From assembly GCA_001897425.1 (NCBI GenBank), contig MKSW01000013.1:164345-211492 (forward strand): a DNA stretch of 47,148 bases, given 5' to 3'. Origin of the DNA: Actinobacteria bacterium 69-20. Its GTDB lineage: Bacteria; Actinomycetota; Actinomycetes; Mycobacteriales; Nakamurellaceae. Under the pieces are notes generated by a model that searched no databases, was not told the DNA's origin, and saw only the letters and a program-made list of their open reading frames with translations. A program made the translations under genes and the position numbers. Positions 1-47,148 of the stretch are shown piece by piece. The stretch's first letter is position 1, and each line of letters opens with the position of its first letter.

Positions 1-683
1 ACCACCGGGATCTGCTCCTCGCACACCTGCTCGATGGTGGGCACCCGGCCATTCGGTCGACCTGCCAGGCCTACCCGCCAGCCGGTGAGCACGAACCGGT
101 CGACGGGACGAGACATGGTCGGCAGCTCATCGGGCCGACCGTGCACGACCGCGGCGTGCACCAGGCCTGCGTCGAGCCACTCTGCCGATCGGGTACTGGA
201 GGCGTGCGCGATCACCAGGTTGCGTCCTGATCGGCGGGCCAATATTGCGGCGATGATCCCTAGTGCGGGATCGCATCCGGCGATCAACGCGGCATCGGGG
301 TCCGCGCCCGGCATCCAGGACACCTCCGCATCCGTGGCGGCCGCCTGAGCATCGGCCATCCACTGCTGCGCGCCGGCGCTCGGGGTGACAACCAGCCGGT
401 CACCGACCCTCGCCGCGAGGACAGGCAGGCCTGGTGCGGTGGCCAGGGCCGGCTCGCGACCGGACAGCCACACGACGTCGGGAGCATCCGTAACAGCGGG
501 GGCGAACAGATCTTCCACCGCCACGCCAAGCGCCCGGGCCAGCGCCAGGGCGGCGTCGACCCGCGGCGCGTGTCGGCCGGCCTCTACCGCGCCGATCAGT
601 TGTCGGCTCACCCCCGCGGAGCGCGCCAACTCGACCTGTGACCAGCCACGACTCTCCCGGGCTAATCGCAACCGATTCTGCAT
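1..683 (-). CDS. XRE-family HTH regulator with PBP-like ligand domain (partial)
   Basis: The reading frame is open from an ATG at 683 to the left edge, so the C-terminus is missing. Residues 1 to about 60 form a Cro/C1-type helix-turn-helix, with WSQVELARSAGVSRQLIGAVE as the recognition segment. A domain resembling a periplasmic binding protein follows, with segments such as WMPGADPDAALIAGCDPALG and RNLVIAHASSTRS. The same layout occurs in cytoplasmic one-component regulators of the PBP_like family, where the second domain probably senses a small ligand such as an oxyanion; the ligand here is unknown. The start codon touches a 16-bp inverted repeat, which suggests autoregulation and a leaderless message. 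The gene abuts a truncated MFS permease on the same strand. I am confident of the HTH and moderately confident of the second domain. Confidence 0.8.
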   Translation of the reverse strand, partial: MQNRLRLARESRGWSQVELARSAGVSRQLIGAVEAGRHAPRVDAALALARALGVAVEDLFAPAVTDAPDVVWLSGREPALATAPGLPVLAARVGDRLVVTPSAGAQQWMADAQAAATDAEVSWMPGADPDAALIAGCDPALGIIAAILARRSGRNLVIAHASSTRSAEWLDAGLVHAAVVHGRPDELPTMSRPVDRFVLTGWRVGLAGRPNGRVPTIEQVCEEQIPV

Positions 684-698
684 GCTAGGAATCTAGCA
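683..698 (-). promoter_or_regulatory. Inverted repeat at start of the HTH regulator
   Basis: TGCTAG and CTAGCA arms are separated by 4 bases. On the minus strand a -10-like TAGATT lies inside the repeat, with the ATG about 6 bases downstream. This fits a leaderless, self-controlled promoter. No convincing -35 element was seen. Confidence 0.5.
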
Positions 699-1044
699 GG
701 CGACAGCAATGTAGCATTGGTCGGTAGTCCGAGCTATTCGACATCGCCTCTTTCAGATCGTCGACGACGCGCAGGGTCTCGCAGGCATTTCGGCCTAGCC
801 GGTTCGAGAGTGGCACCCAAACCAGCGTCATCGCTCCGTAGGACACCAGATAGGTGGGTGCAGCCAGACCGACGACACCCGGCGCGGTGTGTAAGACATC
901 GACTACACGGGGCAGGATCGGCGCGATCATGAAAATGTGCGCAAAGATCAAGAACGCAGCCGGGGTCATCCGCGCCAACAGCCCACGCGGCGCGGCCGAC
1001 CGGATCGCGATACCCCGGAGAGTGGTTTGGTCGGACGCAATCAC
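685..1044 (-). pseudogene. Truncated MFS permease (N-terminal fragment)
   Basis: The first ~85 residues read as the start of a major facilitator permease: a hydrophobic helix (AAFLIFAHIFMIAPILPRVV), then a second helix ending in PLSNRLGR, the usual loop 2-3 motif of the family. After that the sequence becomes hydrophilic and unrelated, and it stops at 119 residues against the usual ~400. The break lies near 795-800. The ATG at 1044 overlaps the stop of the P-type ATPase by 4 bases (ATGA), so the intact ancestor was probably the last gene of that metal-efflux operon. It should not be functional as a transporter. Confidence 0.7.
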
Positions 1045-3584
1045 GGCCCGTAGGGCGGCACAGCTTGATCGGTGCCTGCATCAATGGTCTGTGGCCCGGC
1101 CGGTGCAGGCTCGTCGTTGGCGGCGGCAGACTCGCGGGGTCGGCGGCCGACGCTGCCGATGGCCTCGAATAACAGTCCTGGCCGCCCGCCGATTGAGTTG
1201 ATGAATAGCGCGGTAACCGAAGCAGCCATGGCGATCATCGCCCAGACAGGGTGCAACAGCCCGGTGGCGGCGAACGGGATGCCAAGTCCATTGAAGACGA
1301 ATGCCAGGCCCACGTTCTGCCGGACCCGCCGGTATGAGCGGCGCGAGATAACGCGTGCGGTGTCGATGAGGCACAGATCGGCGCGCACAAGGATGATGTC
1401 GGCGGATTCGGTCGCAATGTCGGTGCCAGATCCCATGGCGATGCCGACATCAGCGCGCATCAGGGCGGGGGCGTCGTTGATGCCGTCCCCCACCATGGCG
1501 ACCATCGCCCCGGCAGCCTGATATCGGCCGACGAGCGCGGACTTTTCTGCCGGTAGCACGCGCGCGTGTACGTCGGTGATTCCCACCTCGCGGGCGATGT
1601 GGGCGGCGGCGCGAGGGTTATCGCCGGTGACCAGCACCGGGGTGATGCCGGCCCGGCGGAGCGCGGCTACTGCCTCGACGGCCTCGGGCCGTGGGGTGTC
1701 GGCCAGCGCGATCACTCCCAACACCTGAGTGTCGCGTGCGACAGCAACGACGGTGTGCCCTTCGGCCTCCGAGGCGTCGATGAGATTGTCCAGCGGGACC
1801 AGGTCGTGGCCGGCGGCGGTAAGGAACGCCGGGCGGCCGACCAGCAGTACTTGACCTCCGGCGCGGGCAGTGACCCCGAATCCGGCTGTGGCCTGGAATC
1901 CGTCCGGATCCGGGTCCGGCGTGTCAAGCCCGCGGGTGTCGGCGGCGATGACGATGGCGCGGGCCAGCGGATGCTCCGAGCTGGCTTCGGCGACCGCTGC
2001 GGCTGCGAGCAGCTCGTCGGCTGCCACACCCGGTGCCGGGTGAATCCCCACCACGATGGGCCGGCCGTGGGTCAGTGTGCCGGTCTTGTCCAGAAGCACG
2101 TGGGTGATGTTGCGCAGGGTTTGGAATGCCTCCCCGGTGCGCATGATGATGCCGGCATCGGCAGCCTCGCCGGCGCCGCGCACGATCGCCAGCGGGGCGG
2201 CGATGCCGACTGCGCAGGGATAGCCCATCACCAGTGCCGATAGCCCGGCGAACACCGCCCGTTGCACGTCGACGGCCCCGGTGAGCAGCCAGCTGTCGGC
2301 CAGCCATGCGACCAGGGCGAGGCCGGCCACGATGAGCACGGTGGGGGTGTAAATGCGTAGCACTCGGTCCACGAGGTGCAAGATGCCGGGTTTGAGCGCG
2401 CGGGCGTCCTCCACGTGGCGCACGACCCGGGCCAGGAAACTCTCGCCCGCCACGGTGGTGGCTGTCAGTAGCAGGGTGCCGGTGCCGTTGAGTGCCCCGG
2501 AGACGATCTGCTGCCCGACCGTGGTCTCCACGGGAACAGGCTCACCGGTGACCAGCGACAGGTCGAGCGTGGAATAGCCCTTGACGACGCGGGCATCGAC
2601 CGGGACCCGTTCACCGGGGCGGACTCTCAGCTGTTCCCCGACGACGATCTGGTCGACGGGCACTTGCACCTCGGCCCCGTCGCGTACCACGGTGGCCAGG
2701 TCGGGTTGCAGCTCGAGCAGCTTGCGCACCGCCTGCGACGAGCGGGTCTTGACCAGCAGCGCCAGCCACTCGGAAAAGATGTGGTAGGTCGCGACAAGGA
2801 CCGCCACGACGAAGAACTCCGCGGTCGGATACCGGGGAAACACCCCGGACAGGCCAATCACGCCGCCGGCGATACCGGCGAACGCGCCGACCTCCAAGAG
2901 CACGTGCTGGTTCAAAATCCCTCGGCGGGCCGACTGATAAGCCATCACCAGGATGCGCCGTGCCACCCCGGCCACCATGATCAGCGCCAGCCCCAGAGTC
3001 AGCCACCCGGGTAGCCCTGCCGGGACCAGCCCGACCGCCCGCAGCACCAGCGCGGCCACACCGGGGGCCACGATCCCCGCCGATCCGGCCACCGCGAGCC
3101 CGGTGCCGGCCTTGCGAAGGATCACGAACGCCACCGGCACCATTACCACGACCACGCTCAGCGGGACAAGGACGGAAGCGATCCCGGTCACGGTGGCGAT
3201 CAACCCGATGGCGGCCAGGCTGGTGGCGATCGCGGCCAGCAACCGCAGCCCCTCGACAACGAGTTGATGTTCTTCCTGTTCGAAGGGCCGAAGTTTGCGC
3301 GGGTCGTAGAGCTGGTAGCCGATATCCCGCAGTGTGCCCACGATCTTTTCGGGGGCGATGACGCCGGGGTCGTAGTCGACCAGGGCCTGCTCGTGGGTCA
3401 AGCTGACCGCGACCTGGCCGACCCCATCCATGCGGCCCAGCGCCTTTTCGATCGTGCCGGTGCACAACGAACAGTGCAGTCCCGCGATCCGCGCCCGGAT
3501 CCGCGCCTGCCCCGCCTCACCGGCCGGTTCCACGGTCCAGCCGCGGGCGTCGGCCTCTTCGGTTAAGGCGGTCACGCTCACCAT
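1041..3584 (-). CDS. Heavy-metal P1B-type ATPase with a YPC membrane motif
   Basis: This 847-residue inner-membrane pump would expel a metal cation using ATP. An N-terminal heavy-metal-associated domain carries GLHCSLC (Cys38, Cys41). The phosphorylation motif is DKTGTLT at Asp499, followed by SEHPLARAI in the nucleotide-binding domain and GDGINDAPAL in the hinge. The membrane metal site reads GYPCAVGIAAP (Tyr455-Pro456-Cys457), where most relatives have CPC, SPC or CPH. Later helices contain FNGLGIP and MAAS, which resemble the Cu(I) group, so the metal cannot be assigned safely. The gene overlaps the upstream HMA protein by 7 bases and ends in an ATGA overlap with the MFS fragment. The divergent MerR-type regulator suggests induction by metal. 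Confidence 0.9.
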   Translation of the reverse strand: MVSVTALTEEADARGWTVEPAGEAGQARIRARIAGLHCSLCTGTIEKALGRMDGVGQVAVSLTHEQALVDYDPGVIAPEKIVGTLRDIGYQLYDPRKLRPFEQEEHQLVVEGLRLLAAIATSLAAIGLIATVTGIASVLVPLSVVVVMVPVAFVILRKAGTGLAVAGSAGIVAPGVAALVLRAVGLVPAGLPGWLTLGLALIMVAGVARRILVMAYQSARRGILNQHVLLEVGAFAGIAGGVIGLSGVFPRYPTAEFFVVAVLVATYHIFSEWLALLVKTRSSQAVRKLLELQPDLATVVRDGAEVQVPVDQIVVGEQLRVRPGERVPVDARVVKGYSTLDLSLVTGEPVPVETTVGQQIVSGALNGTGTLLLTATTVAGESFLARVVRHVEDARALKPGILHLVDRVLRIYTPTVLIVAGLALVAWLADSWLLTGAVDVQRAVFAGLSALVMGYPCAVGIAAPLAIVRGAGEAADAGIIMRTGEAFQTLRNITHVLLDKTGTLTHGRPIVVGIHPAPGVAADELLAAAAVAEASSEHPLARAIVIAADTRGLDTPDPDPDGFQATAGFGVTARAGGQVLLVGRPAFLTAAGHDLVPLDNLIDASEAEGHTVVAVARDTQVLGVIALADTPRPEAVEAVAALRRAGITPVLVTGDNPRAAAHIAREVGITDVHARVLPAEKSALVGRYQAAGAMVAMVGDGINDAPALMRADVGIAMGSGTDIATESADIILVRADLCLIDTARVISRRSYRRVRQNVGLAFVFNGLGIPFAATGLLHPVWAMIAMAASVTALFINSIGGRPGLLFEAIGSVGRRPRESAAANDEPAPAGPQTIDAGTDQAVPPYGP

Positions 3585-3826
3585 GACTCGACCTGGGTTT
3601 GCCCGCCGGGGACGGTGAACCCCGCGGCCTCGATCCGCTCCACCGCCTGCCGGGCAAGCACCTCAGCACTGGTGCCTGCGGCGTCGAACCGCATCCGCAC
3701 CAGCCGGGAGACGTGGTCGGCGTCCACGTGCCCGACCCCATCCAGCCGACCCAACACGATGGCCAGCCGCCGCTCGCACGCCCCGCAATCCATTCCTTCG
3801 ACCCGAAGCGTCACAACATTGCTCAT
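3578..3826 (-). CDS. Small HMA-domain metallochaperone
   Basis: A single ferredoxin-like HMA domain of 82 residues makes up the whole protein. GMDCGACE (Cys12 and Cys15) is the metal-binding loop, and GVGHVDADHVSRLVRMRFD is the following strand pair. Such proteins carry soft metal ions in the cytosol to a partner ATPase. I chose the ATG at 3826; a GTG directly precedes it, and GAAGGGA upstream gives a ribosome site. It is the first gene of the operon, overlaps the ATPase gene by 7 bases, and lies downstream of a MerR-type promoter. The metal is probably the one exported by the ATPase, and it remains unidentified. Confidence 0.85.
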   Translation of the reverse strand: MSNVVTLRVEGMDCGACERRLAIVLGRLDGVGHVDADHVSRLVRMRFDAAGTSAEVLARQAVERIEAAGFTVPGGQTQVESW

Positions 3827-3895
3827 CACGGTTTCCCTTCTCCATCCGCCGCCCCGCCGAGGCGGTGTGGCGCGATGCCTGTGCCACTACCACCA

Positions 3896-3926
3896 CGGTA
3901 TGGGGTTGCCCCAGGGGCCAGGTCAA
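3896..3926 (-). promoter_or_regulatory. MerR-type promoter/operator of the HMA-ATPase operon
   Basis: On the minus strand, TTGACC (3921-3926) is separated by 19 bases from ATACCG (3896-3901). A G/C-rich dyad, TGGCCCCTGGGGCAACCCC, fills the spacer. A long spacer with a dyad in it is the hallmark of promoters activated by CueR, ZntR and HmrR-type MerR regulators. It lies between the operon and the divergent regulator gene. Confidence 0.7.
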
Positions 3927-3959
3927 GGCGAGTAACCTCGACGTCAGGGAGGCGATCAC

Positions 3960-4397
3960 GTGACATCCACCACATCCGGCGAGGCTGCAACCTGGACCAT
4001 GGGGCAGGCTGCTGAGGCTGCCGGGCTGTCCCGCAAAGCTCTGCGGGTCTACGAAGCCAAGGCGCTCCTGTCCCCGGCCGGGCGCAGCGAGGCCGGCTAC
4101 CGGCTATACACCGACGACGACATCACGGTCCTGCGGTTCATCCGGCAGGCCAAGACCCTGGGCCTGGCACTAGATGAGATTGGCGACATCCTGGCCCTGC
4201 GCCGCGGCGGCACCACCCCCTGCCGCCACGTAATCGGCCTGCTCGACGAACGCATCCACGGCATCGATCGCACCATCAGCGACCTGCGCCAGCTGCGCCG
4301 CACCCTCACCGACACCCGCGCGAACGCCGAAGAACACCTCACCGACGCCGGCGGCGTATGCGGCATCATCGAACACGCCACGCCAGACCACGGCTAA
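3960..4397 (+). CDS. MerR-family metal-responsive regulator
   Basis: This 145-residue protein has the MerR winged-helix DNA-binding domain (TMGQAAEAAGLSRKALRVYE, then SEAGYRLYTDDD), followed by the antiparallel dimerisation helix from about residue 80 to 125. Cys88 begins that helix, and Cys134 with His139 (GGVCGIIEH) lie in the C-terminal loop, an arrangement typical of soft-metal sensors such as CueR, ZntR, CadR and PbrR. It probably distorts and activates the divergent 19-bp-spacer promoter when metal is bound. The GTG start has AGGGAGG 6-8 bases upstream; an internal ATG at 3999 is a weaker alternative. The exact metal cannot be read from the sequence. Confidence 0.88.
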   Translation: MTSTTSGEAATWTMGQAAEAAGLSRKALRVYEAKALLSPAGRSEAGYRLYTDDDITVLRFIRQAKTLGLALDEIGDILALRRGGTTPCRHVIGLLDERIHGIDRTISDLRQLRRTLTDTRANAEEHLTDAGGVCGIIEHATPDHG

Positions 4398-4413
4398 CGA
4401 CACGACCATCCAG

Positions 4414-4448
4414 CTGGGCAGCCCCGCGCGGATCGCGGCTACGCCCAG
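4414..4448. terminator. GC-rich hairpin between convergent merR-type gene and arsC
   Basis: Outer arms CTGGGC and GCCCAG enclose inner arms CCGCG and CGCGG. The hairpin lies in the 65-base gap between two convergent genes, where a bidirectional terminator is expected. There is no U-tract, as is common in actinobacteria. Confidence 0.5.
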
Positions 4449-4462
4449 AGGGCTAGTCGGCG

Positions 4463-4867
4463 TCAGAGACGGTCCAAATCGGTGATGAGGACTTGGATGC
4501 GGTCGCGGATGCCGTCGCGGACTTCGCGTACGACTTCTACGGGCTGGCCTGCGGGATCGGTGAGGTCCCAGTCTTCGTAGCGCTTGCCGGGGAAGATCGG
4601 GCAGGTGTCGCCGCAGCCCATGGTGATGACGACATCCGCTTGCGAAACGTCTTCGGTGGTGAGTTTCCGGGGCGGCTCGCCGGTGATGTCGATGCCAACT
4701 TCTGCCATGGCTTGTACTGCCACGGGGTTGATTTGCTCGGCGGGTTCGGAGCCTGCGGAGCGGATGTCGATGCGGTCGCCGGCGAGGTGGTTCAGCCATC
4801 CGGCGGCCATTTGGGAGCGGCCGGCGTTGTGCACGCACACGAAAAGGACCGTCGGTTTGCGCGTCAC
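4463..4867 (-). CDS. arsC: Arsenate reductase, low-molecular-weight phosphatase type
   Basis: This 134-residue enzyme would reduce arsenate to arsenite in the cytosol so that Acr3 can expel it. The P-loop VCVHNAGRSQMA carries the CX5R motif near the N-terminus. Further family motifs are RSAGSEPAEQINPVAVQAM and VITMGCGDTCPIFPGKRYEDW, where DTCP contributes a resolving cysteine. Actinobacterial enzymes of this type use mycothiol or thioredoxin as reductant; the sequence does not show which. The GTG start overlaps the acr3 stop (GTGA), indicating translational coupling, so I prefer it to a start at 4903. It is the last gene of the arsM-acr3-arsC operon. Confidence 0.93.
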   Translation of the reverse strand: MTRKPTVLFVCVHNAGRSQMAAGWLNHLAGDRIDIRSAGSEPAEQINPVAVQAMAEVGIDITGEPPRKLTTEDVSQADVVITMGCGDTCPIFPGKRYEDWDLTDPAGQPVEVVREVRDGIRDRIQVLITDLDRL

Positions 4868-5952
4868 GGGATGTCCTGCGGATAGTAGCGGCGCCGGGCC
4901 CACAGCGCGACGTAGACGAGCGCCACGAGGACGGGCACTTCGATGAGAGGGCCGACGACCCCGGCCAGCGCTTGGCCGGAGGTTGCTCCGAAGACGCCGA
5001 TGGCGACGGCGATGGCCAGCTCGAAGTTATTGCCGGCGGCGGTGAAGGCGACGGTGGTGGTTTTGGCGTAGCCGAGGCGCAGGTGGTGCCCGAGGGCGAA
5101 GCTGCCGCCGAACATGAGCGCGAAATATGCCAACAGCGGTAACGCGATCCGCGCGACGTCCCAGGGCCGTGAGGTGATGGTGTGGCCCTGCAGGGCGAAC
5201 AGAAGCACGATGGTGAACAGCAGTCCATAGAGGGCGACCGGGCCGATCTTCGGCAGGAACCGCTGCTCGTACCAGTCGGTGCCTTTGGTGCGTTCGCCGA
5301 TGGTGCGGGTCAGATACCCGGCGATCAGCGGGATCCCCAAAAACACCAGCACGGACACGACGATCGTGCCGACCGAGAATCCAGCGGTCACTTGCTCAAG
5401 GCCGAGCCAGCCGGGCAGTACTTGCAGGTAGAACCAGCCGAGCAGGCCGAACGCGAGGATCTGGAACACCGAGTTGATGGCAACCAGGACGGCGCCGGCC
5501 TCTCGATCCCCGCACGACAGGTCGTTCCAGATCAACACCATGGCGATACAGCGCGCCAAGCCGACAATGATCAGTCCGGTGCGATAGTCCGGCAGGTCGG
5601 GAAGGAAGATCCAAGCCAATGCGAACATCAGCGCCGGGCCGATGAGCCAGTTAAGTACCAGCGACGTGGCAAGCATGCGGCGGTCGCCGGTCACACGATT
5701 GAGAGCCCGGTAGCGGACCTTTGCCAGCACCGGATACATCATCAGTAGCAGACCGATCGCAATGGGCAGACTGACCGAGCCGACCTTCACCGCATCCAGG
5801 CCCTCGGCCAGCGAGGGAATCATTCGGCCCAGTGCCAGCCCGAGGGCCATCGCAGCGATGATCCACACGGGCAGGAAGCGGTCCAGCCGCGACATGCGCG
5901 CCAAAACCGGCCCATCCAAGTCGGACGTACGTTGCAGCTTCACCTCACTCAT
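4864..5952 (-). CDS. acr3: Arsenite efflux permease, ACR3 family
   Basis: This 362-residue membrane protein has about ten hydrophobic helices and the ACR3 signature. Characteristic parts are SLPIAIGLLLMMYPVLAKVRY near the N-terminus, LIIVGLARCIAMVLIWNDLS with the conserved cysteine that is essential for arsenite transport in studied members, and FTAAGNNFELAIAVAIGVFG near the C-terminus. It exports arsenite, and possibly antimonite, by proton antiport. The ATG overlaps the arsM stop by 4 bases (ATGA) and the stop overlaps arsC, so the three genes form one transcript. Control is most likely by ArsR from the upstream intergenic boxes. Confidence 0.95.
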   Translation of the reverse strand: MSEVKLQRTSDLDGPVLARMSRLDRFLPVWIIAAMALGLALGRMIPSLAEGLDAVKVGSVSLPIAIGLLLMMYPVLAKVRYRALNRVTGDRRMLATSLVLNWLIGPALMFALAWIFLPDLPDYRTGLIIVGLARCIAMVLIWNDLSCGDREAGAVLVAINSVFQILAFGLLGWFYLQVLPGWLGLEQVTAGFSVGTIVVSVLVFLGIPLIAGYLTRTIGERTKGTDWYEQRFLPKIGPVALYGLLFTIVLLFALQGHTITSRPWDVARIALPLLAYFALMFGGSFALGHHLRLGYAKTTTVAFTAAGNNFELAIAVAIGVFGATSGQALAGVVGPLIEVPVLVALVYVALWARRRYYPQDIP

Positions 5953-6782
5953 GCGGATGTCGTCTCCGGCTTGATCGCCCGGATGATCGCGCCGTGCATA
6001 CCCTCGGCAACCTCATGAGTGAACTCGACCGTGGCGTCGTCGAATCCGGCGGCGGCCAGACCCGCCAGGTACTCGGCCTTCGACAGGGCGCCGGCGATGC
6101 AGCCAACAAAGGACCCGCGTTCGGCCCTGTCAGCCGTGCCGAGGTGGTCTTCGGCGACGACGTCGGAGATGCCGATCCGCCCGCCCGGAGCCAGCACGCG
6201 GAACATTTCGGCCAGCACCGCGGGCTTGTCCACCGACAGGTTGATGACGCAATTCGAGATCACCACATCGATCGACCGATCCGGAAGCGGAATTGCCTCG
6301 ATGGTGCCCTTGACGAATTCGACATTGGTCGCGCCGGCCTTGGCAGCGTTCTCGTGCGCCAGAGCGAGCATCTCGTCGGTCATGTCCACGCCGAAGGCGC
6401 GCCCTGCCGGACCAACTCGCTTGGCAGAGAGCAGCACGTCGATGCCGCCGCCGGAGCCCAGATCGAGCACCCGTTCACCCTCATGAAGCTCTGCCACCGC
6501 GACTGGATTCCCACAGCCAAGGCTGGCTAGCACGGCCTCGGCCGGCAACTCGCCCTGCTCACCGGCACTGTAGAGCCCGGAGCCGAACGCGGAATCGACT
6601 TCGGCGGCGCCACCGCAACACGAGGAGTTCTCAGCCAATGGCGTGAGCGTCCCCGTCGTAGGAGCGCAGCAGGAATCTGTTGCGTCCAGCACGGCCAACG
6701 CAAGGCCACCGGTACCGGTGACAGCCGTCGCGGCGGCTGCATACCTGGCACGCACCTCATCGCGCAATTCGTTGTCGCCCAC
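5949..6782 (-). CDS. arsM: Arsenite S-adenosylmethionine methyltransferase
   Basis: This enzyme of about 277 residues methylates trivalent arsenic to methylated and volatile species. VLDLGSGGGIDVLLSAKRVG is the SAM-binding motif I. Arsenite-binding cysteines appear in the family positions: ASLGCGNP before motif I and ISNCVINLS after it. Two extra pairs, DSCCAP and SSCCGG, lie in the N-terminal part. I prefer the GTG at 6782 because GGAG lies 9 bases upstream; an ATG further upstream, at about 6842, and a TTG at 6863 are in frame, but the TTG overlaps an operator. It is the first gene of the operon, divergent from arsR, and overlaps acr3 by 4 bases. Confidence 0.9.
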   Translation of the reverse strand: MGDNELRDEVRARYAAAATAVTGTGGLALAVLDATDSCCAPTTGTLTPLAENSSCCGGAAEVDSAFGSGLYSAGEQGELPAEAVLASLGCGNPVAVAELHEGERVLDLGSGGGIDVLLSAKRVGPAGRAFGVDMTDEMLALAHENAAKAGATNVEFVKGTIEAIPLPDRSIDVVISNCVINLSVDKPAVLAEMFRVLAPGGRIGISDVVAEDHLGTADRAERGSFVGCIAGALSKAEYLAGLAAAGFDDATVEFTHEVAEGMHGAIIRAIKPETTSA

Positions 6783-6848
6783 GGCTTTTCGCTCCGTCCC
6801 GCGTCGGGTGAGTTGCCGGCTTGCCCCGGCGGTCATCACCATTCGCCT

Positions 6849-6864
6849 ATCGACACTCGTCAAT
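6849..6864. promoter_or_regulatory. ArsR-type operator box 1
   Basis: ATCGAC-N4-GTCAAT forms an imperfect dyad. An almost identical box lies 37 bases to the right, and both sit between the divergent arsM and arsR genes. Binding of the local ArsR is inferred from position and symmetry. Confidence 0.6.
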
Positions 6865-6885
6865 ATGAATAGGATGACAGGATTA

Positions 6886-6901
6886 ATCGACGATTGTCAA
6901 T
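6886..6901. promoter_or_regulatory. ArsR-type operator box 2
   Basis: ATCGAC-GATT-GTCAAT is the second copy of the dyad, ending 20 bases before the arsR start codon. It probably mediates autorepression of arsR, while box 1 covers the arsM side. Confidence 0.6.
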
Positions 6902-6921
6902 GCGTATGGCAGAATGGCTTC

Positions 6922-7290
6922 ATGTCTCCCGCAGAACCCCAGGCAACAGTGTCATCTGAGGCGGACTGCTGCGCCCCGAGTGCCGCCGGCGGCATGGGCC
7001 AAGAGGCGGCCGAAGAACTCGCCGCCGTGCTCAAAGCGCTCGCGGAACCGACCCGGCTGCGGCTAGTTTCGATCATTGCTTCCCATTCGGACGGCGAAGC
7101 GTGCATCTGCGACCTCACCGATCCCGTCGGGCTCTCGCAGCCCACCGTCTCGCACCACATGAAGGTGCTAGTCGACGCCGGACTGCTCACCCGCGATCAG
7201 CGCGGCAAGTGGGCCTACTATCGGCTCACCCCCGGGGCGATTGAATCGCTCGTCCGGGCGCTGTCCCTCGCCGTACCGGTCCGCGTCTGA
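6922..7290 (+). CDS. arsR: ArsR-family arsenic-responsive repressor
   Basis: This 122-residue protein is a winged-helix ArsR/SmtB repressor. The core reads ALAEPTRLRLVSIIAS, then the recognition helix region LSQPTVSHHMKVLVDAGLL and the wing RGKWAYYRL. Cysteine pairs DCCAP near the N-terminus and EACICD in the alpha-3 region (ACICDL) are available for arsenite; the latter matches the classical CXC metal site. The ATG at 6922 is the best start, because earlier in-frame codons run through the operator. It is divergent from arsM-acr3-arsC and should release both promoters when arsenite binds. Confidence 0.92.
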   Translation: MSPAEPQATVSSEADCCAPSAAGGMGQEAAEELAAVLKALAEPTRLRLVSIIASHSDGEACICDLTDPVGLSQPTVSHHMKVLVDAGLLTRDQRGKWAYYRLTPGAIESLVRALSLAVPVRV

Positions 7291-7605
7291 CTGTCGCGAC
7301 GTTGCCAACCGGCCCAATTTGACCGATCGCGAAACTGTTCCCCGAACCAGGTAGTCCGGCACATCCAAGTGGCGACGCGGCCGCCCGGTTCCGTCCGTTC
7401 CGCGCATATGCTAGCCGCGTGGCGGCATCCCCGCTCGAAATCGCATGACGCGGGCCAGATTCGCGGCATTCAAAGCCTTTCAACCGAAATGGTGCGGTAA
7501 CGTCGCCGACCGCGAACGGAACCGGCTCAGGGCAGACCGCGAACCAGGACGGGCCAACAGCACCGCCGAGAGACGGCGTAACCACGGCCGCATAAAGTCG
7601 CCGCG
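7291..7605. other. Intergenic stretch after arsR
   Basis: No gene with convincing codon usage was found on either strand. A TTGACC at about 7319 is promoter-like but lacks a clear -10 partner. No repeat or strong hairpin was noticed. Confidence 0.4.
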
Positions 7606-8142
7606 ATGGTCGTGGCCGCCGTCTACGGCCCGATCCTCGCGAGCCGCTTCGCCCGCCGCGCCAGCCAGCCGCTCCTGGCAACCGACCCGTTCATCGGGGT
7701 GCGGCTCCACGCCCTAATCCCAGGCAAGGAGCATGCCGCACTCCTGCGCACGGTGCCGGCGGTCGTCGGCGTGCTCGCCGGGCCAATCGCCGTGTCGGCG
7801 ACCGGCACTATCGCGCCTAGGCTCCTCGAAATTCCCCGGCGGCCGCAGCACGCCACTTTCATCTGCGCCATCGCGATCGCCGTCGACCTCACTGTGCTCG
7901 AGCTCGCCGCGACCCAGCTGGTGACCCCATCCGGCGCGTACCACTGGCCGCCCACCATGGTGGCCGCCGCCGCCAGCCTCGGACGACCCGGCTACATGAA
8001 ACGGGCCACCCGATACCGCCTCTGTGCGAGATTAATGTGGCCGATCCACCGCATTCCGGCGACTATTTGCTCATCATCTGAGTCATCACGTGGTCCATCG
8101 TTTGGCCATCCATGGGGCCGATTCCGATCCGGGCGGACATGA
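7606..8142 (+). CDS. Hypothetical membrane protein, probably 3'-truncated
   Basis: I do not recognise a family. The frame has very strong GC bias at third codon positions up to about 8025, so this part is or was coding. It contains two hydrophobic segments (around LRTVPAVVGVLAGPIAVSATG and FICAIAIAVDLTVLELAAT) that could span the membrane. Beyond 8025 the codon bias collapses, and the last ~80 bases overlap the 3' end of the opposite-strand DUF1707 gene, which suggests that the original C-terminus was lost and the frame reads into foreign sequence. The ATG at 7606 has no Shine-Dalgarno site; CATAAA lies 9 bases before it, so a leaderless transcript is possible. A decaying gene remnant is as likely as a functional protein. 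Confidence 0.45.
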   Translation: MVVAAVYGPILASRFARRASQPLLATDPFIGVRLHALIPGKEHAALLRTVPAVVGVLAGPIAVSATGTIAPRLLEIPRRPQHATFICAIAIAVDLTVLELAATQLVTPSGAYHWPPTMVAAAASLGRPGYMKRATRYRLCARLMWPIHRIPATICSSSESSRGPSFGHPWGRFRSGRT

Positions 8143-8410
8143 CGATGAACGTGATGGCCAGCGCGAGGGCGACGGCGGCGAGTATGACCGCCATCGGAAG
8201 GCGTCGAGTCCTTGGTGGCGTCGGCGTCGATGTCGGTATCGGGAGGTCACGTGTGAGCATGTCGAGTTCACCGACCGTGCGGGAGCGATACGCCGCGTCC
8301 GCGCGTTGCGTGAATTCGTCGAGGGTGAGTCGGCCGGTCCCGACCTCCTCGCGGAGCACGGTCACGGTGTGATTCCGATCGGTGTCAGATGCCCGCATCC
8401 GAGAGTCCAT
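8063..8410 (-). CDS. DUF1707 membrane-anchored protein
   Basis: This 115-residue protein starts with the DUF1707 signature, MRASDTDRNHTVTVLREEV followed by GRLTLDEFTQRADAAYRSRTVGEL and LTRDLP, over residues 5 to 56. One hydrophobic helix (MAVILAAVALALAITFIVMS) follows near residue 73. The tail is methionine- and histidine-containing (DGQTMDHVMTQMMSK), which might bind metal but could be chance. DUF1707 is widespread in actinobacteria without a firm function. The gene stands alone, converging with the membrane-protein remnant and followed on the other side by the L,D-transpeptidase gene on the same strand. Confidence 0.85.
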   Translation of the reverse strand: MDSRMRASDTDRNHTVTVLREEVGTGRLTLDEFTQRADAAYRSRTVGELDMLTRDLPIPTSTPTPPRTRRLPMAVILAAVALALAITFIVMSARIGIGPMDGQTMDHVMTQMMSK

Positions 8411-8541
8411 AGTGCACCTCCGACTGGCCGATCACTGTGTCTTCCACGTTACCCACCGGCCGGTCAGTGCCAGGCTCGGAAACGAACCCGTGTCCGGCCG
8501 CGCCGCTCGCGCCTTGTACGCGGTGGCGGTTGAGGCGCGGC

Positions 8542-9861
8542 TCATAGCGCGGAGAAGGTTTTCCATTGGGTGTAGGGAACGGACCAGTCCCAGATGTAGT
8601 CGGCTTGGGTCATGGGGACGCCGGTGTCTTCGACGTCGACGGGCACGCCGTAGTAGACCATGTTGTAGAACGTTTCGGCGTCTTTGAGGCTCATGTTGAC
8701 GCACCCGTGCGAGACGTTTTCCTTGCCGAGCAGGCCCTTGTCGGCGACTTCCTGGTTGGCGTGGATGAATTCGCCGTTGTTGTTCATGCGCACCGCCCAG
8801 TAGGCCTTGAATCCGCAGTAGCCGTATTTCGGGTTGCACATGATCTTCAGATCGAGTTTCTCGGTGATGACGTGGATGCCGGATACGGTGGTGCGCCCGT
8901 CGTCGACCGAGGCGGGCACGCCGTAGGCGACGGGGAAGTTTTTGATGACGTTGTCGCCTTCGACCACGAGCAGGCGATGGGAGGCAACCTTGGCGATGAC
9001 TTTCAGGGCTGGGCCGATGGTGAAGTCGCGGACGACGTTCTCGCGGCCCCAGCCGTCGCCGTAGTTGACCCCGTACAGGTTGGCTTCGAGGTGCACCTTG
9101 GTCCCGGCGGGCCAGTATTCTTTGGGCCGGAAGTGCACGCGGGACTGTTTGATGCCGTTTCCTTGGATGTCTTCGTCCTGCATCCAGCCCCACGAGCCTT
9201 CGATGCCAATTGGCTGATCATTGGCGTCGGTGGCGGTAACCCGCAGATTCCTTTCGGCGACGGCGCGATTGGCGACCGCAGCCGCGAAGGTGACGACGAT
9301 CGGGGCGGCGATACCCACGGTCTGCCCGTTGGGGATCTGGACCGCCGCCCGCATTGTTTCAGCCGGTTCGGCGGTGGTGAAGGTGCCGGTGAGTGGTTGG
9401 CGGCTGCCGTCGGAAGCGGTGGCGGTGCCGGTCAGCGTGTATTTCACCCCGTATTTCGGGCGATCGGTCGCGGTCCACGTGTGTTTGTCCTCGGCGATGG
9501 TTCCGGCGATGACCGCTCCGCCAGCACCGGTGAGGGTGACCTCGTCGATTGCGGCGTTGAACACGGCCACGGTGATCGGCTCTGCCGGGGCGACGCCGGT
9601 GGCGCCAGCAGCCGGGGTCATCGTCATCCGGGCTGGCTGGATCGATGCGGCCGCGCTGCTGATCGGTGGGGTTTTGTCGATTGTCGTGGTGGTGGAGCTG
9701 GCGGACGCTTGCCCGGTTGGGATCGTCGGATCGGTGGTCGGCGGCACGGTGATCGTCGTGGTGACGGCACCTGTTCCACCGACGGAGCATGCTGTCAACG
9801 CGGCTGTGGCGGTCAGGCCGATTCCGCCAAGTAGAACCTGTCGCCGGGAAATGCTGGTCAT
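8542..9861 (-). CDS. L,D-transpeptidase lipoprotein 1 (YkuD domain)
   Basis: This 439-residue exported enzyme would form 3-3 peptidoglycan cross-links, a reaction insensitive to most penicillins. The N-terminus has SRRQVLLGGIGL followed by a lipobox, LTAC, so it resembles a Tat-exported lipoprotein. A Pro/Thr-rich linker and bacterial Ig-like domains occupy about residues 60-280, as in mycobacterial LdtMt2. The catalytic YkuD domain ends with VSHGCVNMSL (His385, Cys387). The ATG at 9861 has AAGGA 5 bases upstream; the ATG at 9879 lacks a comparable site. An ACTAT-N5-ATAGT operator lies 87 bases upstream. The downstream neighbour is unrelated, so it is probably monocistronic. Confidence 0.93.
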   Translation of the reverse strand: MTSISRRQVLLGGIGLTATAALTACSVGGTGAVTTTITVPPTTDPTIPTGQASASSTTTTIDKTPPISSAAASIQPARMTMTPAAGATGVAPAEPITVAVFNAAIDEVTLTGAGGAVIAGTIAEDKHTWTATDRPKYGVKYTLTGTATASDGSRQPLTGTFTTAEPAETMRAAVQIPNGQTVGIAAPIVVTFAAAVANRAVAERNLRVTATDANDQPIGIEGSWGWMQDEDIQGNGIKQSRVHFRPKEYWPAGTKVHLEANLYGVNYGDGWGRENVVRDFTIGPALKVIAKVASHRLLVVEGDNVIKNFPVAYGVPASVDDGRTTVSGIHVITEKLDLKIMCNPKYGYCGFKAYWAVRMNNNGEFIHANQEVADKGLLGKENVSHGCVNMSLKDAETFYNMVYYGVPVDVEDTGVPMTQADYIWDWSVPYTQWKTFSAL

Positions 9862-9947
9862 GGCTTCCTTGCTGTGCATCGGAACTGGTAGCGGCGGATC
9901 CGGGGTCAACGGAAAACAAGCCTCGCCATTCGTCGCGGATCACTACC

Positions 9948-9962
9948 ACTATCCGTGATAGT
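9948..9962 (-). promoter_or_regulatory. ACTAT-N5-ATAGT operator, site A (L,D-transpeptidase 1)
   Basis: ACTATCCGTGATAGT is a near-perfect dyad. Read on the minus strand, its distal arm gives GATAGT as a possible -10. It is the first of seven copies of the motif and points only at the L,D-transpeptidase gene. Confidence 0.7.
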
Positions 9963-10050
9963 ACAAAATCTCGCTAGCGGAGCGCGGCACCAACTGTGGA
10001 CTGGCGGTGTGCACTGCGGTTGGATCGGACCGGCGGGCGCCGTCGCGGTG

Positions 10051-10932
10051 TCACGGCACGAGCGTGTCAGTGCTGGCGCCGGCGTCGGTGGTTTGCAGCA
10101 CTGCCCCGTCGATGGAGACGATGATTTCGACGCGCCCATTGTTGTCGCGCCGGGCGGATAGCGTGTCGATGGTGCCGAGTGCTTTCGGGCCGAGGGTCCA
10201 GGTCGCGCCGGCGTCGCCACTGGTCGCCAGGCGGCCGGCCGTCGTGGCAATTGCGATGGTCTGTTCGTCGGCCCAGGCGACCAGGACGGCGGGCTCCGGC
10301 GGCGCCAGGGTTTGCCAGGTGGTGGCATTGTCGGCGCTGCGGAGCAGGCCTGCTTCGGTCGTGGCCAGCAGGGTGCCGGTCTGCGGGGAGGCGGCCAGAG
10401 TGCGGGGCGGGGCAGGAATGCTATGAACAGTCCATGCCGTACGGTCCTCCGAGACGCGGAGCGCGCCGTCGAAGCCGGCCACGGTGTCCGGCCCGACGGT
10501 TAGCGCATGGAAGTCGGATTCGCCACCTCTCGAGGCGGCCTGCCAGGTTTGTCCGGAGTCTTTCGAGGTGATCAGCCCGACAGGTTGGGGCAGATCGACG
10601 CCGGCGCCAGGATGGCCGGAGGCGTAGAAGGTGCCGTCTGCCCCGATCGCGAAGCCCATCAGATCGATGGGTGGCCCGACCTGCCGCAAACTGTCGCCGG
10701 TTTGCCGGAACAGGCCCGCGTGAGTGGCCAGCAGCAGATCGCCGGTGGCCGGTTCGCGCATCGCCCCGTGGATATGCATCAGCAGGGGTGCAGACTCGGC
10801 TGTGTCAGCCGCGCCCGACGCCCCAGCGGTGGCCGCCGGTGTTGCGGTACAGCCCGCGAGCAGCCCGAATGTGACGACCGCGACCGCGGCGACGGACGCG
10901 GTGATGGCTCGGCGGGAGATCGGGATGCTCAT
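10051..10932 (-). CDS. Beta-propeller (BNR-like) lipoprotein, F510_1955 type
   Basis: The protein has 293 residues and is probably a surface lipoprotein: after an SRRAI-containing N-region and a hydrophobic stretch the lipobox reads LAGC. The mature part has sialidase-like BNR repeats: SKDSGQTWQ, SADNATTWQ and SGDAGATWT, each preceded by a strand. An HIHG motif at the start of the mature domain is typical of the F510_1955 group, which is often next to multicopper oxidases in actinobacteria. No enzymatic activity can be claimed. The ATG overlaps the oxidase stop by 4 bases (ATGA), so it is co-translated with it and probably serves copper handling outside the membrane. Confidence 0.8.
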   Translation of the reverse strand: MSIPISRRAITASVAAVAVVTFGLLAGCTATPAATAGASGAADTAESAPLLMHIHGAMREPATGDLLLATHAGLFRQTGDSLRQVGPPIDLMGFAIGADGTFYASGHPGAGVDLPQPVGLITSKDSGQTWQAASRGGESDFHALTVGPDTVAGFDGALRVSEDRTAWTVHSIPAPPRTLAASPQTGTLLATTEAGLLRSADNATTWQTLAPPEPAVLVAWADEQTIAIATTAGRLATSGDAGATWTLGPKALGTIDTLSARRDNNGRVEIIVSIDGAVLQTTDAGASTDTLVP

Positions 10933-12440
10933 GACGTGTACTTCAGGGCGATCATCATGCCGGCCTCGGCGTGATAAATGTTGTGGCAGTGGATCATCCA
11001 GTTTCCTTTGTTGTCGGCGTCCAGGTCAATCGGGATGCGTTGCATCGGCGCCATCAGCACGGTGTCTTTGCGCAGCCCGGAGGGCAGTGCGAAAGTGTGG
11101 CCGTGCACGTGCAGCGGGTGGGTCATCATCGACATGTTGACCGCGTCGATACGCAGCCGCTGCCCGGCGGCGACGGTCAGGGGTTTGTTTTTGCCGTAAG
11201 TGGCGCCGTTGATGCCCCACAGGTAGGGGTTCATCGAGCCTTGCAGGGTGAGCCGCTCAGTGGCGTCCGGCGCCCTGTCGGCTAGCCGGGCCGAGTCGGC
11301 GGGGGTGAGCTCGGAGCCGATCAGCACTCGGCCTCCCAGTTCTGTGGGGGTGACATCCGCAGCGGGGGCGGCGCCGCCCCCGCTGCGGATCAGGGCCAGG
11401 CCCTGGCCGCCGGCGGTCTTGCCGAACGGTCGGGCCACCAGGGGGAAGGCCCCGTCCTTGAGGGTGACGATCGCGTCATAGCGTTCGCCCATACCGATAT
11501 ACAAGGCGTCGGTATCGCTCGGCTGTACGGGCCAACCGTCGGTGTGCGTGACCGTCATGCGGTGCCCGCCGAGCGCGACAGCGAAGATCGTGTCCGACGC
11601 GGCGTTGATGATGCGCAACCGGACCCGCTGCCCAGGCCGGGCGGAGAGCACATCCGGGGCGGCCGGGACCTTGCCGTTGATCAAAAAGTACGGATAGGTG
11701 ACGTCACCGGCGTCGCCCCACGGCGCCGCGCCACTCCCCATTCCGCCCATGGAGCCGTGATCCATTCGGCTCATGGAGCCCATTTCCATGCCGCCATCGC
11801 TGCCGCCGGCGGTGAGGTCTTTGAGCACCTGGTCGGGGGTGGTGCCGGTGCCGTCGATCCAGTCGTCGAGGATGACGACCCATTCGGTGTCGTAGCCGCC
11901 GGGCTCGTGCGGGTCGTCGATGATCAGCGGCGCATACAGGCCGCGGTCGAGTTGCACCCCGACGTGCGGATGGAAGAAGTAGGTGCCTGGGTCGGGCGCC
12001 GTGAACCGGTAGACATATCTCCCGCCGGGCGTGACCGGGTCCTGGGTGAGGCCGGGCACCCCGTCGGCGTGGTTGGCTACGCGGATGCCGTGCCAGTGGA
12101 TCGTAGTGTCCGCCGGAAGCTGATTGTCCAGAGTGATCTCCAGGGTGTCGCCGGCGGTGGCGCGCAGCACCCGGCCGGGTAGCGCGTCGCCGTACGCCCA
12201 CGTGTTGACGGTCGGGCCGCCCAGATCGAGGGTGGCCGGCTTGGCCACGATGGTTTCGCGCACCACTTTTTGGCCGACGGCCGGGCCGACGGTCGGTGCG
12301 GGCCCGACCGTGCTGCCTGCGCTTCCGGTCGACGTGGTGCCGCCGGGCGCGGGGGCCTGGCGGCTACAGGCGGCCAGTGCCGCGGTCGCGGCCAGGCCGA
12401 GGCCGCCGAGAAGGACACGGCGGCGGGACAGATCGGTCAT
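10929..12440 (-). CDS. Multicopper oxidase lipoprotein (MmcO/CopO-like)
   Basis: This 503-residue exported enzyme is expected to oxidise Cu(I) to the less toxic Cu(II). All four copper-binding segments are present: TIHWHGIRV, TYFFHPHVG, HPLHVHGHTF and WMIHCHNIYHAEAGM. A Met/His-rich loop (GMEMGSMSRMDHGSMGGMG) around residues 220-245 resembles the copper-binding loop of CueO-type oxidases. The N-terminus has SRRRVLLGGLGL and the lipobox LAAC, so it should be Tat-exported and lipid-anchored, as described for mycobacterial MmcO. The ATG at 12440 has GAAGGA at a good distance. It is the middle gene of SHOCT protein-oxidase-propeller lipoprotein, downstream of a cop-box-like repeat. Confidence 0.95.
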   Translation of the reverse strand: MTDLSRRRVLLGGLGLAATAALAACSRQAPAPGGTTSTGSAGSTVGPAPTVGPAVGQKVVRETIVAKPATLDLGGPTVNTWAYGDALPGRVLRATAGDTLEITLDNQLPADTTIHWHGIRVANHADGVPGLTQDPVTPGGRYVYRFTAPDPGTYFFHPHVGVQLDRGLYAPLIIDDPHEPGGYDTEWVVILDDWIDGTGTTPDQVLKDLTAGGSDGGMEMGSMSRMDHGSMGGMGSGAAPWGDAGDVTYPYFLINGKVPAAPDVLSARPGQRVRLRIINAASDTIFAVALGGHRMTVTHTDGWPVQPSDTDALYIGMGERYDAIVTLKDGAFPLVARPFGKTAGGQGLALIRSGGGAAPAADVTPTELGGRVLIGSELTPADSARLADRAPDATERLTLQGSMNPYLWGINGATYGKNKPLTVAAGQRLRIDAVNMSMMTHPLHVHGHTFALPSGLRKDTVLMAPMQRIPIDLDADNKGNWMIHCHNIYHAEAGMMIALKYTS

Positions 12441-12477
12441 GGGATCCTTCACGAAACTTGATGGCTGGCGGTAGTGG

Positions 12478-12723
12478 TCAGTGGCCGTCGATGAGGATGC
12501 GGCGGCGCTGTTCGTACTGTTCCGGGCTGATCTCGCCGCGGGCCAGGCCCTCTTGCAGCAGCGTCAACGGGTCTGGTCTCGCCGCGCCCACCTGCCTTTC
12601 GCCGCGACTGCCCCGCCACAGCGCCCGTATCACCAGGGCGACTATCACCCAGAAGGCAACCACGCCGACGGCCATGGACAGCCACATCAGCCAGCCCGCG
12701 CCGGATCCGAAGCCCCACATCAT
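12478..12723 (-). CDS. SHOCT-domain membrane protein
   Basis: This 81-residue protein has one transmembrane helix (WLMWLSMAVGVVAFWVIVALV) and a C-terminal SHOCT module (DPLTLLQEGLARGEISPEQYEQRR). SHOCT domains are short oligomerisation helices of unknown exact role. The ATGATG start has GGGAGG 7 bases upstream, which decides against the longer form from 12750. It is the first gene of the copper operon, 37 bases before the multicopper oxidase gene, and diverges from copR. A role in copper handling is suggested only by this context. Confidence 0.8.
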   Translation of the reverse strand: MMWGFGSGAGWLMWLSMAVGVVAFWVIVALVIRALWRGSRGERQVGAARPDPLTLLQEGLARGEISPEQYEQRRRILIDGH

Positions 12724-12818
12724 CGCGAACCTCCCATCGCTCGTTGCCACGCGGCCGTGTCGCTAGCGGCCCTGCACCTAGCCTGCCTATCGCACGTTGT
12801 GGTGATGCGAAGCCGTGA

Positions 12819-12838
12819 TGAAGGTTTGATGAAGATCC
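12819..12838 (+). promoter_or_regulatory. cop-box-like direct repeat (CopR site)
   Basis: TGAAGGTTTGATGAAGATCC matches the Corynebacterium glutamicum cop box, TGAAGATTTnnTGAAGATTT, at 15 of 18 defined positions. Two TGATGAAG units are 11 bases apart, one helical turn, as expected for an OmpR-family dimer. It lies between the divergent oxidase operon and copRS. Confidence 0.7.
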
Positions 12839-12886
12839 ACCGGCCGGACCCCGCTTCCTGCCGCTACTGCCGGACGGGCCGGAACA

Positions 12887-13612
12887 ATGACGACTGTGAA
12901 CAGCAGCGGATCGGCAGCCGGCCGGGTGTTGATCGTCGAAGATGAGCGGGCGCTTGCCACCATGATCGCCGCCTACCTGTCCCGGGCCGGGTTCGAGACG
13001 TCGGCGGTGCATACCGGCGGCGAGGCGGTCGCGGCGGTCCGCGATCAGTTGCCGGATGTGGTGATCCTCGATCTGGGCCTGCCGGGCGTGGACGGCATCG
13101 AGGTGTGCCGGCAGATCCGCACGTTCTCCGACTGCTACGTCCTTATCGCTACCGCCCGCAAAGGCGAGATCGATACGCTGATCGGCCTGTCGGTCGGCGC
13201 CGACGACTACATCGTCAAACCGTTCAGCGCACGGGAGCTGGTGGCGCGCGTCCAAACGGTCTTGCGCCGACCCCGCACCGGGAAGCGGGCAGATGACCAT
13301 GCGGGCGAGCCGGCACTGGTGTTCGGCGAGTTGTCCGTTGACCCAGCTGGCCGACAGGTCCAGCTCGCCGGCGCGGCGGTGCCGTTGACCCCTACCGAGC
13401 GGGAAATGCTCATCGTGCTTGCGGCGCGTCCGGCTCTGGCGTTCACCCGGCGGCAGCTCATTGACGCGGTATGGGGAAGCGAGTGGGTCGGCGACGAGCG
13501 GATGGTCGACGTACACGTCGCGAACCTGCGGAAAAAGCTCGGCGACGACCCCGCCTCCGCCCGCTACGTGACGACCGTCCGCGGCGTCGGCTACCGAATG
13601 GGACAAGGATGA
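12887..13612 (+). CDS. copR: OmpR/PhoB-family response regulator (CopR-like)
   Basis: This 241-residue protein has a receiver domain (about 14-125) with phospho-acceptor Asp62 in VVILDLGLPG, a conserved Thr/Ala region (LIATARK) and the KPFSARELVARV lysine motif. The C-terminal winged helix (about 145-238) includes LTPTEREMLIVLA, DVHVANLRKKL and RYVTTVRGVGYRM. Its gene overlaps the sensor kinase by 4 bases. The symbol follows the arrangement in C. glutamicum, where CopRS controls a multicopper oxidase operon through a cop box: here the same kind of repeat separates copR from a divergent oxidase operon. The copper stimulus is therefore inferred. Confidence 0.85.
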   Translation: MTTVNSSGSAAGRVLIVEDERALATMIAAYLSRAGFETSAVHTGGEAVAAVRDQLPDVVILDLGLPGVDGIEVCRQIRTFSDCYVLIATARKGEIDTLIGLSVGADDYIVKPFSARELVARVQTVLRRPRTGKRADDHAGEPALVFGELSVDPAGRQVQLAGAAVPLTPTEREMLIVLAARPALAFTRRQLIDAVWGSEWVGDERMVDVHVANLRKKLGDDPASARYVTTVRGVGYRMGQG

Positions 13613-14733
13613 AAACCCGTGCAACTCGTCCGCTTCGCGGTGGGCTGACCACTCGCCTGCTGATCGGCCAAATACTCGTGCTGCTGGCCGGCGCGGTGAC
13701 CGCAGGCGCCGTTGCGGCGATCATCGGGCCCCTCGTCTTCCACGACCATCTCATGCGGGTCGGTAAGGGTGACGACGCGGCGGAGTTGACCCACATCGAG
13801 ATGGCCTACCGCGACGCATCTCTGCTATCGGTAGGCGTCGGCCTTTTGGTGGCGCTGGTCGCTGCGACCGGCGTGACCTGGTTTTTCACCCGGCGCCTTC
13901 GCCGTCCGATGCGTTTGGTCGCGGCCGGTGCACGCGAGGTCGCGCGCGGCCACTACGCAACCCGCATTCCTGATGTCGGCTCCGGCACGGAGTTAGGTGA
14001 GCTGGCTGCCGCGTTCAACGCGATGGCAGCGCGGCTGGAGGACATCGAGAACACCCGCCGACGGATGCTCGCCGACCTCGCCCACGAGCTGCGCACCCCG
14101 ATCGCGACCCTCGTCGCCTACCACGACGGGCTGCACGACGGCATCGCAACGCTCAGCGAAGAGTCCCGCACCATCCTTGCGACCCAAACCGGCCGATTGA
14201 CACGGCTCGCCGACGACATCGACGAGGTGGTCACCGCCGAGGAAGGCCGCCTCGACCTGCGCCTCGAAACGGTCGCGGTGTCCGACCTGCTGTGGGCAAT
14301 GCATAACGAAACGCGCGACCGGTACGCACACAAGGGCGTCAACCTCGTCGTCGACGCCGACGGGGCCGCCGGGCTGCGCGTGACCGTCGACCGGCGGCGC
14401 ATCGCCCAGGCCCTGGCCAACCTGCTTGCCAATGCCCTGCGCCATACCCCACCAGGAGGCACGGTGACGATCAGCGCCGTCCGCACCCGCGGCGCGGCGG
14501 CCATCACCGTCGCCGACAACGGCGACGGCATCCCCGCCGGACAACTGCCGCGCATCTTCGAACGCTTCTACCGCGGCGACGCGGCCCGAGCGCACGGCCA
14601 AACCGGATCGGGCATCGGCCTGACCATCACCAAGGCCATCATCGACGCCCACGACGGCCACATCACCGCCGAAAGCCGTGGGCCCGGCGAGGGTGCGGCA
14701 TTCACGATGACGCTACCGCGAGCCATCGCGTAA
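13609..14733 (+). CDS. copS: Membrane sensor histidine kinase (CopS-like)
   Basis: This 374-residue kinase has two transmembrane helices, about 20-45 and 70-90, enclosing only ~30 extracytoplasmic residues that include FHDHLMRVGKGDDAAELTHIEM; the histidines and methionines there could bind copper. HAMP follows (RPMRLVAAGAREVARGHY), then the phospho-acceptor LAHELRTPIATL with His159, the N-box LANLLANALRHTP, and the G-boxes DNGDGIP and GSGIGLTI. The ATG lies in an ATGA overlap with copR, so I reject an upstream start at 13471. It should phosphorylate CopR. The short sensor loop is normal for metal-sensing kinases. Confidence 0.87.
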   Translation: MKTRATRPLRGGLTTRLLIGQILVLLAGAVTAGAVAAIIGPLVFHDHLMRVGKGDDAAELTHIEMAYRDASLLSVGVGLLVALVAATGVTWFFTRRLRRPMRLVAAGAREVARGHYATRIPDVGSGTELGELAAAFNAMAARLEDIENTRRRMLADLAHELRTPIATLVAYHDGLHDGIATLSEESRTILATQTGRLTRLADDIDEVVTAEEGRLDLRLETVAVSDLLWAMHNETRDRYAHKGVNLVVDADGAAGLRVTVDRRRIAQALANLLANALRHTPPGGTVTISAVRTRGAAAITVADNGDGIPAGQLPRIFERFYRGDAARAHGQTGSGIGLTITKAIIDAHDGHITAESRGPGEGAAFTMTLPRAIA

Positions 14734-15046
14734 ACAACGGCAACTAACACGCACGAATTCCTCAACCCACGCACTACTATGCGCTATAGTTGTAACGGCC
14801 TTGTGTGCCGGTCGGCGCGATATCAAAATGCGTGCATCGACCGTCGGCACGGCATCGGCCAGCGGGTTGGCGCCGCACGACCGTGACAAGCCGCTCGCTG
14901 TGTAGCAATCATGACCATCCGCAGGGATCAGGGCTCGCCGAACTTCCTGCGCACAGGTTCGCCACCATGGCCGGAGGCGAAGCGCCCCACCATCAGGTAG
15001 CGCAACTGGCCTGCCGAGTGGTCCTGACGGATATCGGAGAAGGAAC
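14734..15046. other. Operator-containing leader before the DUF3105 gene
   Basis: The stretch holds operator site B and then about 250 bases of probable 5' untranslated leader. A CGCAGG...CCTGCG inverted repeat at about 14920-14952 could fold. No supported gene was seen; an open frame from 14805 lacks family similarity and codon bias. Confidence 0.4.
14776..14790 (+). promoter_or_regulatory. ACTAT-N5-ATAGT operator, site B (DUF3105 gene)
   Basis: ACTATGCGCTATAGT. The right arm forms TATAGT (14785-14790), an excellent -10 hexamer for plus-strand transcription toward the DUF3105 gene. Repressor binding would cover the promoter. Confidence 0.7.
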
Positions 15047-15778
15047 GTGCCAGAACGCAAAAACATCGACCGGGCGGCCGGAGAACGTTCCCCGGATTCC
15101 AACGTGCGCCGCACGGCTGCACGCGGCACCGGTAGTAGGTCGTCCCGCAAAGCGGCGAAGCCGATCGTCCAACGGCGCCAGGTGCCGTGGGGGCTGATTC
15201 TGAGCATCGCACTCGTGGCCGTATTTGCGGTCGTGGTCATCGGCTACGCGCTCACCCGGCCAGGATCGGGATCGGCCAGTACCGCGCCGTATCTCAATGA
15301 ACTGCCCGCGGCGGAAAAGATCACAGGCATTACATTCAAGTCCGAATCGGATCGAACTCATCGTGCTGGAGCGGCCAGTCAGGGCAATATGCCCCCGGTC
15401 GGCGGCAGTCACTCTGCCGTGTGGGCCGACTGCACGGGCACCGTTTATCCCAAGCCAATTGCCGCCGAGAACGCGGTGCACTCGCTGGAGCACGGCGCGG
15501 TCTGGATCACTTACCAGCCCGACTTACCGCAAACCCAGATCGACGCCCTGGCCGCCATGGTGCGCGGTGCAAGCTACACCCTCGTCAGCCCGTACCCCGA
15601 CCAGCAGAGCCCGATCGCCGTGCAAAGCTGGGGATATCAACTCAGCGTCGACTCCGCAGATGATCCACGCCTGACGGAGTTCATCGACACCTTGCGCAAC
15701 AACCCGCGGGCCGCCCCCGAACCTGGTGGCAGCTGCGCCAACCCCGCGTTCAAAACGTCCAACGGTGTTGCCGGATAG
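15047..15778 (+). CDS. DUF3105 membrane-anchored protein
   Basis: This 243-residue protein has a basic N-terminus, one transmembrane helix at about 48-68 (WGLILSIALVAVFAVVVIGY) and an exported DUF3105 domain. Family features are NMPPVGGSH, a following WADCTGTVYPKPIAAENAVH and SLEHGAVWITY. The conserved histidines (GGSH, NAVHSLEHG) and cysteines (ADCTG, GGSCANP) suggest metal or thiol chemistry, but the family has no proven function. The GTG start has GGAGAAGGA directly upstream. It lies downstream of operator site B and is followed by the CPVCNK membrane protein under its own operator. Confidence 0.85.
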   Translation: MPERKNIDRAAGERSPDSNVRRTAARGTGSRSSRKAAKPIVQRRQVPWGLILSIALVAVFAVVVIGYALTRPGSGSASTAPYLNELPAAEKITGITFKSESDRTHRAGAASQGNMPPVGGSHSAVWADCTGTVYPKPIAAENAVHSLEHGAVWITYQPDLPQTQIDALAAMVRGASYTLVSPYPDQQSPIAVQSWGYQLSVDSADDPRLTEFIDTLRNNPRAAPEPGGSCANPAFKTSNGVAG

Positions 15779-15911
15779 CCCACGGGAAGGCCCCACCGCC
15801 GGGCGACACCCGAAGACCGAACCGCGGCCGGTGGAGTGATCAGGTTCGCGACAACTCCCACCCCACCCGGCAGGCAGTGGCTCGACTCAGTGCACCTCGC
15901 ACGCACCTGCT

Positions 15912-15926
15912 ACTACGGGTTATAGT
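15912..15926 (+). promoter_or_regulatory. ACTAC-N5-ATAGT operator, site C, with embedded -10
   Basis: ACTACGGGTTATAGT ends 7 bases before the ATG of the next gene. Its last six bases, TATAGT, place the transcription start at or next to that ATG, giving a leaderless message whose promoter is the operator itself. Confidence 0.7.
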
Positions 15927-15933
15927 ACTAGGG

Positions 15934-16428
15934 ATGATTGCATCTCAGGTGGCGCACCGGCCCTCAATTGCGGAGGCCGTGGCTGGCCTACGCTCATGGC
16001 CGCTGCGGAGGTGGCTGGTGGCCGCGACCGCCGCCGCCGCCGTGGCATTGATCATCGGCGTCCCTACCGGGCTGATCTCCACGTCGTGGTACGCCCGGAT
16101 GACGCCGGTGCTGTGGTGGAACTACCCGATCTGGGTGGTCACAATGCTGCTCTCTGGGCTGGTCGCGGCGACCTACGTGCGCCTTGGTGAGCGGGCAGCC
16201 ACGCCGACCGCCGGAATTTTCGGCGGAGGAGTCCTGTCGATGTTCGCGGTGGGGTGCCCGGTCTGCAACAAGCTGGTCGTCGTGGCGCTCGGAACGTCGG
16301 GCGCACTGAATATCTGGGCACCGATTCAGCCGGTGATAGGCGTGGTGGCACTGGGGCTGCTGGCCTATGCGGCGACGCGACGGCTACAGGCAGATATCCG
16401 ATGCCGGGCCGACCTACTACCGGGATAG
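15934..16428 (+). CDS. Small polytopic membrane protein with a CPVCNK motif
   Basis: This 164-residue protein has four or so hydrophobic segments: WLVAATAAAAVALIIGVPTG, YPIWVVTMLLSGLVAATYV, an internal GGGVLSMFAVG and VIGVVALGLLAYAAT. GCPVCNKLVVVALG at about residue 109 gives a CXXC at the membrane face, a feature of thiol-redox or metal-relay membrane proteins. I know related actinobacterial proteins only as conserved hypotheticals. The ATG at 15934 lies 8 bases after a TATAGT hexamer, so translation is probably leaderless. Under operator site C, it fits the envelope redox theme (TlpA, CcdA) of this block. Confidence 0.75.
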   Translation: MIASQVAHRPSIAEAVAGLRSWPLRRWLVAATAAAAVALIIGVPTGLISTSWYARMTPVLWWNYPIWVVTMLLSGLVAATYVRLGERAATPTAGIFGGGVLSMFAVGCPVCNKLVVVALGTSGALNIWAPIQPVIGVVALGLLAYAATRRLQADIRCRADLLPG

Positions 16429-16636
16429 CGCGGCTACGCGCCCGCAAGCAAGATCCGGCGCTCAACTCGCGAACCCGCACCGTTAAAACCCTTCGATCGG
16501 CGATGATCGGGATTTCACGGTGCCTTCGGTACGCAGGCCGATCGGACGGTATCCTGCATGGGCCGGCGACACGAATCCGTCGCCGGATGGGTTCACGCAA
16601 GTATTTAGCGCGGCGGCGGCTGACGGATCGGGCGGG

Positions 16637-17008
16637 ATGGTGGCGATGAGAGGGCTAGGCGAGCTGGAGGCCGCCGTGATGAATGTGATGTGGTCCTCCG
16701 AGGCGCCGATGTCGGTCAGGGCGGTACTAGACGCGCTGCCGCGCAGAAAGCCGCTGGCGTACACGACCGTCATGACCGTGTTGAATAACCTGCACCGAAA
16801 GGAATACGTGCGGCGGGAAAAGGACGGCCGCGCATTCCTCTACGAACCGAGCATGTCGCGCAGCCAGGCCGCGGCCGATGCCATGCGACAGATACTCAAC
16901 GAAACAGCGGACACCGAGACAGCGCTGCTACTCCTAGCCCGCTCGGCCAGCGAGACGGAAACGCAGGCGCTGCGCCGCGGCCTGGACCGGCGCCGGGGCC
17001 GGGCATGA
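16637..17008 (+). CDS. blaI: BlaI/MecI/CopY-family transcriptional repressor
   Basis: This 123-residue winged-helix repressor reads LGELEAAVMNVMWSSEAPMSVRAVLDAL, then LAYTTVMTVLNNLHRKEYVRREKDGRAFLYEP, the classic BlaI/MecI DNA-binding core; the C-terminal helix (about 75-123) should dimerise. Family members bind dyads such as TACA...TGTA and are inactivated by cleavage through a partner M56 protease; CopY members respond to copper instead. No CXC copper motif is present, so the BlaI mode is more likely. The start may be the ATG at 16637 or 16646. It overlaps the protease gene by 4 bases. Seven ACTAY-N5-ATAGT sites lie around it, but I saw none in its own upstream region. Confidence 0.9.
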   Translation: MVAMRGLGELEAAVMNVMWSSEAPMSVRAVLDALPRRKPLAYTTVMTVLNNLHRKEYVRREKDGRAFLYEPSMSRSQAAADAMRQILNETADTETALLLLARSASETETQALRRGLDRRRGRA

Positions 17009-17955
17009 CACTCGCCCTGGTCGTGATCACCAGCGGCCTGGCCCTGTTCCTCTTCGGCCACTGGCCGATTCGTCGGCTCATGCGTCGATCCGGCGATCCC
17101 CGCGTCGCGATAGTGAGCTGGCTGATCGCGCTAGCCGCCGCGCCGGGAATGCTGATCGGCGGCACCGCGATCCTGCTGCTGCCCGGCCACGCGGGGCTCA
17201 CCGGATTGGCCCGGTCCGCCGGCGGATGCCTGATCCATCTGGCCAACGAGGTGACCCCGACCCGAGAAGAGGTCACCGGCCTCGTAGGGCTGCTACTTCT
17301 TGTCGTGGGCACCGTCAGGATCGTCGTCGTCGCCGCCCAATTCACGCGTCGGCGTCGGCAACAGCTCGACCATCACCGGTTCCTGGTGGCATTGGCCAGC
17401 AGGCCGGAGACGAATCGCCCCGATGGTCGCCCCATACACCTGCTCGATCATCGTCGGCCCATGGCGTATAGCGTCGGCGGCGCAGGCGGCCTGGTGGTCG
17501 TCTCACGCGGGCTACAAGACGCACTCACCCCGGGCGCGTTCGCCGCCGCCATCGCCCATGAGCAAGCACACTTGAAAGGTCACCATCATCTGCTGCTCGC
17601 GGCCGTGGATATCCTCGCCGCCGCGATTCCGATCGCCCCCCTCCTGCGACACGCGCCGCACGACCTGCGCGTACTAGTGGAATACGCCGCCGACACCGAG
17701 GCAGCCCGACGCTGGGGCGCGACCGCAGTTCGAAACGCGGTGCTGGCCGTCGCCGGATCAACAGTTCCACGATGCGCACTGAGCATGGCAGGCGGCCCCG
17801 TCGCGGATCGACTGGCGCGTTTGCGGGATCCCGTCGACCAGCGATCGACGCTTCATCGTCTCCTTCGTTGCGGCGTGGCCGGCGCCACAACGGCCCTCGG
17901 GCCGCTGTTGGTAACGGCCACGGCGCTGCTCGTCGTCGCCTGCCCGACCGCCTGA
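17005..17955 (+). CDS. M56-family membrane metalloprotease (BlaR-like)
   Basis: This 316-residue protein has hydrophobic N-terminal helices (LALVVITSGLALFLFGHW; WLIALAAAPGMLIGGTAIL; GLLLLVVGTVRIVVVAAQF), a cytosolic zinc-protease domain with the HEXXH motif HEQAH (His185-His189), and two further C-terminal helices. It ends there, without the extracellular penicillin-binding sensor of staphylococcal BlaR1, as in mycobacterial BlaR. It should cleave or destabilise the BlaI repressor after an envelope signal; what it senses is unclear. The ATGA overlap with blaI means a coupled pair. The beta-lactam signal is inferred from the family only. Confidence 0.85.
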   Translation: MTLALVVITSGLALFLFGHWPIRRLMRRSGDPRVAIVSWLIALAAAPGMLIGGTAILLLPGHAGLTGLARSAGGCLIHLANEVTPTREEVTGLVGLLLLVVGTVRIVVVAAQFTRRRRQQLDHHRFLVALASRPETNRPDGRPIHLLDHRRPMAYSVGGAGGLVVVSRGLQDALTPGAFAAAIAHEQAHLKGHHHLLLAAVDILAAAIPIAPLLRHAPHDLRVLVEYAADTEAARRWGATAVRNAVLAVAGSTVPRCALSMAGGPVADRLARLRDPVDQRSTLHRLLRCGVAGATTALGPLLVTATALLVVACPTA

Positions 17956-18080
17956 CCGAAAGCACCGGTAAGTGCGGCCGCGTCGCCGAGCTGCCGAGTC
18001 GCACGGCTGTTCGCGGCGCGGCTAGTTCTGCCCGCAGGCAGCGATCCGCATTCCGTCGACGCCGACCCTGCGGGGCGCCG

Positions 18081-19688
18081 TCAGGTGCCGGGCCGAGTCG
18101 CTCCTATATAACCGGCCCACCGCATCGACGAAATCCGCACGACGTCGCCCGATTGCCGTGCTTCGATGATCTGGTCATTGCCCATATAGATGGCCACGTG
18201 ATGGATCGTGGCAGGGTTCGACGTGTCGTTCGCGTAATACACCAGGTCACCGGGTTGCAAGTCGGACCGGTCGACCCGTTGCCCTCGGTTGAACTGGTAG
18301 CCGGAGTAATGCGGCAACCTGACCCCGACCTGCCCCCACGCGTACAACGTCAGGCCGGAGCAGTCGAATCCGATCTTCTTGTAGTCGCCGTATTGGTCGG
18401 CGACCCCGTAATCGCGGATACCCTTCGTCGGGCCATTGATGTCTCCGCCGCCCCACGCATAGGACGTGCCGACCCATTTCAGGGCCTCCTGAACAACCCG
18501 CTGCCCGGCACGACCGTCGGCGGGACCCGGCTGCGTGACCGGCGACTCTGGGCCGGCATCTGGCGGTCCCGGCGGGGCGCTGGGCGTGCCCGGTTGGCTG
18601 CCGCCGTCATTACCCCGTTGCGCTCGCGCTCTGGCCAGATCCTGCTGGCGTTTGCGCCCGGTCCGGATCGCGTCGGCGCGCTGCTTTTCGACCTGTGCCT
18701 GCTGCTGCTCGGCGAGTTGGCGTTGACGTAGCGCGATTGCCGCCTGCCTCTGTTGGACGGCGGCCTGTTCGGCCACTCGACGCTCCTCGGCCTTCTTGGT
18801 CGCGAGCCACGTCTCGTATTGGGCGCGCTGCCCCTTAAGCTCAGCTACCTGATCCAGGGCCTGTTGATAGGTGGCCTGTTGGTCGACAAGTTGCGCCTGC
18901 AATACGGTGAGCTGGCGCTGACCGCTCGCAAAAGAGTCGACGGCTGCCTGCTCCGCCCGATCGGCCGACCGCTGCGCGTCTTGGGCCGCGCTCCGCGCGC
19001 GGCGCGCGGCCGCGAGCGCCTCTCTGGCCTGGGAGTCCAGGTTCGCCTTCGATACGCGCGACGTCCGCAAGAGGTCGAGCACGCCGGCCTGGCTGCCGGA
19101 CACCTGCGCAATCATCTGACTGCGCGCCAGCAGTTCGTCGATGGAATCTGCGTCGAGCAGCGCCGTCAAGGAGCCGGCCACCGATCCCTGCCGGAACGAA
19201 GCCGCGGCGAACTGTGCCGCGCCGTTTTCCGCCGCGCTGATGGCGTCGCCGGCCTGGCTTGCCGCTCGCCGTGAGGTTGCGACGAATTGTTCGGCGTCAT
19301 CGGCCGTAGCCTGCGCGACTTGAAGATCGACGCGCGCTTTCATCGCGAGTTCCGCCGCCAGTTCCATCGAGTCCTGTAAGCGTGTGATCTTCGCCTGGGT
19401 GGATGACATGGCCCCGGACAGCCGTCCGACCTCGGCCGCCGATTGCGACGCCTTGCTCTGGCTGTCTTGGATCTCCCGGTCGCTCGGGTTGGGCGGGGGC
19501 GGCGGCACGGCTTGCGCCGTACCGGCCGTGCCCACCGCCACGGCGCCGGCGAGAAGAATAGGGGCAATCACAGCCCAGCCGCGCGACACACGAGCCCGCG
19601 CAGAAGCAGCCACACCCCTGCGCTTCGAGATCCTTCTTGCGCTGCCGTGGCCGCCGTGACTCAAGGGGCCGACTGGTCTTCGGCTCAT
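18081..19688 (-). CDS. NlpC/P60 peptidoglycan endopeptidase with coiled coil (RipA-like)
   Basis: This 535-residue secreted hydrolase has a long basic N-region, a signal helix (WAVIAPILLAGAVAVGTAG) with cleavage after TAQA, an Ala/Gln-rich coiled coil over about 60-350, a Pro/Gly linker, and a C-terminal NlpC/P60 domain. The domain shows YAWGGGDINGPTKGI, FDCSGLTLYAWG with Cys443 and IHHVAIYMG with the catalytic His. This is close to mycobacterial RipA, which cuts D-Glu-mDAP bonds during septation. No Shine-Dalgarno supports the ATG at 19688, so an internal GTG near residue 25 is possible. No operator of the ACTAY type was found within 500 bases upstream, unlike the divergent hydrolase. Confidence 0.88.
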   Translation of the reverse strand: MSRRPVGPLSHGGHGSARRISKRRGVAASARARVSRGWAVIAPILLAGAVAVGTAGTAQAVPPPPPNPSDREIQDSQSKASQSAAEVGRLSGAMSSTQAKITRLQDSMELAAELAMKARVDLQVAQATADDAEQFVATSRRAASQAGDAISAAENGAAQFAAASFRQGSVAGSLTALLDADSIDELLARSQMIAQVSGSQAGVLDLLRTSRVSKANLDSQAREALAAARRARSAAQDAQRSADRAEQAAVDSFASGQRQLTVLQAQLVDQQATYQQALDQVAELKGQRAQYETWLATKKAEERRVAEQAAVQQRQAAIALRQRQLAEQQQAQVEKQRADAIRTGRKRQQDLARARAQRGNDGGSQPGTPSAPPGPPDAGPESPVTQPGPADGRAGQRVVQEALKWVGTSYAWGGGDINGPTKGIRDYGVADQYGDYKKIGFDCSGLTLYAWGQVGVRLPHYSGYQFNRGQRVDRSDLQPGDLVYYANDTSNPATIHHVAIYMGNDQIIEARQSGDVVRISSMRWAGYIGATRPGT

Positions 19689-20189
19689 TCGTCACCCGCG
19701 CCGTCATCGATCGGCGAAGTCCCCACTGCCATGTCGGCCTCGTTTCGTCGAGACCCACCACACACCGTGACGTCGCTCACCGTGAAACCGACAAATCCAC
19801 ACCGCGCGGAATCGCGCGACCAGCCGATCGGCACTCCGTTTCCTCCCATTCCGCAGCGATAGCCCGGTGATCACAGGTCCGGGGTTCGTTTGCCGCAATG
19901 CCCGACCGGATCGCCGCGGGCAGCCCGTCGGCTACCGGTGGGGCGGCACCGATCCGGGTCATCGGTCGCCGCCAGGCGGTGGGCGAAAAACACATGTTCC
20001 GTGGTCCGATCGATGCGCCAGCGGCAGAGAGCGCACCGACCGGACCGCGGCGGGTCGGCCGCTTCGCACGGAGTTCCGCCGACCCCAGGCGGGGCCGCCA
20101 CGACCACACACCATGGTTCGGCAGGATCCGCGCCGGTGTCTTCGCGCCCATATCTCGACTTAGGTGCGCGGTGACACGCCCATGAAACT
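19689..20189. other. Gap between divergent NlpC/P60 genes
   Basis: About 500 bases with no confidently supported gene. On the minus strand, 19871-20107 could encode a 78-residue Cys-rich peptide (RCALCRW with later Cys residues), and an overlapping longer frame 19777-20151 has similar codon bias. Neither has a recognisable family or ribosome site. Confidence 0.4.
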
Positions 20190-20204
20190 ACTACGCATCA
20201 TAGT
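20190..20204 (+). promoter_or_regulatory. ACTAC-N5-ATAGT operator, site D (second NlpC/P60 gene)
   Basis: ACTACGCATCATAGT lies within a wider dyad with arms AAACTA and TAGTTT (20185-20206). CATAGT is the likely -10, so transcription toward the NlpC/P60 gene would begin near 20211. Confidence 0.7.
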
Positions 20205-20414
20205 TTGACAACACCCCGTGTCCGTATCGTAATCTGTTCGAGACCTTCACCGGTCGGCTGCGGCCGGCGACCGAGGGTCATCCACGGTGTGGTTCCATCG
20301 CGGAATCGAGCCCGAACGTGGCCAGGCGATTTCACTGAGACGGTCGCGTCACAGCAGGAGTGCAAGCCACCGTCGGCGAGTGCCGGGCGGTGCCAACGAA
20401 GGGTTTTCTCATCG
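20205..20414 (+). other. Probable long 5' leader of the second NlpC/P60 gene
   Basis: The distance from the predicted start of transcription to the ATG is about 200 bases. A stem with arms CGGTCG and CGACCG lies at 20251-20273. The frame is open back to 20205 but shows no signal-peptide or domain features, so I treat it as untranslated. No known riboswitch signature was recognised. Confidence 0.4.
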
Positions 20415-21581
20415 ATGCCGAGGTTTGCCTTGTCCCCGCGTTCACCTCGAGTCATCGCCAGCATGATGGTGGCCGTTGCTCTCGGTCTGGCCAACCCGGT
20501 ACCGGTTGCGGCGGCGCCGCCCGCACCGGACGCAGATGGCACCAACGAGCCGACCACATCAACCGAAGCCCAGAAGGCCTGGTTGGACAGTTCGGAAAAG
20601 GCCGCCCTGGTCAACGACGAGGTGCTGCAGGCACAGGAGCAGCAACGGCAGGCGCGCGACGGCGCGGACCGCGCCGCACGCACTGTCGGGCAGGCCGAAC
20701 AGACTGCCGCGGCGGCGGCTGAAGAATCAGGACGGGCGGCCATGGAGGCAGCCGAGCTGCAGTCCCAGGCGCGAGAGTTCGCCAGCGCCGCATTTCGCGG
20801 CGCCCAATTGAGCACGGTGAGCGCGCTGCTGACCAGCGATTCCGCATACGACTTTCTGGACCAGGCGCAAATGCTGGACCAGGTCGCCACCACCACGCAG
20901 GCCACGCTCGATGCCGCCGCGGCGGCGGAGCGAGCCGCCCGCGAAGCCGAGGACGCCGCGGCGGACGCCGCAGCGAGGGCCCGCGCGGCCAAACGCGCCG
21001 CGGACGCCGCCGCGGCGGCGGCCGACCGCGCGACCGTCGAGGTGCAACACCGGCAGGCCGCCCTACGCGATCAGGCCGCCCAATACCGAGCACTCACCCG
21101 GCAACTGACCCAGGATGAACGCAATCAGGCCATCGCCGCCCAACAACGCGCCTATGAACAGCAGGCAGCGGCCACCGCGGAACCCGCCGTTCCGGCGCCG
21201 CCGCCGCAGCAGCAGTCGGCCGGCGCGAGCCCGGCCGGTCAGGTCGCCGTCGCGGCGGCGTTGTCGAAGCTCGGCGCACGCTATGTGTGGGGGGCCAGCG
21301 GCCCGAACCTATTCGACTGTTCCGGTCTGACCTCCTGGGCGTGGGCGCAAGCCGGCGTGAGTATCCCGCGAACGTCGCGAGATCAGTCGACCATGACGAC
21401 CGTGCCGCTAGATCAGCTCCGGCCCGGCGACTTGGTCACCTACTATTCGCCGGTCAGCCACGTCGCGATGTACATCGGCAACGGCAAGGTTGTTCAGGCA
21501 TCGACGGAGAGCATGCCGGTGTACATCAGCAGCCTGTACGGTGCCGGGCCGAACCCGACCGGGCACCGCGTCAACGGCTGA
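20415..21581 (+). CDS. NlpC/P60 peptidoglycan endopeptidase 2
   Basis: This 388-residue secreted hydrolase begins with a signal peptide (MVAVALGLANPVPVAAA). An extremely Ala/Glu/Arg-rich coiled coil covers about 45-250, followed by a Pro/Gln linker and the NlpC/P60 domain: LGARYVWGASGPNLFDCSGL with Cys302, RPGDLVTYYSPVSHVAMYIG with the catalytic His. It lacks the GPT insertion of the divergent RipA-like hydrolase and ends shortly after the domain. It probably cleaves stem peptides. The ATG at 20415 is chosen for the signal peptide; AAGGG is 14 bases away, so the ribosome site is weak. Operator site D lies 210 bases upstream. Confidence 0.87.
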   Translation: MPRFALSPRSPRVIASMMVAVALGLANPVPVAAAPPAPDADGTNEPTTSTEAQKAWLDSSEKAALVNDEVLQAQEQQRQARDGADRAARTVGQAEQTAAAAAEESGRAAMEAAELQSQAREFASAAFRGAQLSTVSALLTSDSAYDFLDQAQMLDQVATTTQATLDAAAAAERAAREAEDAAADAAARARAAKRAADAAAAAADRATVEVQHRQAALRDQAAQYRALTRQLTQDERNQAIAAQQRAYEQQAAATAEPAVPAPPPQQQSAGASPAGQVAVAAALSKLGARYVWGASGPNLFDCSGLTSWAWAQAGVSIPRTSRDQSTMTTVPLDQLRPGDLVTYYSPVSHVAMYIGNGKVVQASTESMPVYISSLYGAGPNPTGHRVNG

Positions 21582-21628
21582 AACAGGCCACGGTGACGCC
21601 GCATCGAGGTGAGGCCTACCTATCGGCT

Positions 21629-21643
21629 ACTATGCTTCATAGT
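21629..21643 (+). promoter_or_regulatory. ACTAT-N5-ATAGT operator, site E (Ldt2-Tlp-Ccs-FtsX operon)
   Basis: ACTATGCTTCATAGT, with CATAGT (21638-21643) as a likely -10. Transcription would start near 21650, leaving a short leader with GGAGGGGGAGG before the ATG at 21670. Confidence 0.72.
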
Positions 21644-21669
21644 TGCTCGATGGAGGGGGAGGTGCGTCG

Positions 21670-23040
21670 ATGCGCGGCGCTGCATACCCGACGCGGTGGA
21701 TTGCCTGGCTCGGCGTCCTGGTCGTCGGCGTGACATCGTGTTCGGCCGCCACCGGCGCGTCGCAGACGTCGAGCCCGGTCGGGGCGTCACGACCGGTAAT
21801 TACGACTTCCAGCAGTGTTGGCGGCCAACCAGCACTGGAACTATCAACGGCCATTGCCCCGACATCGACAGGGCTCGTGGCCCCGGTCGGCTCGCCCGCG
21901 ACCCCGGATCCGGCACCCGAGACCGGGCCTACCGCCGCTTCGGTCACCCCGGATTCGACTGCGGGTATCACCATCGCGCCGGCCAATGGAGCGACAGGCA
22001 TCTCGCCTCTGGAGCCGGTGGTGATCCGGGCAACACGCGGCACGCTGGGCTCGGTGGCCCTGCGCAATCCAGCCGGGAAGTCGGTCGCTGGCGTGCTCTC
22101 GGCGGACGAAACGACGTGGACCTCGGCCGAGCCGCTCGGTTACAACAAGCGCTACACGGCGAGCGCGACAGCGGTTGCCTCTCCTGGCGGCGCCACCTTG
22201 GCGGCGTCGTTCACAACGCTCAAGCCGGACGTGACGGTGTTCCCGTCGTTTTACCCGCCGCCATCGACGAAGGTTGTCGGCGTCGGACAGCCCATGGTGG
22301 TGATCTTCAGCGAGCCGCCCGTGGACCGAGCCGCAGCGGAGAAGACGCTGACCGTGACGGCCGAGCCGGCGACCGAGGGCGCTTGGTACTGGTGGGATGA
22401 CCGGACGGTGCACTGGCGACCCAAGGAGTACTGGAAGCCGGGCACCAAAGTCACCGTGACGGCGAAGGTCTACGGTGTCCCGTTCGGCCCCGGCATGTAC
22501 GGCGAGACGGACCGGACACTGAACGTCACGATCGGTTCGTCGAAGATCGCCGTGATCGACGACGTGACCAAGCAGATGGACGTGTTCATCGACGGGCGAA
22601 AGGTGCGCACCGTCCCGGTCAGCATGGGAATGGACAAGGCCATCACCGTCAACGGCAAGAAGATCTCGTTCGTCACGCCCAGCGGAACCTACGTGGCACA
22701 GGAAAAATACGACGTCAAGCAGATGAGCTCGGCAAGCTACGGACTGCCGGTGAACTACGACCTGGGCTACGACTCCGCCATCCCGTTGGCGATCCGGCTG
22801 TCCTACAGCGGAATATTCATCCACTCCGCGCCGTGGTCGGTCAAGGACCAAGGCGTCCGGAACGTCTCCCACGGATGTATCAACATCAACCCCACCGACG
22901 CCGCCTGGTTCTATGACACGTTCGGCTACGGCGACATCGTCACCGTCAAGGGCACCGACACGCCGCTGGAATCCCACGACGGATTCGGCGACTGGAACAT
23001 CCCCTGGAGCCAATGGCTCGAGGGAAGCGCACTGCGGTGA
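21670..23040 (+). CDS. L,D-transpeptidase lipoprotein 2 (YkuD domain)
   Basis: This 456-residue enzyme is a second 3-3 cross-linking transpeptidase. Its signal region (RWIAWLGVLVVGVTSCS) ends in a lipobox, TSCS, here without a twin-arginine pair, so it should use Sec. A Thr/Pro-rich linker leads to two Ig-like domains and then the YkuD domain: GIFIHSAPWSV and NVSHGCINI (His401, Cys403). The C-terminal cap FGDWNIPWSQWLEGSAL resembles that of the first copy. The ATG at 21670 has GGAGG about 8 bases upstream. It is the first gene of a tight operon (overlaps of 4 bases) with tlpA, ccdA, resB and ccsA, behind operator site E. Confidence 0.93.
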   Translation: MRGAAYPTRWIAWLGVLVVGVTSCSAATGASQTSSPVGASRPVITTSSSVGGQPALELSTAIAPTSTGLVAPVGSPATPDPAPETGPTAASVTPDSTAGITIAPANGATGISPLEPVVIRATRGTLGSVALRNPAGKSVAGVLSADETTWTSAEPLGYNKRYTASATAVASPGGATLAASFTTLKPDVTVFPSFYPPPSTKVVGVGQPMVVIFSEPPVDRAAAEKTLTVTAEPATEGAWYWWDDRTVHWRPKEYWKPGTKVTVTAKVYGVPFGPGMYGETDRTLNVTIGSSKIAVIDDVTKQMDVFIDGRKVRTVPVSMGMDKAITVNGKKISFVTPSGTYVAQEKYDVKQMSSASYGLPVNYDLGYDSAIPLAIRLSYSGIFIHSAPWSVKDQGVRNVSHGCININPTDAAWFYDTFGYGDIVTVKGTDTPLESHDGFGDWNIPWSQWLEGSALR

Positions 23041-23678
23041 CCGGATTTCGGCCGCCTGGGCGACCGGCCCGATCACGCGCCACTGCCTGGGGCGGCGCAG
23101 TGAGGTGGATACGGACCGTGGCGCTGGTGGCCGTGTTGGGGCTAGCCGTCGGCGCATGCTCGTCCGGCGCCGGTGCGTCCGGCTCTTTTGAATTCTCTTC
23201 CCCCGGCAGCACCGACGAGATCTCCTATCCACTGTCCCAGCGAGGCGCCATCGGCGACCTGTCCGGGCCGAGCCTGACCGGCGCCGGAACAATCCGCTTG
23301 TCCGACTACTCGGACACAGTGGTGGTGCTGAACTTCTGGGGCTCATGGTGCCCACCGTGCCGTGCCGAGGCGCCCGAGCTGAACGCCGCGGCCCGCGCGC
23401 TCGAATCCTCCGGTGTGCAGTTCCTCGGCGTCGACATCCGGGACTCGAAGGAGGCGGGACGCGACTTTCACCAGGCAGCGGACACGCCGTACCCGTCGAT
23501 CTTCGACCCGACCATGCAGACGCTGTTGTCCCTGCGTGGTTTTCCCACGGCGGCGATCCCCTCGACGATCGTGCTCGACCGGCAACGCCGGGTGGCGCAC
23601 ATCTGGCTGCGCCCGGTCACCGAGGCGCAGATGGTCAAGGTGATCACGCCGATCGCCGCGGAGCAGAGCAAGCCGTGA
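23037..23678 (+). CDS. TlpA/ResA-like thioredoxin lipoprotein
   Basis: This 213-residue protein has an N-terminal membrane segment (TVALVAVLGLAVG) and a possible lipobox VGAC, then a thioredoxin fold with the redox site FWGSWCPPCRAEAPELN (Cys105, Cys108) and the cis-proline region FPTAAIPSTIVLD. ResA/TlpA proteins reduce disulfides outside the membrane, classically those of apocytochrome c. The GTG start overlaps the transpeptidase stop (GTGA); a second GTG at 23100 is possible. It sits directly before ccdA, its usual electron donor. It might also keep the active-site cysteine of the co-transcribed L,D-transpeptidase reduced, which is speculative. Confidence 0.9.
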   Translation: MTGFRPPGRPARSRATAWGGAVRWIRTVALVAVLGLAVGACSSGAGASGSFEFSSPGSTDEISYPLSQRGAIGDLSGPSLTGAGTIRLSDYSDTVVVLNFWGSWCPPCRAEAPELNAAARALESSGVQFLGVDIRDSKEAGRDFHQAADTPYPSIFDPTMQTLLSLRGFPTAAIPSTIVLDRQRRVAHIWLRPVTEAQMVKVITPIAAEQSKP

Positions 23679-24469
23679 TCTTCCTGGATGTAGTCGCCGT
23701 GGCGGGGGTCACGGACACGGTAACCAGCGGCCCGTTCGTGCTGGCCGCCGCGCTGGCCCTTGCGGCCGGCGCGGTCTCCTTCGCCTCACCCTGCGTCATA
23801 CCCCTGGTTCCCGGATACCTCTCGTACATCGTGGGCCTGGTCGGCTCCGACGGCGCGCAGGACGGCTCGGTGCAGGTGCGCGTCCGCAGGCGCGCCGTGA
23901 TCGGCACCGTGCTGTTCGTGGGCGGTTTCACCGCGGTGTTCGTCGCCGAGACGGTGCTCGTGCTGGGTCTGGCCCGCGGGCTTTTGGAAAACCAGAACCT
24001 GCTCATGCGCATCGGCGGCGGCGTCACGATCCTGATGGGCCTGGCCATGGCCGGGGCCATACCGCTGCTCCGCCGCGAGATTCGCTGGCGCATCCGGCCC
24101 CGCGGCCGCGTGTTCGGTGCGCCACTGCTCGGGGCGGCGTTCGGCACCGGGTGGGTCGCGTGTATCGGCCCGACTCTGGCCGGCGTGATCTCGCTGTCGT
24201 ACGCCACCGATTGGGGCGGCTCGGCCTGGCGGGGGCTGCTGCTCATGCTGTTTTATTGCGCCGGCCTGGGGATCCCGTTCATCGTGGTCGCCGCCGGATT
24301 CGGCTGGGCCACCTCCGCGCTGGGATTCCTGCGCCGCCACACCCGGACCATCCAGCTGGTGGGCGCGGCCGGCATGGTACTGGTCGGCCTGCTGATGGTC
24401 ACCGGGGTGTGGGGACAGTTCATCGCATTCCTGCGCGTCACCGTGCCCACCTCCGGGACGGTGCTCTAA
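23675..24469 (+). CDS. ccdA: CcdA-family thiol-disulfide transmembrane protein
   Basis: This 264-residue polytopic protein is of the CcdA/DsbD type, with about six membrane helices. The two redox cysteines are in the expected places: ASPCVIPLVPGYLSYIVG (Cys40) and VACIGPTLAGVISLSY (Cys163). It carries electrons from cytosolic thioredoxin to the outside thiol protein TlpA/ResA. The GTG start overlaps the tlpA stop by 4 bases, and resB begins directly after its TAA, so all are on one transcript. I reject the longer in-frame start at 23345 because it would run through tlpA. Confidence 0.93.
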   Translation: MIFLDVVAVAGVTDTVTSGPFVLAAALALAAGAVSFASPCVIPLVPGYLSYIVGLVGSDGAQDGSVQVRVRRRAVIGTVLFVGGFTAVFVAETVLVLGLARGLLENQNLLMRIGGGVTILMGLAMAGAIPLLRREIRWRIRPRGRVFGAPLLGAAFGTGWVACIGPTLAGVISLSYATDWGGSAWRGLLLMLFYCAGLGIPFIVVAAGFGWATSALGFLRRHTRTIQLVGAAGMVLVGLLMVTGVWGQFIAFLRVTVPTSGTVL

Positions 24470-26158
24470 ATGCCCCCGCCCGACACCATCGCCGCACGCC
24501 GGAACGAGCCGACCCAAAAGCGCCCGCCAACCCGCCGCGGGCGCAAAGCGTTCACATCCGCCACGGCGGCCCTGCGGAACCTGTGGCGCCGCCTGACGAG
24601 CATGCATACGGCGCTGGTACTGCTCTTTCTGCTGACGATCGCGGCGCTGCCCGGAGCGCTGCTGCCACAGTGGTCCACCAGCCGGGTGAACACCAGCAAG
24701 TACATCGCCGATCACCCCGAAATCGGCCCCTGGCTGAACCGTCTCGGCTTTTTCAACGTGTTCTCCTCACCCTGGTTCGCCGCGGTCTACCTGCTGCTGT
24801 TCATCTCCCTGATCGGATGCGTCACGCCGCGCAGCCGCGAAATTCTGCGGCAGATCCGCCGCGGGCCGCCCGCCACCGCGCCCCGCAACCTGTCGCGGCT
24901 ACCGCATCATGAGGCGCTCACCGCGGTCGGTGACGCGGCCCACGCCGGTGAGCGCATCCGCGGCCGGCTGCGCCGTACCGGTATCGGCGGGTGGCGCACC
25001 GCTATGCGGCACGAACCGGACGGCACCGTCATCGTTGCCGCCGAGAAGGGCTATCTCCGTGATGTGGGCAACCTGGTCTTTCACATCTCGCTGCTCGCGC
25101 TGCTGCTGTCGACCAGCGTGGGTAGCCTGTTCGGCTACGAAGGATCGGTCATCATCACCGCGGGCAGCGGATTTTGCGCATCGTCGCCGATCGCCTACGA
25201 CGACTTCCGCCCCGGATCGATGGTCAACGCCACCACCACGACCCCGTTCTGTGTCGATGTGGATGCGTTCCACGCCACCTACACCGAGGGCGGTCAGGCC
25301 ACCAGCTTCCAGGCCGATATCCGGTTCCAAGACGGTGCCGCATTGGGCACGGACACGTGGCAACGCCGGGCGCTGGAAGTCAATGATCCAATCCGGTTTT
25401 CCGGCGACCGGCTCTATTTGATGGGGCACGGGTACACGCCGACATTCCGGATCACCTACCCCAACGGGGCGGTGCGCAACTACCAGCAGCCCTTCCTGCC
25501 CAGCGACTCGCTGTTCACCTCCGAGGGCGCCGTCAAGGTCACCGACCCGCCCGGATACCCGCGCGATCAGCTGCTCAAGAATCAACTCGCGATCGTCGGC
25601 GTCTTCGCACCCACGGCCCTTCTGGCCGGCGGCGTCCTGTCCTCCGGATACCCGTCGCAACTGAGCCCGGGCGTCGCCGTGGACATCTACCGCGGCGATT
25701 TGGGGATGTCCACCGGCCGCCCCCAATCGGTGTTCGCCATCGACAACACGCAGGTGGCCCGCGGCCTGCTCGTCAAAAAGGCGCACGCCGTCCTGGCGCC
25801 CGGCCAGTCCACCACCCTGACCGACGGCACCCGGATCACCTTCACCGGCGCCAAAGAGTTCGTGTCGCTGCAAACCTCTTACGACCCGGCACAGGGATGG
25901 GCATTGGTGTCGGTGCTCTTCATGATCGCCGGCCTGATGGCCTCGTTGCTGATCAAACGGCGCCGCGTCTGGTATCGCATCCGCCCCGAGCCGGCGCCAC
26001 CAGCCGATCCCGCCGGAAGCCTTGTCATCGAAGTGGGCGGACTGGCCCGCACCGATCAGGCCGGCTACGGCCGCGAATTCCCGTCCCTGGTCGCACTGGC
26101 CGAGGACCCGTCATCGGTGTCGGGCCGCCGGCCGGCCGCCGCCGTGAAAGGACAATGA
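24470..26158 (+). CDS. resB: ResB cytochrome c maturation protein
   Basis: This 562-residue protein belongs to the system II cytochrome c synthase. It has a cytosolic basic N-region, helices around 45-65 (ALVLLFLLTIAALPGALLPQ), 100-120 and 185-210 (LVFHISLLALLLSTSVGSLFG), a large outside domain, and a last helix (ALVSVLFMIAGLMASLLI) before a cytosolic tail. ResB with CcsA forms the complex that passes haem to apocytochrome c. The ATG follows the ccdA TAA without a gap. No CXXCH cytochrome was seen in the window, so its substrate is elsewhere in the cell or unusual. Confidence 0.92.
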   Translation: MPPPDTIAARRNEPTQKRPPTRRGRKAFTSATAALRNLWRRLTSMHTALVLLFLLTIAALPGALLPQWSTSRVNTSKYIADHPEIGPWLNRLGFFNVFSSPWFAAVYLLLFISLIGCVTPRSREILRQIRRGPPATAPRNLSRLPHHEALTAVGDAAHAGERIRGRLRRTGIGGWRTAMRHEPDGTVIVAAEKGYLRDVGNLVFHISLLALLLSTSVGSLFGYEGSVIITAGSGFCASSPIAYDDFRPGSMVNATTTTPFCVDVDAFHATYTEGGQATSFQADIRFQDGAALGTDTWQRRALEVNDPIRFSGDRLYLMGHGYTPTFRITYPNGAVRNYQQPFLPSDSLFTSEGAVKVTDPPGYPRDQLLKNQLAIVGVFAPTALLAGGVLSSGYPSQLSPGVAVDIYRGDLGMSTGRPQSVFAIDNTQVARGLLVKKAHAVLAPGQSTTLTDGTRITFTGAKEFVSLQTSYDPAQGWALVSVLFMIAGLMASLLIKRRRVWYRIRPEPAPPADPAGSLVIEVGGLARTDQAGYGREFPSLVALAEDPSSVSGRRPAAAVKGQ

Positions 26159-26160
26159 CA

Positions 26161-27195
26161 ATGGTTGACGTCGATTCCGCCACGGCGGTCTGGGAACTGG
26201 GGGCCCGAATCTCGGATTTCACGTTCGAGGGTGCGCTCGCCGGCTATGTGACCGCGCTGGCCTGCCACGCCGCAGAGCTCGCGACCCGGCACGCCCCCAG
26301 GGCCAGCACGGCCGCTGCCGCGGCCACCACCCGTGCGCGGACCGCGGGTGCGGTCGCCGTCATCACCAGTGACGGCGGGCCGGACGCCACCGACCGTGAC
26401 GGACGCTTCGCGCCGGACCCGGCCGGTGCCGGCTGGGGTGAGCGACTCGGCCGGGCGGCGATCATGGTCACCGCCGTGGGGTTCGGCATGAACGTCGCCT
26501 CGATCGTCATGCGCGGCCTGGCGGCACACCGGGCGCCGTGGGGAAACATGTACGAGATCGCCTCACTGATCTGCGCGATCGCGGCCGGCGCCTGGCTGCT
26601 CGTCGCGGCCCGCGCTCACGTTCGACGCATGGGCGTTTTCGTCGTCTTCCCCATCGCGGTGCTGAGCTTCGTGGGCGGAACCGTGCTCTACACACCGGCC
26701 GGGACATTGGTTCCCGTGCTGCAGTCGTATTGGCTGGTGGTGCACGTACTGCTCGTGGCGCTTTCGTCGGGGGTGCTCATGTTGTCCGGTGCGGCATCGT
26801 TGATGTTCATCATCCGGTCGCGGTACGAGCGCCGAGTCGTCAACGTGGCGGATGACCGGTCCTTCGTAGCCAGACTCCCCGAGACGGCGACGCTCGACCG
26901 GATCGCGTACCGGACCGCGATCATCGGCTTCCCGCTGTTCACGTTCGCCGTGGTCGCCGGCGCCTTGTGGGCCGAGGCCTCGTGGGGCCGCTACTGGGGT
27001 TGGGATCCGAAGGAAACCACGGCTCTGGTCACCTGGGTGCTCTACGCGGGCTATCTGCATGCGCGCGCCACCAGCGGCTGGCGCGGCAGCCGAGCCGCGT
27101 GGATATCGATCCTGGGATTCGCCTCGATCATGTTCAACCTGTTTTTCGTCAACATGGTCGTCTCCGGTCTGCACTCCTATGCCGGCTTGAACTAA
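26161..27195 (+). CDS. ccsA: CcsA/CcsB haem-handling cytochrome c synthase subunit
   Basis: This 344-residue polytopic protein has the WWD-type haem motif, here WGRYWGWDPKETTALVTW, in a late loop, and the conserved histidines in HAARAP/HRAPWGNMYE and VHVLLVALSSG, with a C-terminal FNLFFVNMVVSGLHSYAG. Together with ResB it ligates haem to apocytochromes outside the membrane. I chose the ATG at 26161, because AAAGGA is 8 bases upstream; an ATG at 26155 overlapping the resB stop is too close to that site. It ends 51 bases before ftsX. Confidence 0.9.
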   Translation: MVDVDSATAVWELGARISDFTFEGALAGYVTALACHAAELATRHAPRASTAAAAATTRARTAGAVAVITSDGGPDATDRDGRFAPDPAGAGWGERLGRAAIMVTAVGFGMNVASIVMRGLAAHRAPWGNMYEIASLICAIAAGAWLLVAARAHVRRMGVFVVFPIAVLSFVGGTVLYTPAGTLVPVLQSYWLVVHVLLVALSSGVLMLSGAASLMFIIRSRYERRVVNVADDRSFVARLPETATLDRIAYRTAIIGFPLFTFAVVAGALWAEASWGRYWGWDPKETTALVTWVLYAGYLHARATSGWRGSRAAWISILGFASIMFNLFFVNMVVSGLHSYAGLN

Positions 27196-27246
27196 CCTCC
27201 GCCCACCACATCACCCGCGGAGCCAACACAGGAAGACGGCCGGCGC

Positions 27247-28182
27247 ATGGCGCGAGGACACAGGCGGCAGCCCGATGTGACGCTGTCCGGTCACGCCATC
27301 GGCGACGGGCTCCGCGGACTACGGCACAACGTCACCATGACCGTGGCGATGGTGCTGACAACCGCGATCTCGCTGACCCTGCTCGGAGCGGGCCTGATCG
27401 TCGCCCGGATGACCGACCAGATGCGGGATATGTACAGCGCGAAGGTGGAGGTCACGGTCTACCTCACCGTCACGCAATCCCAAAAGGACCCGGACTGCGG
27501 CGGCGCAACCTGCCAGGACCTGGGCCGAAAACTGCGCGACGATCCCGATGTCGCCGCCGTGTCGTACCAGAGCCAGGCCGCGGCATGGCAGCAGTATCAG
27601 AAAATGTTCGCCAGCCAGCCCGACATGCTGGCGATCGCGGACCAGTCGGCGCTGAACGCATCGTTCCAGGTCAAACTCGAAAATCCGCAGCGTTACGCCC
27701 GGATTAACGCCCGGTACGCGAACGCACCCGGAGTGGAGACCGTCACCGGTCAGAGCGAGGTGCTCGACCGCATGTTCACGCTCCTCAACGGGATACGGAA
27801 CGCCACCATCGCGGTCGCACTTGTCATGGCGCTCGCGACCCTGCTGTTGATCTCCAACATGGTCCAGGTCGCCGCATTCGCGCGGCGCACCGAGACCGCG
27901 ATCATGCGACTGGTGGGCGCGTCCCGATGGCGCACCCAGGTTCCGTTCGTCGTAGAGGCGGTCGTCGCCGCCATCATCGGCGCCGCCGTGGCGATCGGCG
28001 GCCTGGCCACGGCGAAAAAATTCCTCATTGAATCGGCGCTGGGGCCGGTGATGCGCGCCGGGGTGCTGCCGCCGCTCGACACCGCCGCCCTGGCCTGGGT
28101 GGCGCCCTGGCTCGCGGGAGCCGCCGTTGCGCTGGCGACCGTCAGCTCGTATCTCACGCTGCGGCTCTACGTCCGCCTGTAG
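27247..28182 (+). CDS. ftsX: FtsX-family permease without a partner FtsE
   Basis: This 311-residue protein has the FtsX layout: a cytosolic N-region, helix 1 (MTVAMVLTTAISLTLLGAGLIV), an extracellular domain of about 120 residues, then three helices beginning with IAVALVMALATLLLISNMV and containing the RRTETAIMRLVGASRWRTQ coupling segment for an ATPase. FtsEX opens NlpC/P60 hydrolases such as mycobacterial RipC. No ftsE lies beside it, so it must borrow the chromosomal ATPase or act differently. It is the last gene in the operon behind site E. The outer domain has a CGGATC cysteine pair. Confidence 0.9.
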   Translation: MARGHRRQPDVTLSGHAIGDGLRGLRHNVTMTVAMVLTTAISLTLLGAGLIVARMTDQMRDMYSAKVEVTVYLTVTQSQKDPDCGGATCQDLGRKLRDDPDVAAVSYQSQAAAWQQYQKMFASQPDMLAIADQSALNASFQVKLENPQRYARINARYANAPGVETVTGQSEVLDRMFTLLNGIRNATIAVALVMALATLLLISNMVQVAAFARRTETAIMRLVGASRWRTQVPFVVEAVVAAIIGAAVAIGGLATAKKFLIESALGPVMRAGVLPPLDTAALAWVAPWLAGAAVALATVSSYLTLRLYVRL

Positions 28183-28270
28183 AAATGTCATGCCGACCCC
28201 AGCACGGTGAGGCACCGGCTCACGCCGACGCACGCCTATCGAGGCCCCACCATCCGTCACAGTTTCCGAA

Positions 28271-28285
28271 ACTATCTGTGATAGT
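28271..28285 (+). promoter_or_regulatory. ACTAT-N5-ATAGT operator, site F1
   Basis: ACTATCTGTGATAGT is the upstream copy of a tandem pair, 25 bases (start to start) before F2. A pair gives room for two dimers on the same promoter of the Lgt-like gene. Confidence 0.7.
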
Positions 28286-28295
28286 AATTCGCGGT

Positions 28296-28310
28296 ACTAT
28301 CGACGATAGT
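28296..28310 (+). promoter_or_regulatory. ACTAT-N5-ATAGT operator, site F2
   Basis: ACTATCGACGATAGT, with GATAGT as possible -10. The predicted transcript starts near 28317, and GGAGGG precedes the GTG at 28341. Confidence 0.72.
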
Positions 28311-28340
28311 AATTACATCTGTCGAGATGGAGGGTGTGCT

Positions 28341-29714
28341 GTGCCGAAAAGCCGCGGTCGTGCGGGTGCGAAGCGCCAACGGAAACCACTGTCTAGGCCG
28401 CGAGCGGTTGGGTCCGTCGGGCCGGTGCTCGGCGATTCCGCCGACCTGCTGCACGCCGCGGTAAAGGGGCACATGACTGCCTCGGGCGGTCTGCCAAACG
28501 GACCGGGCTACCGGACGGGCGGCACAGCGGTGGTCGTCGCCGCTGGCCAACCCAAGACGGCCGGCTCGGTGCGGTCGCTGCCGGATCGCGGACTCATCAC
28601 CGGAGGCTCCCTAGGCGCCACATCGTTTAATTGCGATCAGCTCAGTGACACGACGCCACAGAGTTTGGGGGTGACGTACTGGTTCGACACCGCCACGAGC
28701 GGGGAGCCCTATAAGGTCAGCATCCGGCTGGCAGGCAAATGGCTGGGCCGCACCGAGCCACACGACGGCCCGCACGAACCCGACGGCGACAAACGGACCA
28801 GCTTCGAGACCATCCGAACCGTCGACGGGATCGTTCCCGGGACGGGACGTACGGCCATCACGACCCGCATGCAGGGACTGGCCGACGGCGAATGGGAGAT
28901 CACCGCGTCCGCCACCGACAACCGCCACGGCAGTCCCACGGCGCCGCCGCCCGATCCACCGGTGCACGGCGCAGTGCTCACCACGAAAGCGCGGACGTCG
29001 TTCAGCCCGGTCGTTAATGTGCGCGCACCCGGCGCCCGGCTCGGCGCGTGGCCCACCCTCGTCATGTCCGGCGCCGCTGTCGCGCTGATGACGCAATGGT
29101 TCCTGTCCACCAAGACCGGCATACCGTCGCTGCCGATTTTGGTGCTGTCGCTGATCGCGTGCCTGATCGGCCTGATCGGCGCCAAGGTCTACTACCTCGT
29201 CACCCACCGAGCCGAGAGGCCACCGATCCTGACCGCCGGCATGTGCCTTCAGGGCTTCGTAATCGGCGCGATCGCCACGGTCCTGATTGCGAGTGCGGTG
29301 GCCGGTATCCCGGTCGGCGCCGTCTTGGACGCGACCGCGCCCGGCCTGCTGTTCGGGATGGGGATAGGCCGGCTCGGATGCTTCTTCGGTGGCTGTTGCG
29401 TCGGCCGGCCGTCGTCCTCCCGCTGGGCGCTGTGGTCCTCGGATCGAGCGATAGGTACGCGCAGGATCCCCGTCCAGCTGATCGAGTCCTCCATGTCCAT
29501 CGCGATCGGCATCACCGCTTTCATCGCCGTCGCCGGGGCGAGCCCGGGCCCGGGCGGCGCTGTCTTCCTCGCCGCTGTCGCGGCGAACACGATCGGCCGA
29601 CAACTGCTTTTCCCGCTGCGCAGCCTGCCTCGCGCCACCGCGCACGGCCGCCCAGTCACCCTGCTCGTATCGGCCATCGTGCTCACCGCAGCCGTCGCCC
29701 TGGTGGTTTTGTGA
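28341..29714 (+). CDS. Lgt-family membrane protein with an extra N-terminal beta domain
   Basis: This 457-residue protein is a two-part chimera. Residues about 90-225 look like an Ig/fibronectin-type beta sandwich (SLGVTYWFDTATSGEPYKVS; LADGEWEITASATDN). The C-terminal half, from about 235, has seven hydrophobic segments with the Lgt-family core GRLGCFFGGCCVGRPSSSRW and RIPVQLIESS. Canonical Lgt attaches diacylglycerol to lipoprotein cysteines; the Cys-rich GCFFGGCC variant marks a divergent subfamily, and normal Lgt lacks the N-domain, so the activity is uncertain. GTG is chosen for its GGAGGG site. It is controlled by tandem operators F1/F2 and converges with lnt. Confidence 0.8.
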   Translation: MPKSRGRAGAKRQRKPLSRPRAVGSVGPVLGDSADLLHAAVKGHMTASGGLPNGPGYRTGGTAVVVAAGQPKTAGSVRSLPDRGLITGGSLGATSFNCDQLSDTTPQSLGVTYWFDTATSGEPYKVSIRLAGKWLGRTEPHDGPHEPDGDKRTSFETIRTVDGIVPGTGRTAITTRMQGLADGEWEITASATDNRHGSPTAPPPDPPVHGAVLTTKARTSFSPVVNVRAPGARLGAWPTLVMSGAAVALMTQWFLSTKTGIPSLPILVLSLIACLIGLIGAKVYYLVTHRAERPPILTAGMCLQGFVIGAIATVLIASAVAGIPVGAVLDATAPGLLFGMGIGRLGCFFGGCCVGRPSSSRWALWSSDRAIGTRRIPVQLIESSMSIAIGITAFIAVAGASPGPGGAVFLAAVAANTIGRQLLFPLRSLPRATAHGRPVTLLVSAIVLTAAVALVVL

Positions 29715-29770
29715 CCGACGGCGAATCGGCGCGGAACCCAGCGGCTGCGCCCTCGGCGGGACCGACGGGG

Positions 29771-31360
29771 CTATGACACGTTCGGCCGGCGGCAGCGCCG
29801 CCGAATGACACTGCCGGCCAGGGCGAGGGCCGCCATGGCGATCAGTGGGTTCTGCACCCACGCACCGAGCCTGTCGGCTACGGTCGTTTCGGTGCGCAGC
29901 GGAACCTCGGCGACGAGCGATTCGGCAGTGAACAGGCTGGTCGACCGCTCGACGGTTCCGTCCGGCCGCACGATGGCGCTCACGCCGCTGGTGGCGGCGA
30001 CGACCACGGCGCGGCTGTGCTCGACCGCGCGCAGACGCGCCATCGCCAGTTGCTGGTAGCTCATCTCGCTGCGGCCGAACCATGCGGTATTCGTTGGCAG
30101 CACCAGGAGTTGCGCGCCGCCGTTGACTTCCTGGCGGAATACGTAGTCGTAGCCGACCTCGTAGCAGATCGCCGTACCGATGCTGGTTCCGGCGACCCGG
30201 AACACCCCGGGTGTCGCCCCGGGCTGCATGTCCACGGTTCCGGCCGCGAACGGGGTGACCCATCCCGCGATGGACCGCAGCGGGATGTATTCGGCGAAAG
30301 GCACGAGCTGCTGCTTCGCGTAGCGCGTCGTCGGGCCGACGCCCGGCTCCCACTGCACCATCACGTTTTGGGGCGTGCCGTCGGGTAGCACGGCACGGGC
30401 GCCGATCAGCATCGGCGCGCCGAATGCGTCCGACAGGGCATCGAGGGCCTGGTCATCGCCGGTCAACGCGGTGGCGGTCTCCGGCCAGATCACCAGGTCG
30501 GGTTGCGGCGCCCGGCCCGCCCGGATCTCGGCGAGCAGTCGCCTGCTCTCGGCGAGATGGTTGGCGCGCAGCTCGCCGCGTGCGGAGAGCAGACCAAGGC
30601 CGATGTTCGGGGCGTTGCCTTGCACCGCCGCGACGGTCAACGAACCCGCCTGCGGCTGTGTGCCCACCGTCGGCCACACCGCGATGCCCGCCACGACCGG
30701 AATGAGCACCGCCAGGGCGGGCGCCACCCAACGACGAGCCCGCAGTTGCCGCCCGCCCCGTCGCATCCGAAGGAGAAGCTGCGCCAGACCGAAGCCGGTG
30801 ACCAGCACCGCCATCCCCACCAGCGGCACCCCGCCCAGCGAGGCCAGCGACGTGAAAACACCATCCGGCTGGCTGAACGCAACCTTTCCCCACGGGAAGC
30901 CGCCGAACGGCCACCACGTGCGCGCGAACTCCTGTAACAGGAACACGACGGCCATCCAGACCGGCGCGGCCGGCAGCCGCGCCACGACCGTGATCAGACC
31001 GCATGCGAGCGCGACGAACAGCGCCAATACCGCGGCCAGGCCCAGCCACGGCGACGGCCCGAACGACGACCCGAGAAAGTCCTGAATCCACACGAGTTGC
31101 GGCAGAAACACGCCCAGCCCGAAGACGGCACCGTAGCCGCATCCCGACCGGAACCGCCGACCGTCCAGCACGAGCCCGAGACACGCAATGGCCAGCGGGG
31201 CAAGCCACCACCAGTCGCGCGGGGCGAAGCTCAGATAGAGCAGCACGCCACCGGCGGCCGCCCCGCCCAGCCGCAGGCACACCGCCCGCCAACGTCTCGG
31301 TCCGGCCTGCCGCTCCTCCCCGACGATTCCGCGCGCAGATTCGGCGAGGATGGCAGCCAT
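29771..31360 (-). CDS. lnt: Apolipoprotein N-acyltransferase
   Basis: This 529-residue membrane enzyme adds the third acyl chain to lipoproteins. Six or more helices fill residues about 25-240, including VWMAVVFLLQEFARTWWPFGGFPWG. The nitrilase-like outer domain has the catalytic triad Glu294 (WPETA), Lys349 (AKQQLVPFAEYIP) and Cys399 (AICYEVGYDY). The ATG at 31360 is preferred over the GTG just before it; no strong ribosome site is visible. It faces the Lgt-like gene end to end. With many lipoproteins in the window (two L,D-transpeptidases, multicopper oxidase, TlpA, propellers) a dedicated copy makes sense. No ACTAY-type operator was found upstream. Confidence 0.93.
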   Translation of the reverse strand: MAAILAESARGIVGEERQAGPRRWRAVCLRLGGAAAGGVLLYLSFAPRDWWWLAPLAIACLGLVLDGRRFRSGCGYGAVFGLGVFLPQLVWIQDFLGSSFGPSPWLGLAAVLALFVALACGLITVVARLPAAPVWMAVVFLLQEFARTWWPFGGFPWGKVAFSQPDGVFTSLASLGGVPLVGMAVLVTGFGLAQLLLRMRRGGRQLRARRWVAPALAVLIPVVAGIAVWPTVGTQPQAGSLTVAAVQGNAPNIGLGLLSARGELRANHLAESRRLLAEIRAGRAPQPDLVIWPETATALTGDDQALDALSDAFGAPMLIGARAVLPDGTPQNVMVQWEPGVGPTTRYAKQQLVPFAEYIPLRSIAGWVTPFAAGTVDMQPGATPGVFRVAGTSIGTAICYEVGYDYVFRQEVNGGAQLLVLPTNTAWFGRSEMSYQQLAMARLRAVEHSRAVVVAATSGVSAIVRPDGTVERSTSLFTAESLVAEVPLRTETTVADRLGAWVQNPLIAMAALALAGSVIRRRCRRPNVS

Positions 31361-31537
31361 CACCCCAACCTACCGAGCCGGCAGCGATACCTGCCAACGG
31401 CCGCCCGGCCACCGACGAGGCGAAATCTCGCCGCCTAACCCGGTCGCGCGCCGCCGTGCGGCCGGCCGCCGCGGCCTGCGGCACAAGCGCTCATCGATCA
31501 CGGGCAGCATGACCGAGCCGCCTGTGCCAAAAACTGA

Positions 31538-31565
31538 TTGATACGGTAGGGGGGTATGGTATTCT
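31538..31565 (+). promoter_or_regulatory. CsoR-controlled promoter
   Basis: TTGATA (31538-31543), a 16-base spacer and TATTCT (31560-31565) form the promoter. The spacer contains GTAGGGGGGTATGG, the G-tract pseudo-palindrome typical of Cu-dependent CsoR operators. It lies 40 bases before the csoR GTG. Confidence 0.75.
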
Positions 31566-31605
31566 TATCTCTGTTGGGCACGGTGTGTTGAGGGAGGTGA
31601 CAGTC

Positions 31606-31905
31606 GTGACCGAGGTCGCGCCGCCGCATGGGTATACGCCGCACAAAGGTGACCATCTGAACCGACTCCGCCGGATCGAGGGACAGGTCCGCGGCCTGCA
31701 ACGGATGATCGAGGAGGACAAGTACTGCATCGACATCCTGACGCAGGTATCGGCCGCCACCAGCGCACTGAGGTCCTTTTCGCTCGAACTGCTCGACGAG
31801 CACTTGAACCACTGTGTGCTGCACGCCGCCGAACACGGCGGCGACGAGGCCGAGGCGAAGGTGAAGGAAGCCTCCGCGGCCATCGCCCGGCTGGTGCGCA
31901 GCTGA
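31606..31905 (+). CDS. csoR: Copper-sensing repressor CsoR
   Basis: This 99-residue all-helical repressor has the core HLNRLRRIEGQVRGLQRMIE and the three Cu(I) ligands Cys41 (KYCIDIL), His66 and Cys70 (EHLNHCVLHA), with the same spacing (25 and 4) as in Mycobacterium tuberculosis CsoR. Cu(I) binding should release it from DNA. The GTG at 31606 is favoured over the TTG at 31585 because GGGAGG lies 8-13 bases upstream. It is the first gene of csoR-copZ-copA, and its operator overlaps the promoter directly upstream, so the operon is autoregulated. Confidence 0.95.
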   Translation: MTEVAPPHGYTPHKGDHLNRLRRIEGQVRGLQRMIEEDKYCIDILTQVSAATSALRSFSLELLDEHLNHCVLHAAEHGGDEAEAKVKEASAAIARLVRS

Positions 31906-31973
31906 GCCACCCTGGGTCGGGACATCGCACGGCCCGACCTTTCGCACGTTCACTACGGAAGGGAAACACCATC

Positions 31974-32186
31974 ATGAACACCACCACCTACGGCGTCACC
32001 GGCATGACCTGTGAGCATTGCGTCGCGTCCGTGACCGAGGAAGTGACCGCACTGCCCGGCGTCACCGGCGTGTCCGTCGATCTGGTCTCCGGCGGCGAAT
32101 CGGCCGTGCACGTCACCAGCGAGACGCCGCTGGATCGCGGCGCCGTGGCCGGCGCTGTCGAAGAGGCCGGCTACCAGCTCGTGTAG
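31974..32186 (+). CDS. copZ: Copper chaperone CopZ
   Basis: This 70-residue protein is a single HMA domain with the GMTCEHC copper loop (Cys13 and Cys16) and the [16 protein letters not shown] and [14 protein letters not shown] elements of the fold. It passes Cu(I) in the cytosol to the N-terminal domain of CopA. The ATG has GGAAGGGAAA upstream. It lies between csoR and copA, 68 bases and 94 bases away, on the same strand. Confidence 0.95.
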
Positions 32187-32280
32187 GTCCCGGTCGGCCA
32201 GCGCGGCGGCGCCGGTATCGCGGCGGGGCCGTGGCGCAACGCTCGCTACCGCGGCCCGGAAATCCTTGGAAGGAATATCG

Positions 32281-34569
32281 ATGGGCACATCCTCACGCAC
32301 GGTCGAGTTGGATATCGGCGGAATGACCTGCGCGTCGTGCGCCGCACGGGTCGAGCGCAAACTCAACAAGCTCGACGGGGTGACGGCCACCGTCAACTTC
32401 GCCACCGAGCAGGCGCGGGTGTCCCTGCCCGAGGCACTGACCGTCGACGATGCGATCGCGACCGTGCAGGCCACCGGGTACACGGCCGCACCGTCCGCTC
32501 CCCTGTTCGGGTCGACAGGCGCCGGCGAAAGCGACTCCGACGGCCGCGAGGCGACCGCCGGCGAGCACGCCCCCGGCGGCAAGCACGACACTGAATCGAC
32601 CGAGCTGGTCGCATTGCGCTCCCGGCTGATCGGCGCGGCGATCCTCGGCGTCCCCGTGGTCGTGCTGTCCATGGCTCCACCGCTCCAATTCACCTACTGG
32701 CAGTGGCTGGCTTTGACCCTGGCCGCCCCGGTGGTGACCTGGGCCGCCTGGCCCTTCCACCGCGCAGCGGCGATCAACGCCCGGCACGGCGCGGCCACCA
32801 TGGACACGCTCATCTCTATCGGCGTGTCGGCCGCGTTCGTCTGGTCCCTGTACGCCCTATTCGTCGGTGGCGCCGGCGAACCCGGCATGCGGATGGCCTT
32901 CGAATGGCTACCGCAGCCGGGCGGCACGCCGGAGGTGTACCTGGAAGTCGCCGCCGGACTCACCCTATTTCTGCTGGCCGGCCGCTATTTCGAGGCCCGC
33001 GCCAAGCGGCGCTCCGGCGAAGCCCTACGGGCCCTGGCCGAGATCGGCGCCAAGGAAGTCACCGTCGAAAACAACGGGAAACAGACGGCGATCCCGATCG
33101 GCCAGCTCGCCGTGGACGACGTGTTCGTGGTACGCCCCGGCGAGAAGATCGCCACCGACGGAGAGATCATCGACGGGGCCTCCGCCGTGGACACCTCCAT
33201 GATCACCGGCGAGTCCATTCCGGTCGAGGTGTCCGCCGGCGATCTGGTCGTCGGTGGAACGGTCAACGCGGGCGGGCTGCTGCGCGTGCGGGCCACCCGC
33301 GTCGGCGCCGACACCCAACTGGCACAGATGGCGAAACTCGTACGCGAGGCCCAGTCCGGCAAGGCACCAGTGCAGCGACTCGCCGATCGCATCTCGGCGG
33401 TATTCGTGCCGGTCGTGATGCTGATCGCACTAGGCACATTGGCCGTGCACCTGCTTATTGGCTCCGGCGTTCAACTATCCTTCACCGCCGCGGTTGCGGT
33501 GTTGATCGTCGCCTGCCCGTGTGCGCTGGGACTAGCCACACCCACCGCGCTGCTGGTCGGCACCGGCCGCGGAGCACAGCTCGGTGTGCTGATCCGCGGG
33601 CCGGAGATCCTCGAATCCACCCGCAAGGTCGACACAATCCTGCTGGACAAAACCGGCACCGTCACCACCGGCCGGATGGCCCTGCGCGACGTGCTGCTGG
33701 GTGACGGAATCGACCGGACGGAAGCGCTGCGCCTGGCGGGCGCGGTAGAGCACGCCAGCGAACACCCGATCGCCCGGGCCATCGCCCGCTCCGCCGAGAG
33801 TGAACTCGGCGCTCTACCGAACGTGACGACGTTCGCCGCCGACGCCGGCCTCGGGGTGCGGGGCACCGTTGACGGCAAGGCGGTCGTGGTCGGCCGCCCG
33901 GCCATGCTCACCGGCCAGGGCCTCACGCTCGACCCGGCCCTCGCCACGAAAGGCGCCGCAGCCGAGAAGGGCGGTGCGACGGTGGTCGCCGCCGGCTGGG
34001 ATGGAGCAGTCAAGGCCCTATTCACCGTGGCCGACACGGTCAAGCCCACCTCGAGGGACGCTATTGCACGGCTGCGAGGTCTCGGGCTGAAACCGTACCT
34101 GCTCACCGGCGACAATCGCACGGTCGCCACGGCCGTGGCCGCGGAGGTGGGAATCGACCGTGACGATGTCATCGCCGAGGTGTTGCCGCGTGACAAGGTC
34201 GCCGCCGTGACCCGGTTGCAGGCCAAGGGCGCCGTGGTGGCGATGGTCGGTGACGGCGTCAACGACGCCCCCGCACTCGCCCAGGCCGATCTCGGCCTGG
34301 CGATGGGCACCGGAACCGACGTCGCGATGGCCGCCTCCGATCTCACCCTGGTGCGCGGTGACCTCGCTGCGGCCGGAGACGCGATCCGGCTGTCCCGCCG
34401 CACCCTCGGCACAATCAAGGGCAACCTGTTTTGGGCGTTCGCCTACAACACCGCCGCGGTCCCGCTCGCCGCGCTCGGCCTGGCCAACCCACTGCTCGCC
34501 GGCGCCGCCATGGCGTTCTCCTCGGTATTCGTGGTGACCAACTCACTGCGCCTCAGGCGCTTCCAGTAG
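32281..34569 (+). CDS. copA: Cu(I)-exporting P1B-1 ATPase CopA
   Basis: This 762-residue pump has an N-terminal HMA domain (GMTCASC, Cys17 and Cys20), eight predicted membrane helices, the Cu(I) motif [11 protein letters not shown] (Cys412-Pro-Cys414), actuator TGES, the phosphorylation site DKTGTVT (Asp456), the nucleotide motif SEHPIARAI and the hinge [11 protein letters not shown]-terminal helices carry YNTAAVP and MAFSS, the other Cu(I) ligands of this class. The ATG at 32281 has GGAAGGA 7 bases upstream, so I reject the start at 32266. It is the third gene of the CsoR-controlled operon. Confidence 0.96.
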
Positions 34570-34704
34570 GTCACGCCCGATGAGTACCGCGCCGAGCCAA
34601 CCCCCACGCACGACGCCGAACGGGCTCCGAGCCGCAGGTGCGCCACCGATGGGCCGACGAGTGCCAGCACGAGCTTTTGCCAACCACGACAGAAGGACGC
34701 GGCA

Positions 34705-36867
34705 ATGACCGATCACGAACACCACGGCGGCGCGGTTGAGACCGCAGAGCCACATGCCGCAACAGCAAGCCATGCCGGCCACACCGGACACGCAAGCGAC
34801 GCGGACCACGGCGGCCACGGCGCACACGGCGGGCATGGCGGTCACGGGGCACACGCCGGGCATGCCGGTCACGGTGGGCATGGGGATCATGCCGGGCAGT
34901 TCCGGCGGCTGTTCTGGTGGATGCTGATCCTGGCCGCGCCGACGATCGCGTTTTCGGCCATGTTCGCTTCGCTGTTGGGCTACGGGCTGCCGGAAACCGG
35001 GTGGACGACGTGGATTTCCCCGCTTCTTGGCACCGTCATGTATATCTGGGGCGGGAAACCGTTCCTGACCGGCGCCGTCGCCGAGATCCGGTCCCGCAAG
35101 CCGGGCATGATGCTCTTGATCGCGCTCGGGATCAGCGTCGCCTTCATCGCCTCGCTCGGGGCCAGCCTGAGCATCCTCGGCCACCATCTCGAGTTCTGGT
35201 GGGAGCTCGCCCTGCTGATCGTGATCATGCTGCTCGGGCATTGGATCGAGATGCGCTCGCTCGCCCAGACCAGCTCCGCGCTCGATTCCCTCGCTGCGTT
35301 GCTGCCCGACCAGGCCGAGCGGGTCGACGGCGAGGATATCGTCATCGTCACCCCGGCCGAGTTGCGCGTCGGCGATGTGGTGTTGGTTCGGCCCGGAGGT
35401 GCCGTGCCGGCCGACGGCCGCATCGCCGACGGCCAGGCCGACATGGACGAATCGATGGTCACCGGCGAGTCCCGCCCGGTGCGCCGCACGGCCGGCGAGC
35501 ACGTGGTGGCCGGCACCGTCGCCACCGACTCCGGGCTGCGCATCGAGGTCACCGCCATCGGCGACGACACCGCCCTGGCGGGCATCGGCCGCCTGGTGGC
35601 AGATGCTCAGGCGTCGTCGTCGCGGGCGCAGCGGATCGCCGACACCGCCGCCGGCTACCTATTCTGGTTCGCGCTCGGCGCAGCGATCATCACCGCCCTC
35701 GTGTGGGGGCTTGCCGTGGGCAGCGCCGATGACGCGGTCACCCGCACCATCACGGTGCTCGTGATCGCCTGTCCGCACGCGCTCGGCCTGGCTATCCCGC
35801 TGGTGGTGTCCATCGCCACCGAACGGTCCGCGCGCGCCGGGGTGCTCGTCAAGGACCGGCTCGCCCTGGAATCCATGCGCACGATCGGGGCGGTGCTGTT
35901 CGACAAGACCGGCACCCTCACGATGGGGCAGCCGACCGTCGTCACCGTCGAACCCGCCGACGGCCGGAGTGCCGACGAGGTACTGGCGCTCGCGGCGGCC
36001 GCCGAATCCGACAGCGAACACCCGCTGGCCGGTGCGATCGTGCGCGCCGCCGCCACCCGCAGCCTGAAAGTTCCGGCGGCAAGCGGATTCTCCTCGTCCC
36101 CCGCCGTCGGTGTCACCGCCACCGTCGACGGACGGCAGATCAGGGTAGGCGGGCCCGCGCTGCTCGACGAGACCGGCACACGGGAACTCCCGATCGCCGA
36201 CACGTGGCGCGAAACCGGCGCCATCATCTTGCATGTCATGCGCGACGGCCAGGTGATCGGCGCCGTGGAGTTGGCCGACGAGATCCGCCCCGAATCCCGC
36301 CACGCTGTCGATGCGCTGCACGCCCGCGGTCTCAAAGTCATCATGATTACCGGTGATGCTGCTGCAGTCGCCGAATCCGTCGGCGAAGAACTCGGCATCG
36401 ACCGGGTCTTCGCGGGCGTCCGGCCGGAGGACAAGGCCGCCACCGTCGCCTCCCTGCAGCGGGAGGGCATCAAGGTCGCGATGGTCGGCGACGGCGTCAA
36501 CGACGCCCCCGCACTCGCGCAGGCCGACGTCGGCATTGCGATCGGCGCCGGCACCGACGTGGCCATCGCCTCGGCCGGGGTGATCCTGGCCTCCGACGAC
36601 CCGCGCTCAGTCCTGTCGGTGATCGACCTGTCGAAGGCCAGCTACCGCAAGATGAAACAAAACCTGTGGTGGGCCGCCGGATACAACCTCGCATCGGTGC
36701 CACTCGCGGCCGGGGTGCTCGCCCCGATCGGATTCGTGCTGCCCATGTCGATCGGCGCGATCCTGATGTCGCTGTCCACGATCATCGTCGCCGCCAACGC
36801 CCAACTCCTGCGCAGACTCGACCTGCGACCCGAAAGCCACGCCAGCCCGGCGAAACCCCGCTCGTAG
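34705..36867 (+). CDS. copB: CopB-type P1B-3 ATPase with a His-rich N-terminus
   Basis: This 720-residue pump has no HMA domain. Instead, residues about 3-65 are packed with histidine and glycine (HGGHGAHGGHGGHGAHAGHA), a likely metal-binding tail. The membrane motif is ACPHALGLAIP (Cys356-Pro-His358), which defines the CopB or P1B-3 group that exports copper, often proposed as Cu(II). Further motifs are TGESRPV, DKTGTLT (Asp400), SEHPLAGAI and [10 protein letters not shown]. Preceded by GAAGGACGCGGCA and the ATG, it starts 135 bases after copA on the same strand, so it may share the CsoR-driven transcript or have its own promoter. Confidence 0.95.
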   Translation: MTDHEHHGGAVETAEPHAATASHAGHTGHASDADHGGHGAHGGHGGHGAHAGHAGHGGHGDHAGQFRRLFWWMLILAAPTIAFSAMFASLLGYGLPETGWTTWISPLLGTVMYIWGGKPFLTGAVAEIRSRKPGMMLLIALGISVAFIASLGASLSILGHHLEFWWELALLIVIMLLGHWIEMRSLAQTSSALDSLAALLPDQAERVDGEDIVIVTPAELRVGDVVLVRPGGAVPADGRIADGQADMDESMVTGESRPVRRTAGEHVVAGTVATDSGLRIEVTAIGDDTALAGIGRLVADAQASSSRAQRIADTAAGYLFWFALGAAIITALVWGLAVGSADDAVTRTITVLVIACPHALGLAIPLVVSIATERSARAGVLVKDRLALESMRTIGAVLFDKTGTLTMGQPTVVTVEPADGRSADEVLALAAAAESDSEHPLAGAIVRAAATRSLKVPAASGFSSSPAVGVTATVDGRQIRVGGPALLDETGTRELPIADTWRETGAIILHVMRDGQVIGAVELADEIRPESRHAVDALHARGLKVIMITGDAAAVAESVGEELGIDRVFAGVRPEDKAATVASLQREGIKVAMVGDGVNDAPALAQADVGIAIGAGTDVAIASAGVILASDDPRSVLSVIDLSKASYRKMKQNLWWAAGYNLASVPLAAGVLAPIGFVLPMSIGAILMSLSTIIVAANAQLLRRLDLRPESHASPAKPRS

Positions 36868-36969
36868 CTGAAGTTATCGTCGCCGGGTAACCTGAGTGAG
36901 ACGGGGACAGTGGCCGCCTCAACAATTTCGTTGCGCGGCTTTCATCGGGCTGCCGTAAGGACAATCGCA

Positions 36970-37410
36970 GTGAGCCAAAGAGGGAAACCCCGTCAAACAC
37001 GCCGGACCTCCGCCCAGGCAGGTTCGCCGCGCCGAGGACTGCTAATCCGGATCACCGCTGGCGTCGCGATTCTGGCGATCGTCGGCGCCGCGATCGCAAT
37101 ACAGGCCGGAGGCGGAGCCGACGACCCCGGCGTCGCGTTCACCATCAATGCTCCTACCGACGGTGCGACCGTCTCCTCACCGGTCACCCTCGACGTCGCG
37201 CTGCACGGATCGCAGCTCGGCTCACCCGGCGACGGCCTGGACCACCTGCACCTGTCCCTCGACGGCGGGCAGCCGATCGCCGAGTACTCCTCGAGCCGGC
37301 TGCCCCTTCAAATACCCTCCGGCCGCCACACGCTCACCGTCGAACTCGCCGGCCCCGATCATGCCCCGCTACTGCCCGACCGGTCGGTGACATTCACCGT
37401 GACCGGCTGA
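36970..37410 (+). CDS. Exported DUF4399-like Ig-fold protein
   Basis: This 146-residue protein has a basic N-terminus, one hydrophobic signal or anchor helix (IRITAGVAILAIVGAAIAIQ), and an outside beta domain: FTINAPTDGATVSSPVTLDVAL, GLDHLHLSLDGGQPIAEY, SGRHTLTVELAGPDHAPLLP. The pattern, with an HLHLxLDG strand, resembles DUF4399 and related Ig-like domains of bacterial redox or metal loci. The GTG at 36970 has AAGGA 8 bases upstream, so the longer frame from 36910 is unlikely. It overlaps the next gene by one base (TGATG) and begins a three-gene unit after copB. Confidence 0.72.
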   Translation: MSQRGKPRQTRRTSAQAGSPRRGLLIRITAGVAILAIVGAAIAIQAGGGADDPGVAFTINAPTDGATVSSPVTLDVALHGSQLGSPGDGLDHLHLSLDGGQPIAEYSSSRLPLQIPSGRHTLTVELAGPDHAPLLPDRSVTFTVTG

Positions 37411-38177
37411 TGCGCCGGCCCGATACGCGGCAGACGATCCTGCGACACGGACCCGTGGTGCGAATCGCACATGCCTTGCTGGCGCTGAGCGTGATCGTTC
37501 TCATCGTGAGCGGCCTGGGCATGGCAGAACGCCTCCCCGGTCAGGCCGTCTCGATGCTCGGCGGTCACGTGTGGCTCGGAGACCTGCACCGCCAGCTCGG
37601 TCTGGTATTCGGCGTGGCGGTCGCTGGATTGATGTTGTTCGGACCGGCCGCCGGGCGTCGGTTGATCCGGGACATGTGCCGATTCCGCCGCGGCGACGCT
37701 ACCTGGTTTCGCAGCTTTGTCCGCTACGTTCTGGCCCCGTCCCGGCACCGCCCGCAATCCCACGACGGCCGGTTCGACCCTGGGCAGCGAATCGTCTTCG
37801 CGGTGATCCTCGGTTCCGCCGCAGTCTTGACTGTGAGCGCCGCCGCTTTATATCTCGCGCCAGTTGGATCGACCTCGCTGCTCGCGTGGGCGCTTCGCAT
37901 TCACGTCGTCGCAGCCGTCATTTTTATTGCCGCGCTCGCCGTACATGTGCTGGTCGGTGTCGGCCTGCTCGCCTCCCACCGCAATATCGGCCGAGTCATG
38001 TTCGGCGACGGGCGCGTGAAGCAAGGTCTGGCGTACACTCTGTGGCCGACGTGGACAGCCGGACAGATCACGGATTCGAACGCCGATGCGGTCGCCGGCC
38101 AGCAGCACGGAACGCCCGCAGCCGCTTCCGGACACACCGACCTCGCACGCCGTCTCGACAAGGCGCGCCCCGAATGA
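37410..38177 (+). CDS. Cytochrome b561-like membrane protein
   Basis: This 255-residue protein has four hydrophobic helices: VVRIAHALLALSVIVLIVSGL, GLVFGVAVAGLMLFG, FAVILGSAAVLTVSAAALYL and LRIHVVAAVIFIAALAVHVLVG. Histidines in RIAHALL, LHRQLG and IHVVAA...VHV match the haem ligands of di-haem cytochrome b561 and formate-dehydrogenase gamma subunits. It could pass electrons between the quinone pool and an outside partner. The ATG overlaps the upstream stop, and its own stop overlaps the next ATG by 4 bases. The C-terminal ~45 residues are hydrophilic and disordered. The partner is unknown. Confidence 0.75.
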   Translation: MRRPDTRQTILRHGPVVRIAHALLALSVIVLIVSGLGMAERLPGQAVSMLGGHVWLGDLHRQLGLVFGVAVAGLMLFGPAAGRRLIRDMCRFRRGDATWFRSFVRYVLAPSRHRPQSHDGRFDPGQRIVFAVILGSAAVLTVSAAALYLAPVGSTSLLAWALRIHVVAAVIFIAALAVHVLVGVGLLASHRNIGRVMFGDGRVKQGLAYTLWPTWTAGQITDSNADAVAGQQHGTPAAASGHTDLARRLDKARPE

Positions 38178-38608
38178 GAAAAACTGCCACCCGGCCGGCT
38201 GTGCGCTGGATCGCGATAGCTGCCACTGTCATCAACATCGAAATCCACCTCGCGCTGGCGCTGAACCACTGGCGCGAAATGCCTTACATCGGACTCCTAT
38301 TCGTAGCTGGCGCAGCTCTGCTCGGGGCAGTCGCCATCGGCCTTTGGCTTGACCCGGATGGCGAGCGCGCCGTGGCCTGGATCGGCGGAAGCATGGTCAG
38401 TGCGGGCGAGATCGTTCTCTTTGTCCTCAGCCGCACCGTTGGCCTGCCCGGCGACTACCGAGAAACCTGGGCGGAAACACCCGAAGACTTCTTCGGCCTG
38501 CTGTCGCTGCTCACCGAGGGCATCTTCATCGCGTGCGCGGCGTACTCACTGACCCGCCAGTCAAAGCCCATCCTCGCCAAACGTCAACGACGGCAGCAAC
38601 AGATGTAG
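38174..38608 (+). CDS. Four-helix membrane protein of unknown function
   Basis: I do not recognise a named family. The 144-residue protein has four hydrophobic segments: WIAIAATVINIEIHLALAL, IGLLFVAGAALLGAVAIGLW, AWIGGSMVSAGEIVLFVLS and FGLLSLLTEGIFIACAAYSL. Between helices three and four is a hydrophilic stretch (GDYRETWAETPEDFFG), and the tail is very basic. The first helix contains EIHLALALNHW with two histidines that could bind metal or haem. ATGA overlap with the cytochrome b561-like gene indicates joint action with it. Alternatives include a subunit of that cytochrome or a metal-tolerance membrane protein. Confidence 0.65.
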   Translation: MRKTATRPAVRWIAIAATVINIEIHLALALNHWREMPYIGLLFVAGAALLGAVAIGLWLDPDGERAVAWIGGSMVSAGEIVLFVLSRTVGLPGDYRETWAETPEDFFGLLSLLTEGIFIACAAYSLTRQSKPILAKRQRRQQQM

Positions 38609-38737
38609 CACCGTCAAATCTTGCATTAGCCGGAAGCGCGAACAGTTGCGTTGCGCAATCTTGAAATATTGTCATGTCGCTTGCCGTCTCATACGTGGCA
38701 CTAAAGCTATTCGGGCGGGCCCGGCCGGCGGATGGCG

Positions 38738-39409
38738 TCATGCGGGATTTGGGTGGCGGTGTCGGTGGTGAGCATCCGGATAATGCGGGTGCGTGTGCGT
38801 GATCGGCTCGTGGGTGTGCACGTGCGTGTGACGAACCCCGTCCGGCACCTCCTGACCAGGCACGTGCGCATGCTGATGGTGCTCGTCATGGACGTGCGCA
38901 TGTTCGTGGGTGATCGCGTCGTGGGTGTGCTCATGTTCATGCCGCTCGGTCAGGTGCAGCCAGACGCCGACGGCCATGAAAACCGCAGCGACTATCAGCG
39001 CCCAGGTCACTGGCTCGCCCAGCAGGGCCGCAAGGATCGCACCAAAGAACGGCGCGATCGAGTAGTAGGCGCTGGCGCGGGCGGTGCCGACGTGACGCAT
39101 CCCCACAATGAACAAGGTGAGGCTGATCCCGTAGGCGAATAGCCCGATCACTGTGGCCGCGCCGATTTGAAGCAGGCCCGGCAACCTGGCTCCGAAGGCG
39201 AAGGCGATGACGAGGTTGGCTGGCCCTGCGACGCCGCCTTTGATGGCGGCGAGCCAGGTGGCGTCGTTCAACGACACCGTGCGGGTCAGGTTGTTGTCCA
39301 GACCCCAACACAGGCAGGCCGCCAGGATCGCCAGCGCGGGCCACAGGCTGGCGAAGCTCGCCCCCGACGGTGTGAGTCGCAGCGGTAAGTGTCGTGTCCC
39401 TGGTGGCAG
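38738..39409 (-). pseudogene. 5'-truncated EamA-type transporter with a His-rich tail
   Basis: The frame is open upstream to a TAA at 39410-39412 and begins in mid-protein at about LPLRLTPSGASFASLW, a loop before a helix (LAILAACLCWGLDNNLTR). Intact members have about 140 more residues with the first five helices. What remains is the second EamA repeat and a striking tail of histidines (HEHEHTHDAITHEHAHVHDE; HHRHRHP) over about 65 residues. Such tails bind divalent metals such as nickel or zinc. Without its first half and any supported start it should be inactive, though a GTG at 39277 could yield a 179-residue fragment. It marks a junction between modules. Confidence 0.75.
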
Positions 39410-39523
39410 TTAATGTCCGACCGGAATGTCGGTGACTTTTCTCGGCAATCCACCCAACCCGCGGCTCAACAGTCGCTCACGGTCACGTCTTGTCAAGTTC
39501 CTGGAGCAGGGCCTGTGCGCGGC

Positions 39524-40681
39524 TCAGAGCGCCGTTGCGCCGGGGCTGCCAGAGCTATGACGACGACTCTGATCTTCGGATATATGAGGTCCAGTGTTGG
39601 ACGGTTCGCCGCGTGCTGGCAAGCGACGGTAGCGAGTGGTTCCGATGATGGCTGCCGTCAGCGTGATCGCGGCGACGATGATGAGCTGTGCAGCCGCGGG
39701 CGTGATCGCGGCTCGCGCCCCGGATGCGGGCGGGACGCTCAGCCAGGTGATCAGTGACTCGACCCGAGTCAGGAGTGCGACGGTAGAGAACACGCATACG
39801 CCGAGGATGACGCCGGTCGGTATCGCGACCTTGAGCGAGCGCAGCACCAGCAAGGCGAAGGCGGCGGCTGCCGCTGCCATGCACCAGAAGCCGGCGCCGG
39901 TTCCAATGACATTGGCAAATACCCAGCCGATCACATCGCGGGCAGGCGGCCAGAACCAGGCGATGGTCGTCATCGCGGCCACGGCGAACGCTCCCGTTGT
40001 TGCTGCAGTGATCCACAGCCCCCGCCGCGCAGGCGGCGCGTGCGAAGCGACCGCCGCGAGCCCGGCGACGAGACACGCCTTGAGGATCAGCATCAGTGGC
40101 GAATCGGCCACAGGCATCCCGGACACGGCCGCGATGACAAGGGTTGCCACGATGGTGGCGGCGCCGACGAGCTGGCCGAGTGCGCGTTGCCCGATAAGAG
40201 CCGCGAGCAGCACCACGATCCACGCCGCCGGCAGCCACTCCTGCACTACCACCCAACCCGGGGTCGCGGACCACGAGGCCGCAGGGCCAAAGTCTTGCGC
40301 GAACCTGTACATCGGGAACTCGCTCAGCAGGAGTCGGGCCCACGCCGTGTCTATCGCCTGCACCGCCAGCACGACCAGGCCACCCAGGGTCGCCACGCGC
40401 ACGGCCTGGGCTTGGGCCCGGGCACGCTCGGGCGTCGTCGCAAACCGGGCCCGCATGGCCAGTTGAAGGACGCTCCAGGACTCGGCGGGGCCAGGTACCC
40501 CGAATTTCAGGGTGAGATCCGCACTGTCCGGGTCCGCGTCGACGCGCTCCTGGAGGAACACGTCGACCATCTCCTCCTCGCGAATGACCCGGTAGGGGCG
40601 GGGCAGCACTCGCAGCAGCCGCCGGTATCTCTCTTCCAGGCCACTCGGCGAGGGCGGGAGGTCTAGATCGTCGGTGACCAT
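39524..40681 (-). CDS. Polytopic membrane protein paired with PadR
   Basis: This 385-residue protein has a soluble N-terminus (LEERYRRLLRVLPRPYRVIREEEMVDVFL) that matches the start of a common actinobacterial family of unknown function, often following PadR regulators. About nine hydrophobic helices follow, e.g. VATLGGLVVLAVQAI, AAWIVVLLAALIG and AFALLVLRSLKVAIPTGVIL. Some relatives are bacitracin- or antibiotic-response membrane proteins, but no function can be claimed here. The ATG at 40681 overlaps the end of padR by 19 bases, so the two are translated from one message. Confidence 0.72.
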   Translation of the reverse strand: MVTDDLDLPPSPSGLEERYRRLLRVLPRPYRVIREEEMVDVFLQERVDADPDSADLTLKFGVPGPAESWSVLQLAMRARFATTPERARAQAQAVRVATLGGLVVLAVQAIDTAWARLLLSEFPMYRFAQDFGPAASWSATPGWVVVQEWLPAAWIVVLLAALIGQRALGQLVGAATIVATLVIAAVSGMPVADSPLMLILKACLVAGLAAVASHAPPARRGLWITAATTGAFAVAAMTTIAWFWPPARDVIGWVFANVIGTGAGFWCMAAAAAAFALLVLRSLKVAIPTGVILGVCVFSTVALLTRVESLITWLSVPPASGARAAITPAAAQLIIVAAITLTAAIIGTTRYRRLPARGEPSNTGPHISEDQSRRHSSGSPGATAL

Positions 40682-41091
40682 GCGAGCACCGGCGCTTCAC
40701 CGGCCCGGGGGTCGTTGCGGACGAGTGTGCTGCGCAGCCCCGACTCGTTTCGCGCCGGTCGCGTCGACCTTTTCGCGGCGGCCAGGCGACCGACGGCGAT
40801 CTGGGCGTTGGCCGCCTGGCGTGCGGCCTCGTCGGCGAGTACCCGGCGGCCGTTGGTCGACAGCCGGTAGTAGCGGCGCAGTCGCGAGTCGATGATCTCT
40901 TCGTGGTCGACCTCGATGACCTCGTCCTCGGCCAGCCGGTCGACGATGCCGTACAGGGTGCCGACACGCAGCCGGATCCGCCCGCCGGACAAGTCGGCCA
41001 CCTCCGATAGCAGCGCGTAGCCGTGCAGCGGCCCGGCCGCGAGCGCCGACATGATCAAAAACGCCTGTTCCGAAAAGCCTCGACGAGTCAT
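40663..41091 (-). CDS. PadR-family transcriptional regulator
   Basis: This 142-residue protein has the PadR winged helix: FSEQAFLIMSALAAGPLHGYALLSEV, GTLYGIVDRLAEDEVIEVD and RRYYRLSTNGRRVL over residues 5-90, then an extended helix for dimerisation. PadR repressors respond to toxic small molecules or envelope stress and usually control an adjacent membrane gene; here the target is the overlapping polytopic protein and itself. The ATG at 41091 lies immediately after a TATACT hexamer, so translation is probably leaderless, and a small ATAC/GTAT dyad covers the start. A longer frame from 41124 crosses that promoter. Confidence 0.88.
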   Translation of the reverse strand: MTRRGFSEQAFLIMSALAAGPLHGYALLSEVADLSGGRIRLRVGTLYGIVDRLAEDEVIEVDHEEIIDSRLRRYYRLSTNGRRVLADEAARQAANAQIAVGRLAAAKRSTRPARNESGLRSTLVRNDPRAGEAPVLAWSPTI

Positions 41092-41103
41092 ACACTGAGT
41101 ATA
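41090..41103 (-). promoter_or_regulatory. padR promoter and operator
   Basis: ATAC-N5-GTAT (41090-41102) is a 13-base dyad that overlaps the padR ATG. On the minus strand TATACT at 41098-41103 serves as -10 about 7 bases before the start codon. This points to autoregulation of a leaderless message. Confidence 0.55.
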
Positions 41104-41198
41104 TCGGATTACAGGGCATGGCACGTTCCTCGCCGCTATGTCTCTTCAGCGACAGCGGACCGGCGCACTGCTTCTGGACGGATCGGAAGGGGAGACTG

Positions 41199-41822
41199 AT
41201 GAGCCAGCACGAACCACACCACTTCGGACGGCGTGCGCGAACACTTGTGATAGCGGTGGCTGTGTCCATGCTTGCGCTGTCCGTGGCGGTTGTCGCGGGG
41301 CCCGGGGCGGCGGCGCAGCCTGCACCCACCGCGAAACTCCCTCCCGCGGCGGTGAACAACCCCGACGTCCCACTGGCGACCATCCTGGCGCTGCCGAAGG
41401 CGATCCAGCAGAACGCGACCATCCACATAGACCCGGACCTGGACCCGCACGTGCCAATCATCTACGGAGACGGCACTGCTGTGCCCGGGCAGTCCGCAGC
41501 GGCCAAGGCCGCGACAACTGACTGCGGAATATTCGCGGTATGGGGACCTCCACTGGCATGGGGCCCCACCTACACCGGTACCTGCGCTGTAGCCGGATCA
41601 GTAGGGTTTCATCTCACCTACTGGTGGACCAAGTCTCAGAACGTCACCACGTCTGGGGCTGCTGACGGTACGGGCTGGAACCCCGGTCAGACGTGGTACC
41701 AGCTCGGTTCGACGCCAAATGTCCACCTCTGGGTGCCATGGGGCAATGTCCTCGCTATGCCTAAAGGAAAAGCGTGGGGAGCTTCGGCTCCTGCGGGCAT
41801 CACCCTTGATATTCATTACTGA
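41199..41822 (+). CDS. Secreted protein of unknown function
   Basis: I recognise no family. The 207-residue product has a clear signal peptide: a basic start (HHFGRRARTLVI), a hydrophobic core (VIAVAVSMLALSVAVVAGPG) and cleavage near AAAQP. The mature part has two cysteines (TTDCGIFAVWG and YTGTCAVAG) that probably form a disulfide, and a C-terminal half rich in Trp, Gly and Thr, suggesting beta structure. The ATG has GGGGAG 5 bases upstream. It lies between padR and the DUF1906 protein, and it is divergent from padR. Confidence 0.7.
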   Translation: MSQHEPHHFGRRARTLVIAVAVSMLALSVAVVAGPGAAAQPAPTAKLPPAAVNNPDVPLATILALPKAIQQNATIHIDPDLDPHVPIIYGDGTAVPGQSAAAKAATTDCGIFAVWGPPLAWGPTYTGTCAVAGSVGFHLTYWWTKSQNVTTSGAADGTGWNPGQTWYQLGSTPNVHLWVPWGNVLAMPKGKAWGASAPAGITLDIHY

Positions 41823-41931
41823 CTAGAGGTCATGGCCGGGTCGCATTATAGCAATCGCATTTACCTTGAACGACGTAAGCGGCAATGTAATAGCACATCG
41901 TTCCCAATTTCGAGCTAGAAAGGAAATGGTC

Positions 41932-42675
41932 ATGGATACCGCAGTGGAGAAGAAGTTGAGCCAGCTTGTAGCCGGCCCTTACCTCGGCTTTGATGTTTCA
42001 TCGTATCCTGGTGACACATTAATGCAGTCATGGTGGGTTAGCTCACCCTTATGGTATGTCGGGTTCTATCTCGCGCCTGCGCCGAATCACAGTAATACAT
42101 CGTGGATGGCGAAACGCTCGTATCTTGCGAATATGGGCTGGGGGTTCCTACCCACGTACGTTGGTCGACAAGTGGGCGGATCTGGCCTGACCAACGCTCA
42201 AGGCCAAAGCGACGCGAACAACGCAGCCAGCCTTGCGACGCAGGCTGGGTTCCCGTCGGGCACCACGCTCTTCCTGGACGTGGAGACCGGCGGCACATTA
42301 CCTGCGAACATGATCTCTTACATTCAGGGATGGGTTAGCAAAATAGATTCCGGCACACTGTTCTGGGCCGGTGTCTACTGTAGCTATAGTCAATCGGCAG
42401 CCCAAATTAAGGCAGCATTAGGTACCTGGTCAGTCAAGATCTGGTGCTGGAATGTCAACTGCTCACCATCTCCGGGGTGTACTCTGCCCTCCTCAGCGCC
42501 GTCGCCGAGTAGCTGCGGCTATTCAGGGGCTGTTGTATGGCAGTACGCCCAATCACCCAAGCCAAGCGGCATCAGTTGCTCGGGATACACCGGCAGTCAG
42601 TGCACCCAATCTTTTGGCGGGCACTCCCTATCGATTGACCTGAACACTGCGAACGCAGCTAACCCGTCAGCGTAA
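41932..42675 (+). CDS. DUF1906 glycoside-hydrolase-like protein
   Basis: This 247-residue protein matches the DUF1906 (Rv2525c-like) TIM-barrel domain: YLGFDVSSYPG at the start of the barrel, WYVGFYLAPAPNHS, and FLDVETGG with an acidic pair where glycosidases have catalytic residues. Rv2525c affects peptidoglycan-linked phenotypes in mycobacteria. No signal peptide is seen after the ATG at 41932 (AAAGGA 7 bases upstream), so export is unclear. Six cysteines in the C-terminal third suggest disulfides. Base composition is unlike the neighbours: 28 of 60 bases are G or C in 42001-42060, against roughly two thirds elsewhere, which points to separate acquisition. Confidence 0.78.
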   Translation: MDTAVEKKLSQLVAGPYLGFDVSSYPGDTLMQSWWVSSPLWYVGFYLAPAPNHSNTSWMAKRSYLANMGWGFLPTYVGRQVGGSGLTNAQGQSDANNAASLATQAGFPSGTTLFLDVETGGTLPANMISYIQGWVSKIDSGTLFWAGVYCSYSQSAAQIKAALGTWSVKIWCWNVNCSPSPGCTLPSSAPSPSSCGYSGAVVWQYAQSPKPSGISCSGYTGSQCTQSFGGHSLSIDLNTANAANPSA

Positions 42676-42843
42676 GTAATGCACCGATTACTCACGCTGG
42701 ACACCCGGCGTCGGCGCTTCCGTGGTGCGATTCCAGTTGTTGGTGTGAACCGAGACGACTCCGAGACGTCCGATGCTCAACAGGCCTCGATGACCTGCGA
42801 CGACGAGCCGAAGGGGATCTCGGTGGGTGCTAACGGAGCGGAT

Positions 42844-44151
42844 GTGAGGGGCCGGCGCAGGCTGGGACGGCGCTGTGGGTCAGCCGTTACGTGCCTCGTC
42901 GCGAGCTTGACGGTGCTTGTCTCCTGCAGTACGAGTCAGCCCGGGCAGGCACCACCGTCAGAGCATGCGACAGCGCGTGCAGGCACAGCACTACCATCGG
43001 CGTCGTCAACGGGCTCGGGCCCACCGCAGGCTCTGCCCACCGTGTCGTCGGTCGCCCCATCCACGCCTTCAGCGGCCACCTCGCTTGAATCGAAACCCCT
43101 CGTATTTGCGGGGCTGCACATGGTGGGGGCCGGCGCAGGCTGGGCGATCACCAACGCCGGCATCCTATACACGACGGACGGGGGCGAGACATGGGCTCCC
43201 CGTGGTCCGGATGGCGCCGATCCCGCCGGGTTGCAGCCGGCACCTGCGACACACGGATGGGGCGGCGCGGCGTTCGCCGGTAGCGGCGAGGCCTGGGTGA
43301 CGGCAGCAGGACCCGGCACGGTGACGGTGTTCCACACCTCGGACGCCGGACGATCCTGGTCGTCCGCGAAGGTGGACCCGGAGGCCGATGCCGGAATGGA
43401 TCGGTCCGACACCCCGGCGGTGATCGGGTTGACCTTCCCGACGCCGAATGACGGCTGGCTCCTTGTCACCGCAGGCGGCATCGCGACCGGCAGTCAAGAT
43501 ATCGAGCTGTATCGCACAGCCGATGCGGGGGCAACCTGGAAGATGCTCGCAGCCGCCGCCCAGGAGCAACCCTCGCCGAGCGGCCTATCGGCAGAGGGAG
43601 TGAAGACCGGAATCGGATTCGCCGGGCCCGAACGCGGCTGGATCACCGGCTACCGTGGCACCCAGCCAGGAATGTGGCTGTACGAAACCGGCGACGGGGG
43701 CCGAAGCTGGCATACGTCGGCGTTACCCACCCCGCCAGGCATCAGCACCGCGGCCTCGCCGCAGAGCTTCCCGCCGATCTTCACCACGCCAGATCACGGC
43801 ATCATCCCTGTGACCTGGCCAGGCAAAACCAGCACCACCGTGTTCTACGCCACGAGCGACGGCGGAACCACCTGGCACGCCACCACCCCGATCGAATCCG
43901 CCGACCCCATGCAGGCATGGAGCTGGCCCACCGCTGGCAACGGCCTGGCCGCGAGCGACACCAGCTGGTGCGCCACCAACGATGCAGCCGCCACCTGGCA
44001 CTGTCGGCCCCTACCGACCACGCTCGGCGACGGCACTTCTCTGAACTTCGTCTCACCGCTGGTCGGATGGGCGACCTCCGATAAAGGCCTATTCACTACC
44101 GTCGACGAAGGCCACACTTGGACGTCGGTCGCCGCCCGCCCCGCATCATGA
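42844..44151 (+). CDS. Seven-repeat beta-propeller lipoprotein (YCF48/BNR-like)
   Basis: This 435-residue lipoprotein begins with RGRRRLGRRCGS, a hydrophobic core and the lipobox LVSCS, followed by a Ser/Pro/Thr-rich linker. At least seven strand-turn repeats follow: TTDGGETWAP, TSDAGRSWSS, TADAGATWKM, TGDGGRSWHT, TSDGGTTWHA, TNDAAATWHC and TVDEGHTWTS, as expected for a seven-bladed propeller of the BNR/YCF48 type. The GTG at 42844 has GGAG about 6 bases upstream; an ATG at 42790 would add a non-signal extension. It has no evident enzymatic residues. It could be a surface binding protein, like the shorter propeller lipoprotein near the multicopper oxidase. Confidence 0.75.
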   Translation: MRGRRRLGRRCGSAVTCLVASLTVLVSCSTSQPGQAPPSEHATARAGTALPSASSTGSGPPQALPTVSSVAPSTPSAATSLESKPLVFAGLHMVGAGAGWAITNAGILYTTDGGETWAPRGPDGADPAGLQPAPATHGWGGAAFAGSGEAWVTAAGPGTVTVFHTSDAGRSWSSAKVDPEADAGMDRSDTPAVIGLTFPTPNDGWLLVTAGGIATGSQDIELYRTADAGATWKMLAAAAQEQPSPSGLSAEGVKTGIGFAGPERGWITGYRGTQPGMWLYETGDGGRSWHTSALPTPPGISTAASPQSFPPIFTTPDHGIIPVTWPGKTSTTVFYATSDGGTTWHATTPIESADPMQAWSWPTAGNGLAASDTSWCATNDAAATWHCRPLPTTLGDGTSLNFVSPLVGWATSDKGLFTTVDEGHTWTSVAARPAS

Positions 44152-44213
44152 CGGACAGGCTCGGGGTCCCGTCACGGCCAGAAGCCCCGCGTGTGTCGGC
44201 CTTCACTCAGCCC

Positions 44214-44233
44214 CCGTGAACGATCGTTCACGG
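44214..44233. repeat. Perfect 20-bp palindrome upstream of the resolvase gene
   Basis: CCGTGAACGATCGTTCACGG is fully self-complementary. Its position in front of a serine recombinase suggests a res subsite or operator of the transposon. Confidence 0.6.
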
Positions 44234-44298
44234 AACACGGTCGCCGGCGAGCCCGCGGCACGGTGTGTCGTGTGTCGTGGCCCGTGTCCGTGAGCTAT

Positions 44299-44323
44299 GT
44301 ACCGCGAGCCACGTTCGCGGTAC
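44299..44323. repeat. Inverted repeat at the resolvase promoter
   Basis: Arms GTACCGCGA and TCGCGGTAC with a 7-base centre end 9 bases before the resolvase GTG. It is a plausible res subsite through which the resolvase also represses itself. Confidence 0.6.
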
Positions 44324-44332
44324 ACTGCGGGG

Positions 44333-44899
44333 GTGGCGTTGGTCGGATACGCGCGGGTGTCGACCGCGGAGCAGCACCTGGACGGGCAGACGGACGTCCT
44401 TGCGGCGGCGGGCTGCGAGAAGGTCTTCGTCGAGCACGCCTCCGGGGTTTTGGCCCGGCGCCCGGCTCTGGAGAAGACGCTGGAGTACGTGCGGTCGGGC
44501 GACACGCTCGTGGTGGTGAAACTGGACCGGCTGGGCCGGTCGGTGAAAAACCTCAAGGAGGTCGCCGACAGGCTGCAGGGCGCCGGGGTCGGGCTGCGCG
44601 CTCTCTCACAGGGCATCGACACGACCACGGCGGGCGGGCGGCTGTTCTTCCACATGCTGGCCGCGATCGCCGAGTTCGAGCACGACCTGGTCGTCGAGCG
44701 GACCCGGGACGGCCTGGCCGCGGCGAGGGCCCGGGGACGCACGGGCGGTGGCCGGTTCAAGATGACGCCGACGAAGGCGCGGCAGGCACGCTCGATGTAT
44801 GACGAGAAGTCCTACACGGTCGCCCAGATCGCCGAGACGTTCGGCGTGTCCCGCGGCACGATCTACCGCCACCTGGCCCGCGACCTCAAGGCGGGTTGA
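44333..44899 (+). CDS. Serine resolvase (TniR-like)
   Basis: This 188-residue recombinase has the resolvase core: LVGYARVSTAEQ with catalytic Ser10, KLDRLGRSVKNLKEV, GGRLFFHMLAAIAEFEHDLVVERT and the arm AARARGRTGGGR, then a C-terminal helix-turn-helix (VAQIAETFGVSRGTIYRHL). It would resolve transposition cointegrates at a nearby res site. The GTG at 44333 directly follows the inverted repeat; an earlier GTG-type start at 44297 would lie inside it. The gene ends 5 bases before, or 4 bases into, the transposase gene depending on its start. Unlike Tn402, where the resolvase comes last, it comes first here. Confidence 0.92.
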   Translation: MALVGYARVSTAEQHLDGQTDVLAAAGCEKVFVEHASGVLARRPALEKTLEYVRSGDTLVVVKLDRLGRSVKNLKEVADRLQGAGVGLRALSQGIDTTTAGGRLFFHMLAAIAEFEHDLVVERTRDGLAAARARGRTGGGRFKMTPTKARQARSMYDEKSYTVAQIAETFGVSRGTIYRHLARDLKAG

Positions 44900-44904
44900 G
44901 ACCG

Positions 44905-46389
44905 GTGACCGGCACGGGGCGACAGCGCAGTGCCGCGGAGAAGCTTGTGGTCCTGCGCCGTCACACGCAAGACGGCGTCCCCTGGGTGCGGCTCGCTGCC
45001 GACGCCGGGGTCAGCCCGCGCACGTTGGGACGGTGGGCCGCCCGGTTCCGCGACGAGCCGTCATCGGCAGGCCTTGCCCGCCGGTCGCGGGCCGACCTGG
45101 GCCGACGTCGGGTGGCTTCCGGGCTGGTCGAGGTCATCGAGGCGCTGGCGCTGCAACGCCCGGCGCCGACCACCGCGTTCGTGCACCGCCGGGTTGCCGA
45201 CATCGCCCGCGACCGGGGACTGCCGTCGCCGGGCTATTCCACGGTGCGGGCCGTGATCGCCGGGATCGATCCCGGACTGCGAACCCTGGCCGAGAAGGGC
45301 GACGCCGCGTATCGGGACAGGTTCGAGCTCGTGTGGCGCCGCTCGGCGAAACGGCCGAACGAGCAGTGGCAGGCCGACCACACCGAACTCGACGTCGTCG
45401 TCACCGAGAACGGCAAGCCGGCCCGGCCGTGGCTGACGGTGATCGAGGACGACCACTCGCGGGCCGTCGCCGGGTACACGGTGTTCATCGGAGCGCCGGG
45501 CGCGGAGCAGACCGCGCTGGCGCTGCACCAGGCCGTCAGCGTGAAGACGGACCCGGCATGGCCGGTGTGCGGCCTGCCCGATGTCCTCTACAGCGACCAC
45601 GGCTCCGATTTCACCTCGCAACGCCTCGAGCGGGTGTGCCTGGACACGCACATCCAACTGATCCACTCCCGGATCGGGGTGCCGCAGGGCCGCGGCAAGA
45701 TCGAACGCTTCTACGGCACGATCACGACCGAGCTGCTGCCCCACCTGCCCGGATTCATCCCGCACGGCAACGGCGGCAAACCCGTTAGCACGCCGACGCT
45801 CACGCTCGCCGAACTCGACGCGGCGCTGCACCGGTTCATCGTCGCCGACTACAACCATCGGGTGCACTCCGAGACCGGCCAGGCCCCGATCGACCGCTGG
45901 AACGCCGCCGGGTTCATCCCGCGCCTGCCTGCGCATCCCGAGGACATCGACCTGCTGCTTTTGACCGCGGCCACGACCCGGAAGGTGCAGCGCGACGGCA
46001 TCCGGTTCGCCTCCACCCGCTACGTCTCGCCCGTGTTGGCCGCCTACGTCGGCGAACAGGTCACCGTCCGATACGATCCGCGCGACGCCGCCGAGATCCG
46101 CGTCTGGTTCGACGACACGTTCCTGTGCCGGGCGATCGCCCCCGAACTCGCCGCCGGAACCGTCACTTTGAAAGACCTGCAACAGGCCCGCTCGGCGCGC
46201 CGCAAGGAACTGAAAACGCTGCTCCACGAGCGCCGCAGCCTCGCCGACGCCCTGCCCACAGACACCCGCCACACCCCGCCGGCCCCGACCGACACCGCGG
46301 CACCGGAACCCGCGGCACCGGAACCGGACCGGCCCGCCGGCGAACCGCCCCGACACCGATTGCACCTGTATGCCGCCGACACCGACTGA
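44905..46389 (+). CDS. tniA: DDE transposase with Mu-type C-terminal domain (TniA-like)
   Basis: This 494-residue protein cuts and joins transposon ends. An N-terminal helix-turn-helix (WVRLAADAGVSPRTLGRWAARF) precedes the integrase fold with Asp158 (QADHTELD), Asp231 (YSDHGSDF) and Glu267 (GRGKIERFYG); the last two are 36 positions apart, the classic D35E spacing. The Mu C-terminal beta domain (about 350-430) contains VTVRYDPRDAAEIRVWFDD, and a Pro/Ala-rich tail follows. GTG at 44905 is used; a TTG at 44896 that overlaps the resolvase stop is an alternative. It overlaps the ATPase gene by 20 bases. Confidence 0.93.
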   Translation: MTGTGRQRSAAEKLVVLRRHTQDGVPWVRLAADAGVSPRTLGRWAARFRDEPSSAGLARRSRADLGRRRVASGLVEVIEALALQRPAPTTAFVHRRVADIARDRGLPSPGYSTVRAVIAGIDPGLRTLAEKGDAAYRDRFELVWRRSAKRPNEQWQADHTELDVVVTENGKPARPWLTVIEDDHSRAVAGYTVFIGAPGAEQTALALHQAVSVKTDPAWPVCGLPDVLYSDHGSDFTSQRLERVCLDTHIQLIHSRIGVPQGRGKIERFYGTITTELLPHLPGFIPHGNGGKPVSTPTLTLAELDAALHRFIVADYNHRVHSETGQAPIDRWNAAGFIPRLPAHPEDIDLLLLTAATTRKVQRDGIRFASTRYVSPVLAAYVGEQVTVRYDPRDAAEIRVWFDDTFLCRAIAPELAAGTVTLKDLQQARSARRKELKTLLHERRSLADALPTDTRHTPPAPTDTAAPEPAAPEPDRPAGEPPRHRLHLYAADTD

Positions 46390-47148
46390 CCCCAAGCACA
46401 CGCTCCTGGGCAAGGGCGACTACGGCCGACGATTCCTGACCGGGCAGCTCGACGAGTTCGGCGGCCCGCCGCCTCCCCTGCCGGAGCAGGCCCCGTTCCA
46501 CAACACCCGAGAACACCGCCGCTTCACCGAATTCGCCGACACCGTCCGGCAAAACCGCTACATCGGACTGTGCTGGGGGCCGCCCGGCGTCGGCAAGACC
46601 CTCTCCGCCCGCACCTACGCCGGCACCGACGCCTACGAGCAATGGCGAACCCCGTTCAGCGACGAACTCGGCCCGGTGCCCGAACGCGTCCTTCAAGCCC
46701 GCACCGCGTTCTTCACACCCACCGTCGCCGCAACTGTCCGGCAGATCGACCAGGGCCTGCCCCGAATATGCCAGGCCATCTCCTGGGCCCTGGACTACGC
46801 CGAGCACGGCGTCGTAGACCCCTACGTTCACACCGAATCCCGCTCCAGCGGCCGCACCGAACTTTTGATCATCGACGAGGCGGACCGGCTCAAGGCCACG
46901 GGCCTGGAACAGGTCCGCGACTACTACGACCGCCACCACATGGGTGTCATCCTGATCGGCATGCCCGGCATCGAGAAACGGCTCGCCCGCTACCCCCAGC
47001 TCTACAGCCGGATCGGCTTCGCCCACGAATACCGCACGCTGGGCCCGGACGAGCTCACCGCAGTCCTCGACCACCGGCTCCCCGCCCCGACCGAACCAGC
47101 CGGCGACGGCGGGATCGCCCGCGCCGCCGCCATCGCCGCGATCGTGCG
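46370..47148 (+). CDS. tniB: TniB/TnsC-like AAA ATPase (partial)
   Basis: The frame is open from the ATG at 46370 to the right edge, giving at least 259 residues. It has the Walker A motif GPPGVGKT (Lys76), the Walker B motif LLIIDEADRLK and the region GVILIGMPGIEKRL, with a sensor-1-like layout and an arginine-rich end. TniB proteins bind target DNA, recruit the transposase and prevent insertion near existing copies. The 20-base overlap with the transposase gene implies coupled translation. The C-terminus and any following tniQ lie outside the window. Confidence 0.88.
   Translation, partial: MPPTPTDPKHTLLGKGDYGRRFLTGQLDEFGGPPPPLPEQAPFHNTREHRRFTEFADTVRQNRYIGLCWGPPGVGKTLSARTYAGTDAYEQWRTPFSDELGPVPERVLQARTAFFTPTVAATVRQIDQGLPRICQAISWALDYAEHGVVDPYVHTESRSSGRTELLIIDEADRLKATGLEQVRDYYDRHHMGVILIGMPGIEKRLARYPQLYSRIGFAHEYRTLGPDELTAVLDHRLPAPTEPAGDGGIARAAAIAAIV

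Follow-up and report, generated by a model that had tools for sequence, protein, structure and literature searches.

Seven copies of the dyad ACTAY-N5-ATAGT precede envelope genes in the window (the whole 47,148-nucleotide stretch analysed), one of them heading a probable operon that encodes a BlaI-family repressor, and in many other actinobacteria the dyad adjoins BlaI genes related to this one, with a nearly fixed spacing and a mostly intergenic placement. The best overall explanation, which we consider likely, is that the dyad serves as a BlaI operator, through which envelope genes would be repressed until proteolysis relieves them, copper being the most plausible trigger. A motif scan confirmed all seven sites of the preliminary description, and the rarity claimed there (far below one match per 47 kb) was borne out by 100 dinucleotide shuffles of the window, which gave a mean of 0.00 matches; a relaxed scan that took R in the right arm and tolerated one mismatch still totalled 7 (expected 0.5, largest 3). 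The fuller consensus is TACTAY-N5-RTAGTA around the core ACTA-N7-TAGT, with a free centre. Sites (unstranded) and associated genes are as follows.

8542..9909, minus strand: L,D-transpeptidase 1 (Ldt1; Big_10 and YkuD, SHGC kept), likely start 9861 or 9879
9948..9962: predicted operator dyad before Ldt1 (gene on minus strand), 68 or 86 bp to the likely start
14776..14790: predicted operator dyad before the DUF3105 gene, 256 bp to the likely start
15047..15778, plus strand: DUF3105 protein
15912..15926: predicted operator dyad heading the probable CPVCNK-BlaI-M56 operon, 7 bp before CPVCNK
15934..16428, plus strand: CPVCNK membrane protein of 164 aa with roughly four hydrophobic segments
16640..17008, plus strand: BlaI-family repressor (Penicillinase_R 95.6 bits, cut-off 22.6; open frame from 16520)
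17005..17955, plus strand: membrane protease of M48/M56 type, HEQAH, 316 aa
20190..20204: predicted operator dyad before the NlpC/P60 gene, 210 bp to the likely start, TTGACA directly after the dyad
20415..21581, plus strand: NlpC/P60 protein (longest open frame from 20205, right at the site)
21629..21643: predicted operator dyad before Ldt2 and downstream genes, 26 bp gap
21670..23040, plus strand: L,D-transpeptidase 2 (Ldt2; Big_10 and YkuD, SHGC kept)
23013..28182, plus strand: TlpA-like, CcdA-like, ResB, CcsA and FtsX-like genes after Ldt2
28271..28285: predicted operator dyad 1 of 2 before the Lgt-like gene, 55 bp to the likely start
28296..28310: predicted operator dyad 2 of 2 before the Lgt-like gene, 30 bp to the likely start
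28341..29714, plus strand: Lgt-like protein with N-terminal extension, start with ribosome-binding site

Some gene assignments of the preliminary description required refinement. The 15912 site does lie just before the CPVCNK gene to which it had been ascribed, and the probable operon it heads also holds blaI. A longer open frame of the Lgt-like gene (from 28185) spans both of its sites, and only the start bearing the ribosome-binding site places them upstream. The statement that the right arm supplies a -10 hexamer in most sites fails, because a strict TANNNT (TATAGT) arises from it at only two of the seven, 14776 and 15912. The CcdA-like protein has no Pfam match and resembles annotated CcdA proteins of relatives. 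Within the window the scan found no site directly upstream of Lnt, CopRS or the oxidase. The copper setting of the target genes had been overlooked; the genome carries further copies of some of these genes elsewhere (two other Lgt, five other YkuD).

Scanning the complete genome, as that description had proposed, revealed a pronounced concentration. The form ACTAYN5RTAGT occurs nine times (seven for the reversed control), eight of these in C13:174-221 kb and the remaining one on C11. For the core ACTA-N7-TAGT the 4.48-Mb genome holds 11 sites against 100 for the reversed control, and 10 of the 11 fall within C13:174292-222272, one 48-kb metal island making up ~1.07% of the genome; by hand calculation, the chance of at least 10 of 11 sites in the island is ~2e-19. 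The N8-spaced version occurs three times genome-wide and never in the island. This metal-resistance island extends ~11 kb past the window, and carries three more sites, a second BlaI-M48/M56 pair (all unnoticed at first) and a CopC-CopD operon among the genes behind dyads. A resolvase and a Mu-type transposase mark it as mobile. Sixteen genus relatives contain 0-4 ACTAYN5RTAGT matches per genome and no comparable cluster; in G014, 6.6 kb separates two of the four matches (C8:1010 and 7594).

Conservation was examined more widely in two sets of BlaI-centred loci. The first comprised 67 loci (40 upper-list stretches, 20 lower-list stretches from family f7, genus relatives and one other, and seven plasmids, chosen among the matches listed), later enlarged to 73 by six more plasmids. 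A search of genome contigs with a single BlaI protein as query found no relative; the second set came from a search with a nine-BlaI alignment, 80 of whose 587 relatives were kept and 10 overlapping the first set dropped, leaving 70 independent loci. Both sets are dominated by N7 spacing: 149 matches versus 1, 2, 4 and 0 for N5, N6, N8 and N9 in the 67 loci (N6 having counted 0 in a smaller earlier set), and 194 versus 0, 1, 2 and 2 in the 70. Of the refuting outcomes named in the preliminary description, a lack of conservation among relatives is thus not what is seen, and nor is random occurrence inside genes, since 47 of 48 sites on 13 annotated plasmid stretches are intergenic by a gene table that is incomplete. 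Nearby genes include extra L,D-transpeptidases, NlpC/P60, M23, Lgt, Lnt, LspA, TlpA/DsbA, CcdA, cytochrome-assembly and copper genes. In no more than 11 of the 67 loci does a site fall in the 400 bp preceding the BlaI match, and no N7 site is present in 7 of 53 loci broadly of this kind in the first set and 11 of 70 of the second (18 in all). Among the matches listed, six of 14 sites cluster at BlaI in G159, and one of eight scattered over 8.5 Mb adjoins BlaI in G213, site positions being listed for only some of the 20 genomes scanned. A -35-like hexamer starting at the dyad's last base was seen in 13 of 318 oriented views.

The dyad changes with the BlaI clade. Genus-core BlaI promoters carry TTCTAC-N5-GTAGAA instead (6 of 7 loci); of the 12 genus genomes having that dyad, at least 8 show it immediately ahead of core blaI. 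All four N8 matches of the 73 loci fall in three loci of another clade, which was spotted post hoc and whose sites lie ~3 kb or more from blaI; the two N8 matches of the second set carry no clade placement. Loci of a chromosomal clade of presumed mycobacterial type have no perfect dyad in common, the form CTACTAT-N5-TACGTAG appearing in 2 of 10.

A BlaI-type repressor encoded among the target genes is thus most likely the binder, and the BlaI regulon inferred at the outset gains support from the site that heads the blaI operon, the N7 spacing in both sets, the intergenic placement, the clade-linked dyads and a dependence on BlaI rather than CopRS; of the two BlaI genes in the island, either is a candidate. 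That the neighbouring copper response regulator CopR binds the dyad instead would be in keeping with copper as a sensible island signal, and CopRS is indeed encoded mid-region here and in several plasmid islands. Against this, seven CopRS plasmids lacking a BlaI match contain only 2 sites in 890 kb, versus 97 sites in 3.34 Mb for 11 records with a BlaI match. (This control drew on 10 of the 60 listed rows, from 583 records, leaning to names absent from the BlaI lists; three of these 10 do encode a BlaI and have 0, 7 and 3 sites.) Islands without CopRS in the 30 kb examined also keep many sites, for example 10 in L098, whose plasmid has CopRS relatives elsewhere. Together with the siteless copRS and oxidase genes of the window, the BlaI-less plasmids make CopR a very improbable binder, and it was rejected. 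Mobility of the island could suggest that the dyads are copies of a repeat element, or they could match by chance; however, centres and flanks vary between sites, shuffles yield zero, and the spacing and placement statistics effectively refute such an origin, whose probability we regard as negligible.

Palindromic operators and repressor-protease pairs are established for BlaI/BlaR1 and MecI/MecR1 of staphylococci and bacilli (PMC3305447, PMC7253601), which, as far as described there, resemble the present system in repressor family, protease pairing and palindromic sites. The protease here scores 17.5 bits for M56 (cut-off 31) and 29.5 for Peptidase_M48 (cut-off 20.3), and its plasmid counterparts carry M56 or M48 annotation; unlike BlaR1/MecR1, its 316 residues gave no Pfam match to a penicillin-binding sensor domain. 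The CPVCNK protein matched no Pfam or NCBIfam family. Bla/Mec operators of Firmicutes, including the staphylococcal mec operator core, centre on TACA-N2-TGTA, a core absent from the TACTA-N7-TAGTA sites here, and serve one resistance gene rather than many envelope genes. The solved structure nearest to the window BlaI by sequence is 2g9w. M. tuberculosis BlaI (Rv1846c) is likewise actinobacterial and controls several genes, some of cell division or envelope, but belongs to a different subfamily by sequence, and its reported targets (blaC-related, sigC, ATP synthase and ftsQ genes; PMC12565901, PMC8265638) are not those found here. In the open-access literature no description of this regulon or operator was found, and a similar dyad may appear in 2009 work on M. 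tuberculosis BlaI. That paper is reportedly concerned with its regulon. CopY/CopR copper repressors share the winged-helix superfamily and the copper islands; they differ in their CXC motif and in their operator, given as RNYKACANNTGTMRNY (PMC7253601). Direct copper sensing of the CopY type was rejected because the window BlaI has no cysteine, hence no CXC; it also scores 46.8 bits against the CopY_TcrY equivalog of NCBIfam, below the cut-off of 121.95.

By analogy with the BlaI/MecI family, BlaI dimers, perhaps from both island pairs acting on a common operator, would sit on the promoter regions of extra envelope genes and keep off the L,D-transpeptidases, NlpC/P60, Lgt-like, thiol-redox and cytochrome-assembly genes and the CopC-CopD operon, as well as BlaI's own CPVCNK-blaI-M56 operon. 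Upon envelope disturbance, most plausibly by copper, the partner protease, lacking a recognisable penicillin sensor, would remove BlaI and allow the extra set to be produced. What is sensed is a matter of speculation: copper, thiol redox or wall fragments. Copper markers, probed five ways in the second set, occur in 28 of 59 site-bearing loci versus 2 of 11 siteless ones, so that copper is not a constant partner. A. tucumanensis is a copper-resistant strain. With over half of these site-bearing loci unmarked and wall-acting targets numerous, BlaI might instead respond to wall damage by beta-lactams or peptidoglycan fragments, copper being incidental; in that case a wall dipeptide could act on BlaI to release it, in the way that gamma-D-Glu-m-A2pm is reported to dissociate BlaI from its operator in B. 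licheniformis (PMC3305447). This alternative deserves consideration but appears doubtful, as wall damage alone leaves unexplained the lipoprotein, thiol-redox, cytochrome and copper genes behind the same sites, and no beta-lactamase gene is among those annotated here.

A broader reading, which we hold tentatively and at somewhat short of even chances, is that on mobile copper islands of Actinomycetota a BlaI-protease switch lacking a penicillin sensor perceives the damage that copper does to thiol-dependent steps in the envelope, and then releases a replacement kit, its operator half-site and spacing being specific to each BlaI clade. The kit would comprise L,D-transpeptidase, NlpC/P60, M23, Lgt/Lnt/LspA, TlpA/DsbA-CcdA-ResB-CcsA and sometimes a terminal oxidase. 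Inhibition by copper has been reported both for L,D-transpeptidases (Peters 2018, as cited in PMC6593411) and for lipoprotein acylation (PMC6538781). Copper islands of Listeria and Enterococcus also carry extra, copper-induced lipoprotein-maturation genes, lit2/lgt2 (PMC8275575), albeit in another phylum, whereas here Lgt, Lnt, LspA, wall and redox genes join a predicted BlaI operator. The dyad gives BlaI-protease pairs, a large group that has received little study, an operator that can be read, whereby their regulons become predictable from sequence in many genomes, and it offers a testable reason for the extra wall, lipoprotein and redox genes on copper islands. If true, the BlaI pairs of these bacteria would be switches for envelope damage rather than for beta-lactams.

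All seven ACTAY-N5-ATAGT dyads of the preliminary description are present at the positions it gave, and none appears in shuffled sequence. In the organism's own genome (4.48 Mb, 43 contigs) the core ACTA-N7-TAGT, N7 being the spacing between half-sites, occurs 11 times, ten of them within C13:174292–222272 on the contig of the window (C13:164345–211492), a 48-kb metal-gene island reaching partly beyond it; N8 spacing is found three times genome-wide and never in the island. Sixteen genus relatives hold 0–4 copies of ACTAYN5RTAGT per genome, with a cluster comparable to this island in none, counts that agree with arrival of the regulon together with the island. Two ACTAT-N5-ATAGT copies among the four matches of one relative (G014) lie 6.6 kb apart (C8:1010 and C8:7594), and may be left over from the regulon or related to it.

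The metal genes of the window comprise three heavy-metal P-type ATPases, CsoR, a multicopper oxidase, CopRS and an F510 glycosylhydrolase, with ACR3 arsenite efflux and arsenite methyltransferase genes at window positions 4864–6863; adjoining metal genes at 44297–46389 are resolvase and Mu-type transposase genes, a likely vehicle of the island. Its envelope genes encode two L,D-transpeptidases (Ldt1 and Ldt2, SHGC kept), two NlpC/P60 proteins, DUF3105, a TlpA-CcdA-ResB-CcsA-FtsX-like set, one Lgt-like protein (LGT) and one Lnt. The Lgt and YkuD genes are extra copies, since the rest of the genome encodes two other Lgt and five other YkuD proteins.

Sites of the island and the genes behind them (window positions, distance to start)
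9948: 68 or 86 bp to likely Ldt1 start
14776: 256 bp to likely DUF3105 start
15912: 7 bp to likely CPVCNK start; BlaI, then protease, follow CPVCNK
20190: 210 bp to likely NlpC/P60 start
21629: 26 bp to likely Ldt2 start
28271 and 28296: 55 and 30 bp to likely LGT start
Outside window: upstream of a run of genes that encode a protein of unknown function, a redoxin and CopC-CopD
Outside window: upstream of a TlpA-like lipoprotein gene
Outside window: upstream of a gene for a 134-aa protein without family

At 15912, TATAGT ends 7 bp 5' of the ATG, a position that would suit a leaderless message. Neither the window Lnt gene nor the NlpC/P60 gene at 18081–19688 has a site directly upstream. A second group of DUF3105, BlaI and M48-type protease genes lies in the same island outside the window (L010:2237–4944, approximately C13:212.2–214.9 kb).

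The assignment of these dyads to a BlaI regulon is well supported by N7 spacing, intergenic placement, dependence on BlaI and clade-linked dyads, and the finding is real and extends far beyond the window. In stretches of 10–30 kb around BlaI relatives, shorter at contig ends, a first set of 67 loci (1.19 Mb) gave 1, 2, 149, 4 and 0 matches to ACTA-Nk-TAGT for k = 5 to 9; the 65 matches at k = 10 are consistent with an outward repeat ACTACTA-N7-TAGT. ACTA is the top palindromic tetramer at N7 in these loci (149 observed against 0.8 expected), and 159 distinct sites yield the consensus TACTAY-N5-RTAGTA. An alignment search provided 80 named loci (of 587 relatives), of which the 70 without first-set overlap (1.22 Mb) hold 194 matches at N7 against 0, 1, 2 and 2 at N5, N6, N8 and N9, with N7 matches in 59 of the 70. 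On 13 annotated plasmid stretches, three of them without a site, 47 of 48 sites are intergenic, coding sequence making up 77% of bases by an incomplete gene table. Twenty whole genomes contain 3–20 sites each, against 49–204 for the reversed motif; among the places listed, sites adjoin BlaI genes in 9/9, 4/4 and 3/5 cases in G157, G331 and G311, and in fewer in G159 (6/14) and G213 (1/8). Counting against the tie, 7/53 and 11/70 loci of the right broad kind lack a site, and one lies within 400 bp 5' of the BlaI match in only 11/67 loci; in some of the remainder blaI may be a later gene behind a first gene with a site, as in the window.

Two side observations came from these loci. TACC-N7-GGTA is the next sizeable excess among 12 listed tetramers (43 observed against 4.0 expected in the 67 loci), perhaps the site of another regulator, and a Mycobacterium intracellulare plasmid carries, in a carbon-fixation gene region, a BlaI gene without adjoining protease (L124:14824–15402) with one ACTA-N7-TAGT upstream.

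CopR was weighed as the regulator of the dyads, with ten CopRS plasmids serving as a control set. Seven of these lack a BlaI match and together contain 2 sites in 890 kb; the other three have a match, and their site counts are 0, 7 and 3. All 11 BlaI-bearing records of the CopRS-plasmid search hold 97 sites in 3.34 Mb. Site counts thus go with the presence of BlaI rather than CopRS, and CopR was rejected.

Ordering by FastTree of the BlaI sequences found (86 hits, leaving out fragments below 90 aa) sets apart a genus-core group, in whose seven loci no ACTA-N7 site occurs. Directly 5' of blaI in six of the seven (L113–L115, L117–L119) stands TTCTAC-N5-GTAGAA, which is found 0–3 times per genome in 17 genus genomes, is present in 12, and lies immediately 5' of core blaI in at least eight of those; some genomes have one or two additional copies, and the organism's own has none. 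These copies form a predicted small second BlaI regulon. All four N8 matches of 73 loci (the first set with six further plasmids) fall in three loci of one other BlaI group that has no N7 match (L066:8357, L071:406, L071:12486, L074:12956), a grouping with a chance of about 3e-6, although spotted post hoc and with N8 sites away from the blaI promoter. Ten mycobacterial-type BlaI loci have one N7 site in total. Operator and repressor hence seem to change together across clades, the strongest indication that sequence data can give that BlaI is the protein recognising the dyad.

Regulon content elsewhere was tallied on the annotated plasmids as site-gene pairs, a site between divergent genes being scored for both, with Ig-domain and CPVCNK labels assigned from sequence matches rather than plasmid annotation. 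Sites adjoin genes for M23 peptidases (6 pairs), Ig-domain transpeptidase-like (5), CPVCNK-like (5), Lgt (4), BlaI (3), RipA (2), CtaD (2) and hypothetical proteins (11), and once each, among others, NlpC, Lnt, LspA, TlpA, DsbA-like thioredoxin, CtaA, CtaG, CopC and Rieske. A 9.1-kb Amycolatopsis tucumanensis contig (L202) is a compact version with Lgt-like, Lnt, Lgt, BlaI and protease genes, its sites lying directly 5' of Lgt-like, 5' of Lnt and between Lgt and BlaI, upstream of each, with a fourth unplaced. On a second contig of this species sites lie 5' of genes for a heavy-metal-binding protein, BlaI and a solute-binding protein, in the gap separating a weak cupredoxin match from an M23 gene, beside a methyltransferase gene, and within the predicted M23 frame. 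Rhodococcus rhodnii has sites 5' of NlpC/P60, a BlaI, F510-like (BNR) and DUF305 genes and one unplaced, and Saccharomonospora 5' of PQQ-repeat and DsbA-like genes. Islands of this kind repeatedly carry F510_1955-like and DUF305 genes, several of which have a site immediately 5' (window 10054–10932; L158:16854–18291; L093:9265–10107). Copper is a common but not constant partner of site-bearing loci, its markers (five probes, second set) being found in 28/59 loci with sites and 2/11 without.

What sequence comparison shows is the operator itself, together with its geometry and placement and the link to BlaI. By analogy with the BlaI family, a BlaI dimer would bind the dyad and repress, and the partner protease would relieve repression. 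This 316-aa protein contains HEQAH and scores above the M48 cut-off and below that of M56; since no penicillin-binding domain was found in it, and no cysteine in BlaI, the sequences point neither to known beta-lactam sensing nor to CopY-type copper sensing. CPVCNK, the operon's membrane protein with a CXXC motif, has relatives in 14/67 loci of the first set and 18/70 of the second and might speculatively be a redox input. Another route from wall damage may be release by a peptidoglycan dipeptide, as described for Bacillus licheniformis BlaI (PMC3305447).

The regulator family is already known; a search of mainly open-access papers turned up no description of the operator geometry, of its dependence on clade or of what the regulon contains. 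According to published work, L,D-transpeptidases are inhibited by copper (Peters 2018, as cited in PMC6593411), which also impairs lipoprotein acylation (PMC6538781), and copper elements of Firmicutes carry extra lgt2/lit2 genes (PMC8275575). Our favoured reading, a bold one that we hold tentatively, is that the regulon may be a replacement kit triggered by copper.
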